Source: Olivibacter jilunii (lineage in GTDB: Bacteria; Bacteroidota; Bacteroidia; Sphingobacteriales; Sphingobacteriaceae). Taken from it: a stretch of 64,000 bases of DNA. Of this stretch, positions 1 to 64,000 are shown one piece after another. The notes below the pieces were generated by a model, which did not search any database, was not told the origin of the DNA, and saw only the letters and a program-made list of their open reading frames with translations. The position numbers were made by a program, and so were the translations under genes. The DNA is taken from assembly GCF_900607235.1 (NCBI RefSeq), contig NZ_LR027848.1, forward strand, positions 981,241 through 1,045,240, read 5' to 3'. Each line of letters opens with the position of its first letter. Position 1 is the stretch's first letter.

Positions 1-593
1 GGTAATGTTTCATGGGATGTTAAGGTTTCTTTTCCTCCCACTGAAGTGCCCCAAATGCCTTTATTAATCGAGTATTTTGCTTTTTCGGCACTGTAGGTTA
101 CACCATGATTATGCAAGTAATCGATTTCAGATTCGCGGCTTAATTTCAAGTCCCTAATAGGTGTTATGATTTCTACGTCCGGAATCAGGATATTAAAGAT
201 CATATCGAAACGTACTTGATCATTACCTGCACCAGTACTTCCATGGGCAACGAAGTTTGCGTCGATTTTCTTTACATAGTTTGCAATTGCAGTTGCTTGG
301 CATACACGCTCGGCACTTACCGATAAGGGATAGGTTGCATTTTTTAATACGTTACCGTAGATAAGATACTTTATACTTTCGTTATAATAGTTTTGGGTTT
401 CATCAACTGTAGCATGTGACGCAACACCGAGCTCATAAGCGCGTGCTTCGATCTGTTTAAGTTCATCTTCCGAAAATCCTCCCGTATTGACGATGACGGA
501 ATGAACTTCTAAGCCCATATCTTTGGATAGGTAAATGGCACAGAATGAGGTGTCTAATCCTCCACTAAATGCTAATACTACTTTCTTTTTCAT
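1..593 (-). CDS. argG: Argininosuccinate synthase, N-terminal part (cut by window edge)
   Basis: Joins citrulline and aspartate using ATP to form argininosuccinate, the penultimate step of arginine synthesis, in the cytosol. I translated this open-ended frame by hand. It starts MKKKVVLAFSGGLDTS, where AFSGGLDTS is the ATP-pyrophosphatase P-loop typical of ArgG, and continues with GSTGAGNDQVRFD and PIRDLKLSRESEIDYL, both characteristic of the family. About 197 codons are present, roughly half of the usual ~400 residues; the rest lies beyond position 1. It is the second gene after the GNAT gene at 774-1469, with 180 bp between them. The ATG at 591-593 sits directly before the conserved start of the family, so the start is secure. 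Confidence 0.95.
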   Translation of the reverse strand, partial: MKKKVVLAFSGGLDTSFCAIYLSKDMGLEVHSVIVNTGGFSEDELKQIEARAYELGVASHATVDETQNYYNESIKYLIYGNVLKNATYPLSVSAERVCQATAIANYVKKIDANFVAHGSTGAGNDQVRFDMIFNILIPDVEIITPIRDLKLSRESEIDYLHNHGVTYSAEKAKYSINKGIWGTSVGGKETLTSHETL

Positions 594-651
594 TAGAATA
601 ATTTATTATTAAACGGAATGAACTCGCTTGCAGTACGCCGGCAAATCCATC

Positions 652-687
652 TTATAGAATATGATGAGTGAAGGCTCTTATTGGCAT
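652..687 (-). other. Possible 11-codon leader ORF upstream of argG
   Basis: A tiny frame MPIRAFTHHIL ends one base before a second tiny frame at 609-650, MDLPAYCKRVHSV, in the gap between the GNAT gene and argG. Each has an ATG and a stop. There is no other support, and frames this short arise easily by chance. Confidence 0.15.
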
Positions 688-773
688 AAATGAGCTCCTA
701 ACACTCGGTTATACCTGTCTTTTACAGGCTTAGCTTATATTGTAATTACTGTAAGCAGTAACGAATACATCAA

Positions 774-1469
774 CTAATCGTACGCTAAAAACAAGGTAGC
801 GATAATTTTGCTCCTTCTTCTCAAACTTAATTCGATACGTTTTAATAAGGAGTGCTTTTTTTGCATCTGTTTCAAACGTTCTTTTGCTTTCGCTTTTTGC
901 TCAATTTTTTGTCGAAGCTCTTTTTCCTTCTCCACAGGGTCCCATAACATAGCTGTGCACATACAATTTTTACGGTCTTTACTCATTAAGATATCGTAAT
1001 TTACACAACTTTGACAACCTTTCCAAAATTCTTCGTCTTGGGTTAACTCTGAATAGGGGACGGGTTCATACCCCAGCTCCGAATTGATTTTCATTACTGC
1101 AAAACCAGTGGTCAGACCAAAGATTTTTGCCTTCGGGTATTTTTCGCGCGATAAGTCAAAAATCCGCTTTTTAATAGCTTTAGCTAACCCTTCTTTTCGG
1201 AAAACCGGATTAACGATGAGGCCGGAATTGGCAACATATTCACCATGGCTCCAAGTTTCGATATAACAAAAACCTGCCCAAGTGCCATCTTTATGGAGCG
1301 CTATTACAGCTTTTCCCTCAAGCATCTTATTAGCAATATATTCCGGTTTTCGACGTGCAATACCCGTACCGCGTGCTTTGGCAGATTCCGCCATTTCATT
1401 GCAAATCTGTTCGGCATATCCGATATGCGATTCATTTGCAGGAATAACAACAAAATTTGAAGTATTCAT
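774..1469 (-). CDS. GNAT N-acetyltransferase of the arginine operon
   Basis: A GNAT-fold acetyltransferase. The N-terminal ~150 residues carry the fold, with an acetyl-CoA loop region around NPVFRKEGLAKAIKKRIF. They are followed by a Cys-bearing segment (CQSC and NCMC) and a strongly basic, helical tail rich in Lys/Gln/Glu. In Bacteroidota a GNAT gene of this kind often stands immediately before argG, and it is a candidate for the amino-group acylating first step of arginine synthesis; this assignment is inference from context. A longer frame begins at 1508, but the ATG at 1467-1469 (MNTSNFVVIPANESHI) matches where the domain starts, and the extra 13 residues are not domain-like. A promoter match lies about 310 bp upstream. 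Confidence in the GNAT call is high; the substrate is unproven. Confidence 0.8.
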   Translation of the reverse strand: MNTSNFVVIPANESHIGYAEQICNEMAESAKARGTGIARRKPEYIANKMLEGKAVIALHKDGTWAGFCYIETWSHGEYVANSGLIVNPVFRKEGLAKAIKKRIFDLSREKYPKAKIFGLTTGFAVMKINSELGYEPVPYSELTQDEEFWKGCQSCVNYDILMSKDRKNCMCTAMLWDPVEKEKELRQKIEQKAKAKERLKQMQKKHSLLKRIELSLRRRSKIIATLFLAYD

Positions 1470-1785
1470 TGAATGTGAATGACCCAAGAGAACAAAACAA
1501 TAAAACACATTTTGCTCTACCGTTTGATTTTGATTACCTTTTTGTTAATTGTTTTTGATGGATACAATAACCGGACTCGCTATTGTACTTTTTGTGGAGT
1601 GGGTATGCCCTCGAATCAAGCCCGGGGCATAATGGGTCGTCGGACTCTTAAAACAAGTTTGTTGCCAATCGCTTTTATGCACGGGATTACTTGCGCACTT
1701 CCTGGATTGGAATGCTTAGCAATATTTATATGCATATTAGCAATATTCATGTTATAAAGAATCTTTCCTTATTTAATAATGGTTG

Positions 1786-1817
1786 CAAATGTAAAAAATA
1801 AAATTTGGTTTATGCAA
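1786..1817 (-). promoter_or_regulatory. Promoter of the GNAT-argG operon
   Basis: On the minus strand TACATTTG (1786-1793) matches the Bacteroidota -7 consensus TAnnTTTG exactly, with TTG (1815-1817) 21 nt upstream as the -33 element. Transcription would start near 1779. Confidence 0.55.
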
Positions 1818-1959
1818 TATTTATTGTATAAAATTAGTAATATTTTATCGATTTTGCTTGGCAGTTTTGATAATGTTATGGCTTGACTCCCATTTTTAGG
1901 ATTTCTTTAAAGGTGTAAAACGAAGGCTGTGGCGTTATATTCCATTAAAAGGTGTATAG

Positions 1960-2007
1960 AATGGGATACCTCTTGTAACTGAAAGGCAATATAAGAGGTA
2001 TCCCATT
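1960..2007 (-). terminator. Terminator of the araB-araD-araA-symporter operon
   Basis: Perfect 15-bp inverted repeat, AATGGGATACCTCTT (1960-1974) and its complement (1993-2007), with an 18-nt loop, just downstream of the symporter stop codon. The following T-run is weak, so it may also act by protecting the RNA end. Confidence 0.6.
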
Positions 2008-2016
2008 TTCGGGAGA

Positions 2017-3714
2017 TTACCAGAATCTTACGTAAAGCGCACTAACTAATAGTAAAGTCAATACAATCATAACCATTACGGAAGGTTCTACTTTAAACAT
2101 TTTAGTGTCTAAAACGAATGCTTTGGGATTAATTTTTGGTCCTGCCAAACTAACAGCGATCATTGCAATAACAGTGAACAGAAACGAAAGGCCCATGCAA
2201 ATCTGAAAAGGAATTTCATAACCACCGCGCCCGTTTGGATAAGCCGTATATAACAAAGTGTCATTTCCAAACCACGTCGGCGCGTAATTGTTAAAAACTA
2301 CCGATAAAGCAAAACCCATAATAAGTCCTACGATGGCTGCAGCTCCTGTAGTTCGTTTCCAAAACATACCTAATAAAAACATTGCCAATACACCTGGACT
2401 GATAAAACCGGTATATTTTTGAATAAAAGTAAAACCGCCCTCTCCGCCGATTCCAAGCATATCGTCCCACGTGAAGAGAATTGATGCTGCAATCGCGATG
2501 ATTACGGTAATTTTTCCAACATTGACCAGATTTCTTTCCGACGCATCTTTATTCATATACTTTTTATAGATGTCCATGGTGAAAATAGTGGCTATACTGT
2601 TGGCCTTTCCTGCTAACGAAGCAACAATGGCTGCGGTTAAGGCAGCTAATGATAGCCCTTTCATGCCATCAGGCAGAAAACCTAGAATAGCCGAATAGGC
2701 ATTGTCAGGGTTGAAATGTCCGCCCGGTGCCATTTCTTCCTGCAAAGCGCCATTTTTGTATAGAACATAAGCGGCGATCCCGGGAAGCATAACGATAACC
2801 GGCATAAAAAGCTTCAAAAATCCGGCAAAAAGAATTCCCGTACGTGCGGTTTTTAAATCAGCACCCAAAGCGCGTTGGGTAATATATTGATTGCAACCCC
2901 AATAATTTAGATTGACAATCCATATCCCTGCTAAGTACATGCCTAAGCCGGGGAGCATAAGGTACTTATTAATTTCCTCCTGGGATGACGAAGCAGTCGG
3001 CTTTTCGATAATCATTTTAAAATGCTCCGGCGAATCCTTCATAAGTTGCGAGAAGCCGGCCAATACATCTTTGCCTAAACCAAAATGTTCGCTGACAAGT
3101 GTAAGCGCTACATAAGTTGTAGCTACGCCACCAATAATAAGTACCAGCACCTGAATAACGTCCGTAAAACCGATTACGCGCATACCGCCCAGGGTAATTA
3201 CAACGGCAAAGACCGATAGAGCCAACACAATCGTATGAAAGCTTCCACCGCCGGCCAAATTATTAATAGCTAAAGCTCCTAAGAATAAGATTGACGTTAG
3301 ATTTACAAAAACATAAAGGAACAACCAGAATACAGCCATGATTAGACTGGTTGTTTCATTGTACCGATTATTTAAAAATTGCGGCATGGTGAAAATCTTG
3401 TTTTTCAGATAAACAGGAATGAACCACACGGCTACAATAATAAGAGCCAGGGCCGCGATCCACTCGTAGGCTGCAACAGCAACCCCGACGGTAAATCCAT
3501 TGCCGCTCATACCGATGAATTGCTCTGCCGATATATTGGAGGCGATAAGCGAAGCGCCAATTGCCCACCAGGTTAACGATCCTTCAGCTAAAAAGTAATC
3601 TTTACTACTGGCGTTCGCATTGTTTTTTTTGCGATAAATCCAATATCCATATCCCGCTACTACTACAAAATAGACGAGAAATATGATGTAATCAATTTGT
3701 GCAAATTTTCCCAT
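2017..3714 (-). CDS. Sodium/solute symporter (SSS family), probable L-arabinose importer
   Basis: A 565-residue inner-membrane carrier of the solute:sodium symporter family, close in character to the sugar symporters of the SglT type. The first segment (IDYIIFLVYFVVVAGYGYW) is TM1, followed by the SSS hallmarks KDYFLAEGSLTWWAIGASLIASNISAEQFIGMSG and GGMRVIGFTDVIQV. About 13-14 hydrophobic segments can be counted along the sequence. It is the last gene of the minus-strand arabinose operon, 66 bp after araA, which is why I assign arabinose as the likely substrate; family members also move galactose, glucose, xylose or myo-inositol. A strong hairpin with a T-run separates it from araA, so its expression is probably lower than that of the enzymes. 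Length is normal. Confidence 0.88.
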   Translation of the reverse strand: MGKFAQIDYIIFLVYFVVVAGYGYWIYRKKNNANASSKDYFLAEGSLTWWAIGASLIASNISAEQFIGMSGNGFTVGVAVAAYEWIAALALIIVAVWFIPVYLKNKIFTMPQFLNNRYNETTSLIMAVFWLFLYVFVNLTSILFLGALAINNLAGGGSFHTIVLALSVFAVVITLGGMRVIGFTDVIQVLVLIIGGVATTYVALTLVSEHFGLGKDVLAGFSQLMKDSPEHFKMIIEKPTASSSQEEINKYLMLPGLGMYLAGIWIVNLNYWGCNQYITQRALGADLKTARTGILFAGFLKLFMPVIVMLPGIAAYVLYKNGALQEEMAPGGHFNPDNAYSAILGFLPDGMKGLSLAALTAAIVASLAGKANSIATIFTMDIYKKYMNKDASERNLVNVGKITVIIAIAASILFTWDDMLGIGGEGGFTFIQKYTGFISPGVLAMFLLGMFWKRTTGAAAIVGLIMGFALSVVFNNYAPTWFGNDTLLYTAYPNGRGGYEIPFQICMGLSFLFTVIAMIAVSLAGPKINPKAFVLDTKMFKVEPSVMVMIVLTLLLVSALYVRFW

Positions 3715-3742
3715 AATGGAGTTAAGGTTAAAAGGTTAGCAA

Positions 3743-3777
3743 AAAAGGTGGCGAAAAGAGCCGTTCCGCCACCTTTT
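3743..3777 (-). terminator. Intercistronic terminator between araA and the symporter
   Basis: On the minus strand AAAAGGTGGCG (from 3777 to 3767) pairs with its complement ending at 3743 and is followed by T residues: an 11-bp stem with a 13-nt loop and a run of six T. It looks like a full intrinsic terminator placed inside the operon. Confidence 0.7.
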
Positions 3778-3780
3778 ATT

Positions 3781-5280
3781 TTATTTTTGGATCTGATAAA
3801 ACACCTCACTCCATTTCAATTCATTTTCGAATTGACCAAGCTTCGTGTTTTCATCAATTTTTACAAATTCAATACCCGCTATACGTGCAAAATCTTCCAG
3901 GTACTCACTTGTTAGATTTTGGCTATAAACGGTATGGTGCGCACCACCGGCATAGATCCAAGCGGTACATGCGGTTTTCATATCCGGTAATGGTTTCCAA
4001 AGAACGCGTGCAACCGGTAACTTTGGTATTTCATTTTGTACATCAACTCCTTCTACAACATTCACAATAAGGCGAAACCTGTTTCCCATATCCACTAATG
4101 AGGCATTCAATGCCTTTCCGCCTGCTGCATTAAAAACAAGTCGGGCCGGATCTGCCTTTCCGCCAATACCTAAAGGATGAACTTCTAAACGAGGTTTATC
4201 TTTTGCTAAGGAAGCGTCTACTTCAAGCATATGTGACCCGAGTACCATTGCATTATCAGGATCGAAGTGATACGTATAGTCTTCCATGAAAGCATTCGCT
4301 CCAGGTAGACCCGAAGCCATTACTTTGCAGGCACGAACCAAAGCCGGTGTTTTCCAATCGCCTTCTCCTGCAAAACCATACCCTTGTTGCATAAGCCTTT
4401 GGGCGGCAATACCTGGAAGTTGTACTAAACCGTGCAAATCCTCAAAGGTGTCTGTAAATCCTTTATAACCGCCTGCTTCCAGGAAGTTCTTTAAACCGAT
4501 TTCGATTTTTGCTGCATCTAGTACGTGTTGCCGTTGCGCTCCGCCTTCTTTCGCGTTATCGGCAAGTATATATTCTTCTTCATATACTTTTACCAGTGCT
4601 GCAACCGCTTCATCACTTACTTTGTTTATCTCAGCTACTAGATCACCAATGGCATAAGTATTAACCGAGAAACCGAATTTCATTTCTGCTTCCACTTTAT
4701 CTCCATCGGTTACAGCAACATATCGCATGTTATCGCCAAAGCGAACAAACTTCGCGCCTTGCCAATCGTTCCAAGCGGCGGCGGCCCTAGTCCAGATACC
4801 AATCTTTTTGGCAACATCTTCATCCTGCCAGAAGCCGGTCACCACTTTTCTGTTGATCCGCATCCTGGAAACGATGAACCCAAATTCCCGGTCGCCATGT
4901 GCACTCTGATTGAGGTTCATGAAATCCATGTCAATACTGTCCCACGGAATATCTCGATTATACTGCGTGTGCAGATGTAAGAGGGGTTTTTTGAGAGCGT
5001 TCAATCCCCTGATCCACATTTTTGCCGGAGAGAACGTGTGCATCCAGGTAATAATGCCAATACAATTGGCGTCTTTGTTTGCCTCTGCGATGGTGTTATA
5101 TATTTCTTCCGAGTTTTTTACAATTGGTTTGTACACAATATTAACCGGAATCAGTGCTTGATCCGTCAAATAATCAGCAATCTTTTTAGCGTGCTCCGCA
5201 GCCTGCGCAAGGGTTTCAGGACCGTATAAATCTTGACTTCCTGTTATAAACCAGACGTCAAAAGTTTTTAAATTTAGCAT
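3781..5280 (-). CDS. araA: L-arabinose isomerase
   Basis: Converts L-arabinose to L-ribulose in the cytosol, the first catabolic step. The protein is 499 residues, the usual length. All four metal-binding positions of the family are present by my count: E306 in GEGDW, E333 in [10 protein letters not shown]350 in GSHML and H449 in GGAHHTVYS. These match the E. coli numbering almost exactly. The N-terminus [18 protein letters not shown] is diagnostic. It is the third gene of the minus-strand operon, after araD with a 176-bp gap, and is followed by the symporter. The gap to araD contains small hairpins (for example 5396-5417) but no clear promoter. Confidence 0.97.
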
Positions 5281-5456
5281 ATCTATATTTCGTTGTTCGT
5301 TATTTGTTTTGTATCAAGTATCAAGATATTCCTAGAAGTTTTCAGTTTTACGTTTATTGATTTTCCAGCCTTTGTCTGTGGCTTAGGAGCTGGGAAACAG
5401 GGGGCTTATTCCCTGTTGTAAATTTAAACTTACCACGTAAAACTCATCACTTAAAA

Positions 5457-6164
5457 CTACTGTTGTCCATAATAAGAATCCGGTCCATGCTTCCGCTCGA
5501 AATGTTTTTTGATCAATGAATCTTTAAGGCGTGGCGCATTGGGATTAATCTGTTCCGTTAATAAGGCCATTTGTGCCACCGTTTCCAAGACAGCGCTATT
5601 GTACACTGCTTTTTCTGCGGTCTTTCCCCAAGTAAAGGGGGCGTGGTTTCCTACCAAAATCATTTCCACTTCCCGGTAATCCAATCCGTGATCCTTAAAG
5701 TGGTTAAGGATCTGAAAGCCTGTTTCATATTCATAATTACCTTTGATCATGTGATCGGCCATGGGCGGAGCACATGGAATATCGGTAGTAAGATGGTCGG
5801 CGTGTGTCGTGCCAAATATGGGAATATCCCGCTGACTTTGCGCCCACGCAGTAGCATAAGTAGAATGGGTATGGACAATACCGCCGATATTTTCCCAGTG
5901 TTTGTATAATACCGCATGGGTTTTCGTATCAGAAGAGGGTCTCATGTCACCTTCAATGGTATTGCCCTCAAAATCGACAATCACCATGTTTTCGGGACTT
6001 AATTTTTCGTAAGGCACACCACTTGGTTTAATGGCAAAAACTCCTTTAGCTCGATCGACAACGCTGACATTGCCAAATGTAAAAAGCACCAGACCTAGTT
6101 TAGGAAGCTGCATATTGCTTTCATATGCAGCCTCTCTTATATCTTGATAATTAAAATTAGCCAT
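5457..6164 (-). CDS. araD: L-ribulose-5-phosphate 4-epimerase
   Basis: Class II aldolase/adducin-fold enzyme that turns L-ribulose 5-phosphate into D-xylulose 5-phosphate, linking arabinose to the pentose phosphate pathway. The sequence shows the substrate loop GNVSVVDR, SSDTKTH, the zinc-binding pair in VHTHSTYATAWAQ (H98 and H100) and the third histidine in VGNHAPFTWGK (H174). At 235 residues it is standard size (E. coli AraD has 231). It lies 5 bp downstream of araB, so the two are certainly cotranscribed and probably translationally coupled. Confidence 0.96.
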   Translation of the reverse strand: MANFNYQDIREAAYESNMQLPKLGLVLFTFGNVSVVDRAKGVFAIKPSGVPYEKLSPENMVIVDFEGNTIEGDMRPSSDTKTHAVLYKHWENIGGIVHTHSTYATAWAQSQRDIPIFGTTHADHLTTDIPCAPPMADHMIKGNYEYETGFQILNHFKDHGLDYREVEMILVGNHAPFTWGKTAEKAVYNSAVLETVAQMALLTEQINPNAPRLKDSLIKKHFERKHGPDSYYGQQ

Positions 6165-6169
6165 GAATT

Positions 6170-7861
6170 TTAAGCGATATGAGTTAATATATTGTCTTTT
6201 GAGGTTAACTTCTCTTCAATGAGCATACCCATTTGTGTATACTTTTCGTAGCGTAGTTTATAAATCGCAACTCTTTGCGGATTCGGGTGATATTCAGCGT
6301 CAAAGCCTTGGCCCATGGCAGACATAGCCTCTTCTACTTTGGTGTAAATGCCTGCCGCAGTGGCTGCAAACATAGCGGCTCCAATCGCACAAGTTTGTTC
6401 CGATCGATGGATTTTTATGGGCATATCCATTACATCAGCCATCATTTGCATGATAAATGGTGCTTTTCTGGCGACACCTCCCATGCCAATTAAGCCTTTA
6501 ACCGGTACACCTTGTTCATTGAAGCGATCAACAATTTTCTTAGCGCCAAAACAAGTTGCTTCTGCTAATGCTCTAAAGAGCTGCACCGCGTCTGTTCCCA
6601 GGTTTAGGTCGAAAAAAGCTCCTTTAAGCGCCTGGTTAGCATCAGGTGTCCGTCTTCCGTTTAGCCAGTCGATTGCAAATTCTTGCTGAATATTAGGTTC
6701 GATCTTCTCGGCGAGTTTACTCAGTTGCGGTATAATCTGCTGTTCTAGTTGGTTCGCCAAATCGTCCAATGCCGGATTATCATTTGTTGACAAAAGATTT
6801 TTTAGTGGCCACATTAAAAGATTTTTGAACCAGGCATAGGCATCACCAAACGCAGACTGACCGGCCTCCATTCCGAGCATGCCGGGAATGACAGAACCAT
6901 TTACCTGGCCACAAATACCGCTTACTAAGATGCCATCTACTTCATGGTTCGGAGCCACTAACATATCGCAGGTAGACGTGCCCATTACCTTGCTTAAATA
7001 GTATGGCTCAATTTGTCCACCCACAGCTCCCATGTGGGCGTCGAAGGCGCCAATTCCGATCACTACCGATGTGCTGAGTCCGAGTTTTTGCGCCCACTCT
7101 TCACATAAATTGCCCGCCTTTTTATCGGCCGTATAGGTATCTGCTGAAATATTGTCGGTAAAGCCATTTAGCAAAGGATCGACAGCAATAAAGAATTCGT
7201 TTGGTGGATAACCGTCAAATGACTCGTTCCAAAGGGATTTATGACCGGCCGAGCATACACCTCTTTTTATATGTAGCGCATCTTTGCCACCGGTTAGTAA
7301 AAACGGAATCCAATCGCAATGTTCAACCCAAGTGAAAATGTTGTTGGCGATCGCTTTGTCTTTACGTAAAATATGGAGCAACTTCGCCCAAAACCATTCA
7401 GAGGAATAGATGCCTCCCACGTATTGCAGGTAGTTTATATCAAATTTTTTGGCGGTTTGATTGATCTCGTCTGCTTCCTTTACGGATGTATGATCTTTCC
7501 AGAGTACAAACATTGCGTTTGGATTTTCCTCGAAAGCAGGAAGCAGTGCTAACGGTGTACCTGTTTTATCAACGGCAACTGGTGTTGATCCGGTTGTATC
7601 AACTGCGATAGCCTTTACATTGGCTGATATCTGTTCACCACTCTGCTTTAAGCAGTCTTTAATCGTATATTCCAGACCTTCAATATAATCTAAGGGATGT
7701 TGCCTAAATTGGTTGATGGAAGGATTACAATATAAACCTTTTTTCCACCGGGGGTAATGATAGATCGAGGAAGCGATCTCTTGTCCATTACGGGCATTCA
7801 CGAGCACAGATCGCACCGAATCCGTGCCGTAGTCTACTCCGATAACATATGCATTGTCCAT
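6170..7861 (-). CDS. araB: Ribulokinase
   Basis: FGGY-family kinase phosphorylating L-ribulose to L-ribulose 5-phosphate with ATP. The N-terminal phosphate-binding signature GVDYGTDSVRSVLVNA and the C-terminal signature GLIGMGGVARKAPFIMQMMADV are both present, and the Thr-rich signature AVDTTGSTPVAVD occurs near residue 90. Length (563) matches the AraB branch, which is longer than xylulokinases. It is the first gene of the operon araB-araD-araA-symporter. A half-conserved copy of the proposed AraR operator lies about 100 bp upstream at 7963-7985, consistent with arabinose-dependent control. The start ATG gives MDNAYVIGVDYG, normal for the family. Confidence 0.96.
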   Translation of the reverse strand: MDNAYVIGVDYGTDSVRSVLVNARNGQEIASSIYHYPRWKKGLYCNPSINQFRQHPLDYIEGLEYTIKDCLKQSGEQISANVKAIAVDTTGSTPVAVDKTGTPLALLPAFEENPNAMFVLWKDHTSVKEADEINQTAKKFDINYLQYVGGIYSSEWFWAKLLHILRKDKAIANNIFTWVEHCDWIPFLLTGGKDALHIKRGVCSAGHKSLWNESFDGYPPNEFFIAVDPLLNGFTDNISADTYTADKKAGNLCEEWAQKLGLSTSVVIGIGAFDAHMGAVGGQIEPYYLSKVMGTSTCDMLVAPNHEVDGILVSGICGQVNGSVIPGMLGMEAGQSAFGDAYAWFKNLLMWPLKNLLSTNDNPALDDLANQLEQQIIPQLSKLAEKIEPNIQQEFAIDWLNGRRTPDANQALKGAFFDLNLGTDAVQLFRALAEATCFGAKKIVDRFNEQGVPVKGLIGMGGVARKAPFIMQMMADVMDMPIKIHRSEQTCAIGAAMFAATAAGIYTKVEEAMSAMGQGFDAEYHPNPQRVAIYKLRYEKYTQMGMLIEEKLTSKDNILTHIA

Positions 7862-7962
7862 ATATACTAAAGTGTATTTCGTTCTTTAATTTTTATACCC
7901 AGAGAATTACAGTGCTGTGAGTTTACGATACTAATTGGTCAGTCTGTCAATCTCTTCTGCTA

Positions 7963-7985
7963 TTTCGTGTCAAAATAACATTTAT
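7963..7985 (-). promoter_or_regulatory. Putative AraR operator upstream of araB (weak copy)
   Basis: On the minus strand: ATAAATGT, 7-nt spacer TATTTTG, then ACACGAAA. One half-site is perfect and the other keeps only its inner ACA and final A. Spacing and T-rich spacer agree with the stronger copies near 8945, 13700, 34124 and 47595. Confidence 0.45.
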
Positions 7986-8031
7986 TTTTTTAGATAAAAA
8001 AATATTATCGAAAAAATGTGCATGAAAAAAA

Positions 8032-8724
8032 TTAAGGGTTAGGTATAAAGTTTAAGAATGAACTTATTTTATCTTTATAGGTTTCCTTATTGAGCTTGTA
8101 ATAAAATGCACCCTTTTTCGAATTCTCTTTATCCTTATCTTTTTGACGAACTAATAAACCTGTTGACAAAAGTTTTCTATTAAAGTTTCTTTTATCCAAT
8201 ACAATATCATAAACACCCTCATAAAGAGTCAGTATTTGGGGGATAGTAAATTTTTCGGGCAGTAACTCGAAGAGTATTGGATGCAGGGCGGCTTTATAGC
8301 GTAATTTTTTCTTCGCATGTTCTACCATGCTATTATGATCAAAGATAAGTTTCGGTATTTCTTTTAGTGGCATCCACTCGGCACGATACTCCTTGCTTAA
8401 CTGATCTTTGTATTTACGAATGTCAATAAGTGCATAATAAGCAATACTGATTGTTCTCTCAATGGGATCTCGATTGGGTTCGCCAAAGACCTCCATTTGC
8501 TCCATATATACATTTTCTAAACCCGTCAATTGCTTCAAGACGCGTGCAGCGGCTTCCTCAGGTGTTTCATTCGGCTCCACGAATCCGCCCATTAAGCTCC
8601 ATTTATTTTTTTCAGGCTCAAAGCCTCTTTGTATAAGCAGCAATTTAAGACTTTCCCCATCAAATCCAAAGATGATACAGTCTACGGCAACAAGTAGGCG
8701 TGTTTGTTTTGAGTATTTCGTCAT
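8032..8724 (-). CDS. araR: Nudix-domain transcriptional regulator of arabinose use (AraR type)
   Basis: A 230-residue protein with an N-terminal Nudix-like domain (about 1-140) and a C-terminal winged helix (about 145-230, FTIPQILTLYEGVYDIVLDK). This is the architecture of NrtR and of the Bacteroidota AraR, which I recall being characterised in Bacteroides thetaiotaomicron (BT0354) as an arabinose-responsive repressor. The Nudix box is broken: in GGFVEPNETPEEAAARVLKQL the REUXEE metal-binding glutamates are replaced (RVLKQL), so catalysis is unlikely and the fold probably only senses the sugar. It lies next to araB and divergent from the first susC. A set of identical dyads upstream of the arabinose genes is its probable operator. 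Family assignment is confident; effector identity is by homology and context. Confidence 0.88.
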   Translation of the reverse strand: MTKYSKQTRLLVAVDCIIFGFDGESLKLLLIQRGFEPEKNKWSLMGGFVEPNETPEEAAARVLKQLTGLENVYMEQMEVFGEPNRDPIERTISIAYYALIDIRKYKDQLSKEYRAEWMPLKEIPKLIFDHNSMVEHAKKKLRYKAALHPILFELLPEKFTIPQILTLYEGVYDIVLDKRNFNRKLLSTGLLVRQKDKDKENSKKGAFYYKLNKETYKDKISSFLNFIPNP

Positions 8725-8838
8725 AATTTAAAGGTAATTAGATCGGTAAGATAATATTCATTTAAGATAATTATCGGCATTCTGTAAAAATTAGTTCCAC
8801 GTTTGCATTACATGCGATAAAGATAGTCAAATTCCAGT

Positions 8839-8861
8839 TGCTTTATCAAATTGGTAAAGCA
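8839..8861. promoter_or_regulatory. 23-bp palindrome in the araR-susC gap
   Basis: TGCTTTATCAAATTGGTAAAGCA is self-complementary at 10 of 11 base pairs around position 8850. It differs from the AraR-like dyads and may bind another regulator of araR or the divergent susC. I saw no second copy in the window. Confidence 0.35.
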
Positions 8862-8908
8862 GACAATGTTACAAAGATAATCATTTGTTTAAACGATTAA
8901 GTATTCAA

Positions 8909-8931
8909 AGAAGTGTTTTTTTGACACTTTT
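8909..8931 (+). promoter_or_regulatory. Putative AraR operator, secondary copy upstream of the first susC
   Basis: AGAAGTGT, spacer TTTTTTG, ACACTTTT. Its centre is 25 bp from that of the perfect dyad at 8927-8963, giving a tandem arrangement. Each half matches the consensus at 6 of 8 positions. Confidence 0.5.
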
Positions 8932-8963
8932 TATTAAATGTTCCATTGACATTTAATAAAAAG
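8927..8963 (+). promoter_or_regulatory. Putative AraR operator, near-perfect copy upstream of the first susC
   Basis: A 15-bp perfect inverted repeat around a 7-nt spacer: CTTTTTATTAAATGT, TCCATTG, ACATTTAATAAAAAG. It is the longest dyad of the set and overlaps the -33 element of the promoter at 8946-8975, a good position for a repressor. Confidence 0.7.
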
Positions 8964-8975
8964 CTTCTATATTCG
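8946..8975 (+). promoter_or_regulatory. Promoter of the first susC/susD operon
   Basis: TTG (8946-8948), 19 nt, then TATATTCG (8968-8975), one mismatch to TAnnTTTG. Transcription would start near 8982, leaving a short leader of about 40 nt before the ATG at 9020. Confidence 0.55.
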
Positions 8976-9019
8976 TTCCGACCGATTACGCTTAAAACGA
9001 ATAACCAATATATAAACAC

Positions 9020-12000
9020 ATGCAACGAATCAATTTAAAATTCAATTGGCGTAGCGCTTTGATAGTATACATGGCGCTTCTGCTAAGCCATTTGGGGTGG
9101 AGCCAACAGAGCACGCAAATTAAAGGGAAGGTAACTGATAAAAAAGGAGAGCCTATACCCGGTATCAGCGTAAGTCTACCAGGCTCGAAAATCGGAACTA
9201 CAAGTGATCTCAATGGTTTTTATCAAGTTCAAGTACCGGCCTTAATTGGCAAGCTGGTATTTACCAATGTTGGGTATATAAAAAAAGAAGTCCCTTTAGT
9301 TTCCGGACAATTCATCTACGACATAACCTTGGAAGAGGATTTACTGGGATTGGAAGAAGTGGTGGTGGTGGGATACGGAACGCAGCGAAAAGCAGACATT
9401 ACTGGCTCTGTTGCTATTGTGGATGTTGCCGAATCCAAGAAATACTTAACAAATGATATTTCCCAGCTATTACAGGGACGGAGTCCGGGTATTACCGTAA
9501 ATAGCGATGGACAGCCCGGTGCCAGCCCAAATGTAAGAATTCGAGGCGTAAGCACTTTTGGTAATGCACAGCCGCTATATGTGGTAGACGGTGTTCCTGT
9601 GGGCACGTCCATACGTGATTTCAGCCCTAATGATATCGAATCGATGCAGGTCTTAAAGGACGCTTCAGCAGGTGCTATATACGGTTCTATGGCAGCCAAC
9701 GGAGTGGTGATAATTACAACAAAACAGGGTAAGAAAAATACGCCGTTAAATATTGAGTATAATGGATCCTATGGGGTGGATAAAGTTTGGCAACGTATAC
9801 CGGTTTTAAAGCGCACCGATTATCAGTTGATTGCCAATGAAGTAAGAACCAATGCCGGGTTACCGCTCATTCCGGGAAATGATCCATCTTCACCACTATT
9901 TATTGATAACGTGGATACGGATTGGCAAAAGGAAGGATTAAAAAACGGATCAAGGCAAAACCATAATCTCAATTTTATGGGTGGTGGGGAAAATACGACC
10001 TATAACCTTTCTTTCGACTACCTTGGTAATGACGGTACTTTTGTTGGCAATGGACCTAGTTATGATCGGTATACTGCACGCATCAATACAACTGCCAGAA
10101 AAGGTATTTTCAAAGTTGGCCAAACTTTTACCTATACACACTCGCACGAAAATACACTTACCTACAATAATACCATATTGACTGGCAGTCGCCCGCCATT
10201 GGTGATCGATTTGGTGGAAGCTATTCCAACACAAATGATTTATGATCCTAATAATAAGGGAGGTTTTGGCGGTACGGAGTCGAATATCCATGATGTTATA
10301 TCGCTTAATGCAATTGCCATCAATAGTTTGTTTGAGAATTATACAGACGTCGATCGCATGTTTGCAACTGCTTATGGAGAGATCGATTTAATAAACAAGA
10401 ATGGGCATAGCTTACGATATAAATTAAATTTAGGATACGACAAAACACAGGCGCGGGATTACGCTTTTCAACCTGCCTTCGATTTGGGATATTTTTTCCA
10501 TTCAAATATTTCCAGATTAGACGACGGGCAACGCACCTATACAACGGGCTTGGTAGAGAACACCTTGAATTATGAAAAAAAGTTTGGAAAACATGCGCTC
10601 ACGGCACTGATCGGGCAAACCTACCAGTATGGATCTGCATTAGTTCGTAGTGGACATTCAGAAGCCTTTACAGAGCCATATTTCCCAATTTTAGACAATG
10701 GAAGCAATAAAACGGCCTCCGGCACCATTGACGAAAATGCGCTTTCATCTTATTTAGGCCGTATTACATATAATTACGATGATAAGTACCTCCTGACTGC
10801 CAATATCCGTCGAGATGGATCTTCCCGATTTAGTCCTAGCAATAGGTTCGGTTATTTCCCCTCGATTGCTTTGGGATGGAAGTTGACCAATGAACCATTT
10901 TTTAAGGTATCGAAGGATATTGTAAGTGACTTAAAGCTGCGAGCGAGTTATGGCAAGCTGGGAAATCAAAATATTGGGGATTACTTATATATGAGCTATA
11001 TCAATCCGAATATTGTCTACAACTTTAATGGCCAAAAAGTGTTCGGCGGACTTCAAACAAGTTTAGTGTCGCCTGATATCAAATGGGAATCTAAAGTTAC
11101 CTCCAACATCGGTTTGGATGGTATTTTGCTGAATGGACTAATAGATTTTACCGTAGAATATTATCGCAATAAAACCACTGATATATTGGTTGGTGTTCCT
11201 ATTCCCGGTTCAACGGGATCGGTTAATAAGGCACCGACAGTTAATACGGGAAGTTTGCAGAATTCAGGGTTTGAGTTTATGGCAGCCTATAATAAAACCC
11301 AAGGAGATTTTAATTTTAGTATTGCCGCAAATGTAAGTACAATTAAGAATAAAGTATTGGCTTTGGGTGATAATAATGAACCTATTTATGGTGCTGGCTC
11401 CAAAACGGAAATTGGAGGCGAAGTGGGACAGCATTTTGGCTATGTGACGGAAGGTATCTTTCAATCGGTCGAAGAAGTAAATGCGCATGCTTTTCAAAGT
11501 GCAGGAACAGCACCCGGAGACCTTAAGTTTAAGGATTTAAATGGAGACCATGTGATTAATGCGGATGACCGAGCCTATCTCGGAAGTGCTATCCCGGGAT
11601 TAAATTATGGATTGAACTTCACTGCCTCTTACAAAAAAATAGATTTTACCTTATTTGCATCCGGTAGTTCGGGCTTTAAAATCAATAGCAGAATGTACCG
11701 AGACCTTATGTTAACGACAGATTATATTAATAGACATGAGGATATTTTGGAGCGTTGGACACCGACAAACACGAACACCGAAATCCCTCGTTTGGTAGCC
11801 AATGATCCCAATGGAAACGGACGTGACTCGGATAGAAAGGGCTGGCTGCAAGATGGAACGTATTTACGGATCAACACGGTATCACTGGGCTATACTTTAC
11901 CTGATAAATTGATCAAGGGCGTTCAACGCTTGCGGGTCTATGCAACGGCGCAAAACTTATATACTTTCCAATCTTACAAAGGATACAATCCTGATTTCAC

Positions 12001-12085
12001 TGCCGGGGTCTTTGAGCCCGGGTTTGATTTTGGTTCCTTTCCGAAGCCAAGAACTTTAATGTTGGGAGTACAAGTTGGGTTTTAA
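9020..12085 (+). CDS. SusC/RagA-type TonB-dependent receptor (arabinan pair)
   Basis: Outer-membrane barrel that imports oligosaccharides with its SusD lid, powered by TonB. It has a signal peptide ending near SHLGWSQ, a carboxypeptidase-regulatory-like domain (about 30-115; IKGKVTDKKGEPIPGISVSLPG), then the TonB-box/plug region starting LEEVVVVGYGTQRKADITGSV and the SusC plug signature DASAGAIYGSMAANGVVIITT. The ~800-residue barrel ends in LGVQVGF, a typical terminal Phe. At 1021 residues it is within the family range. The susD partner follows 18 bp later, and the proposed AraR operators lie directly upstream. The match to arabinan is inferred from the neighbouring GH51/GH43 genes. Confidence 0.93.
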   Translation: MQRINLKFNWRSALIVYMALLLSHLGWSQQSTQIKGKVTDKKGEPIPGISVSLPGSKIGTTSDLNGFYQVQVPALIGKLVFTNVGYIKKEVPLVSGQFIYDITLEEDLLGLEEVVVVGYGTQRKADITGSVAIVDVAESKKYLTNDISQLLQGRSPGITVNSDGQPGASPNVRIRGVSTFGNAQPLYVVDGVPVGTSIRDFSPNDIESMQVLKDASAGAIYGSMAANGVVIITTKQGKKNTPLNIEYNGSYGVDKVWQRIPVLKRTDYQLIANEVRTNAGLPLIPGNDPSSPLFIDNVDTDWQKEGLKNGSRQNHNLNFMGGGENTTYNLSFDYLGNDGTFVGNGPSYDRYTARINTTARKGIFKVGQTFTYTHSHENTLTYNNTILTGSRPPLVIDLVEAIPTQMIYDPNNKGGFGGTESNIHDVISLNAIAINSLFENYTDVDRMFATAYGEIDLINKNGHSLRYKLNLGYDKTQARDYAFQPAFDLGYFFHSNISRLDDGQRTYTTGLVENTLNYEKKFGKHALTALIGQTYQYGSALVRSGHSEAFTEPYFPILDNGSNKTASGTIDENALSSYLGRITYNYDDKYLLTANIRRDGSSRFSPSNRFGYFPSIALGWKLTNEPFFKVSKDIVSDLKLRASYGKLGNQNIGDYLYMSYINPNIVYNFNGQKVFGGLQTSLVSPDIKWESKVTSNIGLDGILLNGLIDFTVEYYRNKTTDILVGVPIPGSTGSVNKAPTVNTGSLQNSGFEFMAAYNKTQGDFNFSIAANVSTIKNKVLALGDNNEPIYGAGSKTEIGGEVGQHFGYVTEGIFQSVEEVNAHAFQSAGTAPGDLKFKDLNGDHVINADDRAYLGSAIPGLNYGLNFTASYKKIDFTLFASGSSGFKINSRMYRDLMLTTDYINRHEDILERWTPTNTNTEIPRLVANDPNGNGRDSDRKGWLQDGTYLRINTVSLGYTLPDKLIKGVQRLRVYATAQNLYTFQSYKGYNPDFTAGVFEPGFDFGSFPKPRTLMLGVQVGF

Positions 12086-12103
12086 TATATAATCAAAATA
12101 ATT

Positions 12104-13663
12104 ATGAAAAGATATATAATCGCACTGTTTTTATTCTCCATGTTGATGGTTGGATGCGATAAAAAACTAGATCTTAATAGTCAAAAACAAGAACAAGTAG
12201 AGACTTATTGGCAAACAGCAGAGCAAGCATCGGCGGGTGTTATCGCCATTTACAATAGTCTGATTCAAGACGGTACCTATATGCGGATGATGCCTGCTCT
12301 TACCGATGCAAGAGGAGATGATTTTGTAGGAGACAGCCCCTGGGGCGATTTGGTGCAAACGGGAAAGTTTACGGTTATGTCAACCTCCGGACCAGTAGAG
12401 TGGGTTTGGTCGCAATGGTATCAATTGATATACAGGGCAAATCAAGTGCTTACGTTTGTTCCCAAGATTGAGATGGATCAAGCATTGAAGGATCGTCTAT
12501 TTGGACAAGCTCATTTTTTAAGGGGTTTAGCCTATTTTACCCTAGCAAATACTTATAAGACTGTTCCCGTTATTCTTACACCTCCTGTCGATAGGCAGGA
12601 TTATTACCCGGCAACAGCCTCTGAAGAGGTTTTATGGCAACAGATTATCGACGACCTTCGTGCTGCAGTAGAGTTGTTACCGATTTCTTATAGTACGGTA
12701 TCCGGGCCTGATGCCAATCAAACCGGGAGAGTTACGAAGGGCGCTGCAGTGGGAATGCTCGGGAAAGTGTTTCTCTATCGGAAAAATTGGGCAGCAGCGG
12801 CTGAGCAATTCCGATTGCTAATAGAAGGGCCAACGCTGAATACCTATCGTTTAATGACTGATTATCGAGATAACTTCAAGCCAACTAACGAAAATAATGC
12901 CGAGTCTTTATTTGAAGTCCAATTTGCCGACCCGGAAACGGTTGGAGGAACTGTCTTCAATTACGGAGGAGAGCCGAATGCCAACTGGAAGCAAGTCTCT
13001 TCTGTTGGGCATACCTATGCCATGGACGGTTTTGGTTATTCTGACTTTTTGCCTACAAGAGGACTTTATAATGAATTTAAGGAAGAGCGGACAATAGATG
13101 GTGAGCTCGATCCCAGACTGCTATCTACCATTGCTTCCTTTGAGCCAGGTGTGTCCGAATTGGCCTATGGGGATGTTTGGAAAAATCCGAAGAGCAATAT
13201 CTATCCGCGTAAATATACCCATGATGGTATTCCAGGCTATACAAATGAAAATAACGGCGTGGAAAACTCAGGCATTAATTACCGTATTCTTCGGTATGCT
13301 GACGTATTACTCATGTATGCGGAAGCGCTGAACGAACTTGGCCAGACAGACCAAGCCTATCCTTATATACAACAAGTAAGAGATCGCGCGAAACTTCCTG
13401 ATCTGGCGAGTGTAAAGCCGAATATGACACAAGAGCAAATGCGCGATCAAATCGCACATGAACGATTTCTAGAGCTAGCTATTGAGGGAATTCGGATTAA
13501 TGACATTATCCGATGGGGCTGGTTATATGATCCGGATAAACTTGCCAAACTGAAAGAAAATGATAACGATTTTGACACCTGGCGAGCAGGAAAGGAATAC
13601 CTTCCCATTCCACAGCGAGAGTTAGATCTTAATAGAAACTTGTTGCCTAATTCGGCAAATTAA
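12104..13663 (+). CDS. SusD/RagB-type surface lipoprotein (arabinan pair)
   Basis: Glycan-binding lid of the preceding SusC receptor, anchored on the cell surface. The signal peptide ends in a lipobox (SMLMVGCDKKLDLN), and the helical SusD fold is recognisable from NQVLTFVPKIEMDQALKDRLFGQAHFLRGLAYF, LLMYAEALNELGQ and the C-terminal ERFLELAIEGIRINDIIRWG, all standard SusD/RagB landmarks. Length 519 is normal. It is cotranscribed with the susC gene (18-bp gap) and is followed, after 111 bp containing a new promoter and AraR-like operator, by the glycosidase operon. Confidence 0.93.
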   Translation: MKRYIIALFLFSMLMVGCDKKLDLNSQKQEQVETYWQTAEQASAGVIAIYNSLIQDGTYMRMMPALTDARGDDFVGDSPWGDLVQTGKFTVMSTSGPVEWVWSQWYQLIYRANQVLTFVPKIEMDQALKDRLFGQAHFLRGLAYFTLANTYKTVPVILTPPVDRQDYYPATASEEVLWQQIIDDLRAAVELLPISYSTVSGPDANQTGRVTKGAAVGMLGKVFLYRKNWAAAAEQFRLLIEGPTLNTYRLMTDYRDNFKPTNENNAESLFEVQFADPETVGGTVFNYGGEPNANWKQVSSVGHTYAMDGFGYSDFLPTRGLYNEFKEERTIDGELDPRLLSTIASFEPGVSELAYGDVWKNPKSNIYPRKYTHDGIPGYTNENNGVENSGINYRILRYADVLLMYAEALNELGQTDQAYPYIQQVRDRAKLPDLASVKPNMTQEQMRDQIAHERFLELAIEGIRINDIIRWGWLYDPDKLAKLKENDNDFDTWRAGKEYLPIPQRELDLNRNLLPNSAN

Positions 13664-13688
13664 AAGGAATAGCTGAATAGGATGGTTT

Positions 13689-13711
13689 TTAAATGTTTAT
13701 TTTACATTTAT
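13689..13711 (+). promoter_or_regulatory. Putative AraR operator upstream of the GH51 operon
   Basis: TTAAATGT, spacer TTATTTT, ACATTTAT; the central 7-bp arms (13690-13696 and 13704-13710) are perfect complements. It overlaps the -33 region of the promoter match at 13701-13730, just as at the first susC. Confidence 0.65.
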
Positions 13712-13730
13712 TAATATTTTCCTATCTTAG
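13701..13730 (+). promoter_or_regulatory. Promoter of the GH51-GH51-GH43-galM-GH97 operon
   Basis: TTT (13701-13703), 19 nt, TATCTTAG (13723-13730), a one-mismatch version of TAnnTTTG. The spacing from the operator is identical to that at the first susC. Confidence 0.45.
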
Positions 13731-13774
13731 ACGAGCGTATAGCCAATTATTTGTTAGATACCAAAATTGATACC

Positions 13775-15319
13775 ATGAATAAAAAACCACTTATTGCCTT
13801 ACTGTCCTTGCTGATTTCCAGTACGACATTATGGGCACAAAACCTGGTGAAATTATTGCCGGGGAAAGACACCATTACCATTAATAAACATATCTATGGG
13901 CATTTTGCCGAACATTTGGGCCGTTGCATCTACGATGGCATTTATGTAGGCGAGGACAATAAAACCGTTCCACATACCAACGGTGTTCGCAATGATGTGA
14001 TAGAGGCATTAAAAAAATTAAACATACCAAACCTTCGTTGGCCGGGTGGTTGTTTTGCAGATACCTATCATTGGAAAGATGGTATCGGGCCAAAAGGAAA
14101 GCGACCAAGCATCGTAAATACTTGGTGGGGAGGAGTTACTGAGAATAACAGCTTTGGAACGCATGATTTTTTAAATATGTGTGAACTTCTTGGCACCGAA
14201 CCCTACCTAGCTGGTAATGTAGGTAGTGGGGAAGTACAAGAACTGGCCGATTGGGTACAATACGTCAATTTTGATGGAAAAAGCCCCATGTCCGATCTTC
14301 GGAGGGAAAACGGGCGAGACAAACCCTGGAAGGTTAAGTTCTGGGGAGTTGGTAACGAAGCGTGGGGATGCGGGGGCAATATGACGCCGGAGTATTATGC
14401 GGATGTATACCGTAAATACGCCACCTTTATGTCAGATTGGACCAATAGCGGCGGGCTGTTTCGTATTGCATCCGGAGCCAACAGCGATAATTATGAATGG
14501 ACCGAAACGCTTATGAAAAAGATTCCCAAATCTTTGGTCAAGGGCTTAGCATTACATCATTATGCGGTAATTGACTGGCAAAAGAAAGGTTCAGCAACCA
14601 TGTATACCGATGAACAGTATTTCAAAACGATGAAATCTGCCTGGTTCATGAATGAGCTGGTTGAGAAGCATAGTGCTATCATGGATAAATATGATCCTAA
14701 AAAAGAAATCGCGCTTGTTGTTGATGAGTGGGGTGGCTGGTACGAGGTAGAGCCCGGCACTAATCCCGGCTTTTTATATCAACAAAATACCATGAGGGAT
14801 GCGATGATAGCCGGTATGACGCTCAATATATTCAACAATCATGCAGAACGGGTGCGAATGGCTAATCTGGCGCAAACTGTGAATGTGCTACAAGCGGTTA
14901 TATTAACCGAAGGTGATAAGATGCTGGTGACTCCGACCTATCATGTTTTGGAAATGTACAAAGTGCATCAGGATGCTAGATTGGTTCCTATTGAAGTAAA
15001 TAGCCAAGAGCTTTCATTTAACGGCGAATCAATTCCAGCGGTTTCCGCTTCGGCATCCATCGCAGAGGACGGCAATACACATATATCGTTGGTAAACATC
15101 GACCCTAAAAACCAGCAAGAAATTACGATCGACTTAAGTGATAGAAAATACAAAAATCTAAACGGACGATTACTTACTTCAAAAAAACTTAGAGATTATA
15201 ATTCTTTTGAGAATCCAGGCTACATAAAACCAGAAATATTTAAAGGAGCCAAAATGAAAAATAACCAAATTTCGGTCACGCTACCGCCATTCTCTGTGGC
15301 CGTCTTAGCGTTAAATTAA
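13775..15319 (+). CDS. GH51 alpha-L-arabinofuranosidase (compact type)
   Basis: Retaining exo-enzyme releasing L-arabinose from arabinan or arabinoxylan side chains, secreted (signal peptide ending [11 protein letters not shown]). The TIM-barrel carries the acid/base glutamate in [11 protein letters not shown] (E195) and the nucleophile in [12 protein letters not shown] (E318), followed by a C-terminal beta-sandwich ending [11 protein letters not shown]. Its length (514 from the chosen start) fits the compact bacterial GH51 group. I choose the ATG at 13775; a longer frame opening at a TTG at 13751 adds only eight residues before the signal peptide. First gene of a tight five-gene operon, preceded by an AraR-like operator. 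Confidence 0.95.
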
Positions 15320-15346
15320 AGGTACAAACGAAAGATATATAACATA

Positions 15347-17317
15347 ATGATTCGACGGAAGTTACTGGGAGTATTTATTTTGAGTTGCGCACTCGGCTTA
15401 AGTGCGCAAGAAAAGAAATCGTTTACTATCGATATTTCACATCCTACAGGAAACATATCCCCCAATATGTGGGGGGTGTTTTTTGAGGATATTAATTTAG
15501 GAGCGGACGGCGGAATCTATGCTGAACTTATAAAGAATAGGTCCTTTGAATTCGCAGATCCTTTTATGGGCTGGAAGAAATTGGGTGAGAAGATCGGAGA
15601 GGGAACCTTCTTGGTATTGAATCGAAAAGACAAACCCAATAATCCACGTTTTTTACGGGTTAACACAAGCTTATCATCAGAAAAAGTTGGATTACAAAAC
15701 GAAGGTTTCCGCGGCATGGGGATTAAGCAGGGACTTCGATATGACTTTAGTGTCTTGTATAAACAAGCTGTACCTGGCATTACTTTACGTTTACAGCTGG
15801 TGGATACCTTGGGTGCTGTAATAGGGGAGAGTACGCTTCGTCCGGAAAAAACCGGGACGGATTGGCAAAAGCAGCAGATAAGCTTCCGAGCCGCTAAAAC
15901 GGAACCAAAAGCGAAACTTGTTCTCTGGTTCGAAGGGAAGGGTACGCTAGATGTAGATATGATTTCGCTTTTCCCGGAAGATACTTGGAAAAACAGACCC
16001 GGGGGCTTACGGAAAGATATGGTTCAATTATTGGCGGACATGAAACCGGGTTTTATACGATTTCCCGGTGGGTGTATCGTTGAAGGCAGAGACTTAGCTA
16101 ATCGTTTTCAATGGAAAAAGACCGTTGGGCCGATTGAGGATCGTAAGCTCATCATCAATCGATGGAATACCGAGTTTAAGCATCGCTTAACACCTGATTA
16201 TTATCAAAGCTTTGGATTAGGGTTCTTTGAATATTTTCAGTTGGCGGAGGATATCGGGGCCGAGCCATTGCCCATCTTGAACTGCGGTATGGCTTGCCAG
16301 TTCAATACGGCCGAGCTGGTTCCAATAGATGAACTGGATGAATATGTACAGGATGCATTGGATCTAATAGAATTTGCTAATGGGGATACCGGCACAAAAT
16401 GGGGAAAACTGCGTGCCGAAATGGGACATCCGCTGCCCTTCAATTTAAAAATGTTAGGAGTAGGGAATGAAAACTGGGGTCCGCAATATATAGAACGACT
16501 TGAAGTCTTCAAAAAAGCCCTTAACGAACGATATCCGAATATTAAGATTGTAGCTAGTTCAGGTACCGATCCCGAAGGCGAACGTTTTGAATTTCTTAAT
16601 AAGGAGTTAAGACGACTAAAGGTCGATTTTATTGATGAACATTATTATCGCAGTCCCGATTGGTTTTTGACCCATGCTAATCGCTATGACGCTTATGATC
16701 GCCAAGGACCAAAAATTTTTGCGGGTGAATATGCTGCCCATACTGATCGGACCGCAGGTACCGGTAACCGAAATAACTGGAAAGCGGCTATTGCCGAAGC
16801 AGCATTCCTAACCGGGGTAGAACGAAATGCAGACGTTGTCGGTATGGCTTCTTATGCACCCTTATTCGCTCATGTTGACGGATGGCAATGGACACCTGAC
16901 CTTATTTGGGTGGATAATTTGCAAGCATACGGTACACCGAACTATCAAGTGCAGAAGCTATACGCTATAAACAAAGGAACTCATGTAATCTCCGTTCGTA
17001 TGGATAACGTGATTCCTAGTGGTCAGGATGGTCTATATGCGTCCGCGGTACTAGACAGTAAAACCAACGAAGCGATCATTAAGGTGGTAAATCATAACGA
17101 TTATCCTATCAATGGTAGTTTTAATATACAAACAAAAGAAAATTTAGCAAAAGAAGTAGAACATATTGTGTTGACCGCTGGATTAGCGGAAGAGAATTCC
17201 ATTCAGCATCCCAATAAAGTCAGCCCGAAAATTGACAAGGTGACGCTTAAAGGGAAAACGATAATCTCCGACTTATCACCCTATTCTTTTCATATCTTCA
17301 AAATCAAGATTAAATAG
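15347..17317 (+). CDS. GH51 alpha-L-arabinofuranosidase (long type with N-terminal sandwich)
   Basis: A second, distinct GH51 enzyme: 656 residues with signal peptide (SCALGLSAQE), an N-terminal carbohydrate-binding-like beta-sandwich (about 75-210) inserted after the initial GVFFEDINLGADGGIYAEL motif, then the catalytic barrel. The acid/base glutamate lies in LGVGNENWGPQY (E375) and the nucleophile in FAGEYAAHTDR (E461). This architecture resembles the eukaryotic-like ASD1 group rather than the compact enzyme upstream, so the two probably attack different linkages or chain lengths. The gene follows the first GH51 after 27 bp and precedes the GH43 by only 2 bp. Confidence 0.93.
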   Translation: MIRRKLLGVFILSCALGLSAQEKKSFTIDISHPTGNISPNMWGVFFEDINLGADGGIYAELIKNRSFEFADPFMGWKKLGEKIGEGTFLVLNRKDKPNNPRFLRVNTSLSSEKVGLQNEGFRGMGIKQGLRYDFSVLYKQAVPGITLRLQLVDTLGAVIGESTLRPEKTGTDWQKQQISFRAAKTEPKAKLVLWFEGKGTLDVDMISLFPEDTWKNRPGGLRKDMVQLLADMKPGFIRFPGGCIVEGRDLANRFQWKKTVGPIEDRKLIINRWNTEFKHRLTPDYYQSFGLGFFEYFQLAEDIGAEPLPILNCGMACQFNTAELVPIDELDEYVQDALDLIEFANGDTGTKWGKLRAEMGHPLPFNLKMLGVGNENWGPQYIERLEVFKKALNERYPNIKIVASSGTDPEGERFEFLNKELRRLKVDFIDEHYYRSPDWFLTHANRYDAYDRQGPKIFAGEYAAHTDRTAGTGNRNNWKAAIAEAAFLTGVERNADVVGMASYAPLFAHVDGWQWTPDLIWVDNLQAYGTPNYQVQKLYAINKGTHVISVRMDNVIPSGQDGLYASAVLDSKTNEAIIKVVNHNDYPINGSFNIQTKENLAKEVEHIVLTAGLAEENSIQHPNKVSPKIDKVTLKGKTIISDLSPYSFHIFKIKIK

Positions 17318-17319
17318 AT

Positions 17320-18345
17320 ATGCTAAGCCGGAATCTAATTGTTGTATTTCTCGTGATTACCTGTTCTAGCTATGCACAGCAGCCGGGACAGGTAATCGTA
17401 CACGATCCGGTGTTGATTTCGGCAGACGATAAATATTATCTCTTTGCTACCGGAGATGGTATTGATGTATGGTCTTCAACCGATTTGGAAAACTGGTCTA
17501 AACAGGCACCTGTTTTTCCGGAATCACCGACCTGGGCAAAGCGGGAAGTGCCAACATTTAAAGGGCATATTTGGGCACCTGATATCCATTATTTTAACGG
17601 CTTGTACTATCTTTATTATAGTATATCTGCTTTTGGAAAAAACACCTCCTGTATTGGACTAGCGACTAATCCAACTTTAAATCCGCAAGATTCGGGGTTT
17701 AAGTGGACGGACCGTGGAAAAGTGATCCAGTCGATACCTGGGAAGACGAATTGGAACGCCATAGATCCCAATCTAGTCTTCGACGAAAGTGGGCATCCAT
17801 TTCTTGCATTTGGTTCCTTTTGGGACGGTATCAAATTGGTGAGACTAAGTAGAGACGGTATGCGAACGGAGGACGATTTGCTTACTATACCAACACTTGC
17901 CAGTAGAAAGATAAATCGCCGGGCACCTAATCCCCCAGCCATAGACAACAATCCAGTTGATGCAGGGGGCAATGCCGTTGAAGCTCCTTTTATCTTTAAA
18001 CGGGGAGGCTATTATTATCTTTTTGCCTCCATCGATTATTGTTGCAAAGGAGCGGCAAGCACTTATAAAATGATTGTGGGAAGAGCGAAAAAGGTGACAG
18101 GACCTTATTTGGACGATCAGGGGAAAGACTTGGCTTCTGCCGGTGGTAAACTCCTTTTGGCGGGCGATAGCCGATGGCATGGCGTCGGGCATAATGCCGT
18201 AATAAAGCTTGAAGAAGACGATTATCTCGTTTTTCATGGCTATGACGCTCAGGATCAGGGTAAACCTAAATTAAGAATTGAGAAATTAAAATGGGACAAC
18301 AAAGGTTGGCCTTTGTTGATTAATAATGAATTATCAAACCAATAG
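17320..18345 (+). CDS. GH43 arabinanase/arabinofuranosidase (five-bladed propeller)
   Basis: A 341-residue secreted protein (signal peptide ending SSYAQQ) made of a single GH43 propeller. The catalytic base sits in VHDPVLI (D29), the transition-state aspartate in NAIDPNLVFD, and the general acid in AVEAPFIFKRGGYYYLF. The motifs HIWAPDIHYFNGLYYLYYS and the GHNAVIK calcium/active-site histidine region match endo-1,5-alpha-L-arabinanases, which is the most likely activity; an exo-acting arabinofuranosidase in the same family cannot be excluded. It begins 2 bp after the second GH51, so translation is probably coupled. Confidence 0.88.
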   Translation: MLSRNLIVVFLVITCSSYAQQPGQVIVHDPVLISADDKYYLFATGDGIDVWSSTDLENWSKQAPVFPESPTWAKREVPTFKGHIWAPDIHYFNGLYYLYYSISAFGKNTSCIGLATNPTLNPQDSGFKWTDRGKVIQSIPGKTNWNAIDPNLVFDESGHPFLAFGSFWDGIKLVRLSRDGMRTEDDLLTIPTLASRKINRRAPNPPAIDNNPVDAGGNAVEAPFIFKRGGYYYLFASIDYCCKGAASTYKMIVGRAKKVTGPYLDDQGKDLASAGGKLLLAGDSRWHGVGHNAVIKLEEDDYLVFHGYDAQDQGKPKLRIEKLKWDNKGWPLLINNELSNQ

Positions 18346-18356
18346 ATAGTATAATC

Positions 18357-19505
18357 ATGAGCAAAATAATTTACATTGCTGCAATAGCCGCGGGTCTGTT
18401 AAACGGAGCATGCAACCAGCGTACCCAACAATCTGCTGAAACGGCGGATACGGTGAAAGTTGATACAACTTCCGGTTTTAATGCTGAAATTGATGGAAAA
18501 GAGGTAAAACTGTATACATTGATAAATGGTAAGGCAAAAGCGGCCATTACCAATTACGGGGCGCGTTTGGTAAGTTTGTTAGTCCCGAATAAAGAAAATA
18601 CACAAACAGACGTCGTATTAGGCTATGACAAGGCCGAAACTTACAAAGCAAATAAAGCAACTTTTTACGGTGCTATTGTAGGCCGGTATGGAAATCGCAT
18701 CGCAAAAGGTCAATTTACCCTCAATGGAAAAACGTATCAACTGGAAAAAAATGACGGAGAAAATTCACTGCACGGAGGGACTAATGGTGTATATGATAGG
18801 GTATGGGATGCCGAACAGATAGATGAAAAAACACTTAAATTGACTTATCACTCGACCGATGGGGAAGCGGGGTATCCTGGTAACGTTGATATGACGGTGC
18901 TTTACTCCCTAAAAGAAAACAATAGCTTGGAAATCGATTATACCGCTACGACCGATAAACCAACTGTTTTAAATTTAACGAACCATGCTTACTTCAATTT
19001 AAATGGTGAAGGAGATTCAACCATTTTAGATCATGATTTAACCCTATATGCAGACCAGATTACACCTGTAGACGAAACCCTGATTCCTACCGGTAAATTT
19101 ATGGACGTTACCGGTACGCCTTTCGATTTTAGAAAAGCGACTCCAATCGGTGCGCGTATCAATGCGGATGATGAGCAGATAGAAAGAGGGAAGGGATATG
19201 ACCATAATTTTGTGTTGAACAAAAAAGAAGGCTTACAAACAGCTGCTTTGGTATATAGCAAAAAAACAGGGATTGAGATGGAAGTGTTGACTGAAGAGCC
19301 GGGCATACAATTTTATAGCGGCAATTTTATGGAGGGAGGACAAAAGATAGGCAAAGACGGGAAAGATTACGGATATCGCTCGGCCTTTTGTCTGGAAACA
19401 CAACATTTTCCTGATTCACCCAACCAACCAGCTTTTCCTTCCACTGAGTTAAGACCGGGCGAGCCTTACAAGACCAAAACAATCTATAAATTTTCAATTA
19501 AATAA
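18357..19505 (+). CDS. galM: Aldose 1-epimerase (mutarotase), exported
   Basis: Interconverts alpha and beta anomers of released sugars. The family motifs NDGENSLHGGTNG, NLTNHAYFNLNGEG (catalytic His), KGYDHNFVLN and the C-terminal LETQHFPDSPNQPAF with RPGEPY are all present; the glutamate in TEEPGIQFYSGN is the usual base. Unlike cytosolic GalM it starts with a signal segment and a probable lipobox (LLNGACNQR), so it likely works in the periplasm or on the outer membrane next to the arabinosidases. Arabinose is the expected substrate from context. It lies 12 bp after the GH43 and 1 bp before the GH97. Confidence 0.92.
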   Translation: MSKIIYIAAIAAGLLNGACNQRTQQSAETADTVKVDTTSGFNAEIDGKEVKLYTLINGKAKAAITNYGARLVSLLVPNKENTQTDVVLGYDKAETYKANKATFYGAIVGRYGNRIAKGQFTLNGKTYQLEKNDGENSLHGGTNGVYDRVWDAEQIDEKTLKLTYHSTDGEAGYPGNVDMTVLYSLKENNSLEIDYTATTDKPTVLNLTNHAYFNLNGEGDSTILDHDLTLYADQITPVDETLIPTGKFMDVTGTPFDFRKATPIGARINADDEQIERGKGYDHNFVLNKKEGLQTAALVYSKKTGIEMEVLTEEPGIQFYSGNFMEGGQKIGKDGKDYGYRSAFCLETQHFPDSPNQPAFPSTELRPGEPYKTKTIYKFSIK

Positions 19506-19506
19506 G

Positions 19507-21456
19507 ATGATACGATTTAAGCAAATATGCCAGTGGATCAAGTATAGTACATCATTTCTATATTGTCTGGCTTTTATGGCCTGCCAATCGAGCTCGCAGT
19601 CGGTGTTGAAGAGCCCTGACGGGAAAATCGTCCTGACTTATAAATTGGATGCGAAAGGAAGACTATGGTATCAGCTCCGTAAAAATGATACCCTGGTGTT
19701 AGACTCGTCACGGTTGGGTGTCCTGCTTAGCCAAACTAAGTTTGACGACAAATTACAAGTAACATTTGATTCCGCCTATCACGGAATTAGCGATAACTAT
19801 GTAATGTACAATGCAAAGAGAAAGCAAAATCATTATGCAGCAAATGGTCTGGTTTTGGAGTTACAAAATGAAGAAGGTCAACATTGCCGCATCATATTTC
19901 AATTAGCAAATGATGGCTTAGCTTTCCGTTATTATTTTCCTAACATAAAAGCACTCACCAAGGTTGAAAAAGAATTAACAACTTATCACTTACCAACAGG
20001 GTCGAAGGCTTGGTTACAACCTATGGCCGTTGCTAAAACCGGTTGGGAGCATACGAATCCTTCTTATGAGGAACATTATGAGCAGGAAATACCGGTAGGG
20101 ACGGCGGAAAAAACAGGTGCGGGCTGGATATATCCTTCGCTGTTTAAAAGCGGCAATAACTGGTTACTTATTACAGAATCGGCTTTGGATAGCCAATATT
20201 GTGCAACCCATTTAGCCGCGCAATCGCCCAATGGAGTTTATCAAGTGGCTTTTCCTGATTCCAGGGAAGAAATAGTAAACGATGGTATTTTGCCTCGTTC
20301 AGATAAAGCGTTCTATTCTCCATGGAGGATTGTTACCGTTGGTAATTTGGCAACCATAATTGAATCTACCTTAGGGACCGACCTTGCTTCGCCCGCGATG
20401 GATACCGATTCCTCCTTTATTAAACCCGGTAAGGCCTCGTGGAGCTGGATTAATTCCAAGGACGATTTTATTACCTATGATGAACAAAAGCGGTATATTG
20501 ATTTTGCGGCAAATATGAAATGGCAATATTGCCTGATTGATGTGAACTGGGATACAAAGATTGGCTACGAAAAAATCGCTGAATTATCGGCGTATGCCAG
20601 CCGGAAAGGTGTTGGGCTAATTTTATGGTATAATTCTGCGGGAGACTGGAACACGGTAAAATACACGCCAAAAGATAAATTGTTAACCCATACCGATAGG
20701 CAACAGGAGTTTAAGCGTTTAAAGGAAATGGGCATTAAAGGAATCAAGGTCGATTTCTTCGGAGGAGATGGTCAATCAGTTATTCGTTATTATCAAGAAA
20801 TCTTGGAAGACGCAGCCAGCTACCAATTATTAGTAAACTTTCATGGCGCTACTTTGCCAAGAGGTTGGGCAAGAACCTACCCTCACTTAATGACTACAGA
20901 AGCTGTTCGTGGTTTTGAAATGGTCACTTTTGGTCAAGCCGACGCTGATAAAGAAGCAACGCACGCTACCATGCTTCCTTTTACACGCAATGCATTCGAT
21001 CCGATGGATTTCACACCGATGAATCTTTATAAAATTCAAAGCAGTGTGCAACGCAAAACAAGTAGTGCGTTTGAATTGGCAACAAGTGTACTTTTTCTTT
21101 CAGGTATCCAACATTACGCAGAGTCACCGGAAGGAATGAAACATGTATCGGAAGATGTCCAGCATTTTTTACGTGCGTTGCCAAACAGCTGGGATGATGT
21201 GAAGTTCATTGATGGGTATCCCGGTAAATATGTAATTATTGCCCGTAAATCAGGCGATAATTGGTATATAGCTGGAATTAATGGAGAAACGCAAGAGAAA
21301 CAATTGGCGCTTAACTTGTCTTTTATTGATGGAAAGCAAGGAGCGTTATTTACAGATGGGAATGGTTCGGAGCTTATAACACATCAAACTATTACGGCGA
21401 CAAACAAGCTTCCGATATCGATGAAAGGAAATGGAGGCTTCGTTATGAAGTTTTAG
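19507..21456 (+). CDS. GH97 glycosidase, probably retaining (alpha-galactosidase / beta-L-arabinopyranosidase type)
   Basis: A 649-residue lipoprotein (lipobox LAFMACQSS) with the GH97 plan: N-terminal beta-supersandwich, central TIM-barrel, C-terminal sandwich. GH97 contains inverting alpha-glucosidases (SusB) and retaining alpha-galactosidases. Here an Asp lies in GIKVDFFGGDGQ (D416) and a Glu in MTTEAVRGFE (E465), close to the D415/E470 pair I recall for the retaining B. thetaiotaomicron enzyme. A retaining member with beta-L-arabinopyranosidase activity is also known, which would suit arabinogalactan debranching. Last gene of the operon, 1 bp after galM, followed by a strong terminator. 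Confidence 0.87.
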   Translation: MIRFKQICQWIKYSTSFLYCLAFMACQSSSQSVLKSPDGKIVLTYKLDAKGRLWYQLRKNDTLVLDSSRLGVLLSQTKFDDKLQVTFDSAYHGISDNYVMYNAKRKQNHYAANGLVLELQNEEGQHCRIIFQLANDGLAFRYYFPNIKALTKVEKELTTYHLPTGSKAWLQPMAVAKTGWEHTNPSYEEHYEQEIPVGTAEKTGAGWIYPSLFKSGNNWLLITESALDSQYCATHLAAQSPNGVYQVAFPDSREEIVNDGILPRSDKAFYSPWRIVTVGNLATIIESTLGTDLASPAMDTDSSFIKPGKASWSWINSKDDFITYDEQKRYIDFAANMKWQYCLIDVNWDTKIGYEKIAELSAYASRKGVGLILWYNSAGDWNTVKYTPKDKLLTHTDRQQEFKRLKEMGIKGIKVDFFGGDGQSVIRYYQEILEDAASYQLLVNFHGATLPRGWARTYPHLMTTEAVRGFEMVTFGQADADKEATHATMLPFTRNAFDPMDFTPMNLYKIQSSVQRKTSSAFELATSVLFLSGIQHYAESPEGMKHVSEDVQHFLRALPNSWDDVKFIDGYPGKYVIIARKSGDNWYIAGINGETQEKQLALNLSFIDGKQGALFTDGNGSELITHQTITATNKLPISMKGNGGFVMKF

Positions 21457-21477
21457 ATATTAAATGGAATCGCAAGC

Positions 21478-21509
21478 GAGGCAACTTAATTTACAAGTTG
21501 CCTCTTTTT
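21478..21509 (+). terminator. Terminator of the arabinosidase operon
   Basis: GAGGCAACTT (21478-21487), 7-nt loop, AAGTTGCCTC (21495-21504) followed by TTTTT. The right arm overlaps the last codons of the convergent GMC gene. Confidence 0.85.
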
Positions 21510-23185
21510 ATTTCATCCACGGCGTAATTAGCAGCTCTCGCTGTCAAGGCCATAAAAGTGAGTGATGGATTCTGGTTACCGGTTGAAGTCATACAGGCCC
21601 CATCTGTAACAAATACATTTTTGCAATGATGCAGTTGGTTCCATTTATTTAAAAGGGATGTATCCGGGTCGTTTCCCATGCGCACACCTCCCATGTCGTG
21701 AACTTCAAGCCCTGGATTTCTATAACCAATAGCATGTTGATCAACTGTAACAATGTCTTGACAGCCAGCGGTTTCAAGCATTTTTACTCCCTCTTGAAAG
21801 AAATCCCGAAGCTGTTTATCATCGTTTTCCGTGTAGGCGATAGATGTTATTAATAAAGGCACTCCCCATTGATCCGATTTATCGTTGCTTAATCGTACAT
21901 GGTTTTCTTTGATAGGTACCGTTTCTCCTTGCATCATCATGGAAACTACCCATTTTCCAGCCTCCGTAAGCGCCTCTTTGAAAGTGGAGCCGATACCATC
22001 TGCCCGCTTGGACCACCCTTCTCTACTTGCACTGAAGGCCACCATATAACCGCGCAAAAAGTCGGTTTCCTGTTTATACACATTTCTAAAAGAGGGCATA
22101 AATACTTGGGTGGGCCTGCGACCAAAATAATATTGATCTTCAAAACCGTCTATAGAGGCCGTTATCCTTCCACGATAGTTATGAAAGGCAATGTGCGTTC
22201 CCATTAAGCCATTCAGATTGCCAAGACCATTCGGAAATTTACTCGATTTTGAGTTCAATAAAATTAAATTGCTATTTAAAGTTGCGCCATTTACAAATAT
22301 AATACGGGCTTTGTATAGATGTTCCCGTTTCGTGTCACTTTCAATCGCTTTTACACCAACGGCCTTTCCTGCTTTCTCATCATACAGGATGGAATGTACG
22401 ACGGTATCTGTTTTAATGGTGAGGTTCCCGGTTTTCTCCGCCCAAGGTAAGGTGGCAGCGTTTGAGCTGAAATAGGCACCAAAAGGGCAACCTCGTTGGC
22501 ATAGTGAGCGAGCCATACATTTTGTTCTCCCTTGCTCCGTGTGTACTGTTTGCGGAGCCGTCACGTGTGCGCACCTTCCCATAATGACCGGTCTATCGGG
22601 AAAATGGCGATTGATTTTACTTTTAATGTATTTTTCAACTGCATTCATTTCAAATGCGGGTAGAACTTCACTGTCAGGAAGGTTGGGAAGCCCGTCTCGA
22701 TTACCGGAAATACCGACAAATTTTTCTACGTGGCTATACCAGGGAGCCAAGTCGTTATAACGAATAGGCCAATCAACAGCAAATCCGTCGCGTTTTGGGG
22801 CTTCGAACTCATAATCGCTCCAGCGTTGGGTTTGCCTTGCCCACAAGAGTGATTTACCGCCCACTTGGTAACCTCGAATCCAATCAAAAGGTTTCTCTTG
22901 GATATAAGGATGCAGCGCATCCTGTATATAGAAGTGTTTCGTTGATTCATCAAATGCATAGTGTTTACTGATGGTCGGGTTCTCTTCAATCATGGTGCAT
23001 GTTTTTGTATTGCCATGTTGAAAATCCCAAGGATCAAGCATCGCAGTGGGGTAATCCCGGACATGTTTTACCATTCGGCTCCGCTCGATAACCAATGTTT
23101 TCAGCCCTCTTTCACATAATTCTTTGGCTGCCCAGCCGCCGCTAATACCGGAACCAATGACAATAGCATCAAATGTATATTCCAT
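21491..23185 (-). CDS. GMC-family FAD oxidoreductase
   Basis: Flavin-dependent sugar or alcohol oxidoreductase of the glucose-methanol-choline family. The Rossmann FAD-binding motif IVIGSGISGGWAAKEL opens the protein and the C-terminal signature GGVRMGNDPDTS ... CMTSTGNQNPSLTFMAL closes it. I use the ATG at 23185 (MEYTFDAIVIGSG); an in-frame upstream start at 23236 would add 17 residues with no domain match. No signal peptide or Tat motif is visible, and the small Tat-exported gluconate-dehydrogenase-like subunit that often accompanies such genes is absent. It is convergent with the GH97 gene and shares its terminator region. No AraR-like operator is present upstream. The substrate cannot be predicted. 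Confidence 0.88.
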   Translation of the reverse strand: MEYTFDAIVIGSGISGGWAAKELCERGLKTLVIERSRMVKHVRDYPTAMLDPWDFQHGNTKTCTMIEENPTISKHYAFDESTKHFYIQDALHPYIQEKPFDWIRGYQVGGKSLLWARQTQRWSDYEFEAPKRDGFAVDWPIRYNDLAPWYSHVEKFVGISGNRDGLPNLPDSEVLPAFEMNAVEKYIKSKINRHFPDRPVIMGRCAHVTAPQTVHTEQGRTKCMARSLCQRGCPFGAYFSSNAATLPWAEKTGNLTIKTDTVVHSILYDEKAGKAVGVKAIESDTKREHLYKARIIFVNGATLNSNLILLNSKSSKFPNGLGNLNGLMGTHIAFHNYRGRITASIDGFEDQYYFGRRPTQVFMPSFRNVYKQETDFLRGYMVAFSASREGWSKRADGIGSTFKEALTEAGKWVVSMMMQGETVPIKENHVRLSNDKSDQWGVPLLITSIAYTENDDKQLRDFFQEGVKMLETAGCQDIVTVDQHAIGYRNPGLEVHDMGGVRMGNDPDTSLLNKWNQLHHCKNVFVTDGACMTSTGNQNPSLTFMALTARAANYAVDEIKRGNL

Positions 23186-23325
23186 CTTTGATTTGCAGGT
23201 TAAAATTGTCTTCTCATGCAAGCCGGATGCTCGCATCGTTGAAAATAGAGTTTTAATTTTTTATATGAAACCCTTTTTCGAAAAAAAGAGTTTCAGCTAC
23301 AAATTTTTTACATGGAATGAACAGA

Positions 23326-23790
23326 GATTACCTTCGGCAAACTCCCGTTGGTTGGTTTCGCTTTTAATATATAGCTGAAGGTGTTTATATTATAAGAACG
23401 TTTTCTTTATTCAACTTTTCTTGATAAAAGTTGAGCAAAATCAAGGCTGTGTAGGCTACCTTGCATCTGATGGCAAAGCATCACTGGCGCGTATTGGAGC
23501 CGTTTCACTTCCTCAATCCGCTTGGGTAGTGCAACATAAACAGAGGTGCAAATGCTTTGCTGCTCGTTGCATCGGTATCCTTCAAGGCCGTTTTACCCCA
23601 CACCCGAGGCCTTGTTGGCTGCCCGCAAAAACCCTCCGTTCTATTAAAATATCGCCTAGGAAATTTGCGGTTTGCACGTTGATGCACTACCGTTTGTAGC
23701 AAAGTTCCAAGCGATGAGTTTTTGGTTACTTTTTGCGGAAAAAAGTGACAAAAAAACGTTCCTTTTTAAAAGTAAAATCCTTGGTGGAAT
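23326..23790 (+). repeat. Composite repeat, copy 1 (core in forward orientation)
   Basis: Shares about 80-90% identity by eye with 30205-30679. The left flank (23326-23398) and right flank (23757-23790) run in the same direction as in copy 2, but the core between them (about 23405-23752) is the reverse complement of the core of copy 2. Short terminal inverted repeats bound the core: GAACGTTTT (23396-23404) and AAAACGTTC (23753-23761). A hairpin ACTTTTT-GCGGA-AAAAAGT (23728-23746) is conserved with a compensatory base pair in the other copy. No recombinase gene is present. Comparing the copies in the longest shared frame gives 10 replacement changes out of 11, so that frame is not a protein gene. 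Confidence 0.85.
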
Positions 23791-23890
23791 GAAGGCTAAG
23801 GATGTGAAAGCTAACTATTATATTACATTTCCTTTTAAAATAAGGTAATAAATGGTTAATATTTGATCGCCTATTACATGCATATCAAAT

Positions 23891-23898
23891 TATATTTG
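23891..23898 (+). promoter_or_regulatory. -7 element of the DUF885-permease-DPP operon
   Basis: TATATTTG matches TAnnTTTG exactly. A TTTG lies further upstream at 23862-23865, with spacing (25 nt) longer than usual. Confidence 0.4.
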
Positions 23899-24023
23899 CT
23901 CTTGCTAACAATTGACAATAATAAACCTCCATTTTGCTTAGGGCGATAACTTGTGATACTTGATCAGCGATTTAAGTGGCTTGAGGAGGGTACACTAAAT
24001 TAATTTATAAATAGCAAAAGGAA

Positions 24024-25808
24024 ATGATCAATACGAACTCGAAGGCCATTACGGTGCTCTCAAAAATGATGTTTGTTTTTTTATTCTTAGTACAGGTGGA
24101 AAAAATGGATGCGCAACCAAGCGACTTCTATAAGCAGACGAGCGAAATAGCTCCAATAATTATCCGATATAATCAAGATGTGCACACGATCCTCGATTTT
24201 TATTCACCGCGGGCTGCAAACGGATTTTCCTATCAACCGGTTTTGAACTCGCCCCAACAAAGAAAAAGACTGAATGAAATTAATATTCTGTATTTAAATG
24301 AACTGACTAAATTTCAGTTTGATAAGCTACAAGTTAATGGACAGGTAGATTACCTCTTATTAAAAAATCAGATAGAGGGTTATCAAGAGGAGCTAAAGGA
24401 GGAAGATGCTCAATATCAATCGATCAAACCCTTTATTCCTTTCGCAGATTCCATTTATAACTTAGAGCGTGTAAGGCTGAGGGGTGGCTCAGTGGACGGT
24501 GAAAAGATTGCCGGAGAACTGCATGCGCTATCCAAATACTTGGAAACGCGCTTAGAGGAATTATCGAAACAAACTAAAATTGACAAGAGAGAGGCTGAAT
24601 TTGCACGTGGAGCCGTATCTGCTTTACAGGCAAGATTACAGAATGTTTTCAAGTTTTATAATGATTATGATCCCATGTTTACTTGGTGGGTGCCGCAGAC
24701 TTACGAACAGCTTGATTCATTATTAGGAAAATACGCAGAAGGATTGGCTGCATTGGGTGAACTAAGGACCACGCAGAAACCCGATCAAAGTGGTATCAAG
24801 GGGAATCCGGTTGGTGAGGCAGCGTTGAATAAATTACTACGCCGCGAATATATACCTTACAGTCCACAAGAGCTTATTGAAATTGCAAATCAAGAGTTTG
24901 CTTGGTGTGATAAAGAACTATTGAAAGCTTCGGCGGAAATGGGTTTTGGAAGCGATTGGAAAAAAGCACAAGAACAGGTTAAGAATAGTTACGTTCCGGT
25001 AGGGCAACAACCGGAGCTGATTATAAAATTGTACAATGATGCCAAGTCATTTATAACGGAACGGGATTGGATTACTTGGCCGGAGCTGGCTGACGAAACT
25101 TGGGGGATGATCATGATGACACCGCAAAGACAGTTAGTGAATCCCTTTTTCACAGGAGGAAGAGAAATTAGTATCTCATATCCAACGTCTGGGATGTCAT
25201 ACGAAGATAAGATGATGAGTATGCGTGGCAATAATCCTTATTTCTCTCGAGGTACCGTACAGCACGAACTTATTCCGGGGCATCATTTGCAGTACTTTAT
25301 GAATAGTCGATATAAGCCTTATAGAAGAGAATTTAGAACACCTTTTTATACAGAAGGGTGGGCCTTATATTGGGAGTTGTTGTTGTATGAAAATGGCTTC
25401 GCTAAAACTCCCGAGGAGCGTATAGGTATGTTGTTTTGGCGCATGCACCGTTGTGCCCGTATTATTTTCTCTTTGAATTATCATCTCGGGAAGTGGTCCC
25501 CTCAGGAATGCATTGATTTTCTGGTTAATCGTGTTGGCTTTGAACGTGCAAACGCAGAAGGAGAAGTAAGGCGTTCGTTTCAAGGTGGTTATCCTCCTCT
25601 TTATCAGGCGGCCTATTTACTTGGAGGAATCCAAATTATGGGTTTAAAGCATGAACTTGTTGACAGTGGAAAGATGACGATGAAGGCATTTCATGATGCG
25701 TTTATGCAGGAAAATCAGATGCCTATTGAGATGATGCGGGCAATTCTTACCAATCAAAAATTGTCTAAAGATTTCAAAACAAAATGGAAATTCTATGATT
25801 TCAAGTAA
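24024..25808 (+). CDS. DUF885 family metallopeptidase-like protein (paralog A)
   Basis: A 594-residue exported protein of the DUF885 family, helical gluzincin-like proteins thought to be metallocarboxypeptidases. The signature VQHELIPGHHLQYF holds the HExxxGH zinc ligands, and the downstream GWALYWELLLYENGF supplies the further glutamate expected for this fold. An N-terminal hydrophobic segment (MMFVFLFLVQVEKMDAQ) suggests export to the periplasm. An AGGA sequence lies 5 nt before the ATG. The following permease gene overlaps its end by 14 bp, and a dipeptidyl peptidase follows, so this looks like a peptide-catabolism operon. A paralog lies at 56048-57799. Substrate unknown. Confidence 0.85.
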   Translation: MINTNSKAITVLSKMMFVFLFLVQVEKMDAQPSDFYKQTSEIAPIIIRYNQDVHTILDFYSPRAANGFSYQPVLNSPQQRKRLNEINILYLNELTKFQFDKLQVNGQVDYLLLKNQIEGYQEELKEEDAQYQSIKPFIPFADSIYNLERVRLRGGSVDGEKIAGELHALSKYLETRLEELSKQTKIDKREAEFARGAVSALQARLQNVFKFYNDYDPMFTWWVPQTYEQLDSLLGKYAEGLAALGELRTTQKPDQSGIKGNPVGEAALNKLLRREYIPYSPQELIEIANQEFAWCDKELLKASAEMGFGSDWKKAQEQVKNSYVPVGQQPELIIKLYNDAKSFITERDWITWPELADETWGMIMMTPQRQLVNPFFTGGREISISYPTSGMSYEDKMMSMRGNNPYFSRGTVQHELIPGHHLQYFMNSRYKPYRREFRTPFYTEGWALYWELLLYENGFAKTPEERIGMLFWRMHRCARIIFSLNYHLGKWSPQECIDFLVNRVGFERANAEGEVRRSFQGGYPPLYQAAYLLGGIQIMGLKHELVDSGKMTMKAFHDAFMQENQMPIEMMRAILTNQKLSKDFKTKWKFYDFK

Positions 25809-27261
25809 AGATAAACTGACTGTCGCCCCCTGCATGACAACAGAAAAAGAAATGCATCAAACGGGCTTTAAACCTTCTTTACGGCTCATTGATGCCACGA
25901 TGCTTGTTGCAGGCAGCATGATTGGTTCCGGTATCTTTATTGTCAGTGCCGATATTACCCGTCAGACCGGTAGCGCCGGTTGGTTGATGTTTGTTTGGTT
26001 TATCACAGGTTTTATGACCCTTACCGCAGCTTTGAGCTATGGAGAACTGAGTGCTATGTTTCCCAAGGCGGGGGGCCAATATATATACTTGAAGGAAGCT
26101 TATAATCCACTGATTAGTTTTTTATATGGATGGAGTTTTTTTACAGTTATCCAAACGGCTACCATTGCGGCCGTAGGAGTGGCATTCGCAAAGTTTACCG
26201 CTTATCTTCTACCTCAATTCAGTGAAGATTTGGTGATCGCGAATTTTGGCATCCTCCAAATTTCGCCGGCTCAACTTCTCAGTATTGTGATTATTTTCTT
26301 GTTGACTTATATTAATACGCGCGGTGTAAGCAATGCTAAATGGGTACAAACGATTATAACGCTAGCTAAAATACTGTCACTGGCGCTTTTAATTATTTTT
26401 GGCTTATTAGCCCTTAAGTCAGACGTATGGCAAACAAATTGGTTAAGCGGTTCAACGTGGAACTTGCAGCGATTAAATATAGATGGCTCGATAGAAACAT
26501 ACACAAGCATAGCTGCCTTCGGTGCTATAGCTGCTGCCATGGTCGGATCTATTTTCAGTAGTGATTCTTGGCATAGTGTGGCCTTCATTGCCGGCGAAGT
26601 TAAAAATCCGCAACGAAATGTGGGCCTTAGTTTAGCGCTGGGAACCATACTGGTTACCTTGTTATATATGCTCACCAATTTAATGTATACGGGAGTTTTG
26701 ACCCTTCCGGAGATGGCCGCTTCCGAAAAGGACCGCGTTGCGGTCACCGCTTCTCATATAATCTTTGGGAATGCAGGAACCATGATCATTGCGTTGATGA
26801 TCATGGTGTCTACTTTCGGTTGTAACAACGGACTGATTATGGCGGGTGCCCGTGTCTATTATTCGATGGCCAAAGAAGGCGCGTTTTTTAAGAAGGTAGG
26901 TACCCTAAATAAGCAGGCGGTTCCCGAGGTAGCATTATGGCTGCAGGCTATCATTGCGTCGTTATGGTGTTTAAGCGGTCGCTATGGTGATCTCCTGGAT
27001 ATGATATCCTTTGTTGTGGTACTATTCTATATGTTAACCATAATCGGAATATTCATTTTACGAAAGAAACGGCCCGAACAACCACGACCTTATAAAGCTT
27101 TCGGTTATCCGGTTTTGCCGATTATCTATGTTTTAATGGGCTTAAGTTTTTGTATTTTATTGATTATTTATAAACCACAATATACTTGGCCCGGCTTGAT
27201 CATCACTTTAGCAGGAATTCCGGTTTACTACCTGATAGCAAAGAAACAAATTGTAAAATAG
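25795..27261 (+). CDS. APC-superfamily amino acid permease
   Basis: Inner-membrane amino acid transporter of the APC superfamily (LAT-like branch). The first membrane segment carries the substrate-binding GSMIGSGIFIVSADITRQTG, and some 12 hydrophobic segments follow, including the conserved FSSDSWHSVAFIAGEVKNPQRN loop. The ATG at 25795 overlaps the upstream peptidase by 14 bp; an ATG at 25834 (MTTEKEMHQTG) is an equally good start and would leave a 25-bp gap. Its place between two peptidases suggests it imports amino acids released from peptides in the periplasm. Specific substrate is not determinable. Confidence 0.9.
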   Translation: MISSKDKLTVAPCMTTEKEMHQTGFKPSLRLIDATMLVAGSMIGSGIFIVSADITRQTGSAGWLMFVWFITGFMTLTAALSYGELSAMFPKAGGQYIYLKEAYNPLISFLYGWSFFTVIQTATIAAVGVAFAKFTAYLLPQFSEDLVIANFGILQISPAQLLSIVIIFLLTYINTRGVSNAKWVQTIITLAKILSLALLIIFGLLALKSDVWQTNWLSGSTWNLQRLNIDGSIETYTSIAAFGAIAAAMVGSIFSSDSWHSVAFIAGEVKNPQRNVGLSLALGTILVTLLYMLTNLMYTGVLTLPEMAASEKDRVAVTASHIIFGNAGTMIIALMIMVSTFGCNNGLIMAGARVYYSMAKEGAFFKKVGTLNKQAVPEVALWLQAIIASLWCLSGRYGDLLDMISFVVVLFYMLTIIGIFILRKKRPEQPRPYKAFGYPVLPIIYVLMGLSFCILLIIYKPQYTWPGLIITLAGIPVYYLIAKKQIVK

Positions 27262-27291
27262 GCCTCATTCTAGAATAAAGAAAGGATTCAT

Positions 27292-29541
27292 ATGAACAGA
27301 AGTATACTAAGCTTGATCGTATTTTTAACAGTCGCGCTTAGCGGATCGAATGTGTTAGCCCAGGGTACGAAAGAAGATTACAATCGAGCCAATAATTTAC
27401 GAGAATTAATAAAAGGTAAAACACCTGGCTTAACTTCCAATCCAATATGGATAGATTCAACACACCAAGCTTTCTATTGTGTAACAACAGAAAAAGGTAA
27501 GCAGTTTGTGATAGCTGATTGCAGTCAGCAGAAAAAGAGACCTGCATTCGATCATCAGCAACTAGCGCAACAGCTATCAGCTTCAAGCGGCGTACAGGTC
27601 GATGCGGAAAATTTGCCCTTGACGCAGTTTAGTTATTCGATAGAGCGGAAGCGATTAACTTTTGCCGCTTATGAAAAGGGCTGGGATTTAGATTTATCTT
27701 CGGGAAAAGTGGAAGAAAATAAAGAATTTACAGCACGCTTACAGAACGGGAGAGGATACTGGGGAAAGCGATTTAAAGGTACACAGGATCGTAAGACCTT
27801 TTCACCGGACAGCCAATGGGTAGCCTATATAAAAAACTATAATGTGTATATTCAAAGAAGGAAAGGCAACGATAAGGAAGTTCAGTTGAGCTTCGATGGT
27901 TCTGCCGGGGAATACTACGATGCTTGGATGGCTTGGTCGCCCGACAGCAAAAAGTTGGCAGCCATGAAGGTCAGGAAGAACGAAGATCATACGCTTTATT
28001 TAATTGAGTCGTCTCCTGACGAGCAGCTACAACCTAAGTTACAAACGCGCGATTACCTAAAACCTGGCGATGCATTACCACAGCGTACGCCAACGTTGTT
28101 CATCGTCGAGGAAAAAAAAGTAATGGCAATGCCCGCAAGTTTGGTTGAAAACCAATACGATTTATCTTTTCCTGCATGGCGTAAAGATAGCCGTTCGTTT
28201 ACTGTTGAATACAACCAACGCGGCCATCAGCGTTATCAAATAATTGAAATGGATGCTCAGACCGGCGTAGCAAGAGTGTTGGTGAATGAACAGAGTAAAA
28301 CTTTTATTGATTATAGCGGAAAGAAATATCGTTATGATGTGGCGGATGGAAAGGAAATTATTTGGACTTCTGAACGCGATGGTTGGAATCATCTGTACCT
28401 CTATGATGGTTTATCCGGGAAGATCAAAAATCAAATTACAAAAGGTGAATGGGTGGTTCGGAAAGTCGTTCATGTCGATGAAAAAACGCGACAAATCATT
28501 TTTGCCGCTAGTGGTCGGGAAAAAGGACAAGATCCTTATCTTATTCAGTATTATCGCATCAATTTTGATGGAACAGAATTAAAGGCGTTAACGAATGAAA
28601 ATGCTAATCATGATGCAAGTTTTTCACCGGATCATAACCTGCTTGTTGACCAGTATTCGCGGGTTGATTTAGCTCCTGTTACTTGTATAAGAGATGCGGT
28701 TACCGGAAAAGTACTGATGGATTTGGAAAGAGCTGATATCCGCCCATTAATAGCTACTGGATGGAAAATGCCGGAGGTTTTTACATCAAAAGGGCGCGAT
28801 GGCGAAACAGATATATGGGGCATCATTGTTCGTCCAACTAATTTTGACCCTGATAAACGGTATCCGGTAATAGAATATATTTATGCCGGTCCCCACAGTT
28901 CCTTTGTACCAAAAAGTTTTCAGACCCTTGTTCCCTACGGTGCGCAAGAGCTTGCGGAATTGGGCTTTATTGTCGTACAAATAGATGGCATGGGAACGTC
29001 CAATCGGTCAAAGGCCTTTCATGACGTTTGTTGGAAGAATTTGAAGGACGCGGGGTTTCCGGATCGTATTGCTTGGATGCGGGCAGCCGCTAAAAAATAT
29101 CCATACTTAGATTTAAGCCGAGTGGGGGTTTATGGTACCTCCGCAGGTGGACAAAGTTCCGCAGGAGCCTTGCTTTTTCATCCTGAATTCTATAAGGTCG
29201 CGGTATCCTCCTGTGGCTGTCACGACAACCGAATGGATAAAATGTGGTGGAATGAGCAATGGATGGGATATCCCATTGGTCCGCACTATGCCGAATCATC
29301 CAATGTCGAAAATGCCTATCGCCTTCAGGGAAAGTTAATGCTGATTGTGGGCGAATTGGATGATAATGTTGATCCCTCTTCTACTCTTCAGGTAGTAAAC
29401 GCCTTAATTAAAGCTAACAAGAACTTTGACTTTTTAATGGTGCCGGGAATGGGACATTCCTCCGGTGGCGATTTTGGAGAACATAAAAGAAGAGATTATT
29501 TTGTAAAGCATTTGCTTGGGGTAGAACCACCGGCGTGGTAA
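27292..29541 (+). CDS. Prolyl oligopeptidase family serine peptidase (S9, DPP IV-like)
   Basis: A 749-residue exported dipeptidyl-peptidase-like enzyme. A signal peptide (SGSNVLAQGTK) precedes an eight-bladed propeller domain (about 60-490; FSPDSQWVAYIKNYNVYI and AWMAWSPDSKKLA repeats), then the alpha/beta-hydrolase domain. The catalytic serine lies in GVYGTSAGGQSS (S617), the aspartate in VGELDDNVDPSS and the histidine in VPGMGHSSGG. Third gene of the block 24024-29541, 30 bp after the permease. S9 enzymes of this type remove N-terminal dipeptides, often after proline or alanine; the exact specificity is not clear. Confidence 0.9.
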   Translation: MNRSILSLIVFLTVALSGSNVLAQGTKEDYNRANNLRELIKGKTPGLTSNPIWIDSTHQAFYCVTTEKGKQFVIADCSQQKKRPAFDHQQLAQQLSASSGVQVDAENLPLTQFSYSIERKRLTFAAYEKGWDLDLSSGKVEENKEFTARLQNGRGYWGKRFKGTQDRKTFSPDSQWVAYIKNYNVYIQRRKGNDKEVQLSFDGSAGEYYDAWMAWSPDSKKLAAMKVRKNEDHTLYLIESSPDEQLQPKLQTRDYLKPGDALPQRTPTLFIVEEKKVMAMPASLVENQYDLSFPAWRKDSRSFTVEYNQRGHQRYQIIEMDAQTGVARVLVNEQSKTFIDYSGKKYRYDVADGKEIIWTSERDGWNHLYLYDGLSGKIKNQITKGEWVVRKVVHVDEKTRQIIFAASGREKGQDPYLIQYYRINFDGTELKALTNENANHDASFSPDHNLLVDQYSRVDLAPVTCIRDAVTGKVLMDLERADIRPLIATGWKMPEVFTSKGRDGETDIWGIIVRPTNFDPDKRYPVIEYIYAGPHSSFVPKSFQTLVPYGAQELAELGFIVVQIDGMGTSNRSKAFHDVCWKNLKDAGFPDRIAWMRAAAKKYPYLDLSRVGVYGTSAGGQSSAGALLFHPEFYKVAVSSCGCHDNRMDKMWWNEQWMGYPIGPHYAESSNVENAYRLQGKLMLIVGELDDNVDPSSTLQVVNALIKANKNFDFLMVPGMGHSSGGDFGEHKRRDYFVKHLLGVEPPAW

Positions 29542-29576
29542 GACAATTTAGTAACGATGATGAGTGACGAAGCGTC

Positions 29577-30092
29577 TCACTGCTTTTTCAATTCATATAC
29601 GAAGTTTAGCTTCGGTTGCTCTCCAAAATAAGCTACTTCTTGCTCGGCGATTTTCGTAGCGCCGAGCCTGCTGACGGCTATCTGTGAACGAAGATTACCT
29701 GCGCCAACTTGAAAGTACACCCGGTTCACAAATTGAAAAGCATAAGCGAGCATCAATTTTTTCACCGCGGGATTTAAGCCTGTACCCCAAAATTGGGTAG
29801 CGAGGAAAGTGTAACCGATCTGAATGCTATTATCTTCTTCGTTATAGGAATAAAAACGAGTACTGCCTGCTACGAGGTCTGTTTCCTTATCTATAATTTT
29901 AAAGGCTCCCTTACTTTGCATAGCGCCTTCAAAAAATGTACGGAAAATAGTTTCTTGCCACCTATCTTTATTGGGATGTTGTTCCCATACCTTTTTATCC
30001 GAAGCGATGGTATATAAATCATCAAAATCGGCTTCTACTAAAGGAACTAACAATGCGCGTTCATTTTCTAAGGGAGTTTGTATTGAAAACAT
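29577..30092 (-). CDS. GNAT acetyltransferase of the RimJ/RimL group
   Basis: A short GNAT enzyme (about 171 residues from the chosen ATG at 30092, MFSIQTPLENERALLVPL). The fold is recognisable from FDDLYTIASDKKVWEQHP, IQIGYTFLATQFWGTGLNPAVKKLMLAYAF (acetyl-CoA site) and RSQIAVSRLGATKIAE, which is typical of ribosomal-protein-type acetyltransferases. A longer frame from 30146 adds an unlikely hydrophilic extension. It is convergent with the DPP gene, with 35 bp between stops, and lies just inside repeat copy 2. Target unknown. Confidence 0.82.
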   Translation of the reverse strand: MFSIQTPLENERALLVPLVEADFDDLYTIASDKKVWEQHPNKDRWQETIFRTFFEGAMQSKGAFKIIDKETDLVAGSTRFYSYNEEDNSIQIGYTFLATQFWGTGLNPAVKKLMLAYAFQFVNRVYFQVGAGNLRSQIAVSRLGATKIAEQEVAYFGEQPKLNFVYELKKQ

Positions 30093-30204
30093 GATGTTAC
30101 TTTTTATACGAAGGTATATATTAGTGGTTTTGTTTATGTAGTCCAATTTTTAGAAACTGAATAGTCCAGTAATTGATGTCCAAACAGTCTAAAAGTAGGG
30201 CAGG

Positions 30205-30679
30205 GATTACCTTCGGTGAACTCCCATTGGTCGGTTTCGTTTTAGTATATAGATGAAGGTGTTTATATTAAAGGAACATTTTTTTGTCACTTTCTTCCGC
30301 AGAAAGTAACCAAAGACTCATCGCTTGGAACTTTGCTACGATGGTAGTGCTTCAACCTGCAAGCCGCAAACTTCCTAGGCGATATTCAGCTGAACGAAGA
30401 GCTTTTGCGGGCAGCCATAGGGCCCCGAGTGTCGGATAAACGGCCTTGGAGGATACCGAAGCAACGAGCAGTAAAGCATTTGCACGTCTGTTCATATTGC
30501 AGTATCCAAGCGGATTGAGGAAGTGAAACGGCTCCAATACGCGCCAGTGATGCTTTGTCATCAGGTGCAAGGTAGCCTACACTGCCTTGATCTTTGTGTC
30601 GGTTTGGATCAAGCCAAAGCGACAAAAAAGTTGATTAATAAAAATGTTCCTTTTTTAAAGGCGAAATCCCTGGTTGAAC
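30205..30679 (-). repeat. Composite repeat, copy 2 (core inverted relative to copy 1)
   Basis: Same flanks and direction as copy 1 (left 30205-30277, right about 30645-30679) but with the core (about 30284-30639) reversed. The core is bounded by perfect 14-bp terminal inverted repeats AAAGGAACATTTTT (30270-30283) and its complement (30640-30653). Both ends read ...ACATT... here and ...ACGTT... in copy 1, so the two ends of each copy match one another better than they match the other copy. The hairpin ACTTTCT-TCCGC-AGAAAGT (30289-30307) is the counterpart of 23728-23746 with a C-G pair in place of T-A. Confidence 0.85.
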
Positions 30680-30733
30680 TATCGAGAAACGTTAAAATAA
30701 GCTTACTTTAGGTCAATATTCGGTTTCAATTGA

Positions 30734-30756
30734 ATAAGTGTCTTGTTTACATTTGT
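30734..30756 (+). promoter_or_regulatory. Putative AraR operator overlapping the DUF5695 promoter
   Basis: ATAAGTGT, spacer CTTGTTT, ACATTTGT: each half matches the consensus at 7 of 8. The right half overlaps TACATTTG (30748-30755), an exact TAnnTTTG -7 element, so binding would block the polymerase. Confidence 0.55.
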
Positions 30757-30791
30757 GTATTGAAGCAATTTTTTCATAAGCTAAGATATAC

Positions 30792-33560
30792 ATGAACAGA
30801 GAGATGCATATACCAACGACTGGCATTGACAAAGGGCTTACACGGAGTCTTCTATTTATACCATTTTGTATATTATTGACTTTCATTTGTTATGCGCAAG
30901 ATCCATGGAAAGCTCTTGCTCAGCGGCCGGAAACTTTAGGGCTCGCCGGTGGGAAGGAGAGCTATCGTACCCAATCATTTAATCTCGTGCTCATTAAGGA
31001 ATCACAGACGGTTGCGGCCTTGCAACCATTGAACGACTTAGCATTTGACTTCACGCCAGGTGATCGACTGGATTTGCGTAAGGCGGATGGACTTTATCAG
31101 TTAGGTGACATTAATTTGCGTTTAAGGCAGGTCGGATCAGTGGAATGGAAAGATTACTCGTCCGCAAAACATCGGAGTAAGGTACAGGCTTTGCCGCAAG
31201 CGGGGAAAGTATTAGCGGCGGCTGATTTAAGTTCTACTTTAGGGAATGACGTTCCGATAAAGATTAAGCGTTATTGGGAACAGGTAGATGGAAAGCTGAT
31301 TCTTCGTTTTGAACTTACTAACAACACGGAACAAGGTGTCGAAATAGGAGCCCTCGGAATTCCCATGATCTTTAATAATATCTTGCACGAGCGAAGTTTG
31401 GATGAAGCACACGCAAAAAACGTTTTTTTTGATCCTTATATAGGCATGGATGCAGGGTATCTACAAGTGGCGCGTTTGAGCGGGAAGGGAGAAGCACTGT
31501 TGGTGCTTCCCTACGGCAAAACACCGTTTGAAGCCTACAGACCACTGCTAGATGATCCAACCCCGAGGGGCATTACTTTTGAAGGTTTTCACGAATGGAC
31601 GGTGCATAGTAAAGCTTATGCGGAAAAGGAATGGAAGGGTGTTAGCCAGTGGAATGAACCTACTTCAGTGATCTTAAAGCCGAAGCAAAAATTAAGTTAT
31701 GGATTGCAATTTGTGTTAGCAGCAGATATTACACAGATCGAGAAAGCCTTAAAAACGAATCACCGACCTCTTGCCGTAGGAATACCCGGTTATGTATTAC
31801 CACAAGATGTAGACGGAAAATTATTCCTCGATTATGAAGAGAAAATCCAATCGGTTAAAGTATTTCCAGAAGGAGCGCTATCCTTAAACAGAGAAAAGGG
31901 ACAAAAAGGAAACTTACAATCTTATCGCATTAAAGGAAACAAATGGGGCAGGGCAACTATAAAAATTCATTATGCAGATGGCAATGTGCAAACGATCCAT
32001 TATAAAGTCATTCGACCTGAAACACAGGTGATGGATTCTATCGGCCACTTTTTGACCACCAAACAGTGGTTTGATCGAGCGAATGACCCTTTTGGGCGGA
32101 ACCCATCAGTTATTTCATACGATTATGAAGAGCAAAAGCAAGTAACACAAGATCGCCGCGCTTGGGTTGCCGGGTTAAGCGATGAAGGTGGTGCCGGAAG
32201 TTGGTTGGAAGCCATTATGAAGCAATTAGTGCAGCCTAACAAGGAAGAACTGCAAAAGTTACAAGCCTTTGCGCACGAAACATTGTGGGGAAATATTCAG
32301 CACAGCGAAGGACCTCAGAAGTATGGCGTTAAAAAAAGTGTGTTTTACTATGAGCCGGACTCCATGCCAGCAGGTACTTACGATCCGAATATTAATTATA
32401 AAGTTTGGTCGGCCTGGAATAAAAAAGGGGCAGATGATGTTGGCCGATCCTATAATTACCCGCATGTAGCGGCTGCACACTGGGTGCTGTACCGACTGGC
32501 TCGGTATCATCAGGGGCTGGTAGATCGCGAAAGTTGGCAATGGTATTTAGATAAGGCTTTTAACACGAGCATGGCCATGGTGAAACAGGCCCCTTATTAC
32601 GCACAATTTGGCCAGATGGAAGGAACAATATTCCTGCTTATACTACAGGATTTAAAGGCAGAGCATATGTTGGTGGAGGCACAAGAGCTGGAGATAGCTA
32701 TGAAAGCACGAGCTGACCATTGGCGTACATTAAATTATCCGTTTGGGAGTGAGATGCCGTGGGATTCTACCGGACAAGAGGAGGTATACATGTGGTCCGA
32801 TTATTTTGGCTATCAAGATAAGGCGGCTGTAACACTAAGTGCGATTATGGCGTATATGCCTACTATGCCACATTGGGCCTATAATGGTAATGCGCGCCGT
32901 TATTGGGATTTTCTTTATGGAGGTAAAATAGCGCGCGTTGAGCGGCAGATTCATCACTATGGTTCGGCATTGAATGCGATCCCTGTACTGAAAGCCTATC
33001 GTGATCAGCCAGAAAATCTCCGTTTATTGCGTGTGGGCTATGGAGGCCTAATGGGCGCGATAGCTAATATTACGGAGGATGGCTTCGGTCCTTCCGCTTT
33101 TCACTCTTACCCGTCTACCTTAGCAAATGATGCCTTATCAGGAGATTACGGTAGTGGTTTCTTTGGCTATGCAATCAATACGTCGAGCTATCTAGTGCGT
33201 CATGAAGATTTTGGATGGTTAAGCTTTGGTGGTAACATTAAAGAAGAAAAGGATTGGGTTGTGCTAAAGCCGACTACCGCTGCAAAATCGAAAATATTTA
33301 TCGCATCGGCCAAGCTCTGGCTAAGCCTCGATGCGGGCCAATTCAGTGAAGTTGCGTACAATGTAAATACAAAAGCTATACGTATTAAGCTTGCTGCTAA
33401 AAATGCTTTTACCCCACAGGCCTTTTTGCGATTGAGCCAAGATAGTAAAGTAGCGAGCTATTCTTTGGATAAAAAGCTGGATATCGAAAGGGGCGCTTAT
33501 CTGATTCCATTGTATAGCGAAGAAACGATATTAACATTGACTGATAACAATAATAACTAA
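30792..33560 (+). CDS. DUF5695 domain protein, probable secreted glycan-active enzyme
   Basis: A 922-residue protein I recognise as DUF5695, found mainly in Bacteroidota and of unproven function. An N-terminal membrane/signal segment (LLFIPFCILLTFICYAQ) precedes an N-terminal beta-sandwich (about 45-320; LVLIKESQTVAALQPLND, FDFTPGDRLDLRKADG, EIGALGIPMIFNNILHERSL), a middle linker, and a helical domain from about 500 (YNYPHVAAAHWVLYRLARY; YAQFGQMEGTIFLLILQDL) that looks like an (alpha/alpha)6 toroid as in many glycosidases and lyases. Such a sandwich-plus-toroid plan and the AraR-like operator upstream suggest action on an arabinose-containing glycan. This role is inferred. It is monocistronic, with its own terminator. 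Confidence 0.78.
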   Translation: MNREMHIPTTGIDKGLTRSLLFIPFCILLTFICYAQDPWKALAQRPETLGLAGGKESYRTQSFNLVLIKESQTVAALQPLNDLAFDFTPGDRLDLRKADGLYQLGDINLRLRQVGSVEWKDYSSAKHRSKVQALPQAGKVLAAADLSSTLGNDVPIKIKRYWEQVDGKLILRFELTNNTEQGVEIGALGIPMIFNNILHERSLDEAHAKNVFFDPYIGMDAGYLQVARLSGKGEALLVLPYGKTPFEAYRPLLDDPTPRGITFEGFHEWTVHSKAYAEKEWKGVSQWNEPTSVILKPKQKLSYGLQFVLAADITQIEKALKTNHRPLAVGIPGYVLPQDVDGKLFLDYEEKIQSVKVFPEGALSLNREKGQKGNLQSYRIKGNKWGRATIKIHYADGNVQTIHYKVIRPETQVMDSIGHFLTTKQWFDRANDPFGRNPSVISYDYEEQKQVTQDRRAWVAGLSDEGGAGSWLEAIMKQLVQPNKEELQKLQAFAHETLWGNIQHSEGPQKYGVKKSVFYYEPDSMPAGTYDPNINYKVWSAWNKKGADDVGRSYNYPHVAAAHWVLYRLARYHQGLVDRESWQWYLDKAFNTSMAMVKQAPYYAQFGQMEGTIFLLILQDLKAEHMLVEAQELEIAMKARADHWRTLNYPFGSEMPWDSTGQEEVYMWSDYFGYQDKAAVTLSAIMAYMPTMPHWAYNGNARRYWDFLYGGKIARVERQIHHYGSALNAIPVLKAYRDQPENLRLLRVGYGGLMGAIANITEDGFGPSAFHSYPSTLANDALSGDYGSGFFGYAINTSSYLVRHEDFGWLSFGGNIKEEKDWVVLKPTTAAKSKIFIASAKLWLSLDAGQFSEVAYNVNTKAIRIKLAAKNAFTPQAFLRLSQDSKVASYSLDKKLDIERGAYLIPLYSEETILTLTDNNNN

Positions 33561-33588
33561 GAAAAACATACTAAGATAATCTATGGTA

Positions 33589-33620
33589 GGGGCCGCTTCG
33601 AAAGAGGCGGTTCCCTTTTT
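33589..33620 (+). terminator. Terminator of the DUF5695 gene
   Basis: GGGGCCGCTTC (33589-33599) pairs with GAGGCGGTTCCC (33604-33615), with wobbles and a one-base bulge, around a short A-rich loop and is followed by TTTTT. Confidence 0.8.
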
Positions 33621-33801
33621 GTTCATATTTGATGATACATTGTTAAAATCTGGTTAATTTCGGATAAATGTCTTATGTAGATTTTTGTGGAAAGCTAAGC
33701 GGATGGCTAGTGGCTAATCAATTGTAACGTATTCCATTTTTTTCCGAGAAAAATATCCGGGGGTAAACCCGAAAACTAAAAATTTTGTTTTATGTGTGTT
33801 T

Positions 33802-33832
33802 GACTATCCGCCGTGAGGCGGATGGTCTTTTT
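33802..33832 (+). terminator. Orphan terminator hairpin 1
   Basis: GACTATCCGCC, GTGA tetraloop (GNRA type), GGCGGATGGTC, then TTTTT: an 11-bp stem with one T-G wobble. No gene lies between it and the previous terminator at 33620. Confidence 0.65.
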
Positions 33833-33882
33833 AGCTTTAGCGTGAGATGGACAGCATAGTAACAAATCCATACAGACTCTTT

Positions 33883-33920
33883 GACTGCACTAGGAGCGAC
33901 GGCTACATAGTGCAGTCTTT
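33883..33920 (+). terminator. Orphan terminator hairpin 2
   Basis: GACTGCACTA (33883-33892) and TAGTGCAGTC (33908-33917), a perfect 10-bp stem with a structured loop, followed by TTTATTTATT. Confidence 0.6.
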
Positions 33921-34100
33921 ATTTATTCATGAGGGCTTCTACCTTTACGGGTCGCCAGGAGAGTAAAATAGAGGATATCCATCCTTTCAGATTACTATTT
34001 ATTTCCTGAAACTTCGCAGATATGAAAAGCATGTAACAAACTGGTTAAAAATTGAAATGTTCCTGTTAAAATCCGGCAAGTAAGGCTTCTCATTTCATTC

Positions 34101-34108
34101 TACATTTG
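34101..34108 (+). promoter_or_regulatory. -7 element candidate of the second susC operon
   Basis: TACATTTG is an exact TAnnTTTG match just upstream of the dyad at 34111-34137, which would then cover the transcription start. No good -33 element is visible. Confidence 0.4.
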
Positions 34109-34110
34109 AA

Positions 34111-34137
34111 ATATAAATGTTTAAATGACATTTATAT
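34111..34137 (+). promoter_or_regulatory. Putative AraR operator upstream of the second susC
   Basis: ATATAAATGT (34111-34120), spacer TTAAATG, ACATTTATAT (34128-34137): perfect 10-bp arms around a 7-nt spacer. Confidence 0.7.
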
Positions 34138-34238
34138 ACTAACGCTATCCAATTATTTGTTTATCAGAACCGAGGAAATCACTGCGAGATCTAACTTTTG
34201 TGTATCCACACGATGTATTAACTATAATTTAAATTTGT

Positions 34239-37200
34239 ATGCAGACAAACTACCAAACCAGTAAAAGGCGTCTCAGTTGGACGTTTTTAATGCTGTTGCT
34301 ATTTTCCGTAATGCGAGTACAAGCGCAGGAACAGATAACAGGACATGTAAAAGATTCGAGAGGACTTCCATTACCAGACGTGAGTATTGTGCAAGACGGA
34401 GAGGGTATCGGTACGAAAACTGATGAATCAGGAAAATTTTTACTCAAGTTACCGAAGCTTGGTGTTAAGTTAATCTTCCGATCTATAGGGTATAAGAATT
34501 ACGAGCTGGTTGTGACCAACTCAAATAATCTTGAAGTAGTGATGGAAGATGATATCGCCGGGTTAGATGAGGTTATGGTTACGGCCTACGGAACGAGCAA
34601 AAAATCGTCCTTTACCGGGTCGGCTACCGTCATTGATGCGAAGCAGCTTGAAAACGTAAACACTTCCAACGTTGCGCAAGGCTTGCAAGGTCTTTCCGCA
34701 GGTGTGCAGGTCACAAATACTTCAGGACGACCTGGAGCGAACCCAACTATTAACATACGAGGTATCGGATCATTAACGGCAGAAATGGCGCCCCTATACG
34801 TCGTCGATGGAGTTCCTTCCGACGTGAATTTAAATGCTTATTCTCCGTCGGACATCGAGTCTATCACCGTGATGAAAGATGCGGCTGCTACTTCGCTTTA
34901 TGGTTCAAGAGCGGCAAATGGCGTGATTATGATTACCACGAAACGCGGCGCGAGCGGCAAAGCGAGGGTGAATGCACGGGCCGCTTGGACAACTAGTGAT
35001 TTTGCCGTGAAGTTTCCTGAACGAGTATCTCCCGCCAAACAATGGGAATTGGCGTGGGAAGGCTTGTACAACGATGCGCGAGATTTTGATGGAAAATCCG
35101 ATGAAGAAGCGCGAGAGTACGCGAGTAACCGGGTACCTTCTGTATTTTGGAATACGACGCCCCTCTATGATGCGAACGGTAACCTGATCAGGAATTATCG
35201 TTCGGGTTGGAACATGGATTACCCCGTGGGTTTGGACGGGAAAATAAAGCCGGAAGCGCAACGCTTATGGGATTTTGATCTGTTTGATGAAGCGTTCAAC
35301 TATCGTTTAAAGCAAGATTACGGAGTGGATTTTAGCGGGGCAATGGGCGAAAATAATACCTATTATGCCTCCTTTTCCTACCTGAATGATAAGGGCGTTC
35401 ATATCAGCGACGGTTTTAAACGTTACACTGGAAGAGTGGCCTTGAATTCAAAGATCAACGATTGGTTCAGTATGAGTAACTCCATTATGTTTATGAACAG
35501 TGCGGATGTAAACGGTGGCTTTGATGCACGGGTGTTTCGTGTGATGCCAACGGAATATTCAGCCTATTTATGGGACTATGAAACCAATTCATATGCGATA
35601 AGTCCTTTTACCGGAAAACCGCAACTAGATGAGGGTGTAGCTAACGGTCGTGCCTGGTGGCCTCGATGGAGTGCCTATGGAGCGTTAACAGAAGCAAAAA
35701 ATAGCCAAACCGATAATTTACAAACCGTATCTGCTCTTACGTTCCGATTGTTAGACGGGTTAAGCCTGAAAACGACTTATTCGTTCCAACTGATTGACAA
35801 CTTCTATAGTATGTGGAAAAGTCCTGAACGTGAGAATCAGCTGCTTCCATCAGAAGGTTATGTGCAGCGCGACAACTACCGATCTTATTCGCACACAGTT
35901 AATAATGTGTTAACTTATGATAAGACCTTCAATAACTTGCACCATATCAACGTACTCGCTGGGCAGGAAATTTATTCTTATACTACTTCTGGTTCTGGAG
36001 TAACCCGCTCAGGACTTGCGCTTCCTTACTTTAAAGAAATCTCACTTGCATCTAATGATCCAACTGCGTGGTCAACCTTTGGACGTTATGGTCTCGCCAG
36101 TTTCTTTGGTAAAGCGGAATATGATTTTGATAATCGCTTTTATATATCGAGTAGCATTCGTACTGACGGATCTTCCCGTTTTCATCCTGATCATCGATGG
36201 GGACAATTTTATTCTTTAGGTGCTTCTTGGCGTATCTCTGAAGAGTCCTTTATGGAGAATACACAAGACTGGTTACAGAACCTAAAACTGAAAGCCAGTT
36301 ACGGTGAAGTGGGGAATGATCGCGTAGGAAATTACTATGCTTATCAAGCTTTATACGGGCCAACAAGCTATGTTGGAACTGTCGGTGTACGATTAAATCA
36401 GTTAGAGAATGAAAATATAAAATGGGAAACGAATATTCAAACGAATATTGGGTTTGAATTTTCAGTTTTTAACAAACTTTCCGGAAGTGTAGAATATTTC
36501 ACACGTAAGTCACAAGATCTTTTGTTAAACAGGCCATTGGCCCCTTCTTTAGGAATGGATGCAATTTTAACCAATATTGGAGATGTGCAGAACAAAGGAT
36601 GGGAGGTAGATCTGAATTATTCAGCCGTCCGAACAAAGGATTTTGATTGGAATGTTTCGTTAAATGCCACTAGCTATAAGAATATAATAACAAGTCTACC
36701 AAGCAAAGAGGAGCAATATAGTCAGGGTGTTGCCATTTTTAAATGGAAAGAAGGCGGGTCGCGTTATGATATTTATGCCCCCAGTTTCGCCGGTGTCAAC
36801 CCCGATAATGGACATAACCAATGGTGGAAATATGAATTTGACGGAAACGGAAATATTATTGGTCAGGAAAAGACAGAAAACTACAATGAAGTGAATGTGA
36901 ACGAACAACGCATCAATCAGGGTTCTGTATTGCCTGATGTTTTTGGCGCATTCACCAATAATTTTCGATACAAAAGCTTAGATCTTTCCTTTATGCTTTA
37001 TTATAGCTTCGGTGGTAAGCTATATGATTACAACTACTCAGAAAGTAATGTATTGCGGGAGAATTTTGCCGCCTACGATAATTTGGATCGCCGTTGGCAG
37101 AAACCGGGAGATGTAACCGATATCGCGAAGATCTATACGTACCGTACATTTGATGCTTTTGCCAATGCGCGTTACAGCGATCAATATATATTCACTAATA

Positions 37201-37442
37201 ATTTCGTACGCTTGAAAAATGTGATGCTGGGGTATAATTTACCGCAGTCGTTAGTGTCGAAGTGGGGCCTCTCTGCATTAAGAATCTATTTCCGAGGAGA
37301 TAATCTACTCACCTTTGGCAGTGCAAAAGGCCGTGGTACGGATCCCGAGAACTATGGTAATGGTTTAGTTGGTGTAGTGGATGCTAGTTCAGGTGTTCCT
37401 GCATTAAGGAGTTATTCTTTAGGTTTAAACGTGTCTTTTTAA
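34239..37442 (+). CDS. SusC/RagA-type TonB-dependent receptor (second pair)
   Basis: Outer-membrane importer of 1067 residues. Signal peptide ending VMRVQAQEQ, carboxypeptidase-regulatory-like domain (ITGHVKDSRGLPLPDVSIVQDG), then LDEVMVTAYGTSKKSSFTGSA and the SusC plug signature DAAATSLYGSRAANGVIMITTKRG, followed by the barrel ending LGLNVSF. It pairs with the susD gene 23 bp downstream. The proposed AraR operator 100 bp upstream is one of the best in the window, so this second transporter probably handles another arabinose-containing oligosaccharide. It shares only family-level similarity with the receptor at 9020, so it is not a recent duplicate. Confidence 0.93.
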   Translation: MQTNYQTSKRRLSWTFLMLLLFSVMRVQAQEQITGHVKDSRGLPLPDVSIVQDGEGIGTKTDESGKFLLKLPKLGVKLIFRSIGYKNYELVVTNSNNLEVVMEDDIAGLDEVMVTAYGTSKKSSFTGSATVIDAKQLENVNTSNVAQGLQGLSAGVQVTNTSGRPGANPTINIRGIGSLTAEMAPLYVVDGVPSDVNLNAYSPSDIESITVMKDAAATSLYGSRAANGVIMITTKRGASGKARVNARAAWTTSDFAVKFPERVSPAKQWELAWEGLYNDARDFDGKSDEEAREYASNRVPSVFWNTTPLYDANGNLIRNYRSGWNMDYPVGLDGKIKPEAQRLWDFDLFDEAFNYRLKQDYGVDFSGAMGENNTYYASFSYLNDKGVHISDGFKRYTGRVALNSKINDWFSMSNSIMFMNSADVNGGFDARVFRVMPTEYSAYLWDYETNSYAISPFTGKPQLDEGVANGRAWWPRWSAYGALTEAKNSQTDNLQTVSALTFRLLDGLSLKTTYSFQLIDNFYSMWKSPERENQLLPSEGYVQRDNYRSYSHTVNNVLTYDKTFNNLHHINVLAGQEIYSYTTSGSGVTRSGLALPYFKEISLASNDPTAWSTFGRYGLASFFGKAEYDFDNRFYISSSIRTDGSSRFHPDHRWGQFYSLGASWRISEESFMENTQDWLQNLKLKASYGEVGNDRVGNYYAYQALYGPTSYVGTVGVRLNQLENENIKWETNIQTNIGFEFSVFNKLSGSVEYFTRKSQDLLLNRPLAPSLGMDAILTNIGDVQNKGWEVDLNYSAVRTKDFDWNVSLNATSYKNIITSLPSKEEQYSQGVAIFKWKEGGSRYDIYAPSFAGVNPDNGHNQWWKYEFDGNGNIIGQEKTENYNEVNVNEQRINQGSVLPDVFGAFTNNFRYKSLDLSFMLYYSFGGKLYDYNYSESNVLRENFAAYDNLDRRWQKPGDVTDIAKIYTYRTFDAFANARYSDQYIFTNNFVRLKNVMLGYNLPQSLVSKWGLSALRIYFRGDNLLTFGSAKGRGTDPENYGNGLVGVVDASSGVPALRSYSLGLNVSF

Positions 37443-37465
37443 ATGAGGCGTAAAAATATAACAAA

Positions 37466-38929
37466 ATGAAATTTATAAATAAAACTTTAATAGGTCTATT
37501 GACAACGATGCTATTGCTAAGCACTGGTTGCGAGAAATTCTTGACAGAAGAGCCAACTTCTGATTTGACCAATACAACGGTTCTGCAAGATGTTACCGGT
37601 TTGAATTTACTGTTACAAGGTACTTATCGCATGATGCGAGATGGAAACAATGGAAGCAGTGATAATCCAGCGACATCTAGTCCTTTAGGAATTAAATTGT
37701 TATCAACCGTTTCAGGTTTGGATATGATGGTCAATCAAGAGCAGGTAGGTAATAATTGGTACTTCTATACTTATAGTAACCAACGTTACGATGCGACTAG
37801 CGGTGTCACATCTACGATGTGGACTACCATGTATAGGGTTATCAATAATACCAATATTATCTTAGAGAATGTGGACCAAGCAATAGGAGGGCAGTCAGAG
37901 AAGAACGCAATTAAGGGACAGGCCTTGGCTTTACGAGCCCGTTGTTATTTTAATTTGGTTCGTATGTATCAACACACATACATCATTGCTAAGGATAAGC
38001 CAGGTGTCCCTCTACAATTAACTTCCGATTTAAATCCAAAAGCGAGAGCAACCGTAGAAGAAGTCTACAATCAAATCATTGCTGATCTAACTAACGCTGA
38101 AACTTTATTAATAGACTTTAATCGCCCTAGTATTAATTATTACAATGTTGACGTTGTCAATTTTCTTTTGGCAGAAGTGTATCTTACCATCGAAGACTGG
38201 GTTAATGCACAAAAATATGCCAATAGAATCCGTACAAACTATGAATTGATGACGACGGGTGAATATAAAGCAGGCTTTTCTTCACCTAATAAAGAGTGGG
38301 TTTTGGGTTATGAACAAGGTTCGCAAGATTACTGGTGGTATGATTCGCCTGCCTGTTGGTTTGATTTTGGACAAAATAATGCGCCTTGGCAGGCCGAACA
38401 AATTTTACCATCCAATTATTTTGTTGAGGTAATAATGAAAGATGATCCACGAGCCCTTTTTATTGAAAATCCGTTGTACCCCGGGAAATATGCTGCCACG
38501 AAATTCCGGGAATTGCGGGACGAGCCTCCATATGGCCACCTTTACGATTTTCGGGCAGCAGAAATGTATTTGGTAGAAGCAGAAGCAGCAGCAAGACAAA
38601 ATGATTTACAAACTGCTTTACAAGTGTTAAATACCCTACAGCAAGAACGAGGCGCAGCGGTAACGAGCACCTCGAGTCAAGAAGCGTTAATCGATGCCAT
38701 TTTACTGGAACGGCGAAAGGAAATGTGGGGGGAAGGTCTTGAATGGTTCGATATTCTGCGCTTGCAATTATCGGTGGAACGGACAAGTGCACAAGGGCAT
38801 TATCAAAATGTCAGCGTTCCAAAAAACTCCAATAAACTGATTCTCATGATACCTGAAAAAGAAGTGATTAACAACAGATCATTGGAGCAGAATCCAAACC
38901 CAAGCCAAGTCCCGGTGTTTGTTCCGTAG
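37466..38929 (+). CDS. SusD/RagB-type surface lipoprotein (second pair)
   Basis: Glycan-binding partner of the preceding SusC. The signal peptide ends in a lipobox (MLLLSTGCEKFLTEEP), and the SusD landmarks are present: NNTNIILENVDQAIGG ... KGQALALRARCYFNLVRMYQ in the first helical repeats, AAEMYLVEAEAAARQN, and the C-terminal ILLERRKEMWGEGLEWFDILRL. Length 487 is normal. It ends the transcript, with a clear terminator 27 bp after the stop. The next gene, a peptide transporter, has its own promoter. Confidence 0.93.
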   Translation: MKFINKTLIGLLTTMLLLSTGCEKFLTEEPTSDLTNTTVLQDVTGLNLLLQGTYRMMRDGNNGSSDNPATSSPLGIKLLSTVSGLDMMVNQEQVGNNWYFYTYSNQRYDATSGVTSTMWTTMYRVINNTNIILENVDQAIGGQSEKNAIKGQALALRARCYFNLVRMYQHTYIIAKDKPGVPLQLTSDLNPKARATVEEVYNQIIADLTNAETLLIDFNRPSINYYNVDVVNFLLAEVYLTIEDWVNAQKYANRIRTNYELMTTGEYKAGFSSPNKEWVLGYEQGSQDYWWYDSPACWFDFGQNNAPWQAEQILPSNYFVEVIMKDDPRALFIENPLYPGKYAATKFRELRDEPPYGHLYDFRAAEMYLVEAEAAARQNDLQTALQVLNTLQQERGAAVTSTSSQEALIDAILLERRKEMWGEGLEWFDILRLQLSVERTSAQGHYQNVSVPKNSNKLILMIPEKEVINNRSLEQNPNPSQVPVFVP

Positions 38930-38955
38930 TTTGAAAAAGTATATTTTGAGCGTAT

Positions 38956-38995
38956 ATCTATCAGTTGTAACATAAAAACAACTGATAGATTTTTA
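38956..38995 (+). terminator. Terminator of the second susC/susD operon
   Basis: ATCTATCAGTTGT (38956-38968) and its perfect complement (38978-38990), followed by TTTTTATTTG. Confidence 0.85.
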
Positions 38996-39016
38996 TTTGT
39001 TAACGGGATAATTATT

Positions 39017-39024
39017 TACATTCG
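39017..39024 (+). promoter_or_regulatory. -7 element of the POT transporter gene
   Basis: TACATTCG (one mismatch to TAnnTTTG), with TTTG at 38996-38999 as a possible -33 element 17 nt upstream. Confidence 0.4.
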
Positions 39025-39057
39025 TCCTAATTTTATCGTCAAATCCAAATACATGTT

Positions 39058-40545
39058 ATGCCTCCAACAACTTTAGAGGAAATCCAAAATTTTGAAGGAA
39101 AATATCCAAAACAACTCTGGTATCTCTTTACCGTAGAAATGTGGGAACGCTTTTGCTTTTATGGTATGCGAGGGATATTGGCCCTGTTTATGGTGGATCA
39201 ATTGGCTTTAAATGATCGGGAAGCGAACCTCAAATATGGTGCTATCCAGGCTTTTGTGTACGCCTTCACTTTTATGGGGGGCATCGTAGCGGATAAAGTC
39301 TTAGGTTTTAATAAATCCCTGATTTTTGGCGCTTTGGTAATGATTGCAGGTAGTACTTTAATTGCTATTTCACCAAATCATTTCTTTTATATTGGAATTT
39401 CCTTATCTATTATTGGTACAGGCTTTTTTAAACCCAATATTTCTTCGATGGTTGGTCAGCTATACAAACCCACCGACACACGGAGAGACGCTGGTTTTAG
39501 TATGTTTTACGCGGGTATTAATATTGGATCGTTTTTGGGCGGTATCCTGTGCGTTTATCTTGGAAAATACGTGAATTGGAGTTCCGCCTTTGCTGCGGCA
39601 GGTGGGGTAATGTTGATCGGACTCATTACTTTTCATTTCTCAAAAAAACAATTGGGCCCCATTGGTTTATCGCCGCTGTTACATCAACCAAAAGGAAAAC
39701 GTAGACGCAATGAAATACTCGTTTATTTTCTAGCCTTACTGGCGATCCCCTGCATCTTGATCATGATTCAAAACACGCAGTATACCGACCTTTTTATGTA
39801 TACAATCGGTCCGATAGCGCTAATATATTTCTTTTATGAATGGTTCAAACTGTCGGATAAGCGGTTTCGGTACCCTCTGTTAGCGGCACTGATCTTCATT
39901 ATCGCTTATATTTTCTATATCGCATTCTTTGAGCAAATGGGTGGTTCTTTGAGTTTGTTCGCGGCTAATAATTTAAAACATGAGCTCCTTTTCTTCCAAA
40001 TCGATCCCAACATGATCAATAATTCATCGGGAGCGCTCTTTATTGTACTTTGTAGCTCGCCCTTGGGAATGTTATGGATTTGGATGGCGAAGAAGAAGAT
40101 CGAGCCCAATACCTTAATTAAGTTTGGCATCGGATTCTTTTTACTGGCTATCGGATTCTATTTGTTTTTCGCAACTCGGTTTTATGCAAATGAACAGGGT
40201 AAAACTTCTTTGAATATTTTTACACTTGCTTGGTTTTTTATCACTTTGAGTGAGCTATGCATAGGTCCAATCGGAATGTCTGTCATCACTAGATTGTCTC
40301 CCCAAAAGCTGACGGGTATGATGATGGGACTTTGGTTCCTAGGGAGCGCTTACGGGCAATATGTTGCCGGTTTATTGGGCGCGGATATGTCCATTACCGA
40401 TGAAAAGGCCTCTTTATATGATAAGTTATTGGCCTATACGGAAGGTTATAAGCAATTAGCCTTATATGCCGTATGGATAGGTATTGGCTTGATACTGATT
40501 AACCCCATCATGAAGCGTATGATGCGCGCTAAATCCGGAGGTTAA
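39058..40545 (+). CDS. POT/PTR-family proton-coupled oligopeptide transporter
   Basis: A 495-residue inner-membrane major-facilitator carrier for di- and tripeptides. The proton-coupling motif of the family, ExxERFxYYG, appears as EMWERFCFYGMR at the first membrane helix, and the second PTR signature region reads FYAGINIGSFLGGILCVYLG. About 14 hydrophobic segments are visible, with a basic loop (PKGKRRRNE) near the middle. It lies between the second SusC/D pair and an iron receptor, with no operon partner, and ends 17 bp from a convergent gene. It could take up peptides released by the exported peptidases in the window; that link is inference. Confidence 0.93.
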   Translation: MPPTTLEEIQNFEGKYPKQLWYLFTVEMWERFCFYGMRGILALFMVDQLALNDREANLKYGAIQAFVYAFTFMGGIVADKVLGFNKSLIFGALVMIAGSTLIAISPNHFFYIGISLSIIGTGFFKPNISSMVGQLYKPTDTRRDAGFSMFYAGINIGSFLGGILCVYLGKYVNWSSAFAAAGGVMLIGLITFHFSKKQLGPIGLSPLLHQPKGKRRRNEILVYFLALLAIPCILIMIQNTQYTDLFMYTIGPIALIYFFYEWFKLSDKRFRYPLLAALIFIIAYIFYIAFFEQMGGSLSLFAANNLKHELLFFQIDPNMINNSSGALFIVLCSSPLGMLWIWMAKKKIEPNTLIKFGIGFFLLAIGFYLFFATRFYANEQGKTSLNIFTLAWFFITLSELCIGPIGMSVITRLSPQKLTGMMMGLWFLGSAYGQYVAGLLGADMSITDEKASLYDKLLAYTEGYKQLALYAVWIGIGLILINPIMKRMMRAKSGG

Positions 40546-40562
40546 TCAGTCATGTAATCGAT

Positions 40563-42986
40563 CTAAAACTTATAACTAAAGCTGGCAGCGAAGTTGCGGA
40601 GCCTCTGTGGGTTAACCGACCAATAACCTATATAATATTCCTTATTGGTGATGTTATTTAGGTTAAAGGATATGCGATAATGTGTTTGGTTATAAAACAG
40701 CCCTGCATTGAGTAATACATAACTTGGTAAATCAAATTCGCCCGTTATACTACTATCAATTACCCGATATTTACCAGCATAATTACCTCCGACGCCAACA
40801 CCGAAATGCTGTAATTTCCCGCTTGTGAACCGATAACTTGCCCATAAATTCGCAAGGTTTTGTGGACCTTGACCTCCAATCGCGCGGCCGGGTTCACTAT
40901 AAAAATCCGCTTCATCACCTGCTATAACCTCGGTTTTATTGTAACTATATCCAGCAATTAGATTGAGCCCCTGCATGGGGTTGGCATTCACTTCAACCTC
41001 AAAGCCCTTACTCTGAACTTTACCTCCCTGTAATGAGTTGTTTACATTAGCGGGATCCGGCGATACCCTATCTGACACCTTAATATTATATACCGATACG
41101 GTGGTATTTAAACGTTCATTGAACAAATCGGTTTTTATACCATACTCGAATTGATTAGCCAGCTCAGGTTTAAACGATTTTATGCGCGGATTACTTCCAT
41201 CGGGATCAGCAACTGAACGAGGGGCTACATTGATAAAAGCGTTCATATAATTGGCAAAAAGGGACACCTTATCCAAAATAGGTTGATAAACTAGGCCAAA
41301 CTTTGGAGATAATGCTGTCTGGTTAAAATCATCTTCCAGGTCGCTTTTTTCCCCTTTTGAAACGAAATGATCAACCCGTAAGCTTGCCATTGCCGATAGT
41401 GCGGGTGTAATGTTCAATACATCGGAGACATACGCACTATACGAACTGTTACTCACATTACTGTTGGCACCCCCCGTGCCTGCTAGAATCTGGTCAACGA
41501 AAGCGCGCGAGAGGTAAACAGGTGCAATCGTGTCAGTGGTACCCGGTTTGATATATTCCACTTCTGCTTGTTGTGGGGTAACTTTTCTTACGGCCGCTGT
41601 GCCTGAGCCATTATCAATAACATTTCGGCTAAAGTAGTTTAATCCTACCAATAAGCGATTCCGAAGTCCAACAATGTTGAAGTCGCCGTTAAAGTTTTGC
41701 TGAATATTGGTTACACTGGTTGTTTGTCTTTCTTTATGAAAAAATTGGTCAAAATACGAATCGCTGATTCCGTCGTCCCAGATATAGGTGTAATAACCAT
41801 CAGACTTCACAGTCCCTCTTGAAATAGCCGTTTGCGAAGTCCATTGTTCTGATATTTTGTAGAGCATTTGACCCTGTAGATTAAATCGTGGATTTTTAAT
41901 GGTCATGTCATTATTGGTAAATGATAGATCATTATTCAAGTTAAGTTCTTCGAGCGATTTAAATGGTAGCGGTCCGGTACGGTCTGAATGAAAAAATACA
42001 GGTGGAACGGCACGCTCTTCTTCAAGAATTTCTGCCATCAAATGGAAAGACAGTCGATCGTTTACCTCATAAACCAACGATGGAGCTATGAAAAAGGACT
42101 TCTTGAAACCCGCATCTTGGAAGCTGTTTTCATCGTGATAGGCTGTATTGATGCGCAGCGCTATTTTTTCTGTTTTACTTAAAGGGGTATTAATATCTGC
42201 TGTTACCCTGTTTAGTCCGTAACTTCCCATTTGATAAGTGATCTCACCACCGAATTCATAATATGGTTTCTTGGTGATCGTATTGATCATCCCTCCATAA
42301 CTGTAGAAGCTGCCGCCGAATAAGGTGGCTGAAGGTCCTTTGATCACTTGTATTTCTTCGATATTGATGGGGTCGAGGTTTCCACTCGTTAAGCCTGGTA
42401 AACCATTGTACATAATGGGTTGAGAGTCAAATCCCCTTAATGCAAAGTAAGAGGCTCCATCACCCGCCCGCCCTGTTGATTCCCAAGTACGCGTAATGCC
42501 CGGTACATTGCGTAAAGCATCGTCAAAGTTGGTAAGCCCTTGTTCTTTCATCGTCTCTGATGATACGATGCTATATACTTGCGGGTTCTCCAATTTCTTA
42601 AGCGGCATTCGTGCAACGTAATTGTCCTTTTTATTTAGATTTTTAGTGGACACAAGCACTTCTTGCAAGGTAGCGGCGTTTTCCGCCAACGAAAAATTTA
42701 TTGTTAAGGGACTGCCTGGTTTTACCTCGATCGTTTTTTCCTGTTTTTCTAGTCCTACAGAAGTTACTTTAAGCACATAGGACCCAGGAGTAACGCCCTT
42801 TATAGAATAACTGCCGAATTTGTCCGTTACCGCTCCGAGGTTAGTACCATTTACGGTGATACTCACCAATTCGGCAGGTTTTCCGTCCGAAGTACGGATG
42901 GTACCGTTTATACTGGTGACTTGGGCGAGGGCCGAGCCGTAAGTCCATAAAAAAATAAAAATAAAGAAAGTAAACCTTTGTAGCAT
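40563..42986 (-). CDS. TonB-dependent siderophore receptor
   Basis: An 807-residue outer-membrane receptor of the ferric-siderophore group. Signal peptide (FIFLWTYGSALAQ), carboxypeptidase-regulatory-like domain (INGTIRTSDGKPAELVSITVNG, about 25-105), plug with NVPGITRTWESTGRAGDGASYFALRGFDSQPIMYNG and VIKGPSATLFGG, and a barrel ending NFAASFSYKF. The plug and barrel resemble hydroxamate receptors such as FhuA/FhuE, but the ligand is not certain. It is divergent from a second TonB receptor, and the 100-bp region between them carries two Fur-like boxes and mirror-image promoters, indicating iron control. Confidence 0.9.
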   Translation of the reverse strand: MLQRFTFFIFIFLWTYGSALAQVTSINGTIRTSDGKPAELVSITVNGTNLGAVTDKFGSYSIKGVTPGSYVLKVTSVGLEKQEKTIEVKPGSPLTINFSLAENAATLQEVLVSTKNLNKKDNYVARMPLKKLENPQVYSIVSSETMKEQGLTNFDDALRNVPGITRTWESTGRAGDGASYFALRGFDSQPIMYNGLPGLTSGNLDPINIEEIQVIKGPSATLFGGSFYSYGGMINTITKKPYYEFGGEITYQMGSYGLNRVTADINTPLSKTEKIALRINTAYHDENSFQDAGFKKSFFIAPSLVYEVNDRLSFHLMAEILEEERAVPPVFFHSDRTGPLPFKSLEELNLNNDLSFTNNDMTIKNPRFNLQGQMLYKISEQWTSQTAISRGTVKSDGYYTYIWDDGISDSYFDQFFHKERQTTSVTNIQQNFNGDFNIVGLRNRLLVGLNYFSRNVIDNGSGTAAVRKVTPQQAEVEYIKPGTTDTIAPVYLSRAFVDQILAGTGGANSNVSNSSYSAYVSDVLNITPALSAMASLRVDHFVSKGEKSDLEDDFNQTALSPKFGLVYQPILDKVSLFANYMNAFINVAPRSVADPDGSNPRIKSFKPELANQFEYGIKTDLFNERLNTTVSVYNIKVSDRVSPDPANVNNSLQGGKVQSKGFEVEVNANPMQGLNLIAGYSYNKTEVIAGDEADFYSEPGRAIGGQGPQNLANLWASYRFTSGKLQHFGVGVGGNYAGKYRVIDSSITGEFDLPSYVLLNAGLFYNQTHYRISFNLNNITNKEYYIGYWSVNPQRLRNFAASFSYKF

Positions 42987-43007
42987 GGGTATTTAGATTT
43001 TTGGGAG

Positions 43008-43015
43008 CAAATATA
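43008..43015 (-). promoter_or_regulatory. -7 element of the siderophore receptor gene
   Basis: TATATTTG on the minus strand, an exact TAnnTTTG match, with the Fur-like box 43016-43038 immediately upstream. Confidence 0.55.
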
Positions 43016-43038
43016 TTATTTAAAATAAGTCTAAACAA
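43016..43038. promoter_or_regulatory. fur box: Fur-like box 1
   Basis: TTATTTAAAATAAGTCTAAACAA is an imperfect 11-1-11 dyad (8 of 11 pairs), of the TTATTTAgAATnATTcTAAATAA form I associate with iron-regulated promoters in Bacteroidota. Assignment to Fur is inferred from the flanking TonB receptors. Confidence 0.45.
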
Positions 43039-43039
43039 T

Positions 43040-43062
43040 CTATTTTAAATTATTCTAAATAA
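43040..43062. promoter_or_regulatory. fur box: Fur-like box 2
   Basis: CTATTTTAAATTATTCTAAATAA, again 8 of 11 pairs, one base away from box 1 and just upstream of the plus-strand -7 element at 43076. Confidence 0.45.
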
Positions 43063-43075
43063 ATTTTTGTTTCTA

Positions 43076-43083
43076 TATATTTG
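43076..43083 (+). promoter_or_regulatory. -7 element of the second TonB receptor gene
   Basis: TATATTTG, exact match. It places transcription start near 43090, so the coding start must be at or after 43100, not at the earlier in-frame ATG at 43067. Confidence 0.55.
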
Positions 43084-43099
43084 CGGCCAAATTTTGAAT

Positions 43100-45460
43100 A
43101 TGATGCGAAAATATTTGGTTGTATGCTTAATGATGACAACCTATTTGTTACCCACTTATGCTCAGACATTACGTATCAATGGTTTTGTGAAAGATAAGAA
43201 CAGACCGGTGCCCTATGCCAATATATCAATCGCGGATTCATTAAAGACCACTGCTAATACAGAAGGGGAATACAGCTTAACAGTTCATCCTGATTTAACC
43301 GCCGTGTTAAAGGTAAGGGCTGTCGGTTATGAGGACTTTTTATTAGCATTAAAACATCTTAAACTAGACACTACGATTACGATCCATTTACAAACGAAAG
43401 CCAATCGCTTGAATGAAGTTGTTATCTCTGCTACACGTAAGGCGGAGGAGATTCGTAATATCGTGTCATCAGTAACAGTAGTTTCCAAGAAAAAACTGGA
43501 AACCGAAATGGCTATCAACCCGGACTTGAGTAATATATTGGCCAATCAGGTGCCTGGTTTTGCTCCGACGGCACAGACCGGTAATAATGTCGGTCAGAAT
43601 TTACGAGGGCGCCCTATGTTGGTAATGATAGATGGTGTAAGTCAGTCCTCTCCATTGCGTAATGCAGAGGTTGACATTCGCTCCATTGATCCGTCGGTTC
43701 TGCAGCAAATCGAAGTCGTAAAAGGAGCCACAGCTATCTATGGAAATGGTGCAGCAGGAGGTTTAGTTAACTATGTTACCATGGTGCCTGACACTGCCGC
43801 TCGTTTTGCCGGTAAGACACAGGTAAACGTTACAGGTTCTTTAATAGATTCAAAAAATTCACTGGGCGGTAGATTAAGTCAGCAGTTTTATGGGAAAATC
43901 AATAAGTTCGATTACGTAGTAAGTGGTATGTATGAGCAGACAGGCGAGTATAAAGACGCAGAAGGTGATGTGGTGGGCCCAAACTACAGCCTTGGTGAAA
44001 CCGATAGCTATAACACCTTCATTAAAATAGGTTTTGAACCTGATACACATCAGCGATTGCAATTCACCTATAATTTATACAGCAGTTTACAAAACAGCAA
44101 TTTTACACTTATAAATGGAAACATAGCGACGGGACAAAAGGCAACCGGGGTTTTAGGAAAACCTTTGGGAATACCAACAGGGGTGGATTATAACCATAAC
44201 TTACATTTTGCTTACACAATAGATCACTTATTTCTGAACAGTTCGATGAATATTGATGCTTATTATGAAAAAAGAAAAGATGTGTTTTATGTGTCAATAG
44301 GGCGTTTTGATGGAGGGGATGGACAATCTTTAGCAAGCAACGATAAAAAGGGTGCTAGGTTATTTCTACACACACCCATTTTAGTTGGTAAAAGAGCAAA
44401 AGCCAATTTGTCTTATGGCTTTGATTTTTTAAAGGATAAAACGGCGCAACCGCTGGTGGATGGAAGAATTTGGGTTCCCACAATGGATATGAACAACCTT
44501 GCGCCTTTTGCACAAGCGGACTTCACTTTTTTTAATGATTTAATTCTAAAAACAGGTTTTCGTTACGAAGACGTAAAAATTAAGGTCGATGATTATACAA
44601 CACTTCGTACAACGAATGCGAGCGGTGAGACACTAACACCGTCTTTTAACGTTGCCGGTGGCAACCTAAAATATGGCACCGGATTGTTTAATGTAGGTTT
44701 GAAGTATAATCGACTCAATTTATTTAGTCCTTTTGTGAGCTTCTCCCAGGGCTTCTCTGTTATGGATATTGGCTTAGCTTTAAGAGATGCAAAAGTAAAT
44801 AGCATCGATAAAATAAATACGGATGCAGTAAAAGTGAATAACTATGAAGCTGGATTTGAAAGTCGATTGGATAATTTAATATTTAGTCTTTCAGCGTACA
44901 GGAGTACTTCTCAATTAGGCATTGAAGTGGTTTACGATCCGAATACTGACCTATTTAATACCGTAAGAAGTCCTGAGAAAATCTATGGATTTGAAATAGC
45001 CGCAGATTACCTTATTTCTTCGGCTGTCCAACTGGGTGCCAGCTATAGTTATACGGAAGGGAAAAGAGATGTCAATGATAACGGCAAATATAACGATCCC
45101 GAAGATATGTACTTAAATGGGAGAAGGATCTCTGCGCCAAAGATAACCGGAAACATTAGCTATAGACCTATTAAAGCGCTAAATTTAACCCTTTATTATA
45201 CTGGGATTGCCTCAAGGGATCGTTTTGAAAAAAATGTAAAAGGTGCATATAATGGTAATGAAGGCCCGGTGCAGTCGTACAACCTCTTTAGTTTTTCGGG
45301 AAATTATCAAGTGAAAAGGAATACCCACATTATGGTTGGAATTGACAATATTTTTAATGAAGACTATTTTCCGGCAAGAGCCCAGTGGTTTATGCAACCG
45401 GGATTCTATTCTAAAGGAAGAGGAAGATCTTTTAGTATTGGCTTAGCGGTGAGTTATTAG
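43100..45460 (+). CDS. TonB-dependent receptor, probable iron-siderophore uptake
   Basis: An outer-membrane receptor of about 786 residues. I start it at 43100 (MMRKYLVVCLMMTTYLLPTYAQ, a clean signal peptide), because the promoter -7 element overlaps the more upstream ATG. It has a carboxypeptidase-regulatory-like domain (LRINGFVKDKNRPVPYANISI), a plug with NEVVISATRKAEEIRN, RGRPMLVMIDGVSQS and VVKGATAIYGNGAAGGLVNYVT, and a barrel that ends GRSFSIGLAVSY. The HVVIS/ATR type plug is like catecholate or IutA-group siderophore receptors. Divergent from the receptor at 40563 and sharing the Fur-like boxes, it is probably iron-repressed. It is followed by a bidirectional terminator. Confidence 0.9.
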   Translation: MMRKYLVVCLMMTTYLLPTYAQTLRINGFVKDKNRPVPYANISIADSLKTTANTEGEYSLTVHPDLTAVLKVRAVGYEDFLLALKHLKLDTTITIHLQTKANRLNEVVISATRKAEEIRNIVSSVTVVSKKKLETEMAINPDLSNILANQVPGFAPTAQTGNNVGQNLRGRPMLVMIDGVSQSSPLRNAEVDIRSIDPSVLQQIEVVKGATAIYGNGAAGGLVNYVTMVPDTAARFAGKTQVNVTGSLIDSKNSLGGRLSQQFYGKINKFDYVVSGMYEQTGEYKDAEGDVVGPNYSLGETDSYNTFIKIGFEPDTHQRLQFTYNLYSSLQNSNFTLINGNIATGQKATGVLGKPLGIPTGVDYNHNLHFAYTIDHLFLNSSMNIDAYYEKRKDVFYVSIGRFDGGDGQSLASNDKKGARLFLHTPILVGKRAKANLSYGFDFLKDKTAQPLVDGRIWVPTMDMNNLAPFAQADFTFFNDLILKTGFRYEDVKIKVDDYTTLRTTNASGETLTPSFNVAGGNLKYGTGLFNVGLKYNRLNLFSPFVSFSQGFSVMDIGLALRDAKVNSIDKINTDAVKVNNYEAGFESRLDNLIFSLSAYRSTSQLGIEVVYDPNTDLFNTVRSPEKIYGFEIAADYLISSAVQLGASYSYTEGKRDVNDNGKYNDPEDMYLNGRRISAPKITGNISYRPIKALNLTLYYTGIASRDRFEKNVKGAYNGNEGPVQSYNLFSFSGNYQVKRNTHIMVGIDNIFNEDYFPARAQWFMQPGFYSKGRGRSFSIGLAVSY

Positions 45461-45462
45461 CA

Positions 45463-45494
45463 TAAAGAGGAGTGTCCGAGAACACTCCTCTTTA
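45463..45494. terminator. Bidirectional terminator between the TonB receptor and the HEIGH lipoprotein
   Basis: TAAAGAGGAGTGT (45463-45475) and its perfect complement (45482-45494) around a 6-nt loop, between two convergent genes. Confidence 0.75.
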
Positions 45495-45498
45495 CAGT

Positions 45499-47361
45499 TT
45501 ATTCGATGTTAATTTTGAATACAAATGTAGCTTGCGCCGTTTTTCCTGGCTCATATTCGTAAACTAAGGCCTGTTTCACCGTATATTGGTTGCCTGGAGT
45601 CGAATGACCGGGATATTGTCCTATTGAAAAAGTAAAATTTGTGGCATTAAACTCCGAGAAAACTTTTGCGTCATTTCCCCAATTAATAACATTGCCGTTT
45701 GCATCGAACCAGTGTCCATAGCCATTGGCGGTCGTCGTCGCATTTAAATTTCCATTGCTCTCCACTGCATAGAATTTAACGCTACTTCCCATTAATTGTG
45801 TGATCTTGCCAGGTTGTAGTACAAAAGCTTGGGCAAGAGGAGTTACGTCTATCGAGACGGTCTTACCCGAGTAATTCACAGTATCTCTCGGAAAGCTTAC
45901 ATTATAGGTAAATGTAGTGTCCTTTGGTGTGGCATCCTCTTCTAGATCGATATGATTGATGAGTGTAGTGTTTGTAAACTTAACTTTATACGGCCACTGT
46001 TCATCATTGTTTTCGTCTTCATCCCAAGGATGTACTGCATAGGTACTAGGTGCTCCTGTTACAACAAACCATAGCTTTGCACAGTTTTCGGGAATGGTAA
46101 AATTCACTGTCTTATTAATACCCTGCTCCATGTTCCCATATACGCGGGCTCCATTAGCTAATAAAGCTACGTAACCGTACCGCCAACCTGCGCGCGAAGC
46201 GTCCACCGTATTATACCCTGTCGCATTAGGTAGACCCATGAACGCCGTTGATATTTGTGTTCCGGCAGCGGGTACCTTCAGTGGTATGATATTATAACCG
46301 GATGTGCCTGGGCAATGGTCATAAGCAACTTGAAAACTGCCATCGGCAAGTTCATTAAAATTGAAGCTATGAGCTCCAATGTAATTTTTTCCGTTTTCCC
46401 GCAAAGCATCTAAGTCCCATGTGGCAAATTTTGCTGCTGCGTCATATAATTCATCGTTTAATTGCGCATTGGAAATACCGGTTATCCGCATATAAGCTTG
46501 TATCGGGTCTTCCGGCTGTTGTGCTTCACGCCAGATTCTCCCAATGATGTCAATGCCATGCTTATTTGCCCAATAGTAATGGATGAAATAACTTGCATAA
46601 CGTTGCCATTCATGATGAATATGCCGATGATAGTTTTGCGTGTAAACGGTGAAATTGTGTGAAGAGAACGCTTCCAACGGATAGCTTTGATAGGCTTGCC
46701 ATTGCGCGGTCTGTTCCCAAAAACCGTTTCCTCCATTGCCACCAAAACCATATCGGAAACCCGAACCACCGCCTAAATCGCAATGAACCTGATATTGAAA
46801 ACTATGCCCTATTTCATGAGCGATGGTGGAACCAACGGGTTGTGAGGTGCCCGGACTTATCCAGAGCGCGCCGATTACGTCATCGTAACCGGAACCTGTT
46901 GCTAACCATTCGTCTTGGTAATAAAGGAAAATCATCATCTTATATTTGTCGAGATTCGATTTACCCTTACCACGCTCAGCAAATTTTAATACATTGATAT
47001 TTAAATCATAAAAAGATTCAGCTTTAGTTAGCAAATCATCGATATTGACCCGATATTTAGAGGGAATATCGGTTGAATTTGGATCGTTATCTCCATATTT
47101 TGCTCCCCAAAAGACAATGAAGTGTTCTGATTGCCTGCTACGAGGATAACACCAGGTGCTCGTCGTATCATTGAAGTCCATATGTTGGAATTCTTGCGGA
47201 ATATAAATTGCTAAACTATCGACCTCCTCTCCGGGAACCGGATGAAAAGGATTTTTCTTACATGAAAGAACAGTGGCGAGCATAAGAAGGCAAATGAAAA
47301 ATGGAACTAGCATAGCTAATCGAAAGTGCCCCACCTTCTCTGAAATGTTGATTTTTTTCAT
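45499..47361 (-). CDS. HEIGH metallopeptidase-like lipoprotein (DUF6055/DUF4859 type)
   Basis: A 620-residue lipoprotein (lipobox ATVLSCKKNPF). The N-terminal half (about 60-300) contains the zincin motif STIAHEIGHSFQYQ with FWEQTAQWQAYQ downstream as the probable third-ligand region, typical of the DUF6055 family. The C-terminal ~160 residues (FTYNVSFPRDTVNYSGKTVSIDV ... WFDANGNVINWGNDAKVF) look like the DUF4859 beta-domain. Proteins with this pair occur in Bacteroidota glycan-use loci and may act on glycoproteins; substrate unknown. The gene is divergent from the large GH43, and the 562-bp gap with two AraR-like dyads could serve both. Confidence 0.75.
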   Translation of the reverse strand: MKKINISEKVGHFRLAMLVPFFICLLMLATVLSCKKNPFHPVPGEEVDSLAIYIPQEFQHMDFNDTTSTWCYPRSRQSEHFIVFWGAKYGDNDPNSTDIPSKYRVNIDDLLTKAESFYDLNINVLKFAERGKGKSNLDKYKMMIFLYYQDEWLATGSGYDDVIGALWISPGTSQPVGSTIAHEIGHSFQYQVHCDLGGGSGFRYGFGGNGGNGFWEQTAQWQAYQSYPLEAFSSHNFTVYTQNYHRHIHHEWQRYASYFIHYYWANKHGIDIIGRIWREAQQPEDPIQAYMRITGISNAQLNDELYDAAAKFATWDLDALRENGKNYIGAHSFNFNELADGSFQVAYDHCPGTSGYNIIPLKVPAAGTQISTAFMGLPNATGYNTVDASRAGWRYGYVALLANGARVYGNMEQGINKTVNFTIPENCAKLWFVVTGAPSTYAVHPWDEDENNDEQWPYKVKFTNTTLINHIDLEEDATPKDTTFTYNVSFPRDTVNYSGKTVSIDVTPLAQAFVLQPGKITQLMGSSVKFYAVESNGNLNATTTANGYGHWFDANGNVINWGNDAKVFSEFNATNFTFSIGQYPGHSTPGNQYTVKQALVYEYEPGKTAQATFVFKINIE

Positions 47362-47583
47362 AAATAATAATAAAACTTACGTTAAACTTTGATTTTAATA
47401 CTTTGGCCAATGTTGATTCTTCCATCCTTGTAGCTTGTGAAGGAAGAAGGATAAAAAGGGGTCATGAACTGTTGTGCATTGCTCATTAATTTAGTGTTAC
47501 ATAATAATAATCACTACTGTTTCGGATTCTGTAGTGCTTGCCTTAGTTTGAACTTAATTTATAATTGGGTATGAGCTCAGTTT

Positions 47584-47606
47584 ATAAATGTTTTGTTGAC
47601 ATTTAT
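47584..47606 (+). promoter_or_regulatory. Putative AraR operator A upstream of the large GH43
   Basis: ATAAATGT, spacer TTTGTTG, ACATTTAT: perfect 8-bp arms. Confidence 0.65.
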
Positions 47607-47727
47607 TTGCGTTGTACGAAATTAATGACTTGCTGGCAGTTAAAACTAAAAGTATTTTAACCAATAGTAACCATTTATTTGCCAGCTATCTATTTTCGTT
47701 TCTATCGAACGTTGGTAGAAAAATAAA

Positions 47728-47750
47728 ATAACTGTTTTAAAGACATTTAT
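47728..47750 (+). promoter_or_regulatory. Putative AraR operator B upstream of the large GH43
   Basis: ATAACTGT, spacer TTTAAAG, ACATTTAT: one mismatch in the left half, perfect right half. It lies about 60 bp upstream of the -7 match at 47809. Confidence 0.55.
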
Positions 47751-47808
47751 TGTTAAAAAAAGACAATAGTCTGTTAATATCTGGATGGTTGTCCATTCGC
47801 TAAGACCT

Positions 47809-47816
47809 TAACTTTG
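47809..47816 (+). promoter_or_regulatory. -7 element of the large GH43 gene
   Basis: TAACTTTG, exact TAnnTTTG, with TTG at 47789-47791, 17 nt upstream. Transcription would start near 47823, leaving a 100-nt leader. Confidence 0.5.
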
Positions 47817-47875
47817 GTTTTTACAGTGTAAAAAGGCCTAAATAGTTGGTTTATGTTTGTTTAATTGATGTGGAA

Positions 47876-47915
47876 AGCCATCTCTATGGGCAAGAGATGG
47901 CTCTTCCTTATTTTT
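47876..47915 (+). terminator. Terminator-like hairpin in the GH43 leader (possible attenuator)
   Basis: AGCCATCTC (47876-47884), 9-nt loop, GAGATGGCT (47894-47902), then CTTCCTTATTTTTA, ending only about 9 nt before the ATG at 47924. Confidence 0.5.
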
Positions 47916-47923
47916 AGAATATA

Positions 47924-50900
47924 ATGGATAAAAAAGAGATTTTTGTTTTCTTTCTACTTCTTTGTTCGCTTAGTGGATTTACGCAAGCGCTAAGGCAGAA
48001 CTCGCCAAGGACTGGAAATCCCATCATACCGGGTTATTTCGCTGATCCAACTATAAAGAAATGGGGTGATACTTATTATATTTATGCCACGACGGATGGG
48101 AACGGCTTCGGATTGGGGCCATCTCAAGTATGGAAATCCAAAGATTTTGTGAACTGGTATATGGAGCCGATGAATTGGCCGAATACACCGATTTATTGGG
48201 CGCCGGATGTGAATAAAGCAAGTGATGGCAATTATTATATGTATTATAGCCAACCTTGCGAACTATATGGAGCCTCATCGAATTCGCCAACGGGCCCATG
48301 GACTCCGCTATTACCGGGAACCGAGGCAGTGATCCCGAATTATCTTGTACCCAATGTGATTACTTTAGACGGCCAAACCTTTCGGGATGATGATGGTAAA
48401 ATGTATATGTTTTGGGGTACCTGGGGAATTTATCCGAATAGTGGTTGTGGCATGGGGTTGTTGAATGCCGATATGAAATCTTTTGCGAAAACGGGGATCA
48501 TTCCAAATACCATTGCAAAAGACTTTTTTGAAGCACCTTTTATGTTTAAGCGAAATGGAATTTATTATTTAATGTACAGCGCTGAACATTGTGAAGATGC
48601 AAGTTATAAGGTTCATTATGTAACGAGCAAAGAGGGACCCATGGGCCCTTTTGTATATGGCAAAAACAGTCCGGTATTAGTTACTAATGAAGACGGTACC
48701 GTACATGGTCCCGGGCATAACAGTGTATTGCAGGAAGGCGATAATTTTTACATCGTTTACCACCGACATAACAATCCACACAGTGGAGGTGGTTTTCACC
48801 GACAAATAGCCGTAGATAAGCTTGAGTTCGACGAAGAGGGAAGTATAAAAAAAGTTGTGCCTACACATCAAGGTATCGGCGCATTGGCAAAAAATACCAT
48901 TCAAGCCATAAATTTAGCATTTGGTAAACAGATAAGTGCTTCTTCTGTGTATAGCGATGATTTTAGAGCTGACTATGCGGCCGACGATAATAATGGGACG
49001 CTCTGGAAAGCCGCCGATAATATGCATGAAGCATGGTGGCAAGTGGATTTAGGAAAAGAAGAATGTATACGGAGCGTCTTAACTCAGTTTGAATACGCTA
49101 CGTGGTACTATCAATACCTGATGGAATATTCTAACGATGGGCAGCGTTGGAAAGTTTTTGCAGACCGCACCCAAAATACGCAATGGGGTAGCCCGATGAA
49201 AGATTACGGCGATGTAAAAGCCCGTTATTTTCGAATCACCATAAAAAACACTCAGTTATCTGGACTTAATAGGGCTATCTGGAACGTAAAGATATTTAGC
49301 GAACCTCGTATTGCTTATGAAGAAGGAAAACTGTCGACACCGCAAGCTCCGGTTGGAAAGCAAGAAAGTCTGGGTCTGCTGGTCGACCTAGAGGCAGAAA
49401 AATATGCCCTACATACTGCAGATAAAAAGGTGGCTAACAAAGGTGTGTTAGGCGGCCTTTTTCGGGTAAAAAACGGAAGCTACACGATTGATTTGGTGCA
49501 GGGAAGAAAAGCTTTTGTTTTTGACGGACAAAGTTATTGGCAATCTGAAATGGCGCTCCCTCCAACCGTAGGAGGAAACAGTAGTTTCACCATCAGCGCA
49601 TGGATAAATAATCCAAACATCGCGAAAGAAGAACCAATTATTCAATGGGCATCTGGCGGGAGGGACTTGACAAATGCATCATTGGGCTATGGATCCGATC
49701 CGGCCGTCGGGGGAGTAGTACATGGGGGGTGGGCTAATTTGGCTTTCAAGGATATCCCAAGTCCTAACAAATGGCATCACGTGGTGCTTGTTTTTGATGG
49801 TACGGAAGAGCGATTATATGTCAATGGCAAGTTAGAGAATCGCGGTAACCGCATGCTTTTTCTGGAAAGATCTGCCGATATATTAATTGGAACAGACAGA
49901 CGTTTACAGCACTTCTTCAGTGGCGCCATTGCTTCGCTAAAAATGTACGACTATGCTTTAACGACGCAAGAGATTGAAAAATTACGGATTAGCGCTAAAA
50001 AGAGCGCGTATGTTGGATCGTTTGAAGCGAAAGATTTAGTGTTTGGAAAAGTGAAGACTTGGATAAATAAAGGCTATGGTAAATCAGGAATAGAGCTTCA
50101 AAATCAGGACGCTGAACTACTCGCTTACAAAGGGCAAATGGCGGTATACATAAAGAACGGGAGGGACGCGTTGCTTCCTTATTTAAAATCTACGCTTGAT
50201 AGTTTGGCTTATTATAGCCTTGTTTTGGTATACGCAGATGGTAAACGGAAGACGAAGGATACCTGGGCATTAACGGCCCTCGTGAAACAGCGCGATGGGC
50301 TTTATTATTACCATTCGGATAAATGGGAAAAACGAAATGAGCTGAATGCGGAACTCATGAAAATGATTCCCTCAAAAGGCATTTATCTAAAATCGCTTCA
50401 TTTATTGAATGAGGCTAAAGATGAAAACGAGTTAAAGCGCTGGGCAGATTCCGTGCTGAATCTAAAGCCGGACAAGCAGATTAATCCAACATATACGATT
50501 CATCCAAAATGGGTATCGGAGGAACTGGCTTTTATGGAGGTAGACACTTCGCTGGCGAATCGGGGTTATCAATTTAGTTTTCAAAATATAAATAACGACA
50601 GTACAAGTACAGCCTGGCAATCAACCACCCACTACCTTGCACAAGATTTGAATAAAACAGAAAAGCGAGCTTTTCGGTTTTTTGTAAAAAACCGTTACGG
50701 CTTTGTATGGAGTTCACAACAAATTTCGCTAAAGGATGTCGAAAAAAACCGATTTACTAGTATGCGAGAGGGCTTAGACCTCGAAAAGGATTTTGCCGGT
50801 CAGTATAATTGGGATGGTATGGAAGGAGGTTCGGCCGATAGTTTAACGATGCGGCAAGGCCAAGGCGTTGTTGAACTGGCTTCGGCAAAAACAGCTTGGG

Positions 50901-51373
50901 ACGGTAGTAGTAATCGAGGGCCCTTTTTATATAAAAATATATCCGGTAACTTTTTGATGCAACTAAAAGTGAACGATTTGTCCGGTCTACAGCAACGCAA
51001 GCCATTGGGTCCAAATGAAGTGGGTTTGATGGTTCGTTATGTGAATGAAGAAAATGAACAGTTATTGCAAAATGGGGTGATGCTTGGTTGGGGAATAGGC
51101 AATATTGTAACGGACCTAGACCATAGGAGAAAACAACAGCATAATAATACCGGTTTCGACTTCTATCCTTATCTGCAAATTCAGCGAGAAGGTAGGTTAA
51201 TCTTTGTTCGGGGAAGTAAAGATGGTAAAATATGGGTTGATTTTCCAGGAAGCCCGTATGTTAAGCCAAAATGGCTTGATAAAGTGCTGCAAGTAGGTCC
51301 ATATCAAGCTAGTTATTCAGAAAAATATGGTTATGGACGTCTGTCTGATTTTAATTTGTATGAATTTCACTAG
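47924..51373 (+). CDS. Multidomain GH43 glycosidase with F5/8C and LamG-like modules
   Basis: A 1149-residue secreted enzyme. A signal peptide (LLLCSLSGFTQ) precedes a GH43 propeller (about 27-305): base in GYFADPTIKKWGDTYYIYAT, second Asp near IYWAPDVNKASDGNYYMYYS, acid in DFFEAPFMFKRNGIYYLMYS. An F5/8-type C (discoidin, CBM32-like) domain follows (about 325-465; DNNGTLWKAADNMHEAWWQVDLG), then a LamG/concanavalin-like domain (about 535-690; SFTISAWINNPNI ... WHHVVLVFDGTEERLYVNG), an unassigned middle part and a C-terminal sandwich (about 955-1149). An arabinofuranosidase or galactanase acting on a complex polymer is likely. Regulated by AraR-like dyads; monocistronic. Confidence 0.88.
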   Translation: MDKKEIFVFFLLLCSLSGFTQALRQNSPRTGNPIIPGYFADPTIKKWGDTYYIYATTDGNGFGLGPSQVWKSKDFVNWYMEPMNWPNTPIYWAPDVNKASDGNYYMYYSQPCELYGASSNSPTGPWTPLLPGTEAVIPNYLVPNVITLDGQTFRDDDGKMYMFWGTWGIYPNSGCGMGLLNADMKSFAKTGIIPNTIAKDFFEAPFMFKRNGIYYLMYSAEHCEDASYKVHYVTSKEGPMGPFVYGKNSPVLVTNEDGTVHGPGHNSVLQEGDNFYIVYHRHNNPHSGGGFHRQIAVDKLEFDEEGSIKKVVPTHQGIGALAKNTIQAINLAFGKQISASSVYSDDFRADYAADDNNGTLWKAADNMHEAWWQVDLGKEECIRSVLTQFEYATWYYQYLMEYSNDGQRWKVFADRTQNTQWGSPMKDYGDVKARYFRITIKNTQLSGLNRAIWNVKIFSEPRIAYEEGKLSTPQAPVGKQESLGLLVDLEAEKYALHTADKKVANKGVLGGLFRVKNGSYTIDLVQGRKAFVFDGQSYWQSEMALPPTVGGNSSFTISAWINNPNIAKEEPIIQWASGGRDLTNASLGYGSDPAVGGVVHGGWANLAFKDIPSPNKWHHVVLVFDGTEERLYVNGKLENRGNRMLFLERSADILIGTDRRLQHFFSGAIASLKMYDYALTTQEIEKLRISAKKSAYVGSFEAKDLVFGKVKTWINKGYGKSGIELQNQDAELLAYKGQMAVYIKNGRDALLPYLKSTLDSLAYYSLVLVYADGKRKTKDTWALTALVKQRDGLYYYHSDKWEKRNELNAELMKMIPSKGIYLKSLHLLNEAKDENELKRWADSVLNLKPDKQINPTYTIHPKWVSEELAFMEVDTSLANRGYQFSFQNINNDSTSTAWQSTTHYLAQDLNKTEKRAFRFFVKNRYGFVWSSQQISLKDVEKNRFTSMREGLDLEKDFAGQYNWDGMEGGSADSLTMRQGQGVVELASAKTAWDGSSNRGPFLYKNISGNFLMQLKVNDLSGLQQRKPLGPNEVGLMVRYVNEENEQLLQNGVMLGWGIGNIVTDLDHRRKQQHNNTGFDFYPYLQIQREGRLIFVRGSKDGKIWVDFPGSPYVKPKWLDKVLQVGPYQASYSEKYGYGRLSDFNLYEFH

Positions 51374-51587
51374 TTGTTGCTAATAATACACTTTTTCATC
51401 TGTTTTATTGTGGATGGTAGTTGGTTGTTGGTGTAAAATAACTAATAAAATAGCTTTTTTTTGATTTTATGTTAATATTCGGTTTGTTGTAGTTAATTTT
51501 TGATAATAATTCGAGGGGTTTATGTAATAGTTTTGTTAAAGTCCAGAAAAAAATAGGTAATAGCAACAAAACCAACACGAATTAATC
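51374..51587. other. AT-rich gap before the third susC
   Basis: 214 bp, very AT-rich. I see no AraR-like dyad, no exact -7 element and no convincing terminator, in contrast with the other two susC promoters. Confidence 0.4.
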
Positions 51588-54587
51588 ATGAAAATCAACT
51601 ATTTAATTGCCTTCATCGTAAGCTTATGGGCTTTTTTAGATGTGCAGGCGCAAACCAAGACATTAAAAGGAGCGGTAGTAGACCAATCCAAGACCCCTAT
51701 CCCAGGGGTGTCTATTAAATTATCCGGAACTGCGCAAGGCACTTCCACCGATGTAAATGGGGTCTTTACCATCGATTACCGGCCGGGAGCTGTTTTGAAA
51801 ATTACAGCGCTAGGCTATCGGACGCAAGAGATCACCCTTACTGCGCAATCGGTTTTAAACATTACACTTGAAGAGGATAATCAAACCTTGAATGAAGTAG
51901 TTGTAACAGCTTTAGGAATAAAAAGAGAGAAAAGGCAGTTAACCTATAGCACGCAGGAGGTTTCAGGGGCAGATATTGCCAAAACAAAAGAACCGAACCC
52001 ACTTAATGCATTAACAGGAAGAGTTTCGGGTGTACAGATTACTTCTTCTTCCGGGCAACCGGGAAGCTCCTCGCGTATTGTCATTCGTGGTACGAGTTCA
52101 TTAACCGGAAATAACGAGGCCTTGATCGTGGTCGATGGGGTTCCTATAAATAATGATCAAACGGCTACAAATGGTAATGGAAGTGGTATCAGTCGTTTCT
52201 CAGATATCGATCCGGCCATCATTGAAAGCATTAATGTGCTGAAAGGATCGGCCGCTTCGGCCCTATATGGATCAAGTGCCGCACGTGGTGTAGTTATCGT
52301 TACTACCAAAAATGGTAATAAAGAGCAGAAGCCAAGTTTTAATTTTAGCACACAATTTTCGCTTGATAAGGCAATTTATCCACAAGTACAATCGGTTTAC
52401 GCACAAGGCGATCGCGGAGTGTATTGGAATGGAGTGGATAACGATCAGAAAACAAGCTTGGTTTGGGGCCCCCGCTTGGATACGTTGATGGTAGACGGTA
52501 AACCGGTACGTAATGTGAATCCAATGGATGCGTTTTTCCAAACAGGCAAGACCTATACAAATACATTAAGCGTACAAGGGGGAACAGATAAATCTAATTA
52601 TTTTATGTCTTATTCCTACCTGGATCAGGAAGGTACAATACCAACTACGAACTATAAAAGACATGCGGCCTTTGCTAAATTCAGCAATAAGATCTATGAT
52701 AATTTTACAGCCACTTTCCAGTTCAATTATGTCGCTACAACGGCGCATAGAACCCCGGAGGGTTACGGTTTAGAAGCACCCTTATGGACCGTGTATACGG
52801 CTCCTTTTTCCTGGGACCCTTTGCCTGCTACCAATGACGATGGTACACAACGTGTTTTCCGCTACTCCCGCAATAACCCTTACTGGTCTTTAGAAAATGT
52901 ATATAATGATGTGCGTGGAAATCGTTTTATCCCAATCGCTACTTTTAATTATACGCCTACAGACTGGTTAACCATTACAGAACGCTTAGGGGCAGATATA
53001 TACTCCGAGCAATCCAAATACCATGAAGCTCCTAGTATACCGGTGGGAACTACCGGCGTCTTACGCGACCGCAATAATAACTATCGGCAATTCAACCACG
53101 ATTTGATCGCCGAGGCGCGTAAACAGATAGGAGAAGATCTAGAGGTAAGTATGTTGCTGGGCAATAATGTGTTCGCCACATATGATCAGCTCTATCAATT
53201 GGAAGGAACAGGAGGATTTACTGTTGATGATTTTGACAATATCAGTAATACCGAAAATCAGATAAGTACGGAAAATTATAGACGCTTCCGTCGCGTATCT
53301 TTTTACGCACAACCCACGGTTGATTACAAAAAAATGTTAACGCTTTCGCTTACGGGACGGATGGAACAAAGTTCCGTGTTTGATAAAGCAAACCGAACCT
53401 ATTATTATGGATCGGTGTCGGGAGGTTTTGTGTTTTCCGAACTTTTAAAAGAACAAACTCCCTGGCTAAGCTTTGGTAAGTTGCGTGCTTCTTACTCAAA
53501 GGTGGGTAATGATAATGTACGTGCATACGCCACTTCGACAGTATACAACACGGCAACTAATTTTCCCTTTAACGGTGTGCCGGGATTTTTAATCAGTGGC
53601 GACTTAGGTAACACGAACCTGAAGAATGAAACAACCACCGAGCTTGAAATCGGTCTGGAAACCCAGTTTCTAAAAAATCGCATCGGCTTGGAGTTTAATT
53701 ATTTTGATCGAGACCATACAGACCTCCTATCGTATATTACCTTAGCGAATTCTACCGGCTATCGCAATTCCTATATCAATGCCGGGAGTATGTATAACAG
53801 GGGAATTGAGGCTTTGTTAAATGTAACACCGGTTAAAAGTGAAGATTTTTCCTGGGACTTCACCTTCAACTTCACCAAAATAAAAAACAGGGTAACGGAA
53901 CTTTATGGCGGTGCCGATCAAGTGCAGATTGGACAGACTTTTGCATTTACCGGTGACCCTTATGGCACGTTCTACGCTCCGGGCTATAGTTACAACGAGG
54001 CTGGGCAAAAATTAATAGATGATACCGGCTTACCTGTTATTGGACCGTCCCAAAAAATAGGGAATATTCAACCCGATTGGTTGGCAGGCTTAAACAACAG
54101 CTTTACCTATAAAAATTTGAATTTGAGCTTTTTCTTCGATATGCGAAAGGGAGGGGATATTATGAACTCGGATGATCGTTATGGGTTCTTTTATGGCACA
54201 CCGAAGGCAACCGAGAATCGTGAAGACCGCATAGTGGAAGGAGTGAACATAAATACAGGCCAACCAAATACGGTTACTGTGTCGGCTCAGGATTACTATC
54301 AGCGACTGAATGCGATCTATGAAGCGGCTGTGCAGGATGGTACCTATGTAAAACTGCGTAATGTAAACTTAACCTACAATTTTCCTGAAAAATGGATCAA
54401 GAAAACACCTTTCCAACGGGCTTCATTAACAGCAACCGGACGGAATTTGTGGATATATGCCCCACATTTTACGGGTTCTGATCCCGAGGTAAATAGTTAT
54501 GGATCCGGGAACGATGCTTTGGGTTTGTACGGAAATTCTGCCCCAACTTCCAGATCGTATAATTTCACGCTATCCCTTACCTTTTAA
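51588..54587 (+). CDS. SusC/RagA-type TonB-dependent receptor (third pair, peptide-linked)
   Basis: A 999-residue outer-membrane importer. Signal peptide ending SLWAFLDVQAQT, carboxypeptidase-regulatory-like domain (LKGAVVDQSKTPIPGVSIKLSG), LNEVVVTALGIKREKRQLTYSTQEVSG, plug signature GSAASALYGSSAARGVVIVTTKNG, and barrel ending FTLSLTF. The LGIKREKRxLxYxxQ start and the pairing with a SusD-like_2 protein set it apart from the two AraR-linked pairs. Its downstream neighbours are peptidases, not glycosidases, so peptides are a better guess than glycans as cargo, as for RagAB of Porphyromonas. This is inference. Confidence 0.92.
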   Translation: MKINYLIAFIVSLWAFLDVQAQTKTLKGAVVDQSKTPIPGVSIKLSGTAQGTSTDVNGVFTIDYRPGAVLKITALGYRTQEITLTAQSVLNITLEEDNQTLNEVVVTALGIKREKRQLTYSTQEVSGADIAKTKEPNPLNALTGRVSGVQITSSSGQPGSSSRIVIRGTSSLTGNNEALIVVDGVPINNDQTATNGNGSGISRFSDIDPAIIESINVLKGSAASALYGSSAARGVVIVTTKNGNKEQKPSFNFSTQFSLDKAIYPQVQSVYAQGDRGVYWNGVDNDQKTSLVWGPRLDTLMVDGKPVRNVNPMDAFFQTGKTYTNTLSVQGGTDKSNYFMSYSYLDQEGTIPTTNYKRHAAFAKFSNKIYDNFTATFQFNYVATTAHRTPEGYGLEAPLWTVYTAPFSWDPLPATNDDGTQRVFRYSRNNPYWSLENVYNDVRGNRFIPIATFNYTPTDWLTITERLGADIYSEQSKYHEAPSIPVGTTGVLRDRNNNYRQFNHDLIAEARKQIGEDLEVSMLLGNNVFATYDQLYQLEGTGGFTVDDFDNISNTENQISTENYRRFRRVSFYAQPTVDYKKMLTLSLTGRMEQSSVFDKANRTYYYGSVSGGFVFSELLKEQTPWLSFGKLRASYSKVGNDNVRAYATSTVYNTATNFPFNGVPGFLISGDLGNTNLKNETTTELEIGLETQFLKNRIGLEFNYFDRDHTDLLSYITLANSTGYRNSYINAGSMYNRGIEALLNVTPVKSEDFSWDFTFNFTKIKNRVTELYGGADQVQIGQTFAFTGDPYGTFYAPGYSYNEAGQKLIDDTGLPVIGPSQKIGNIQPDWLAGLNNSFTYKNLNLSFFFDMRKGGDIMNSDDRYGFFYGTPKATENREDRIVEGVNINTGQPNTVTVSAQDYYQRLNAIYEAAVQDGTYVKLRNVNLTYNFPEKWIKKTPFQRASLTATGRNLWIYAPHFTGSDPEVNSYGSGNDALGLYGNSAPTSRSYNFTLSLTF

Positions 54588-54599
54588 TTGATTAGAAAG

Positions 54600-55994
54600 A
54601 TGAAAAAGTCAATTTCTTATATCATACTCGTTGCATCATGCTTGTTTTCCAGCTGTGAGAAATTTTTGGATGTCAATGAAAATCCGAATGAACCTTCATC
54701 GGTACAGGAATCATTGTTATTGCCTGCTATCGAATATAATTTGGTGCACAATGTGGTTGCTGGCTGGGCATCTATTGATGCGGCTCATTTTATGCAGCTG
54801 ATTGCTTTGAATCAGGCACCACCCAATGTAGGCACTTATTTGTTAAATCCGGCGGATTTGAATGATACCTGGCGTTATACCTATACGGATTGTTTGGAGA
54901 ATCTTAAATTGATGAAAGAACAGGCGGACGAGAAAGGTAATACCATTTATAGCGGAATAGCCAGTGTTTTAACTGCATATACCCTTGCGTATGCTACCGA
55001 TATGTGGGGGGATGTCCCCTATTCGCAAGCATTAAATGCTACGGAAACTTTTACACCCGCATATGATAGTCAAGAAATGATCTACAATACGATTCAGAGC
55101 TTGTTGGATGAGGGTATTGCCAGTTTACAGACAGCTGGTGGAACACTACCGGGCAACAGGGATTTTTTCTACCAAGGAAATACCACGCAATGGATTAAGG
55201 CAGCTTATACCCTAAAGGCCCGTTATTATATGCACCTTACAAAAGCGCCAAATCATACCGCAACTGCGCAGGCTCAATTAGCGTTGAGCGCCTTAGAAAA
55301 TGGTATGCAAAGTAATGCAGACGATTTGCGTTTAGTGTACGATGGTACAGCGGGCAAAGAGAATAGGTGGTACAGAAATTTTCTGCCCGTTGAGACTATT
55401 ATTTTATCGTCAAAAACCGTTGATTCATTGGTAAGTCGAAATGATCCGAGAATAACACAACTGATTACCCGCTCAAAGCAGAATAATACCTATTTAGGTC
55501 GTGTTATTGGCTCATCTGGTATTGGCTCGCTGGAATCTTATTCTTTAGGCGGCTCATTTTACGCAAGTGCTAATTCGCCGTTAAACCTCATTAATTATCG
55601 GGAAGCATTACTGTTGAAAGCGGAAGCTACTTTAATCTTATCAGGAGCAGAGGCAGCAGCACCCATATATCAGCAGGCTATTGAAGCAGATATGGCCCAT
55701 ATTGGTGTTTCGTCTAGCACCGCAATCGCAGCCTATTTAGCAAGCAGAGGAAATATCAATGCTGACAATGCTTTGTCATACATTATGGAAGAGAAAGCCA
55801 TTGTCAATTTTCTGTCGCCGGAAATTTTCAACGATTGGCGTAGAACGGGTTATCCGGCAATAGATAAAGTGCAAAACGCAGTTTCTGATATTCCACGGAA
55901 AATGCTATACCCATTAAATGAGTTGACGAATAATCCGCAACCACAGCATAATGGCGATGCGCTCACGAAGCGTGTTTGGTGGGATGCTCAATAA
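54600..55994 (+). CDS. SusD-like_2 surface lipoprotein (third pair)
   Basis: Partner of the preceding SusC, of the SusD-like_2 group (shorter, with N-terminal CEKFLDVNENPNEPS). I start at the ATG at 54600 (MKKSISYIILVASCLFSSCEKF; lipobox LFSSC); a TTG four codons upstream directly abuts the susC stop and is less likely. Recognisable pieces are TYTDCLENLKLMKEQAD, YATDMWGDVPYSQAL, KAAYTLKARYYMHLTK, LINYREALLLKAEATLILSG and the C-terminal PRKMLYPLNELTNNP. The stop is followed by a terminator hairpin that lies between it and the DUF885 gene. Confidence 0.9.
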   Translation: MKKSISYIILVASCLFSSCEKFLDVNENPNEPSSVQESLLLPAIEYNLVHNVVAGWASIDAAHFMQLIALNQAPPNVGTYLLNPADLNDTWRYTYTDCLENLKLMKEQADEKGNTIYSGIASVLTAYTLAYATDMWGDVPYSQALNATETFTPAYDSQEMIYNTIQSLLDEGIASLQTAGGTLPGNRDFFYQGNTTQWIKAAYTLKARYYMHLTKAPNHTATAQAQLALSALENGMQSNADDLRLVYDGTAGKENRWYRNFLPVETIILSSKTVDSLVSRNDPRITQLITRSKQNNTYLGRVIGSSGIGSLESYSLGGSFYASANSPLNLINYREALLLKAEATLILSGAEAAAPIYQQAIEADMAHIGVSSSTAIAAYLASRGNINADNALSYIMEEKAIVNFLSPEIFNDWRRTGYPAIDKVQNAVSDIPRKMLYPLNELTNNPQPQHNGDALTKRVWWDAQ

Positions 55995-56007
55995 GTTGTC
56001 ATTTTTT

Positions 56008-56036
56008 AGCGTCAAATCTTTGATTTGGCGCTTTTT
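56008..56036 (+). terminator. Terminator after the third susC/susD pair
   Basis: AGCGTCAAATC (56008-56018), TTT loop, GATTTGGCGCT (56022-56032) with one T-G wobble, followed by TTTTT. It lies only about 12 nt before the next coding start. Confidence 0.75.
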
Positions 56037-56047
56037 ATTTGAACCAA

Positions 56048-57799
56048 ATGGAAAGAAAATCATTTTTATCAATTGGGCTTATATTACTGTTTGTTAATGC
56101 GTCATCCGTTAAAGCGCAAATTTCCACAGAAGGGTATGTACCCTGTCAGGAGATTCCTTATTTGATGAAACAGTTTGAAGCGGATGAAGCAGCCATTTAT
56201 CGCTTTTATTCTCCCTCAGAAAATGCCCCCCGTTACCGAATGGCAAAGGGCTTGGGATCGCCTGATCGGCAAGCACGATTAAGGGTGTTGAATGAGCAAT
56301 ACCTTAATCAACTGAAGAATGTAGATTTCGATCGATTACCGCAGGAGTGTAAAGTCGATTATTTATTATTTACAAGAGACTTAAAAGAGAAGCAAAATCA
56401 ATTGGAAAAGCTTACACAGCAGATGGAACAGCTGAAAGGTCTATTTCCCTTCGCAGATAGCATTTTTACATTAGAGCGTTCACGTAGGCGCGGAAATTCA
56501 CTCGATGCGGCCCGGGTTGCTTCCACTTTTTCGCATATAGCGAAAGCGATTCCTCTGCTTATGAAGAACTTGAGTGATATGCATTTAGAACCCGAACAAA
56601 TTAGAGCAGCAGGAGAAGAAGCGGATTTGTTGCGGAGGACGGCAGCAAGTATTTTCCAGTTCTATGATGGTTTTGATCCGGCATTTTCGTGGTGGGTGCC
56701 CGAGGCATATCATCGTGCTGATAGCATGCTTGTACGTTATGCCGGTGTTTTTCAAAAGAAGCAACAACCAAACAAGATGGGTATTTATACACGCACCCCT
56801 ATTGGTAGAGAGGAGCTGATGCGACTGCTTCAGCACGAGTTTATTAACTATAGTCCTGACGAACTTTTGGCAATTGCTCATCGGGAGATGGCTTGGTGCC
56901 AGGAGGAAATGCTAAAGGCATCTGCAGCATTAGGCTTTGGTAATGATTGGAAAGCTGCTTTGGAAAAAGTGAAAGCAAGTGCTGTACCCGTTGGACAACA
57001 ACCTGCCGTAATCCGTAAGTTGTATGATGAATCGGTAGATTTCCTTAAAAAAAATGACTTAATTACGATTCCTGAACTTGCCGAGGAAACTTGGGGAATG
57101 ATTATGATGTCGCCCGAACGTCAAAAGTCAAATGCCTTTTTCACGGGTGGGTGGGAAATTAGTATAACTTACCCAACCAATACAATGGATTTTGGCTTGG
57201 CAAGAATGCGCATGCTTGGCAACAATCCTTATTTTTCCCGGGCAACGGTACACCACGAATTAATAGCAGGGCATAATTTAGAATTTTTTATGAATGCCCG
57301 TTACCGAACCTATCGGAATTTTGATACACCCTTTTGGATGGAAGGATGGGCTTTATATTGGGAAATGCTGCTGTGGGATAAAGGTTTTGCGCGGACACCG
57401 GAAGAACGAATCGGTATGTTATTTTGGCGTAAGTATCGATGTGCTCGGATCATCTTCCAGCTTAACTTTCACTTGGGCAAATGGTCGGCAGAACAATGCG
57501 CTGATTTTCTAGTAGACGAAGTTGGACATGAACGGGCCAACGTGGAGAGCGAGCTAAATTGGCCTTTATCAAGGGATAGTCAGGCCTTTCCGCTTTACCA
57601 GGTATCTTATTATATCGGCGGATTACAGTTCTATGCGCTCCAGCGAGAAGTCTTGAAATCACACAAGTATACCTTAAAGGAATTTCACGATACCGTGCTC
57701 AAATTGAATGCGATGCCGGTGGAGATGATTCGAGCTATCTTGCTTGAAAAGCCTTTAACAAGGGAAAGCAAAACGGTATGGAAATTCTACCAGCACTAA
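56048..57799 (+). CDS. DUF885 family metallopeptidase-like protein (paralog B)
   Basis: Paralog of the gene at 24024-25808, sharing KSNAFFTGGWEISITYPTN/NPFFTGGREISISYPTS, NPYFSRxTVxHELI and TPEERIGMLFWR blocks. The zinc motif reads VHHELIAGHNLEFF: the HE and GH ligands are kept, but the PGHH of the usual motif is AGHN here, so activity or specificity may differ. Signal peptide ending ASSVKAQIS. I prefer the ATG at 56048 (MERKSFLSIG) over a TTG at 56039. The gene sits 12 nt after a terminator; expression therefore depends on read-through or an internal promoter I cannot see. Confidence 0.85.
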   Translation: MERKSFLSIGLILLFVNASSVKAQISTEGYVPCQEIPYLMKQFEADEAAIYRFYSPSENAPRYRMAKGLGSPDRQARLRVLNEQYLNQLKNVDFDRLPQECKVDYLLFTRDLKEKQNQLEKLTQQMEQLKGLFPFADSIFTLERSRRRGNSLDAARVASTFSHIAKAIPLLMKNLSDMHLEPEQIRAAGEEADLLRRTAASIFQFYDGFDPAFSWWVPEAYHRADSMLVRYAGVFQKKQQPNKMGIYTRTPIGREELMRLLQHEFINYSPDELLAIAHREMAWCQEEMLKASAALGFGNDWKAALEKVKASAVPVGQQPAVIRKLYDESVDFLKKNDLITIPELAEETWGMIMMSPERQKSNAFFTGGWEISITYPTNTMDFGLARMRMLGNNPYFSRATVHHELIAGHNLEFFMNARYRTYRNFDTPFWMEGWALYWEMLLWDKGFARTPEERIGMLFWRKYRCARIIFQLNFHLGKWSAEQCADFLVDEVGHERANVESELNWPLSRDSQAFPLYQVSYYIGGLQFYALQREVLKSHKYTLKEFHDTVLKLNAMPVEMIRAILLEKPLTRESKTVWKFYQH

Positions 57800-57808
57800 A
57801 TTAGACGT

Positions 57809-57843
57809 AAAAAGGCCGTTTTATATTGTAAAACGGCCTTTTT
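57809..57843. terminator. Bidirectional terminator between DUF885 and M1 peptidase genes
   Basis: AAAAAGGCCGTTTTA, 5-nt loop TATTG, TAAAACGGCCTTTTT: perfect 15-bp stem with A and T runs for both strands. Confidence 0.9.
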
Positions 57844-57862
57844 AGGTTGCGAACAGCTAAAT

Positions 57863-59533
57863 TTATTCAATCAATATACCGATATAATAGTTATAAGTAT
57901 CCACTTCGATATTGTCTTTGTTGGCGCCGGGTAAAGTGACTTCTTTCCAACTTCTGTCTACTTCTATAAATTGATAATCACTGTCCTTTTTACGTATCTT
58001 CACCGGCATGGTGAAATCTGCCACATCGGAAATCCAACGTGCGTAGGTCTTACCTTCTTTGAAGCGAAACTCCAGGGTAGGAATGTTCGTGTGTTTAACG
58101 TATTGTTCAAAGACAGTGCTTAGGTCGCGACCGGCATGTTGACTGATATAATTGACTACATCTTCGTAATTAACGGTTTGATGATAAAATGTTTTGTTCA
58201 ATCCTCTTAATATCTGCCGCCATTTCTCGTCGTCATTTATAATGGTACGAATCATATTCAGCAATACACCGCCTTTTGGATACATATCACCTGAACCTTC
58301 TTGATTTACTCCATAGGGACCCTGCACCGGACTATCGTTTCGGATACCACTCCGGATTCCATGCACATAAGCTTGTCCCGCCTCTTTTCCATAGTTATAG
58401 TCGACAAATAGCGCCTCTGAATAATTGGTAAAACTTTCATGTATCCACATGTCCGCGAGGTCCTTCGAAGTGATGTTGTTTCCAAACCATTCATGCCCAC
58501 TTTCATGAACAATAATGAAATCCCATTTCATGCCCCAACCGGTATCTGATGCATCGCGGCCGCGATAACCATTGGCGTAGCCATTACCATAAGTAACAGC
58601 GCTTTGATGCTCCATGCCGGTGTAAGGTACATCCACGAGCTTATAACTGTCCTCGTAAAAAGGATATGGACCGAACCAGTGTTCAAAAGCCTTCAACATA
58701 GGAATTACATTAAGCGGGAAGAACTTTTTAGCTTTCGCTTCGTTTTCTCTCAAAACCCAATAGTTTAAGTCCAGAGGGCCCTTTTCTCCCTGATAAGTAT
58801 CTTTAAAGTTGACATAGTCGCCAATGTTAACTGAAACACTGTAATTGTTGATCGGGTTGCGTACAAACCAATCGAATTGGGTGTAGCCGTCTTTGCGGTT
58901 TGTTTTCTTGATGAGGCGGCCGTTGGAAACATCCGTCAACCCTTTTGGAACGCTCACACTGATTAGCATGCTGTCTACTTCATCCGCTTGATGATCTTTA
59001 TTAGGCCACCAAACGCTGGCCCCTAGTCCCTGGCAGGCAGTCGCCACCCAAGGTTTACCATTGCTATCCTGAGAGAAAACAAAGCCACCGTCCCATGGAG
59101 CTCGTTTAGCAACCTGCGGATTGCCTGAATAAAACACTTGCATTGAATCGACCGAGCCGCGTTTAATATTAGCCGGGAAGTTTACAAATACGGCATTGTA
59201 ATTACGCGTAAAAGGCATCTCCTGACCATGATAAATGACCTTTTCTACTTTTAAATTGGCAAACAGATCAAACTGTAGCCTGTCGAAGTCCATAGTGGCT
59301 TCAAATTTAAAAAGGTTGCTTCCGCTGATGAATTTGTTATCGATATCAACCTTTACGTCTAAGTGATAATACTTGATGTCATAACAAGTACGTAAAGGAG
59401 TTAATGTCCCTCTTAGCGAATCTGCCTTTGTAAAGACCGGTTGATCTTTTACCAGTAATTGGGCGGAAGTTACGATAGGCAATAATCCTAATCCAAGGAC
59501 GTATCCTAATTTTTTATATAGTGTTTTAATCAT
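57863..59533 (-). CDS. M1 family metallo-aminopeptidase
   Basis: An exported zinc aminopeptidase of the M1 family. Signal peptide (GLGLLPIVTSAQL) from the ATG at 59533; a start at 59563 would only add 10 residues. The N-terminal saddle domain (YYHLDVKVDIDNKFISGSNLFKFEATM) precedes the substrate motif YTGMEHQSAVTYG (the GxMEN motif with H for N) and the zinc motif VHESGHEWFGNNITSKDLADMWIHESFTNY, that is HExxH-x18-E. Length (about 556) is short for M1, lacking the C-terminal superhelical domain, as in several bacterial members. It lies in a minus-strand run with a dipeptidyl peptidase and a Xaa-Pro aminopeptidase. Confidence 0.93.
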   Translation of the reverse strand: MIKTLYKKLGYVLGLGLLPIVTSAQLLVKDQPVFTKADSLRGTLTPLRTCYDIKYYHLDVKVDIDNKFISGSNLFKFEATMDFDRLQFDLFANLKVEKVIYHGQEMPFTRNYNAVFVNFPANIKRGSVDSMQVFYSGNPQVAKRAPWDGGFVFSQDSNGKPWVATACQGLGASVWWPNKDHQADEVDSMLISVSVPKGLTDVSNGRLIKKTNRKDGYTQFDWFVRNPINNYSVSVNIGDYVNFKDTYQGEKGPLDLNYWVLRENEAKAKKFFPLNVIPMLKAFEHWFGPYPFYEDSYKLVDVPYTGMEHQSAVTYGNGYANGYRGRDASDTGWGMKWDFIIVHESGHEWFGNNITSKDLADMWIHESFTNYSEALFVDYNYGKEAGQAYVHGIRSGIRNDSPVQGPYGVNQEGSGDMYPKGGVLLNMIRTIINDDEKWRQILRGLNKTFYHQTVNYEDVVNYISQHAGRDLSTVFEQYVKHTNIPTLEFRFKEGKTYARWISDVADFTMPVKIRKKDSDYQFIEVDRSWKEVTLPGANKDNIEVDTYNYYIGILIE

Positions 59534-59608
59534 GATAAAAGTAGTTTTTATTTGTAAGGCCAACGGTAGCCTACAACCTAAAACTTATAACCTAGAACGT
59601 ACAGCCCA

Positions 59609-61795
59609 CTATCTCCCTCCCGGAGGGCAGTATTGTTTTAAATAATTCGTGTACAAACGCGACAAGTGCGCAGACGTGCCCTCACCTTCCGATATCGAAT
59701 GGCTGCGGTTCGGATATGACATCAATTGAAACTGTTTATTGTGTTTGACCAACTCATTGATGAGCATTTCAGCATTCTGATAATGTACGTTATCATCGCC
59801 TGTGCCGTGAATATATAATAAGTTACCTCGCAAGTTTTTAGCATGCGTAATCGGTGAGCCTTTTACATAATCTGCCTGGCTTTCAGGCGGAACGCCCATG
59901 TAGCGTTCTTGATAAATATTGTCGTACATGAGTTGGTTCCCCACAGCGGCTACTGCGATGCCTGTTTTATAAATTTCAGGATATTGAAACAATAAATTCA
60001 ACGTAGAGGAACCTCCGCCGCTCCATCCCCATACGGCCACGCGAGATGAATCTACAAAATTCCATTTTAAGATTTCTTTAGCCGCCATAGCTTGGTCTCG
60101 AATGTTGATAGCACCGATGTTGCGATAAATTGCTTTTCTCCAATCTCTACCTTTAGGTGCGGGAGCCCCACGATTTTCTACGGAAATATAGATGTAACCA
60201 TCATCTGCCATGCTGCCTTCATATAAACGGTTGAATCCCGCGCCGTAGGTGTCGGTAACGGTTTGTCCGGCTGGTTCGCCATATACGTAAAAAACAACAG
60301 GATACCTTTTTGTTGAATCGAACTGGCTTGGCTTAACCATCCAACCATCCATCTCTATGCCGTCTATTGTCGTAACTTTGAAAAATTCGGGCTTAGGCGT
60401 GCCTTGAGGTAGACTCCGACGAACCGTTGCGGCCAATCTTTCTTGATGATTTGGCAAACTGACAATTTCTCCTGTAAAATATGTCGTGCTGCTGCTAAAT
60501 TCATGTTCAGCCAGTTTTCCATTTGGTGAAATACGGTAACTATGGGTGCCCGCTTGATCTGTTGGAGATAGTTGAGTCGCTTTACCGCCCTTTATACTTA
60601 TTTGATACAGATATTTTTGTGTGGCATTTGCCGGTGAGGCACTGAAGTAGATTTTTTCATTACGTTGATCAATTAAATCTATCCCAATAACATCGTAATC
60701 TCCTTTGGTAAGTAAGGCTTCCTTACCGGTCATATCTATTTTATAAATATGTCGCCAACCATCTTTTTCGCTTACCCATAAAAAAGCCTTGCCATCATCG
60801 ATCCACTCCCAGCCTGTGGGGTCGTCATCATTCCAACGCGATTTAATGTCTATCCAAGCTTGATCCTGCTCCGTATAGATCGTTTTAGTTTTGCCATCTT
60901 CAATTGAGCAAAGCATGATATGGCTTTCCTGTTGTTTACGGTCTAACTGTTGGAGAATAAGGGATTGGCCATCCGGGGTCCATTCCATGCGAGGGATGTA
61001 ATGCTGTACGGGATCGCCGGGAATGTCCATTTTTTTGTTTTCTTTAGTTTTTACATCGACCACATAAATGAAGCAAGCACTTGGATTTTGTCCCGCTTTG
61101 GGGTATTCTACCGGGATAGTAAATGAATAAGTGGAGTCTGTTGTATTCAACATCAGGTAGTTGCGAATACTTCTGGCGTCAATTTTCCAATAGGCGATAT
61201 GTTTGCCGTCGCTTGACCACCGGAATCCATCCCGACAGCCGAATTCTTCTTCATAGGCCCAGTCAAAAGTTCCGTTAATGATGCGGTCGGTCCCATCTTC
61301 CGTAAGTTGGCTAATATGATTTGAAGCCAAATCCTCTATATACACATTGTGCTTGCTAACATAAGCAACGCTCGTACCATCAGGGGATAACTTTGCAAAC
61401 ATTAGCGAAGAAGCGGGAAGCCCCTTGCCCAATTGTTTAAGTTCTTTCTTGTTAATATCATAAATCCAATAATCGCCGCGGGTATGATAACGCCAGACCC
61501 GTTTTGTATTGGTAAACAACAAGACTTTCCGGCGATCGGCAGAAATACTAAACTGTTTAACTTTCAACGGTGCGCTACTGTCTTGTGGCGTGAGCGCGGA
61601 GCCATCTAAAAAAACGGCCGGATGATTGGGATCTAATAACTTAACCTCCAAAACCTGCCCGTCCGAAATTTCATAATATCCGTTACCATCCGGTGTCCAT
61701 TGTGTTTTTACGCCAGGTTGTGCAAATAAAAAATTAATGGAGAATAAGTTGCTTACAATGAAGCAGATCCATAGTAGGTGGTTTACATGTCTCAT
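59609..61795 (-). CDS. Dipeptidyl peptidase IV-like serine peptidase (S9B)
   Basis: A 728-residue exported enzyme of the DPP IV type. Signal peptide (NLFSINFLFAQPG), a propeller with ISADRRKVLLFTNTKRVWRYHTRGDYWIY and the DPP4 substrate-anchoring WAYEEEFGCRDGFRWSSDGKHIAYW (the Glu pair that holds the peptide amino terminus), and a hydrolase domain with catalytic serine in WGWSGGGSSTLN (S592), aspartate in GTGDDNVHYQNAE and histidine in YPNRSHSISEG. It should cut dipeptides with proline or alanine in second position. Its catalytic serine context (GWSGGG) differs from the GTSAGG of the S9 enzyme at 27292, so the two are separate branches. Confidence 0.94.
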   Translation of the reverse strand: MRHVNHLLWICFIVSNLFSINFLFAQPGVKTQWTPDGNGYYEISDGQVLEVKLLDPNHPAVFLDGSALTPQDSSAPLKVKQFSISADRRKVLLFTNTKRVWRYHTRGDYWIYDINKKELKQLGKGLPASSLMFAKLSPDGTSVAYVSKHNVYIEDLASNHISQLTEDGTDRIINGTFDWAYEEEFGCRDGFRWSSDGKHIAYWKIDARSIRNYLMLNTTDSTYSFTIPVEYPKAGQNPSACFIYVVDVKTKENKKMDIPGDPVQHYIPRMEWTPDGQSLILQQLDRKQQESHIMLCSIEDGKTKTIYTEQDQAWIDIKSRWNDDDPTGWEWIDDGKAFLWVSEKDGWRHIYKIDMTGKEALLTKGDYDVIGIDLIDQRNEKIYFSASPANATQKYLYQISIKGGKATQLSPTDQAGTHSYRISPNGKLAEHEFSSSTTYFTGEIVSLPNHQERLAATVRRSLPQGTPKPEFFKVTTIDGIEMDGWMVKPSQFDSTKRYPVVFYVYGEPAGQTVTDTYGAGFNRLYEGSMADDGYIYISVENRGAPAPKGRDWRKAIYRNIGAINIRDQAMAAKEILKWNFVDSSRVAVWGWSGGGSSTLNLLFQYPEIYKTGIAVAAVGNQLMYDNIYQERYMGVPPESQADYVKGSPITHAKNLRGNLLYIHGTGDDNVHYQNAEMLINELVKHNKQFQLMSYPNRSHSISEGEGTSAHLSRLYTNYLKQYCPPGGR

Positions 61796-61871
61796 GTGTT
61801 ATATAGCAATTGTTTTTTTAAATAACCGAGTTGTCTTTTCCGTGTTTAAAATAGGGCGTGGGTTCGCTTTA

Positions 61872-63263
61872 CTAACTGCCTCTTAGTTCCTCTATCTCAT
61901 CAACGGTTTTGGCTAAATAATTTCCTAAGCGTTGGTTACCTGATGAGGTTACCAAATAGTTGTCCTCAATACGGACTCCACCAAAATCAAGGTAGTGCTC
62001 CACTGCTTGGTAATTAATAAAGTCTGCTAGCTTATTAGTTGCTTTCCAACGGGCAAATAACTCAGGTATAAAATAAATACCGGGTTCAACGGTCAATACA
62101 TAGCCTGCTTCCAGTGCTTTGCCTAAACGTAACGATTTTAAACCAAAAGTAGAGGTATCTTTTTTTAATGTGTCGGTATAGCCAACGTATTGTTCTCCTA
62201 AATCTTCCATATCATGCACATCAAGTCCCATCATATGACCCGTACCGCATTGGAAGAACAGTGTATGAGCGCCTGCTGACACCGCCTCGGCTGTATCACC
62301 CTTAACCAACCCAATTTCTTTTAATCCATTAAATAGTACGGTGCAAGCCTCCAGATGCACGTCAAGGAAACGCACTTGAGGGGCCACCATCGCAGAAGCC
62401 TGGTTAAAGGCTTTCAATACAATATTGTAAATTTCTTTCTGCTTCGTACTGAATTGCAGATCGACAGGGAAAGTTCGTGTTAAATCACCCGCATAGCCCA
62501 TAGCAGTCTCCGCTCCGGAATCGTTCAAGACTAATTGCCCTTTTTTTAGGGTGTTATGCTGCTTATGGTTATGTAGTATTTCGCCATGAACAGATAGAAT
62601 AGTTGGATAAGCTAATCTGCCGCCACCATTTTGAGCGATTTCCTGGATGGCATTGGCAATCTGCAACTCTTTCATTCCTTCTTTGGCCATCTTCATTGCA
62701 TGAACGTGCATATCCACCGAAGTATTCACAGCTGATTCGATCTGGGTAATTTCTTCTTTACTTTTGATCGATCTTTGAGCGACTACCGCTTTGATGAAGG
62801 GCACGGAAGCTTTTTTTTGCTGTTCAAGAGGGGGGATGCCTAATAAATGTAAGAGCTTAATTTTATTGGTAGGCTGATAGGGGGGGAGATAACGGATGTT
62901 GCGGTTTTTTTTTAATGCATGCTGTAAATAATCTTGTAAATCCTTGGTGGGAAGGACAATACTTAAACCGCTTTTTTCACATTTTTCCCGCAAGGTTTCT
63001 TGTCGTCCCATCCATATAATTTCGTCGATCGTGAGCTCGTCTCCAAACAATATTTCTTTATTTTCATCTAAATCGATGACAGCTGCGAGCTTGGGCTCCT
63101 GAATACCATAGTAATACAAAAACGAACTATCTTGTCTGAAAGGAAAAGCGTTATCCGCGTAATTCATAGGCTGTTCATCATTTCCTAGGAATAGAAGCAG
63201 TCCTTCTGAAAATTGATTTTTAAGTTGATTTCTTCGCTGAATATAAATCGATTTTTCGAACAT
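61872..63263 (-). CDS. pepP: Xaa-Pro aminopeptidase (M24B)
   Basis: A 463-residue pita-bread metallopeptidase removing the N-terminal residue when proline follows. The N-terminal creatinase-like domain (1-170; LFLGNDEQPMNYADNAFPFRQDSSFLYY) precedes the catalytic domain with all five dimetal ligands in context: NDSGAETAMGYAGDLTRTFP (two Asp), CGTGHMMGLDVHD (His), VLTVEPGIYF (Glu) and GVRIEDNYLV (Glu). No signal peptide, so cytosolic. It comes first in the minus-strand order and complements the DPP IV-like and M1 enzymes, which release short Pro-containing peptides. The spacing (76 bp) allows cotranscription. Confidence 0.94.
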   Translation of the reverse strand: MFEKSIYIQRRNQLKNQFSEGLLLFLGNDEQPMNYADNAFPFRQDSSFLYYYGIQEPKLAAVIDLDENKEILFGDELTIDEIIWMGRQETLREKCEKSGLSIVLPTKDLQDYLQHALKKNRNIRYLPPYQPTNKIKLLHLLGIPPLEQQKKASVPFIKAVVAQRSIKSKEEITQIESAVNTSVDMHVHAMKMAKEGMKELQIANAIQEIAQNGGGRLAYPTILSVHGEILHNHKQHNTLKKGQLVLNDSGAETAMGYAGDLTRTFPVDLQFSTKQKEIYNIVLKAFNQASAMVAPQVRFLDVHLEACTVLFNGLKEIGLVKGDTAEAVSAGAHTLFFQCGTGHMMGLDVHDMEDLGEQYVGYTDTLKKDTSTFGLKSLRLGKALEAGYVLTVEPGIYFIPELFARWKATNKLADFINYQAVEHYLDFGGVRIEDNYLVTSSGNQRLGNYLAKTVDEIEELRGS

Positions 63264-63670
63264 ATCTGTATGTAATAGCTGATGGTTTTAACAAAGGTCT
63301 TATCTTTTTTGATAATAAAAAGTAATGATGCGCTTTTTTGACAAAGATCGCCCCATATAACGTCAAATTTAAAGCGTATTACCCATCAGCTGTTGATTAT
63401 ACGCCGGTAAAAATCGTAATTTATTTTGGGGATGGCTCTCCCTTTTTTCTCTTATATTATTCATATTTTAACTAGTTGTTTAGATTCCGGCTGTCAGTCA
63501 TGCCGTTAGCTAACAAGATCCGTTGTTGCTTCTAGGCAAATAATCCGGAGCTAGTTCGAATACGCGTCAATTAACGAATAATAACCGTATTTTAACCTAT
63601 TTTGTGATAACTCTTGGATTTATGGGTTAAAAATTGGTAAATTCACGTTACCTAATACACCAAACCAACG
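63264..63670. other. 407-bp divergent gap between pepP and an AraC-family gene
   Basis: AT-rich; I see no operator of the AraR or Fur type, no exact -7 element and no convincing hairpin. Confidence 0.4.
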
Positions 63671-64000
63671 ATGAAGACACTACAATTCACCATTCCAGTA
63701 GCGCATGATCGGACTGTTATTGTTCAGGAAGATTGTATGCCGCACTTCTATCCTCATTTACATCGGCATCATGAAGCCCAACTCATGTGGATCCTAGAAG
63801 GAAAAGGTACGTTGATTGCTGACAATAGCATGCATCCCTTTCAAGAGAACGACATTTTCTTGCTCGGCGCCAATCAATCGCATGTTTTTAAAAGTAATGC
63901 GGAGTACTTTGACGAGGCTCATCCGAAGCAGGTCCGCTCGATTTCCGTGTTCTTCGATCCAAACGGAAAGTTGGCTTCCTTGTTTAACTTGCCGGAGCTT
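63671..64000 (+). CDS. AraC-family transcriptional regulator, N-terminal part (cut by window edge)
   Basis: Hand-translated open frame of 110 codons starting MKTLQFTIPVAHDRTVIVQE. The cupin sensor domain of AraC-type regulators is recognisable: FYPHLHRHHEAQLMWILEGKGTLIADNSMHPFQENDIFLLGANQSHVF, a short beta-barrel with a His-rich metal/ligand strand and the usual GxGxxxxxxxxxxxxxGDxxxLxPxxxH pattern in modified form. The DNA-binding helices would lie beyond 64000. The ligand is unknown; it is divergent from the pepP-DPP-M1 run and might control it. Confidence 0.8.
   Translation, partial: MKTLQFTIPVAHDRTVIVQEDCMPHFYPHLHRHHEAQLMWILEGKGTLIADNSMHPFQENDIFLLGANQSHVFKSNAEYFDEAHPKQVRSISVFFDPNGKLASLFNLPEL

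Follow-up and report, generated by a model that had tools for sequence, protein, structure and literature searches.

The arabinose gene set of Olivibacter jilunii is interspersed with copies of one inverted repeat, which raises the question of whether these dyads are operators and which protein would bind them. Judging from the sequence, we consider it highly probable (about 0.92) that AraR, a Nudix-type repressor of the NrtR family encoded at this locus, uses them as operators. The window denotes the whole 64,000-nt stretch of DNA that was analysed.

Dyad sites in the window

When we scanned the window for WTAARTGT-N7-ACAYTTAW with at most three mismatches, 16 matches were obtained versus 7.39 ± 2.76 expected, and none of 100 shuffles reached 16. 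The dyad is exact at 8934, 13689, 34113 and 47584, has one mismatch at 30734 and 47728, and has two at 7963, 8909 and 33664. These nine dyads are all intergenic, and intergenic DNA makes up 10% of the window; the remaining seven matches have three mismatches each and lie inside genes, except the one at 37439, which crosses a gene end. An earlier note had listed eight dyads. All of them exist, with coordinates moved from 8927 to 8934 and from 34111 to 34113, and a ninth at 33664 had been missed; the strict consensus proposed for all eight is exact at only four, the others having one or two mismatches. The spacer is 7 nt at every site, as had been claimed, and arms of 15, 10 and 8 bp were likewise read by eye at 8934, 34113 and 47584. 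The TGT-N7-ACA core with its spacing is present at all nine sites, and A precedes TGT in 11 of the 16 arms of the eight named sites. A matrix built from the eight named sites gave 15.8-24.3 to the nine dyads, eight of which were its training set, and less than 12 to the rest of the window. In first-order Markov copies of the window's 19 intergenic segments, sites scoring at least 15.5 had a mean of 0.032 and a maximum of 2 in 500 runs, versus the nine observed.

The genes behind the sites were assigned by Pfam. First, a predicted operator with two mismatches (7963..7985, minus strand) precedes the minus-strand run of araB (6170-7861), an araD-type class II aldolase gene (5457-6164), araA (3781-5280) and a sodium/solute symporter gene (2017-3714). 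These genes adjoin araR (8032..8724, minus strand), which is clustered in this way with arabinose catabolism. Sites resembling 7963, with CGTGT arms, occur near araR in many relatives. Second, two predicted operators lie in tandem, 25 bp centre to centre, between araR and the susC-1/susD-1 pair (9020..13663, plus strand); the one at 8909..8931 was recognized by scan and matrix, and the one at 8934..8956 has perfect 15-bp arms and a spacer ending in TTG. Third, on the plus strand, an exact dyad (13689..13711) is the predicted operator of a run encoding two GH51-type arabinofuranosidases, a GH43 enzyme, an aldose epimerase and a GH97 enzyme (13751..21456). A further predicted operator (30734..30756), conserved in three sister species (L230-L232), precedes a DUF5695 gene (30792..33560), a proposed regulon member also by its co-occurrence with araR. 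A predicted operator with 10-bp arms (34113..34135) precedes susC-2/susD-2 (34239..38929), and an additional, weaker operator-like site with two mismatches (33664..33686) is found about 550 bp before susC-2. Finally, two predicted operators, 47584..47606 with 8-bp arms and 47728..47750 recognized by scan and matrix, are located between the minus-strand gene of a DUF6055/DUF4859 protein (45499..47361), a possible regulon member, and the divergent plus-strand gene of a large GH43 protein with F5/8 type C and laminin-G-like domains (47924..51373). The genes for DUF885, peptidases, amino-acid or peptide transporters and the TonB receptors (40563-45460) have no site before them, in agreement with the earlier note.

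Identity of the candidate regulator

The proposed dyad binder, of 230 amino acids, contains a Nudix domain and an NrtR/AraR-type winged helix (Pfam NUDIX 5.1e-16, NrtR_WHD 1.3e-18, AraR_C 1.1e-06), and its best PDB match is BtAraR (5bs6, E 1.7e-64). The Nudix signature REUXEEXGU is degenerate and reads RVLKQLTGL, with three glutamates lost; replacement of two or three of the glutamates is a trait of Bacteroidetes AraR (PMC4666351). The arabinose contacts R34, R86 and H131 of BtAraR correspond to R33, R85 and H130 in Olivibacter and are invariant in 16 aligned orthologues. Among the six base contacts K179, R180, N181, K184, K204 and R205, which were termed absolutely conserved (PMC4666351), four are identical, and K184 and R205 are conservatively replaced by R and K, respectively. 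In addition, R183 of BtAraR is N in Olivibacter. Pfam identified no regulator other than AraR among the 32 window ORFs, one of which, ORF 774-1508, had no match.

A paralogue with the same Nudix and winged-helix domains is encoded on contig C2 (960090-960779). Identity to BtAraR is hardly higher for AraR (47%) than for the paralogue (45%), and AraR_C gives the paralogue the higher score (58.9 versus 29.2 bits); we based the orthology of AraR on the tree and the gene context. The tree comprised BtAraR and 67 loci, namely 10 of the 30 from the family, 12 of the 80 named ones, 15 of the 30 with the paralogue and 30 from the class. In it, a 100/100 branch splits the paralogue from all AraR rows and BtAraR. 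The tree, the retained arabinose contacts, the four identical base contacts out of six and the operator geometry of BtAraR, together with the araR-linked excess and the spacing peak described below, support the earlier proposal of this Nudix regulator as the candidate binder.

Distribution of the dyad in the genome and in relatives

Here, we need to consider that the statistics within the window are biased because the motif was built from the window itself. The dyads might then be AT-rich palindromes that arose by chance, or RNA elements that form hairpins, selected by a promoter-minded reader, and most weak genome matches are indeed background: with up to two mismatches, 79 were counted versus 55 for a reversed control pattern. 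The strict dyad occurs four times in the 6.7-Mb genome, all within the window, and the reversed control not at all. Seven sites with one mismatch lie elsewhere in the genome; among them are one within a gene, one across the start of an ORF and one upstream of a sigma-factor gene. We then compared 151 family genomes, divided by a best E below or above ~1e-60 into those with and without araR. Strict dyads numbered 65 (control 8) in the 93 other genomes with araR and 6 (control 4) in the 57 without; 37 and 6 of these genomes, respectively, hold a strict dyad (Fisher p 8.5e-5, a value that ignores relatedness and genome size and is guarded solely by the control counts).

The relatives, which are independent of the window, show one sharp spacing. 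At 80 named araR loci, intergenic TGT-Nk-ACA peaks at k = 7 with 159 sites, some of them due to chance given the 24-49 at other spacings from 0 to 20, and at 30 BtAraR-like loci from the class there are 38 sites at k = 7 versus 5-17 elsewhere. In coding DNA at the araR loci the count at k = 7 is 285, within the 146-364 of other spacings and not the lowest. The genes behind the k = 7 sites, with divergent sites counted twice, are araR (48), araB (42), susC (17), GH51 (12), epimerase (12) and genes without a window homologue (52). Intergenic TGT-N7-ACA is absent in 15 of the 80 named loci, and none was found near araR in four of the five loci closest to BtAraR (L191-L194); in Bacteroides the operators precede araM. 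G is the commonest base preceding TGT across the 80 loci (111 of 318 arms). Furthermore, the spacer varies between unchanged arms upstream of araR in the sister genomes L020 and L021, a third sister genome, L019, having other sites, and it does so at a GH127 site (L167) as well. Based on the genome count, the reversed control and the Markov simulation, we rejected chance palindromes; these, together with hairpin-forming RNA, are an exceedingly improbable reading.

The spacing also bears on catabolite control. A Crp-like motif of Bacteroides, wwwTATGTTnTAnAACATAwww, holds TGT...ACA and precedes ara operons (PMC3878776). The gap between TGT and ACA in that motif is 6 nt, in contrast to 7 nt in the window, and near araR the count is lowest at spacing 6 (24 sites) and peaks at spacing 7. 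Owing to this mismatch it is extremely unlikely that the dyads are Crp-like sites, and operators of AraR remain our reading.

A paralogous regulator with a putative related operator

A search of 61 family genomes found the paralogue in 53, and we scanned 30 of these matches. It is divergent from pfkA in 25 of these 30 loci and has a TGT-N7-ACA dyad upstream in 28; its recognition helix begins with DKRNF, the same as that of AraR. It could therefore be supposed that the paralogue binds the window dyads, the more so as TGTA-N5-TACA, the form typical of paralogue sites (26 of 30 loci), also occurs somewhere in 41 of the 80 AraR loci. An AraR-like core was present in 11 of the 80 AraR loci and in none of the 30 paralogue loci. 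Since the loci are of unequal length, this locus-wide comparison is not informative, and we replaced it by a comparison site by site, with one paralogue site per locus, that nearest the gene. With the window matrix, the 28 paralogue sites scored from -2 to 10.3, all below 13, and none carries TAA before GTGT or NTGT. On the contrary, 88 of the 159 araR-locus sites score at least 13, and 104 carry TAA in at least one arm. Family genomes without a close araR also show no clear excess of strict dyads (6 versus 4 for the control), despite the wide presence of the paralogue. On the site scores and the missing TAA we rejected the paralogue as the binder, which is very unlikely.

The paralogue operator appears to share the TGT-N7-ACA core with that of AraR and to differ in its flanks. 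Residue 183 is arginine in all 30 paralogues examined, as well as in the BtAraR-like proteins of the family to which BtAraR belongs, and S, T, N or F in 67 of the 80 named AraR loci, those where the helix was found. A simple rule by which arginine 183 dictates G before TGT failed at L204, which has arginine and yet A before TGT. We tentatively suggest, as a possibility rather less likely than its converse, that two paralogous Nudix repressors use one core operator, that the flanks separate them, that residue 183 sets the G preference and that the paralogue controls entry into glycolysis; AraR would then be distinguished by TAA(N)TGT and the paralogue by GTGTA-N5-TACAC. If this is true, the paralogue is a Nudix-type regulator of glycolytic entry that has not been described before and could cross-talk with the arabinose regulon. 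A limited literature search covering few subscription journals found no description of a link between NrtR and phosphofructokinase.

Spacer and promoter signals

The earlier note had described the spacer as usually ending in TTG. This was overstated for the window, where three of the eight named sites do so on the plus strand (8909, 8934 and 47584) and 7963 is a fourth when read towards araB, but relatives do show the bias: among 85 oriented sites, 28 have it on the coding strand and a single one on the mirror strand. These 85 are what is left of the 159 sites after 65 divergent ones and 9 without a gene start were set aside. In 214 oriented segments, TAnnTT is commonest 19 nt past the spacer (12 segments, with a mean of 3.7 over gaps of at least 13); the 23 at gap 5 are trivial, being the dyad's own arm. 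Since the mirror control also gave 8 at gap 19 and divergent regions were counted both ways, this signal is weak and suggestive only, and a clear -7 box at fixed distance was rejected. The fuller TAnnTT(T/G/C)G showed no peak at any gap after the spacer in the oriented segments. In the window, TAnnTT lies 19 nt past the spacer at 8934, where TATATTCG starts 19 nt beyond the spacer-end TTG, and at 13689, where TATCTTAG starts 19 nt beyond the spacer, and it is absent at the other six named sites. The gene calls behind the spacing, strand-bias, promoter and gene-behind-site counts, and those around the one-mismatch sites outside the window, came from a simple longest-ORF script.

Proposed switch and regulon

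Starting from the observed sites, their statistics and conservation, the co-occurrence with araR and the homology to BtAraR, we propose the following switch, in which binding, repression, arabinose as effector and promoter occlusion are all predicted from sequence. Each TGT/ACA half-site would receive one recognition helix of the arabinose-free AraR dimer; the centres of the two half-sites are separated by 10 bp, roughly a turn of the double helix, and lie on the same face of the DNA. Several operators appear to overlie an upstream promoter element, the coding-strand TTG that ends the spacer, and because of this cover AraR binding would prevent transcription. When L-arabinose occupies the Nudix pocket, the winged-helix domains would rotate and let go of the DNA, which would turn on araBDA, the symporter, GH51, GH43, GH97, GH127, two SusCD importers, DUF5695 and araR itself.

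The regulon had been thought definable from this one window. The window falls short of it because a conserved, predicted operator precedes a GH127/GH51 pair on another contig. When all 23 GH127 loci were scanned, from 18 genomes chosen partly for holding strict dyads, a site scoring at least 13 within 500 bp upstream was found in 8 loci of five genera, most loci scoring below. DUF5695 is restricted to araR-bearing family genomes (34 of 34, with copies containing stops in G055 and G149), and 9 of 32 DUF5695 loci (L229-L258, L224 and L227; L228, a weak match, and six duplicates of these genes were set aside) reach 13 within 500 bp upstream, although most do not. On DUF5695, a limited search with few subscription journals found nothing on arabinose regulation and only a paper on fungal velvet regulators. 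The uncharacterised family DUF5695, and possibly DUF6055, would thereby be tied to the use of arabinose or arabinan.

Comparison with known systems

AraR was previously traced in Bacteroides and Prevotella (PMC4666351), and our search, limited with few subscription journals, found no description outside them. It is well supported that this switch is of a kind already known and is now extended to further families: the arabinose switch of gut Bacteroides reaches Sphingobacteriaceae, Chitinophagaceae and other families. Its spacing-exact operator can be used for scanning any genome, and a paralogous repressor pair with related yet distinct operators would be a natural system for studying how DNA specificity is divided.

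The NrtR of Shewanella oneidensis (3gz5) has the same Nudix and winged-helix domains and is a weaker PDB match (E 8.6e-23 versus 1.7e-64); its known targets are NAD genes. XylR (BT0791), a sugar regulator, forms an NrtR-family branch in Bacteroidetes (PMC4666351); it belongs to the same family as Olivibacter AraR, but the gene context of the window is arabinose, and the tree was built without XylR. The AraR of Bacillus subtilis (GntR/LacI) shares the name and the arabinose response and is of an unrelated protein family (PMC4666351). The Halomonas AraR proteins, of the LysR and GntR families (PMC5507952), were set aside as irrelevant.

The closest known system is BtAraR (BT0354) of Bacteroides thetaiotaomicron, with structures 5bs6, 5dd4, 5ddg and 5deq (PMC4666351). 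Its crystal operator, AAAAGTGTTACTTTTACACCCAT, has the form GTGT-N7-ACAC (PMC4666351 Table 2), and a site near araR in L196, AAAAGTGTTACTTTTACACCCGA, differs from it by two outer bases. Both systems have a Nudix and winged-helix regulator beside araB/D/A, TGT-N7-ACA half-sites and the arabinose-contact residues. Both also have tandem operators, with 21-bp motifs 3 bp apart for BtAraR and centres 25 bp apart in Olivibacter, although the former lie before araM and the latter between araR and susC. The BtAraR targets include GH51, GH43, GH97 and SusCD genes (PMC4666351), as we propose for Olivibacter. Unlike BtAraR, Olivibacter mostly has A before TGT, where the BtAraR operator has G, its residues 183, 184 and 205 are changed, and DUF5695 and GH127 are proposed members of its regulon. 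Finally, dual HTCS control operates at three loci of B. thetaiotaomicron, whereas in the Olivibacter window Pfam recognized no second regulator among the 32 ORFs scanned.

Dyad sites in the window and in the genome

The inverted repeat WTAARTGT-N7-ACAYTTAW, which the earlier note had placed at eight positions in the window, was found at all of them (7963, 8909, 8934, 13689, 30734, 34113, 47584, and 47728) once two coordinates were amended, from 8927 to 8934 and from 34111 to 34113, and a ninth copy was detected at 33664. Four of the nine copies match the consensus strictly, two carry one mismatch, and three carry two mismatches. All nine are intergenic, and simulated intergenic sequence contains such sites at an average of 0.03. 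When the 64 kb were scanned with a matrix built from the eight sites, these nine scored at least 12 and no other position did. The observation of the dyad is correct.

The earlier note had named a random scatter of the dyad over the genome as the result that would count against it. The strict dyad occurs four times in 6,704,054 bases, each time inside the window, and the reversed control pattern has no match. Most looser matches look like background, with 79 places against 55 control matches at up to two mismatches, and 32 against 15 when any base was accepted before TGT with one mismatch. Seven one-mismatch sites lie outside the window. The first (locus L128, 6918-11991) is positioned 21 bp upstream of a GH127 beta-L-arabinofuranosidase gene followed by a GH51-type gene, the second 41 bp upstream of a Gfo/Idh-GH43-BNR_4-GH43 run, the third at the start of a susC with GH28 and GH88 genes among its neighbours, and the fourth approximately 125 bp upstream of another susC; the others are located 69 bp upstream of a sigma-factor gene, overlapping an ORF start, and within a gene. 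L129 (5889-11681) has a strong dyad (score 21.2), flanked by a GH88 gene on one side and a Gfo/Idh-GH43-BNR_4-GH43 run on the other.

Conservation of the dyad in relatives

Strict sites number 69 in the 94 of 151 family genomes that have a close araR match (65 if the window's own genome is left out; control 8), and six in the 57 genomes lacking one (control 4). The closest named AraR to that of the window is from Olivibacter domesticus (93% identity), a species of the genus to which the window's genome belongs. At 80 named araR loci, intergenic TGT-Nk-ACA occurs 159 times at k=7 and 24 to 49 times at each other k from 0 to 20, while the coding DNA gives 285 at k=7 and 146 to 364 at other k. 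The intergenic k=7 sites are present at 65 of the 80 loci and precede araR (48), araB (42), susC (17), GH51 (12), epimerase (12), and, less often, other genes; 52 stand before a gene that has no homologue in the window, and nine before no gene at all. A contig labelled Beijerinckiaceae (L063), probably a mis-binned Bacteroidota contig, encodes an AraR with 72% identity to the window's.

The k=7 peak recurs at 30 loci across the whole class that resemble AraR of Bacteroides thetaiotaomicron (BtAraR, BT0354), with 38 sites versus 5-17 at other spacings, and strict sites lie upstream of araR in three more families (L199, L200, L202, L204, L207, and L214). Among these 30, a site near araR was absent at four of the five loci closest to BtAraR. 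At L196, whose family is not the one of the closest BtAraR matches, the site AAAAGTGTTACTTTTACACCCGA lies no more than 600 bp past the araR match; of its 23 bases, two outer ones depart from the crystallised BtAraR operator.

AraR and its paralogue

The product of 8032-8724 (minus strand) is a Nudix-winged-helix protein whose top PDB match by far is BtAraR. Its arabinose contacts are retained, and four of the six base-contacting residues are identical to those of BtAraR, the other two being conservative replacements. Three glutamates of the Nudix signature are lost, a trait described for AraR (PMC4666351).

A second Nudix-winged-helix regulator is encoded on another contig, C2 (960090-960779, minus strand; L001/L137), and is present in 53 of 61 family genomes. 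Pairwise identity to BtAraR (47% for the window AraR, 45% for the paralogue) and the Pfam AraR_C score, which is higher for the paralogue, would not alone have decided between the two; in the tree, the paralogue is set apart with full support from every AraR row and BtAraR. The proposal that the Nudix regulator is the candidate binder, and with it the interpretation of the dyads as predicted AraR operators, is sound.

The paralogue gene has a TGT-N7-ACA dyad of its own upstream at 28 of 30 loci, and at 25 of 30 the regulator is preceded by a pfkA homologue in the opposite orientation. A GTGTA-N5-TACAC dyad is kept in most of the 30. The paralogue sites differ from the AraR sites: 25 of the 28 have GTGT in both arms, 26 have TGTA-N5-TACA, none has TAA before NTGT, and none scores above 10.3 on the window matrix, whereas 88 of the 159 sites at araR loci score at least 13 and 104 have TAA. 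Both proteins share the DKRNF helix start. Position 183 is arginine in all 30 paralogues and in BtAraR and its nearest relatives (L190-L194), and S, T, N or F in 67 of the 80 named AraR loci where the helix was found; the base before TGT in 318 arms at araR loci is G in 111, T in 107, A in 70, and C in 30. The residue-183 difference and this mixed base fit a shift in specificity, with one counterexample (L204). A literature search found no paper linking Bacteroidetes NrtR proteins to phosphofructokinase.

Proposed regulon members

DUF5695, encoded in the window at 30792-33560, is found in 34 of the 151 family genomes, every one of which also carries araR (Fisher p 8e-9, without correction for kinship), and the copies in two of them hold stops. 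Four of the five genomes sampled from this genus retain the predicted DUF5695 operator, and nine of 32 scanned loci score at least 13 within 500 bp upstream; the protein is possibly an arabinose-linked enzyme. Predicted operators scoring at least 13 accompany eight of 23 GH127 loci, from five genera. The DUF6055/DUF4859 gene (45499-47361) is divergent from the large GH43 gene, with the dyads at 47584 and 47728 in between, and the two may be co-regulated.

Possible promoter overlap and comparison with BtAraR

The Bacteroidetes promoter consensus has TTG as its upstream (-33) element. Of 85 sites in relatives that have just one gene downstream, 28 show a spacer ending in TTG when the coding strand is read, against one when the opposite strand is read. 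At the araR-upstream site of three sister genomes, both arms and the TTG are kept with the remaining spacer altered in two (L020 and L021), and the third (L019) has other sites instead. We read the spacer-end TTG as the -33 element, so that AraR bound to its operator would mask this element; for the -7 side the signal is no more than suggestive.

Systems of this kind are already known, and the papers found by our literature searches hold no description of this lineage or of some of the proposed members. The tandem pair at 8909 and 8934, 25 bp apart centre to centre and recurring in L020, suggests by its position that araR controls itself, and is similar to the BtAraR sites found in tandem upstream of araM (PMC4666351). 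In the BtAraR structures of that paper, the apo dimer is bound to GTGT-N7-ACAC, and arabinose swings the wings away. Since the half-site centres of the window dyads are 10 bp apart, in the same geometry as the BtAraR operator, AraR here is likely to work by the BtAraR mechanism.
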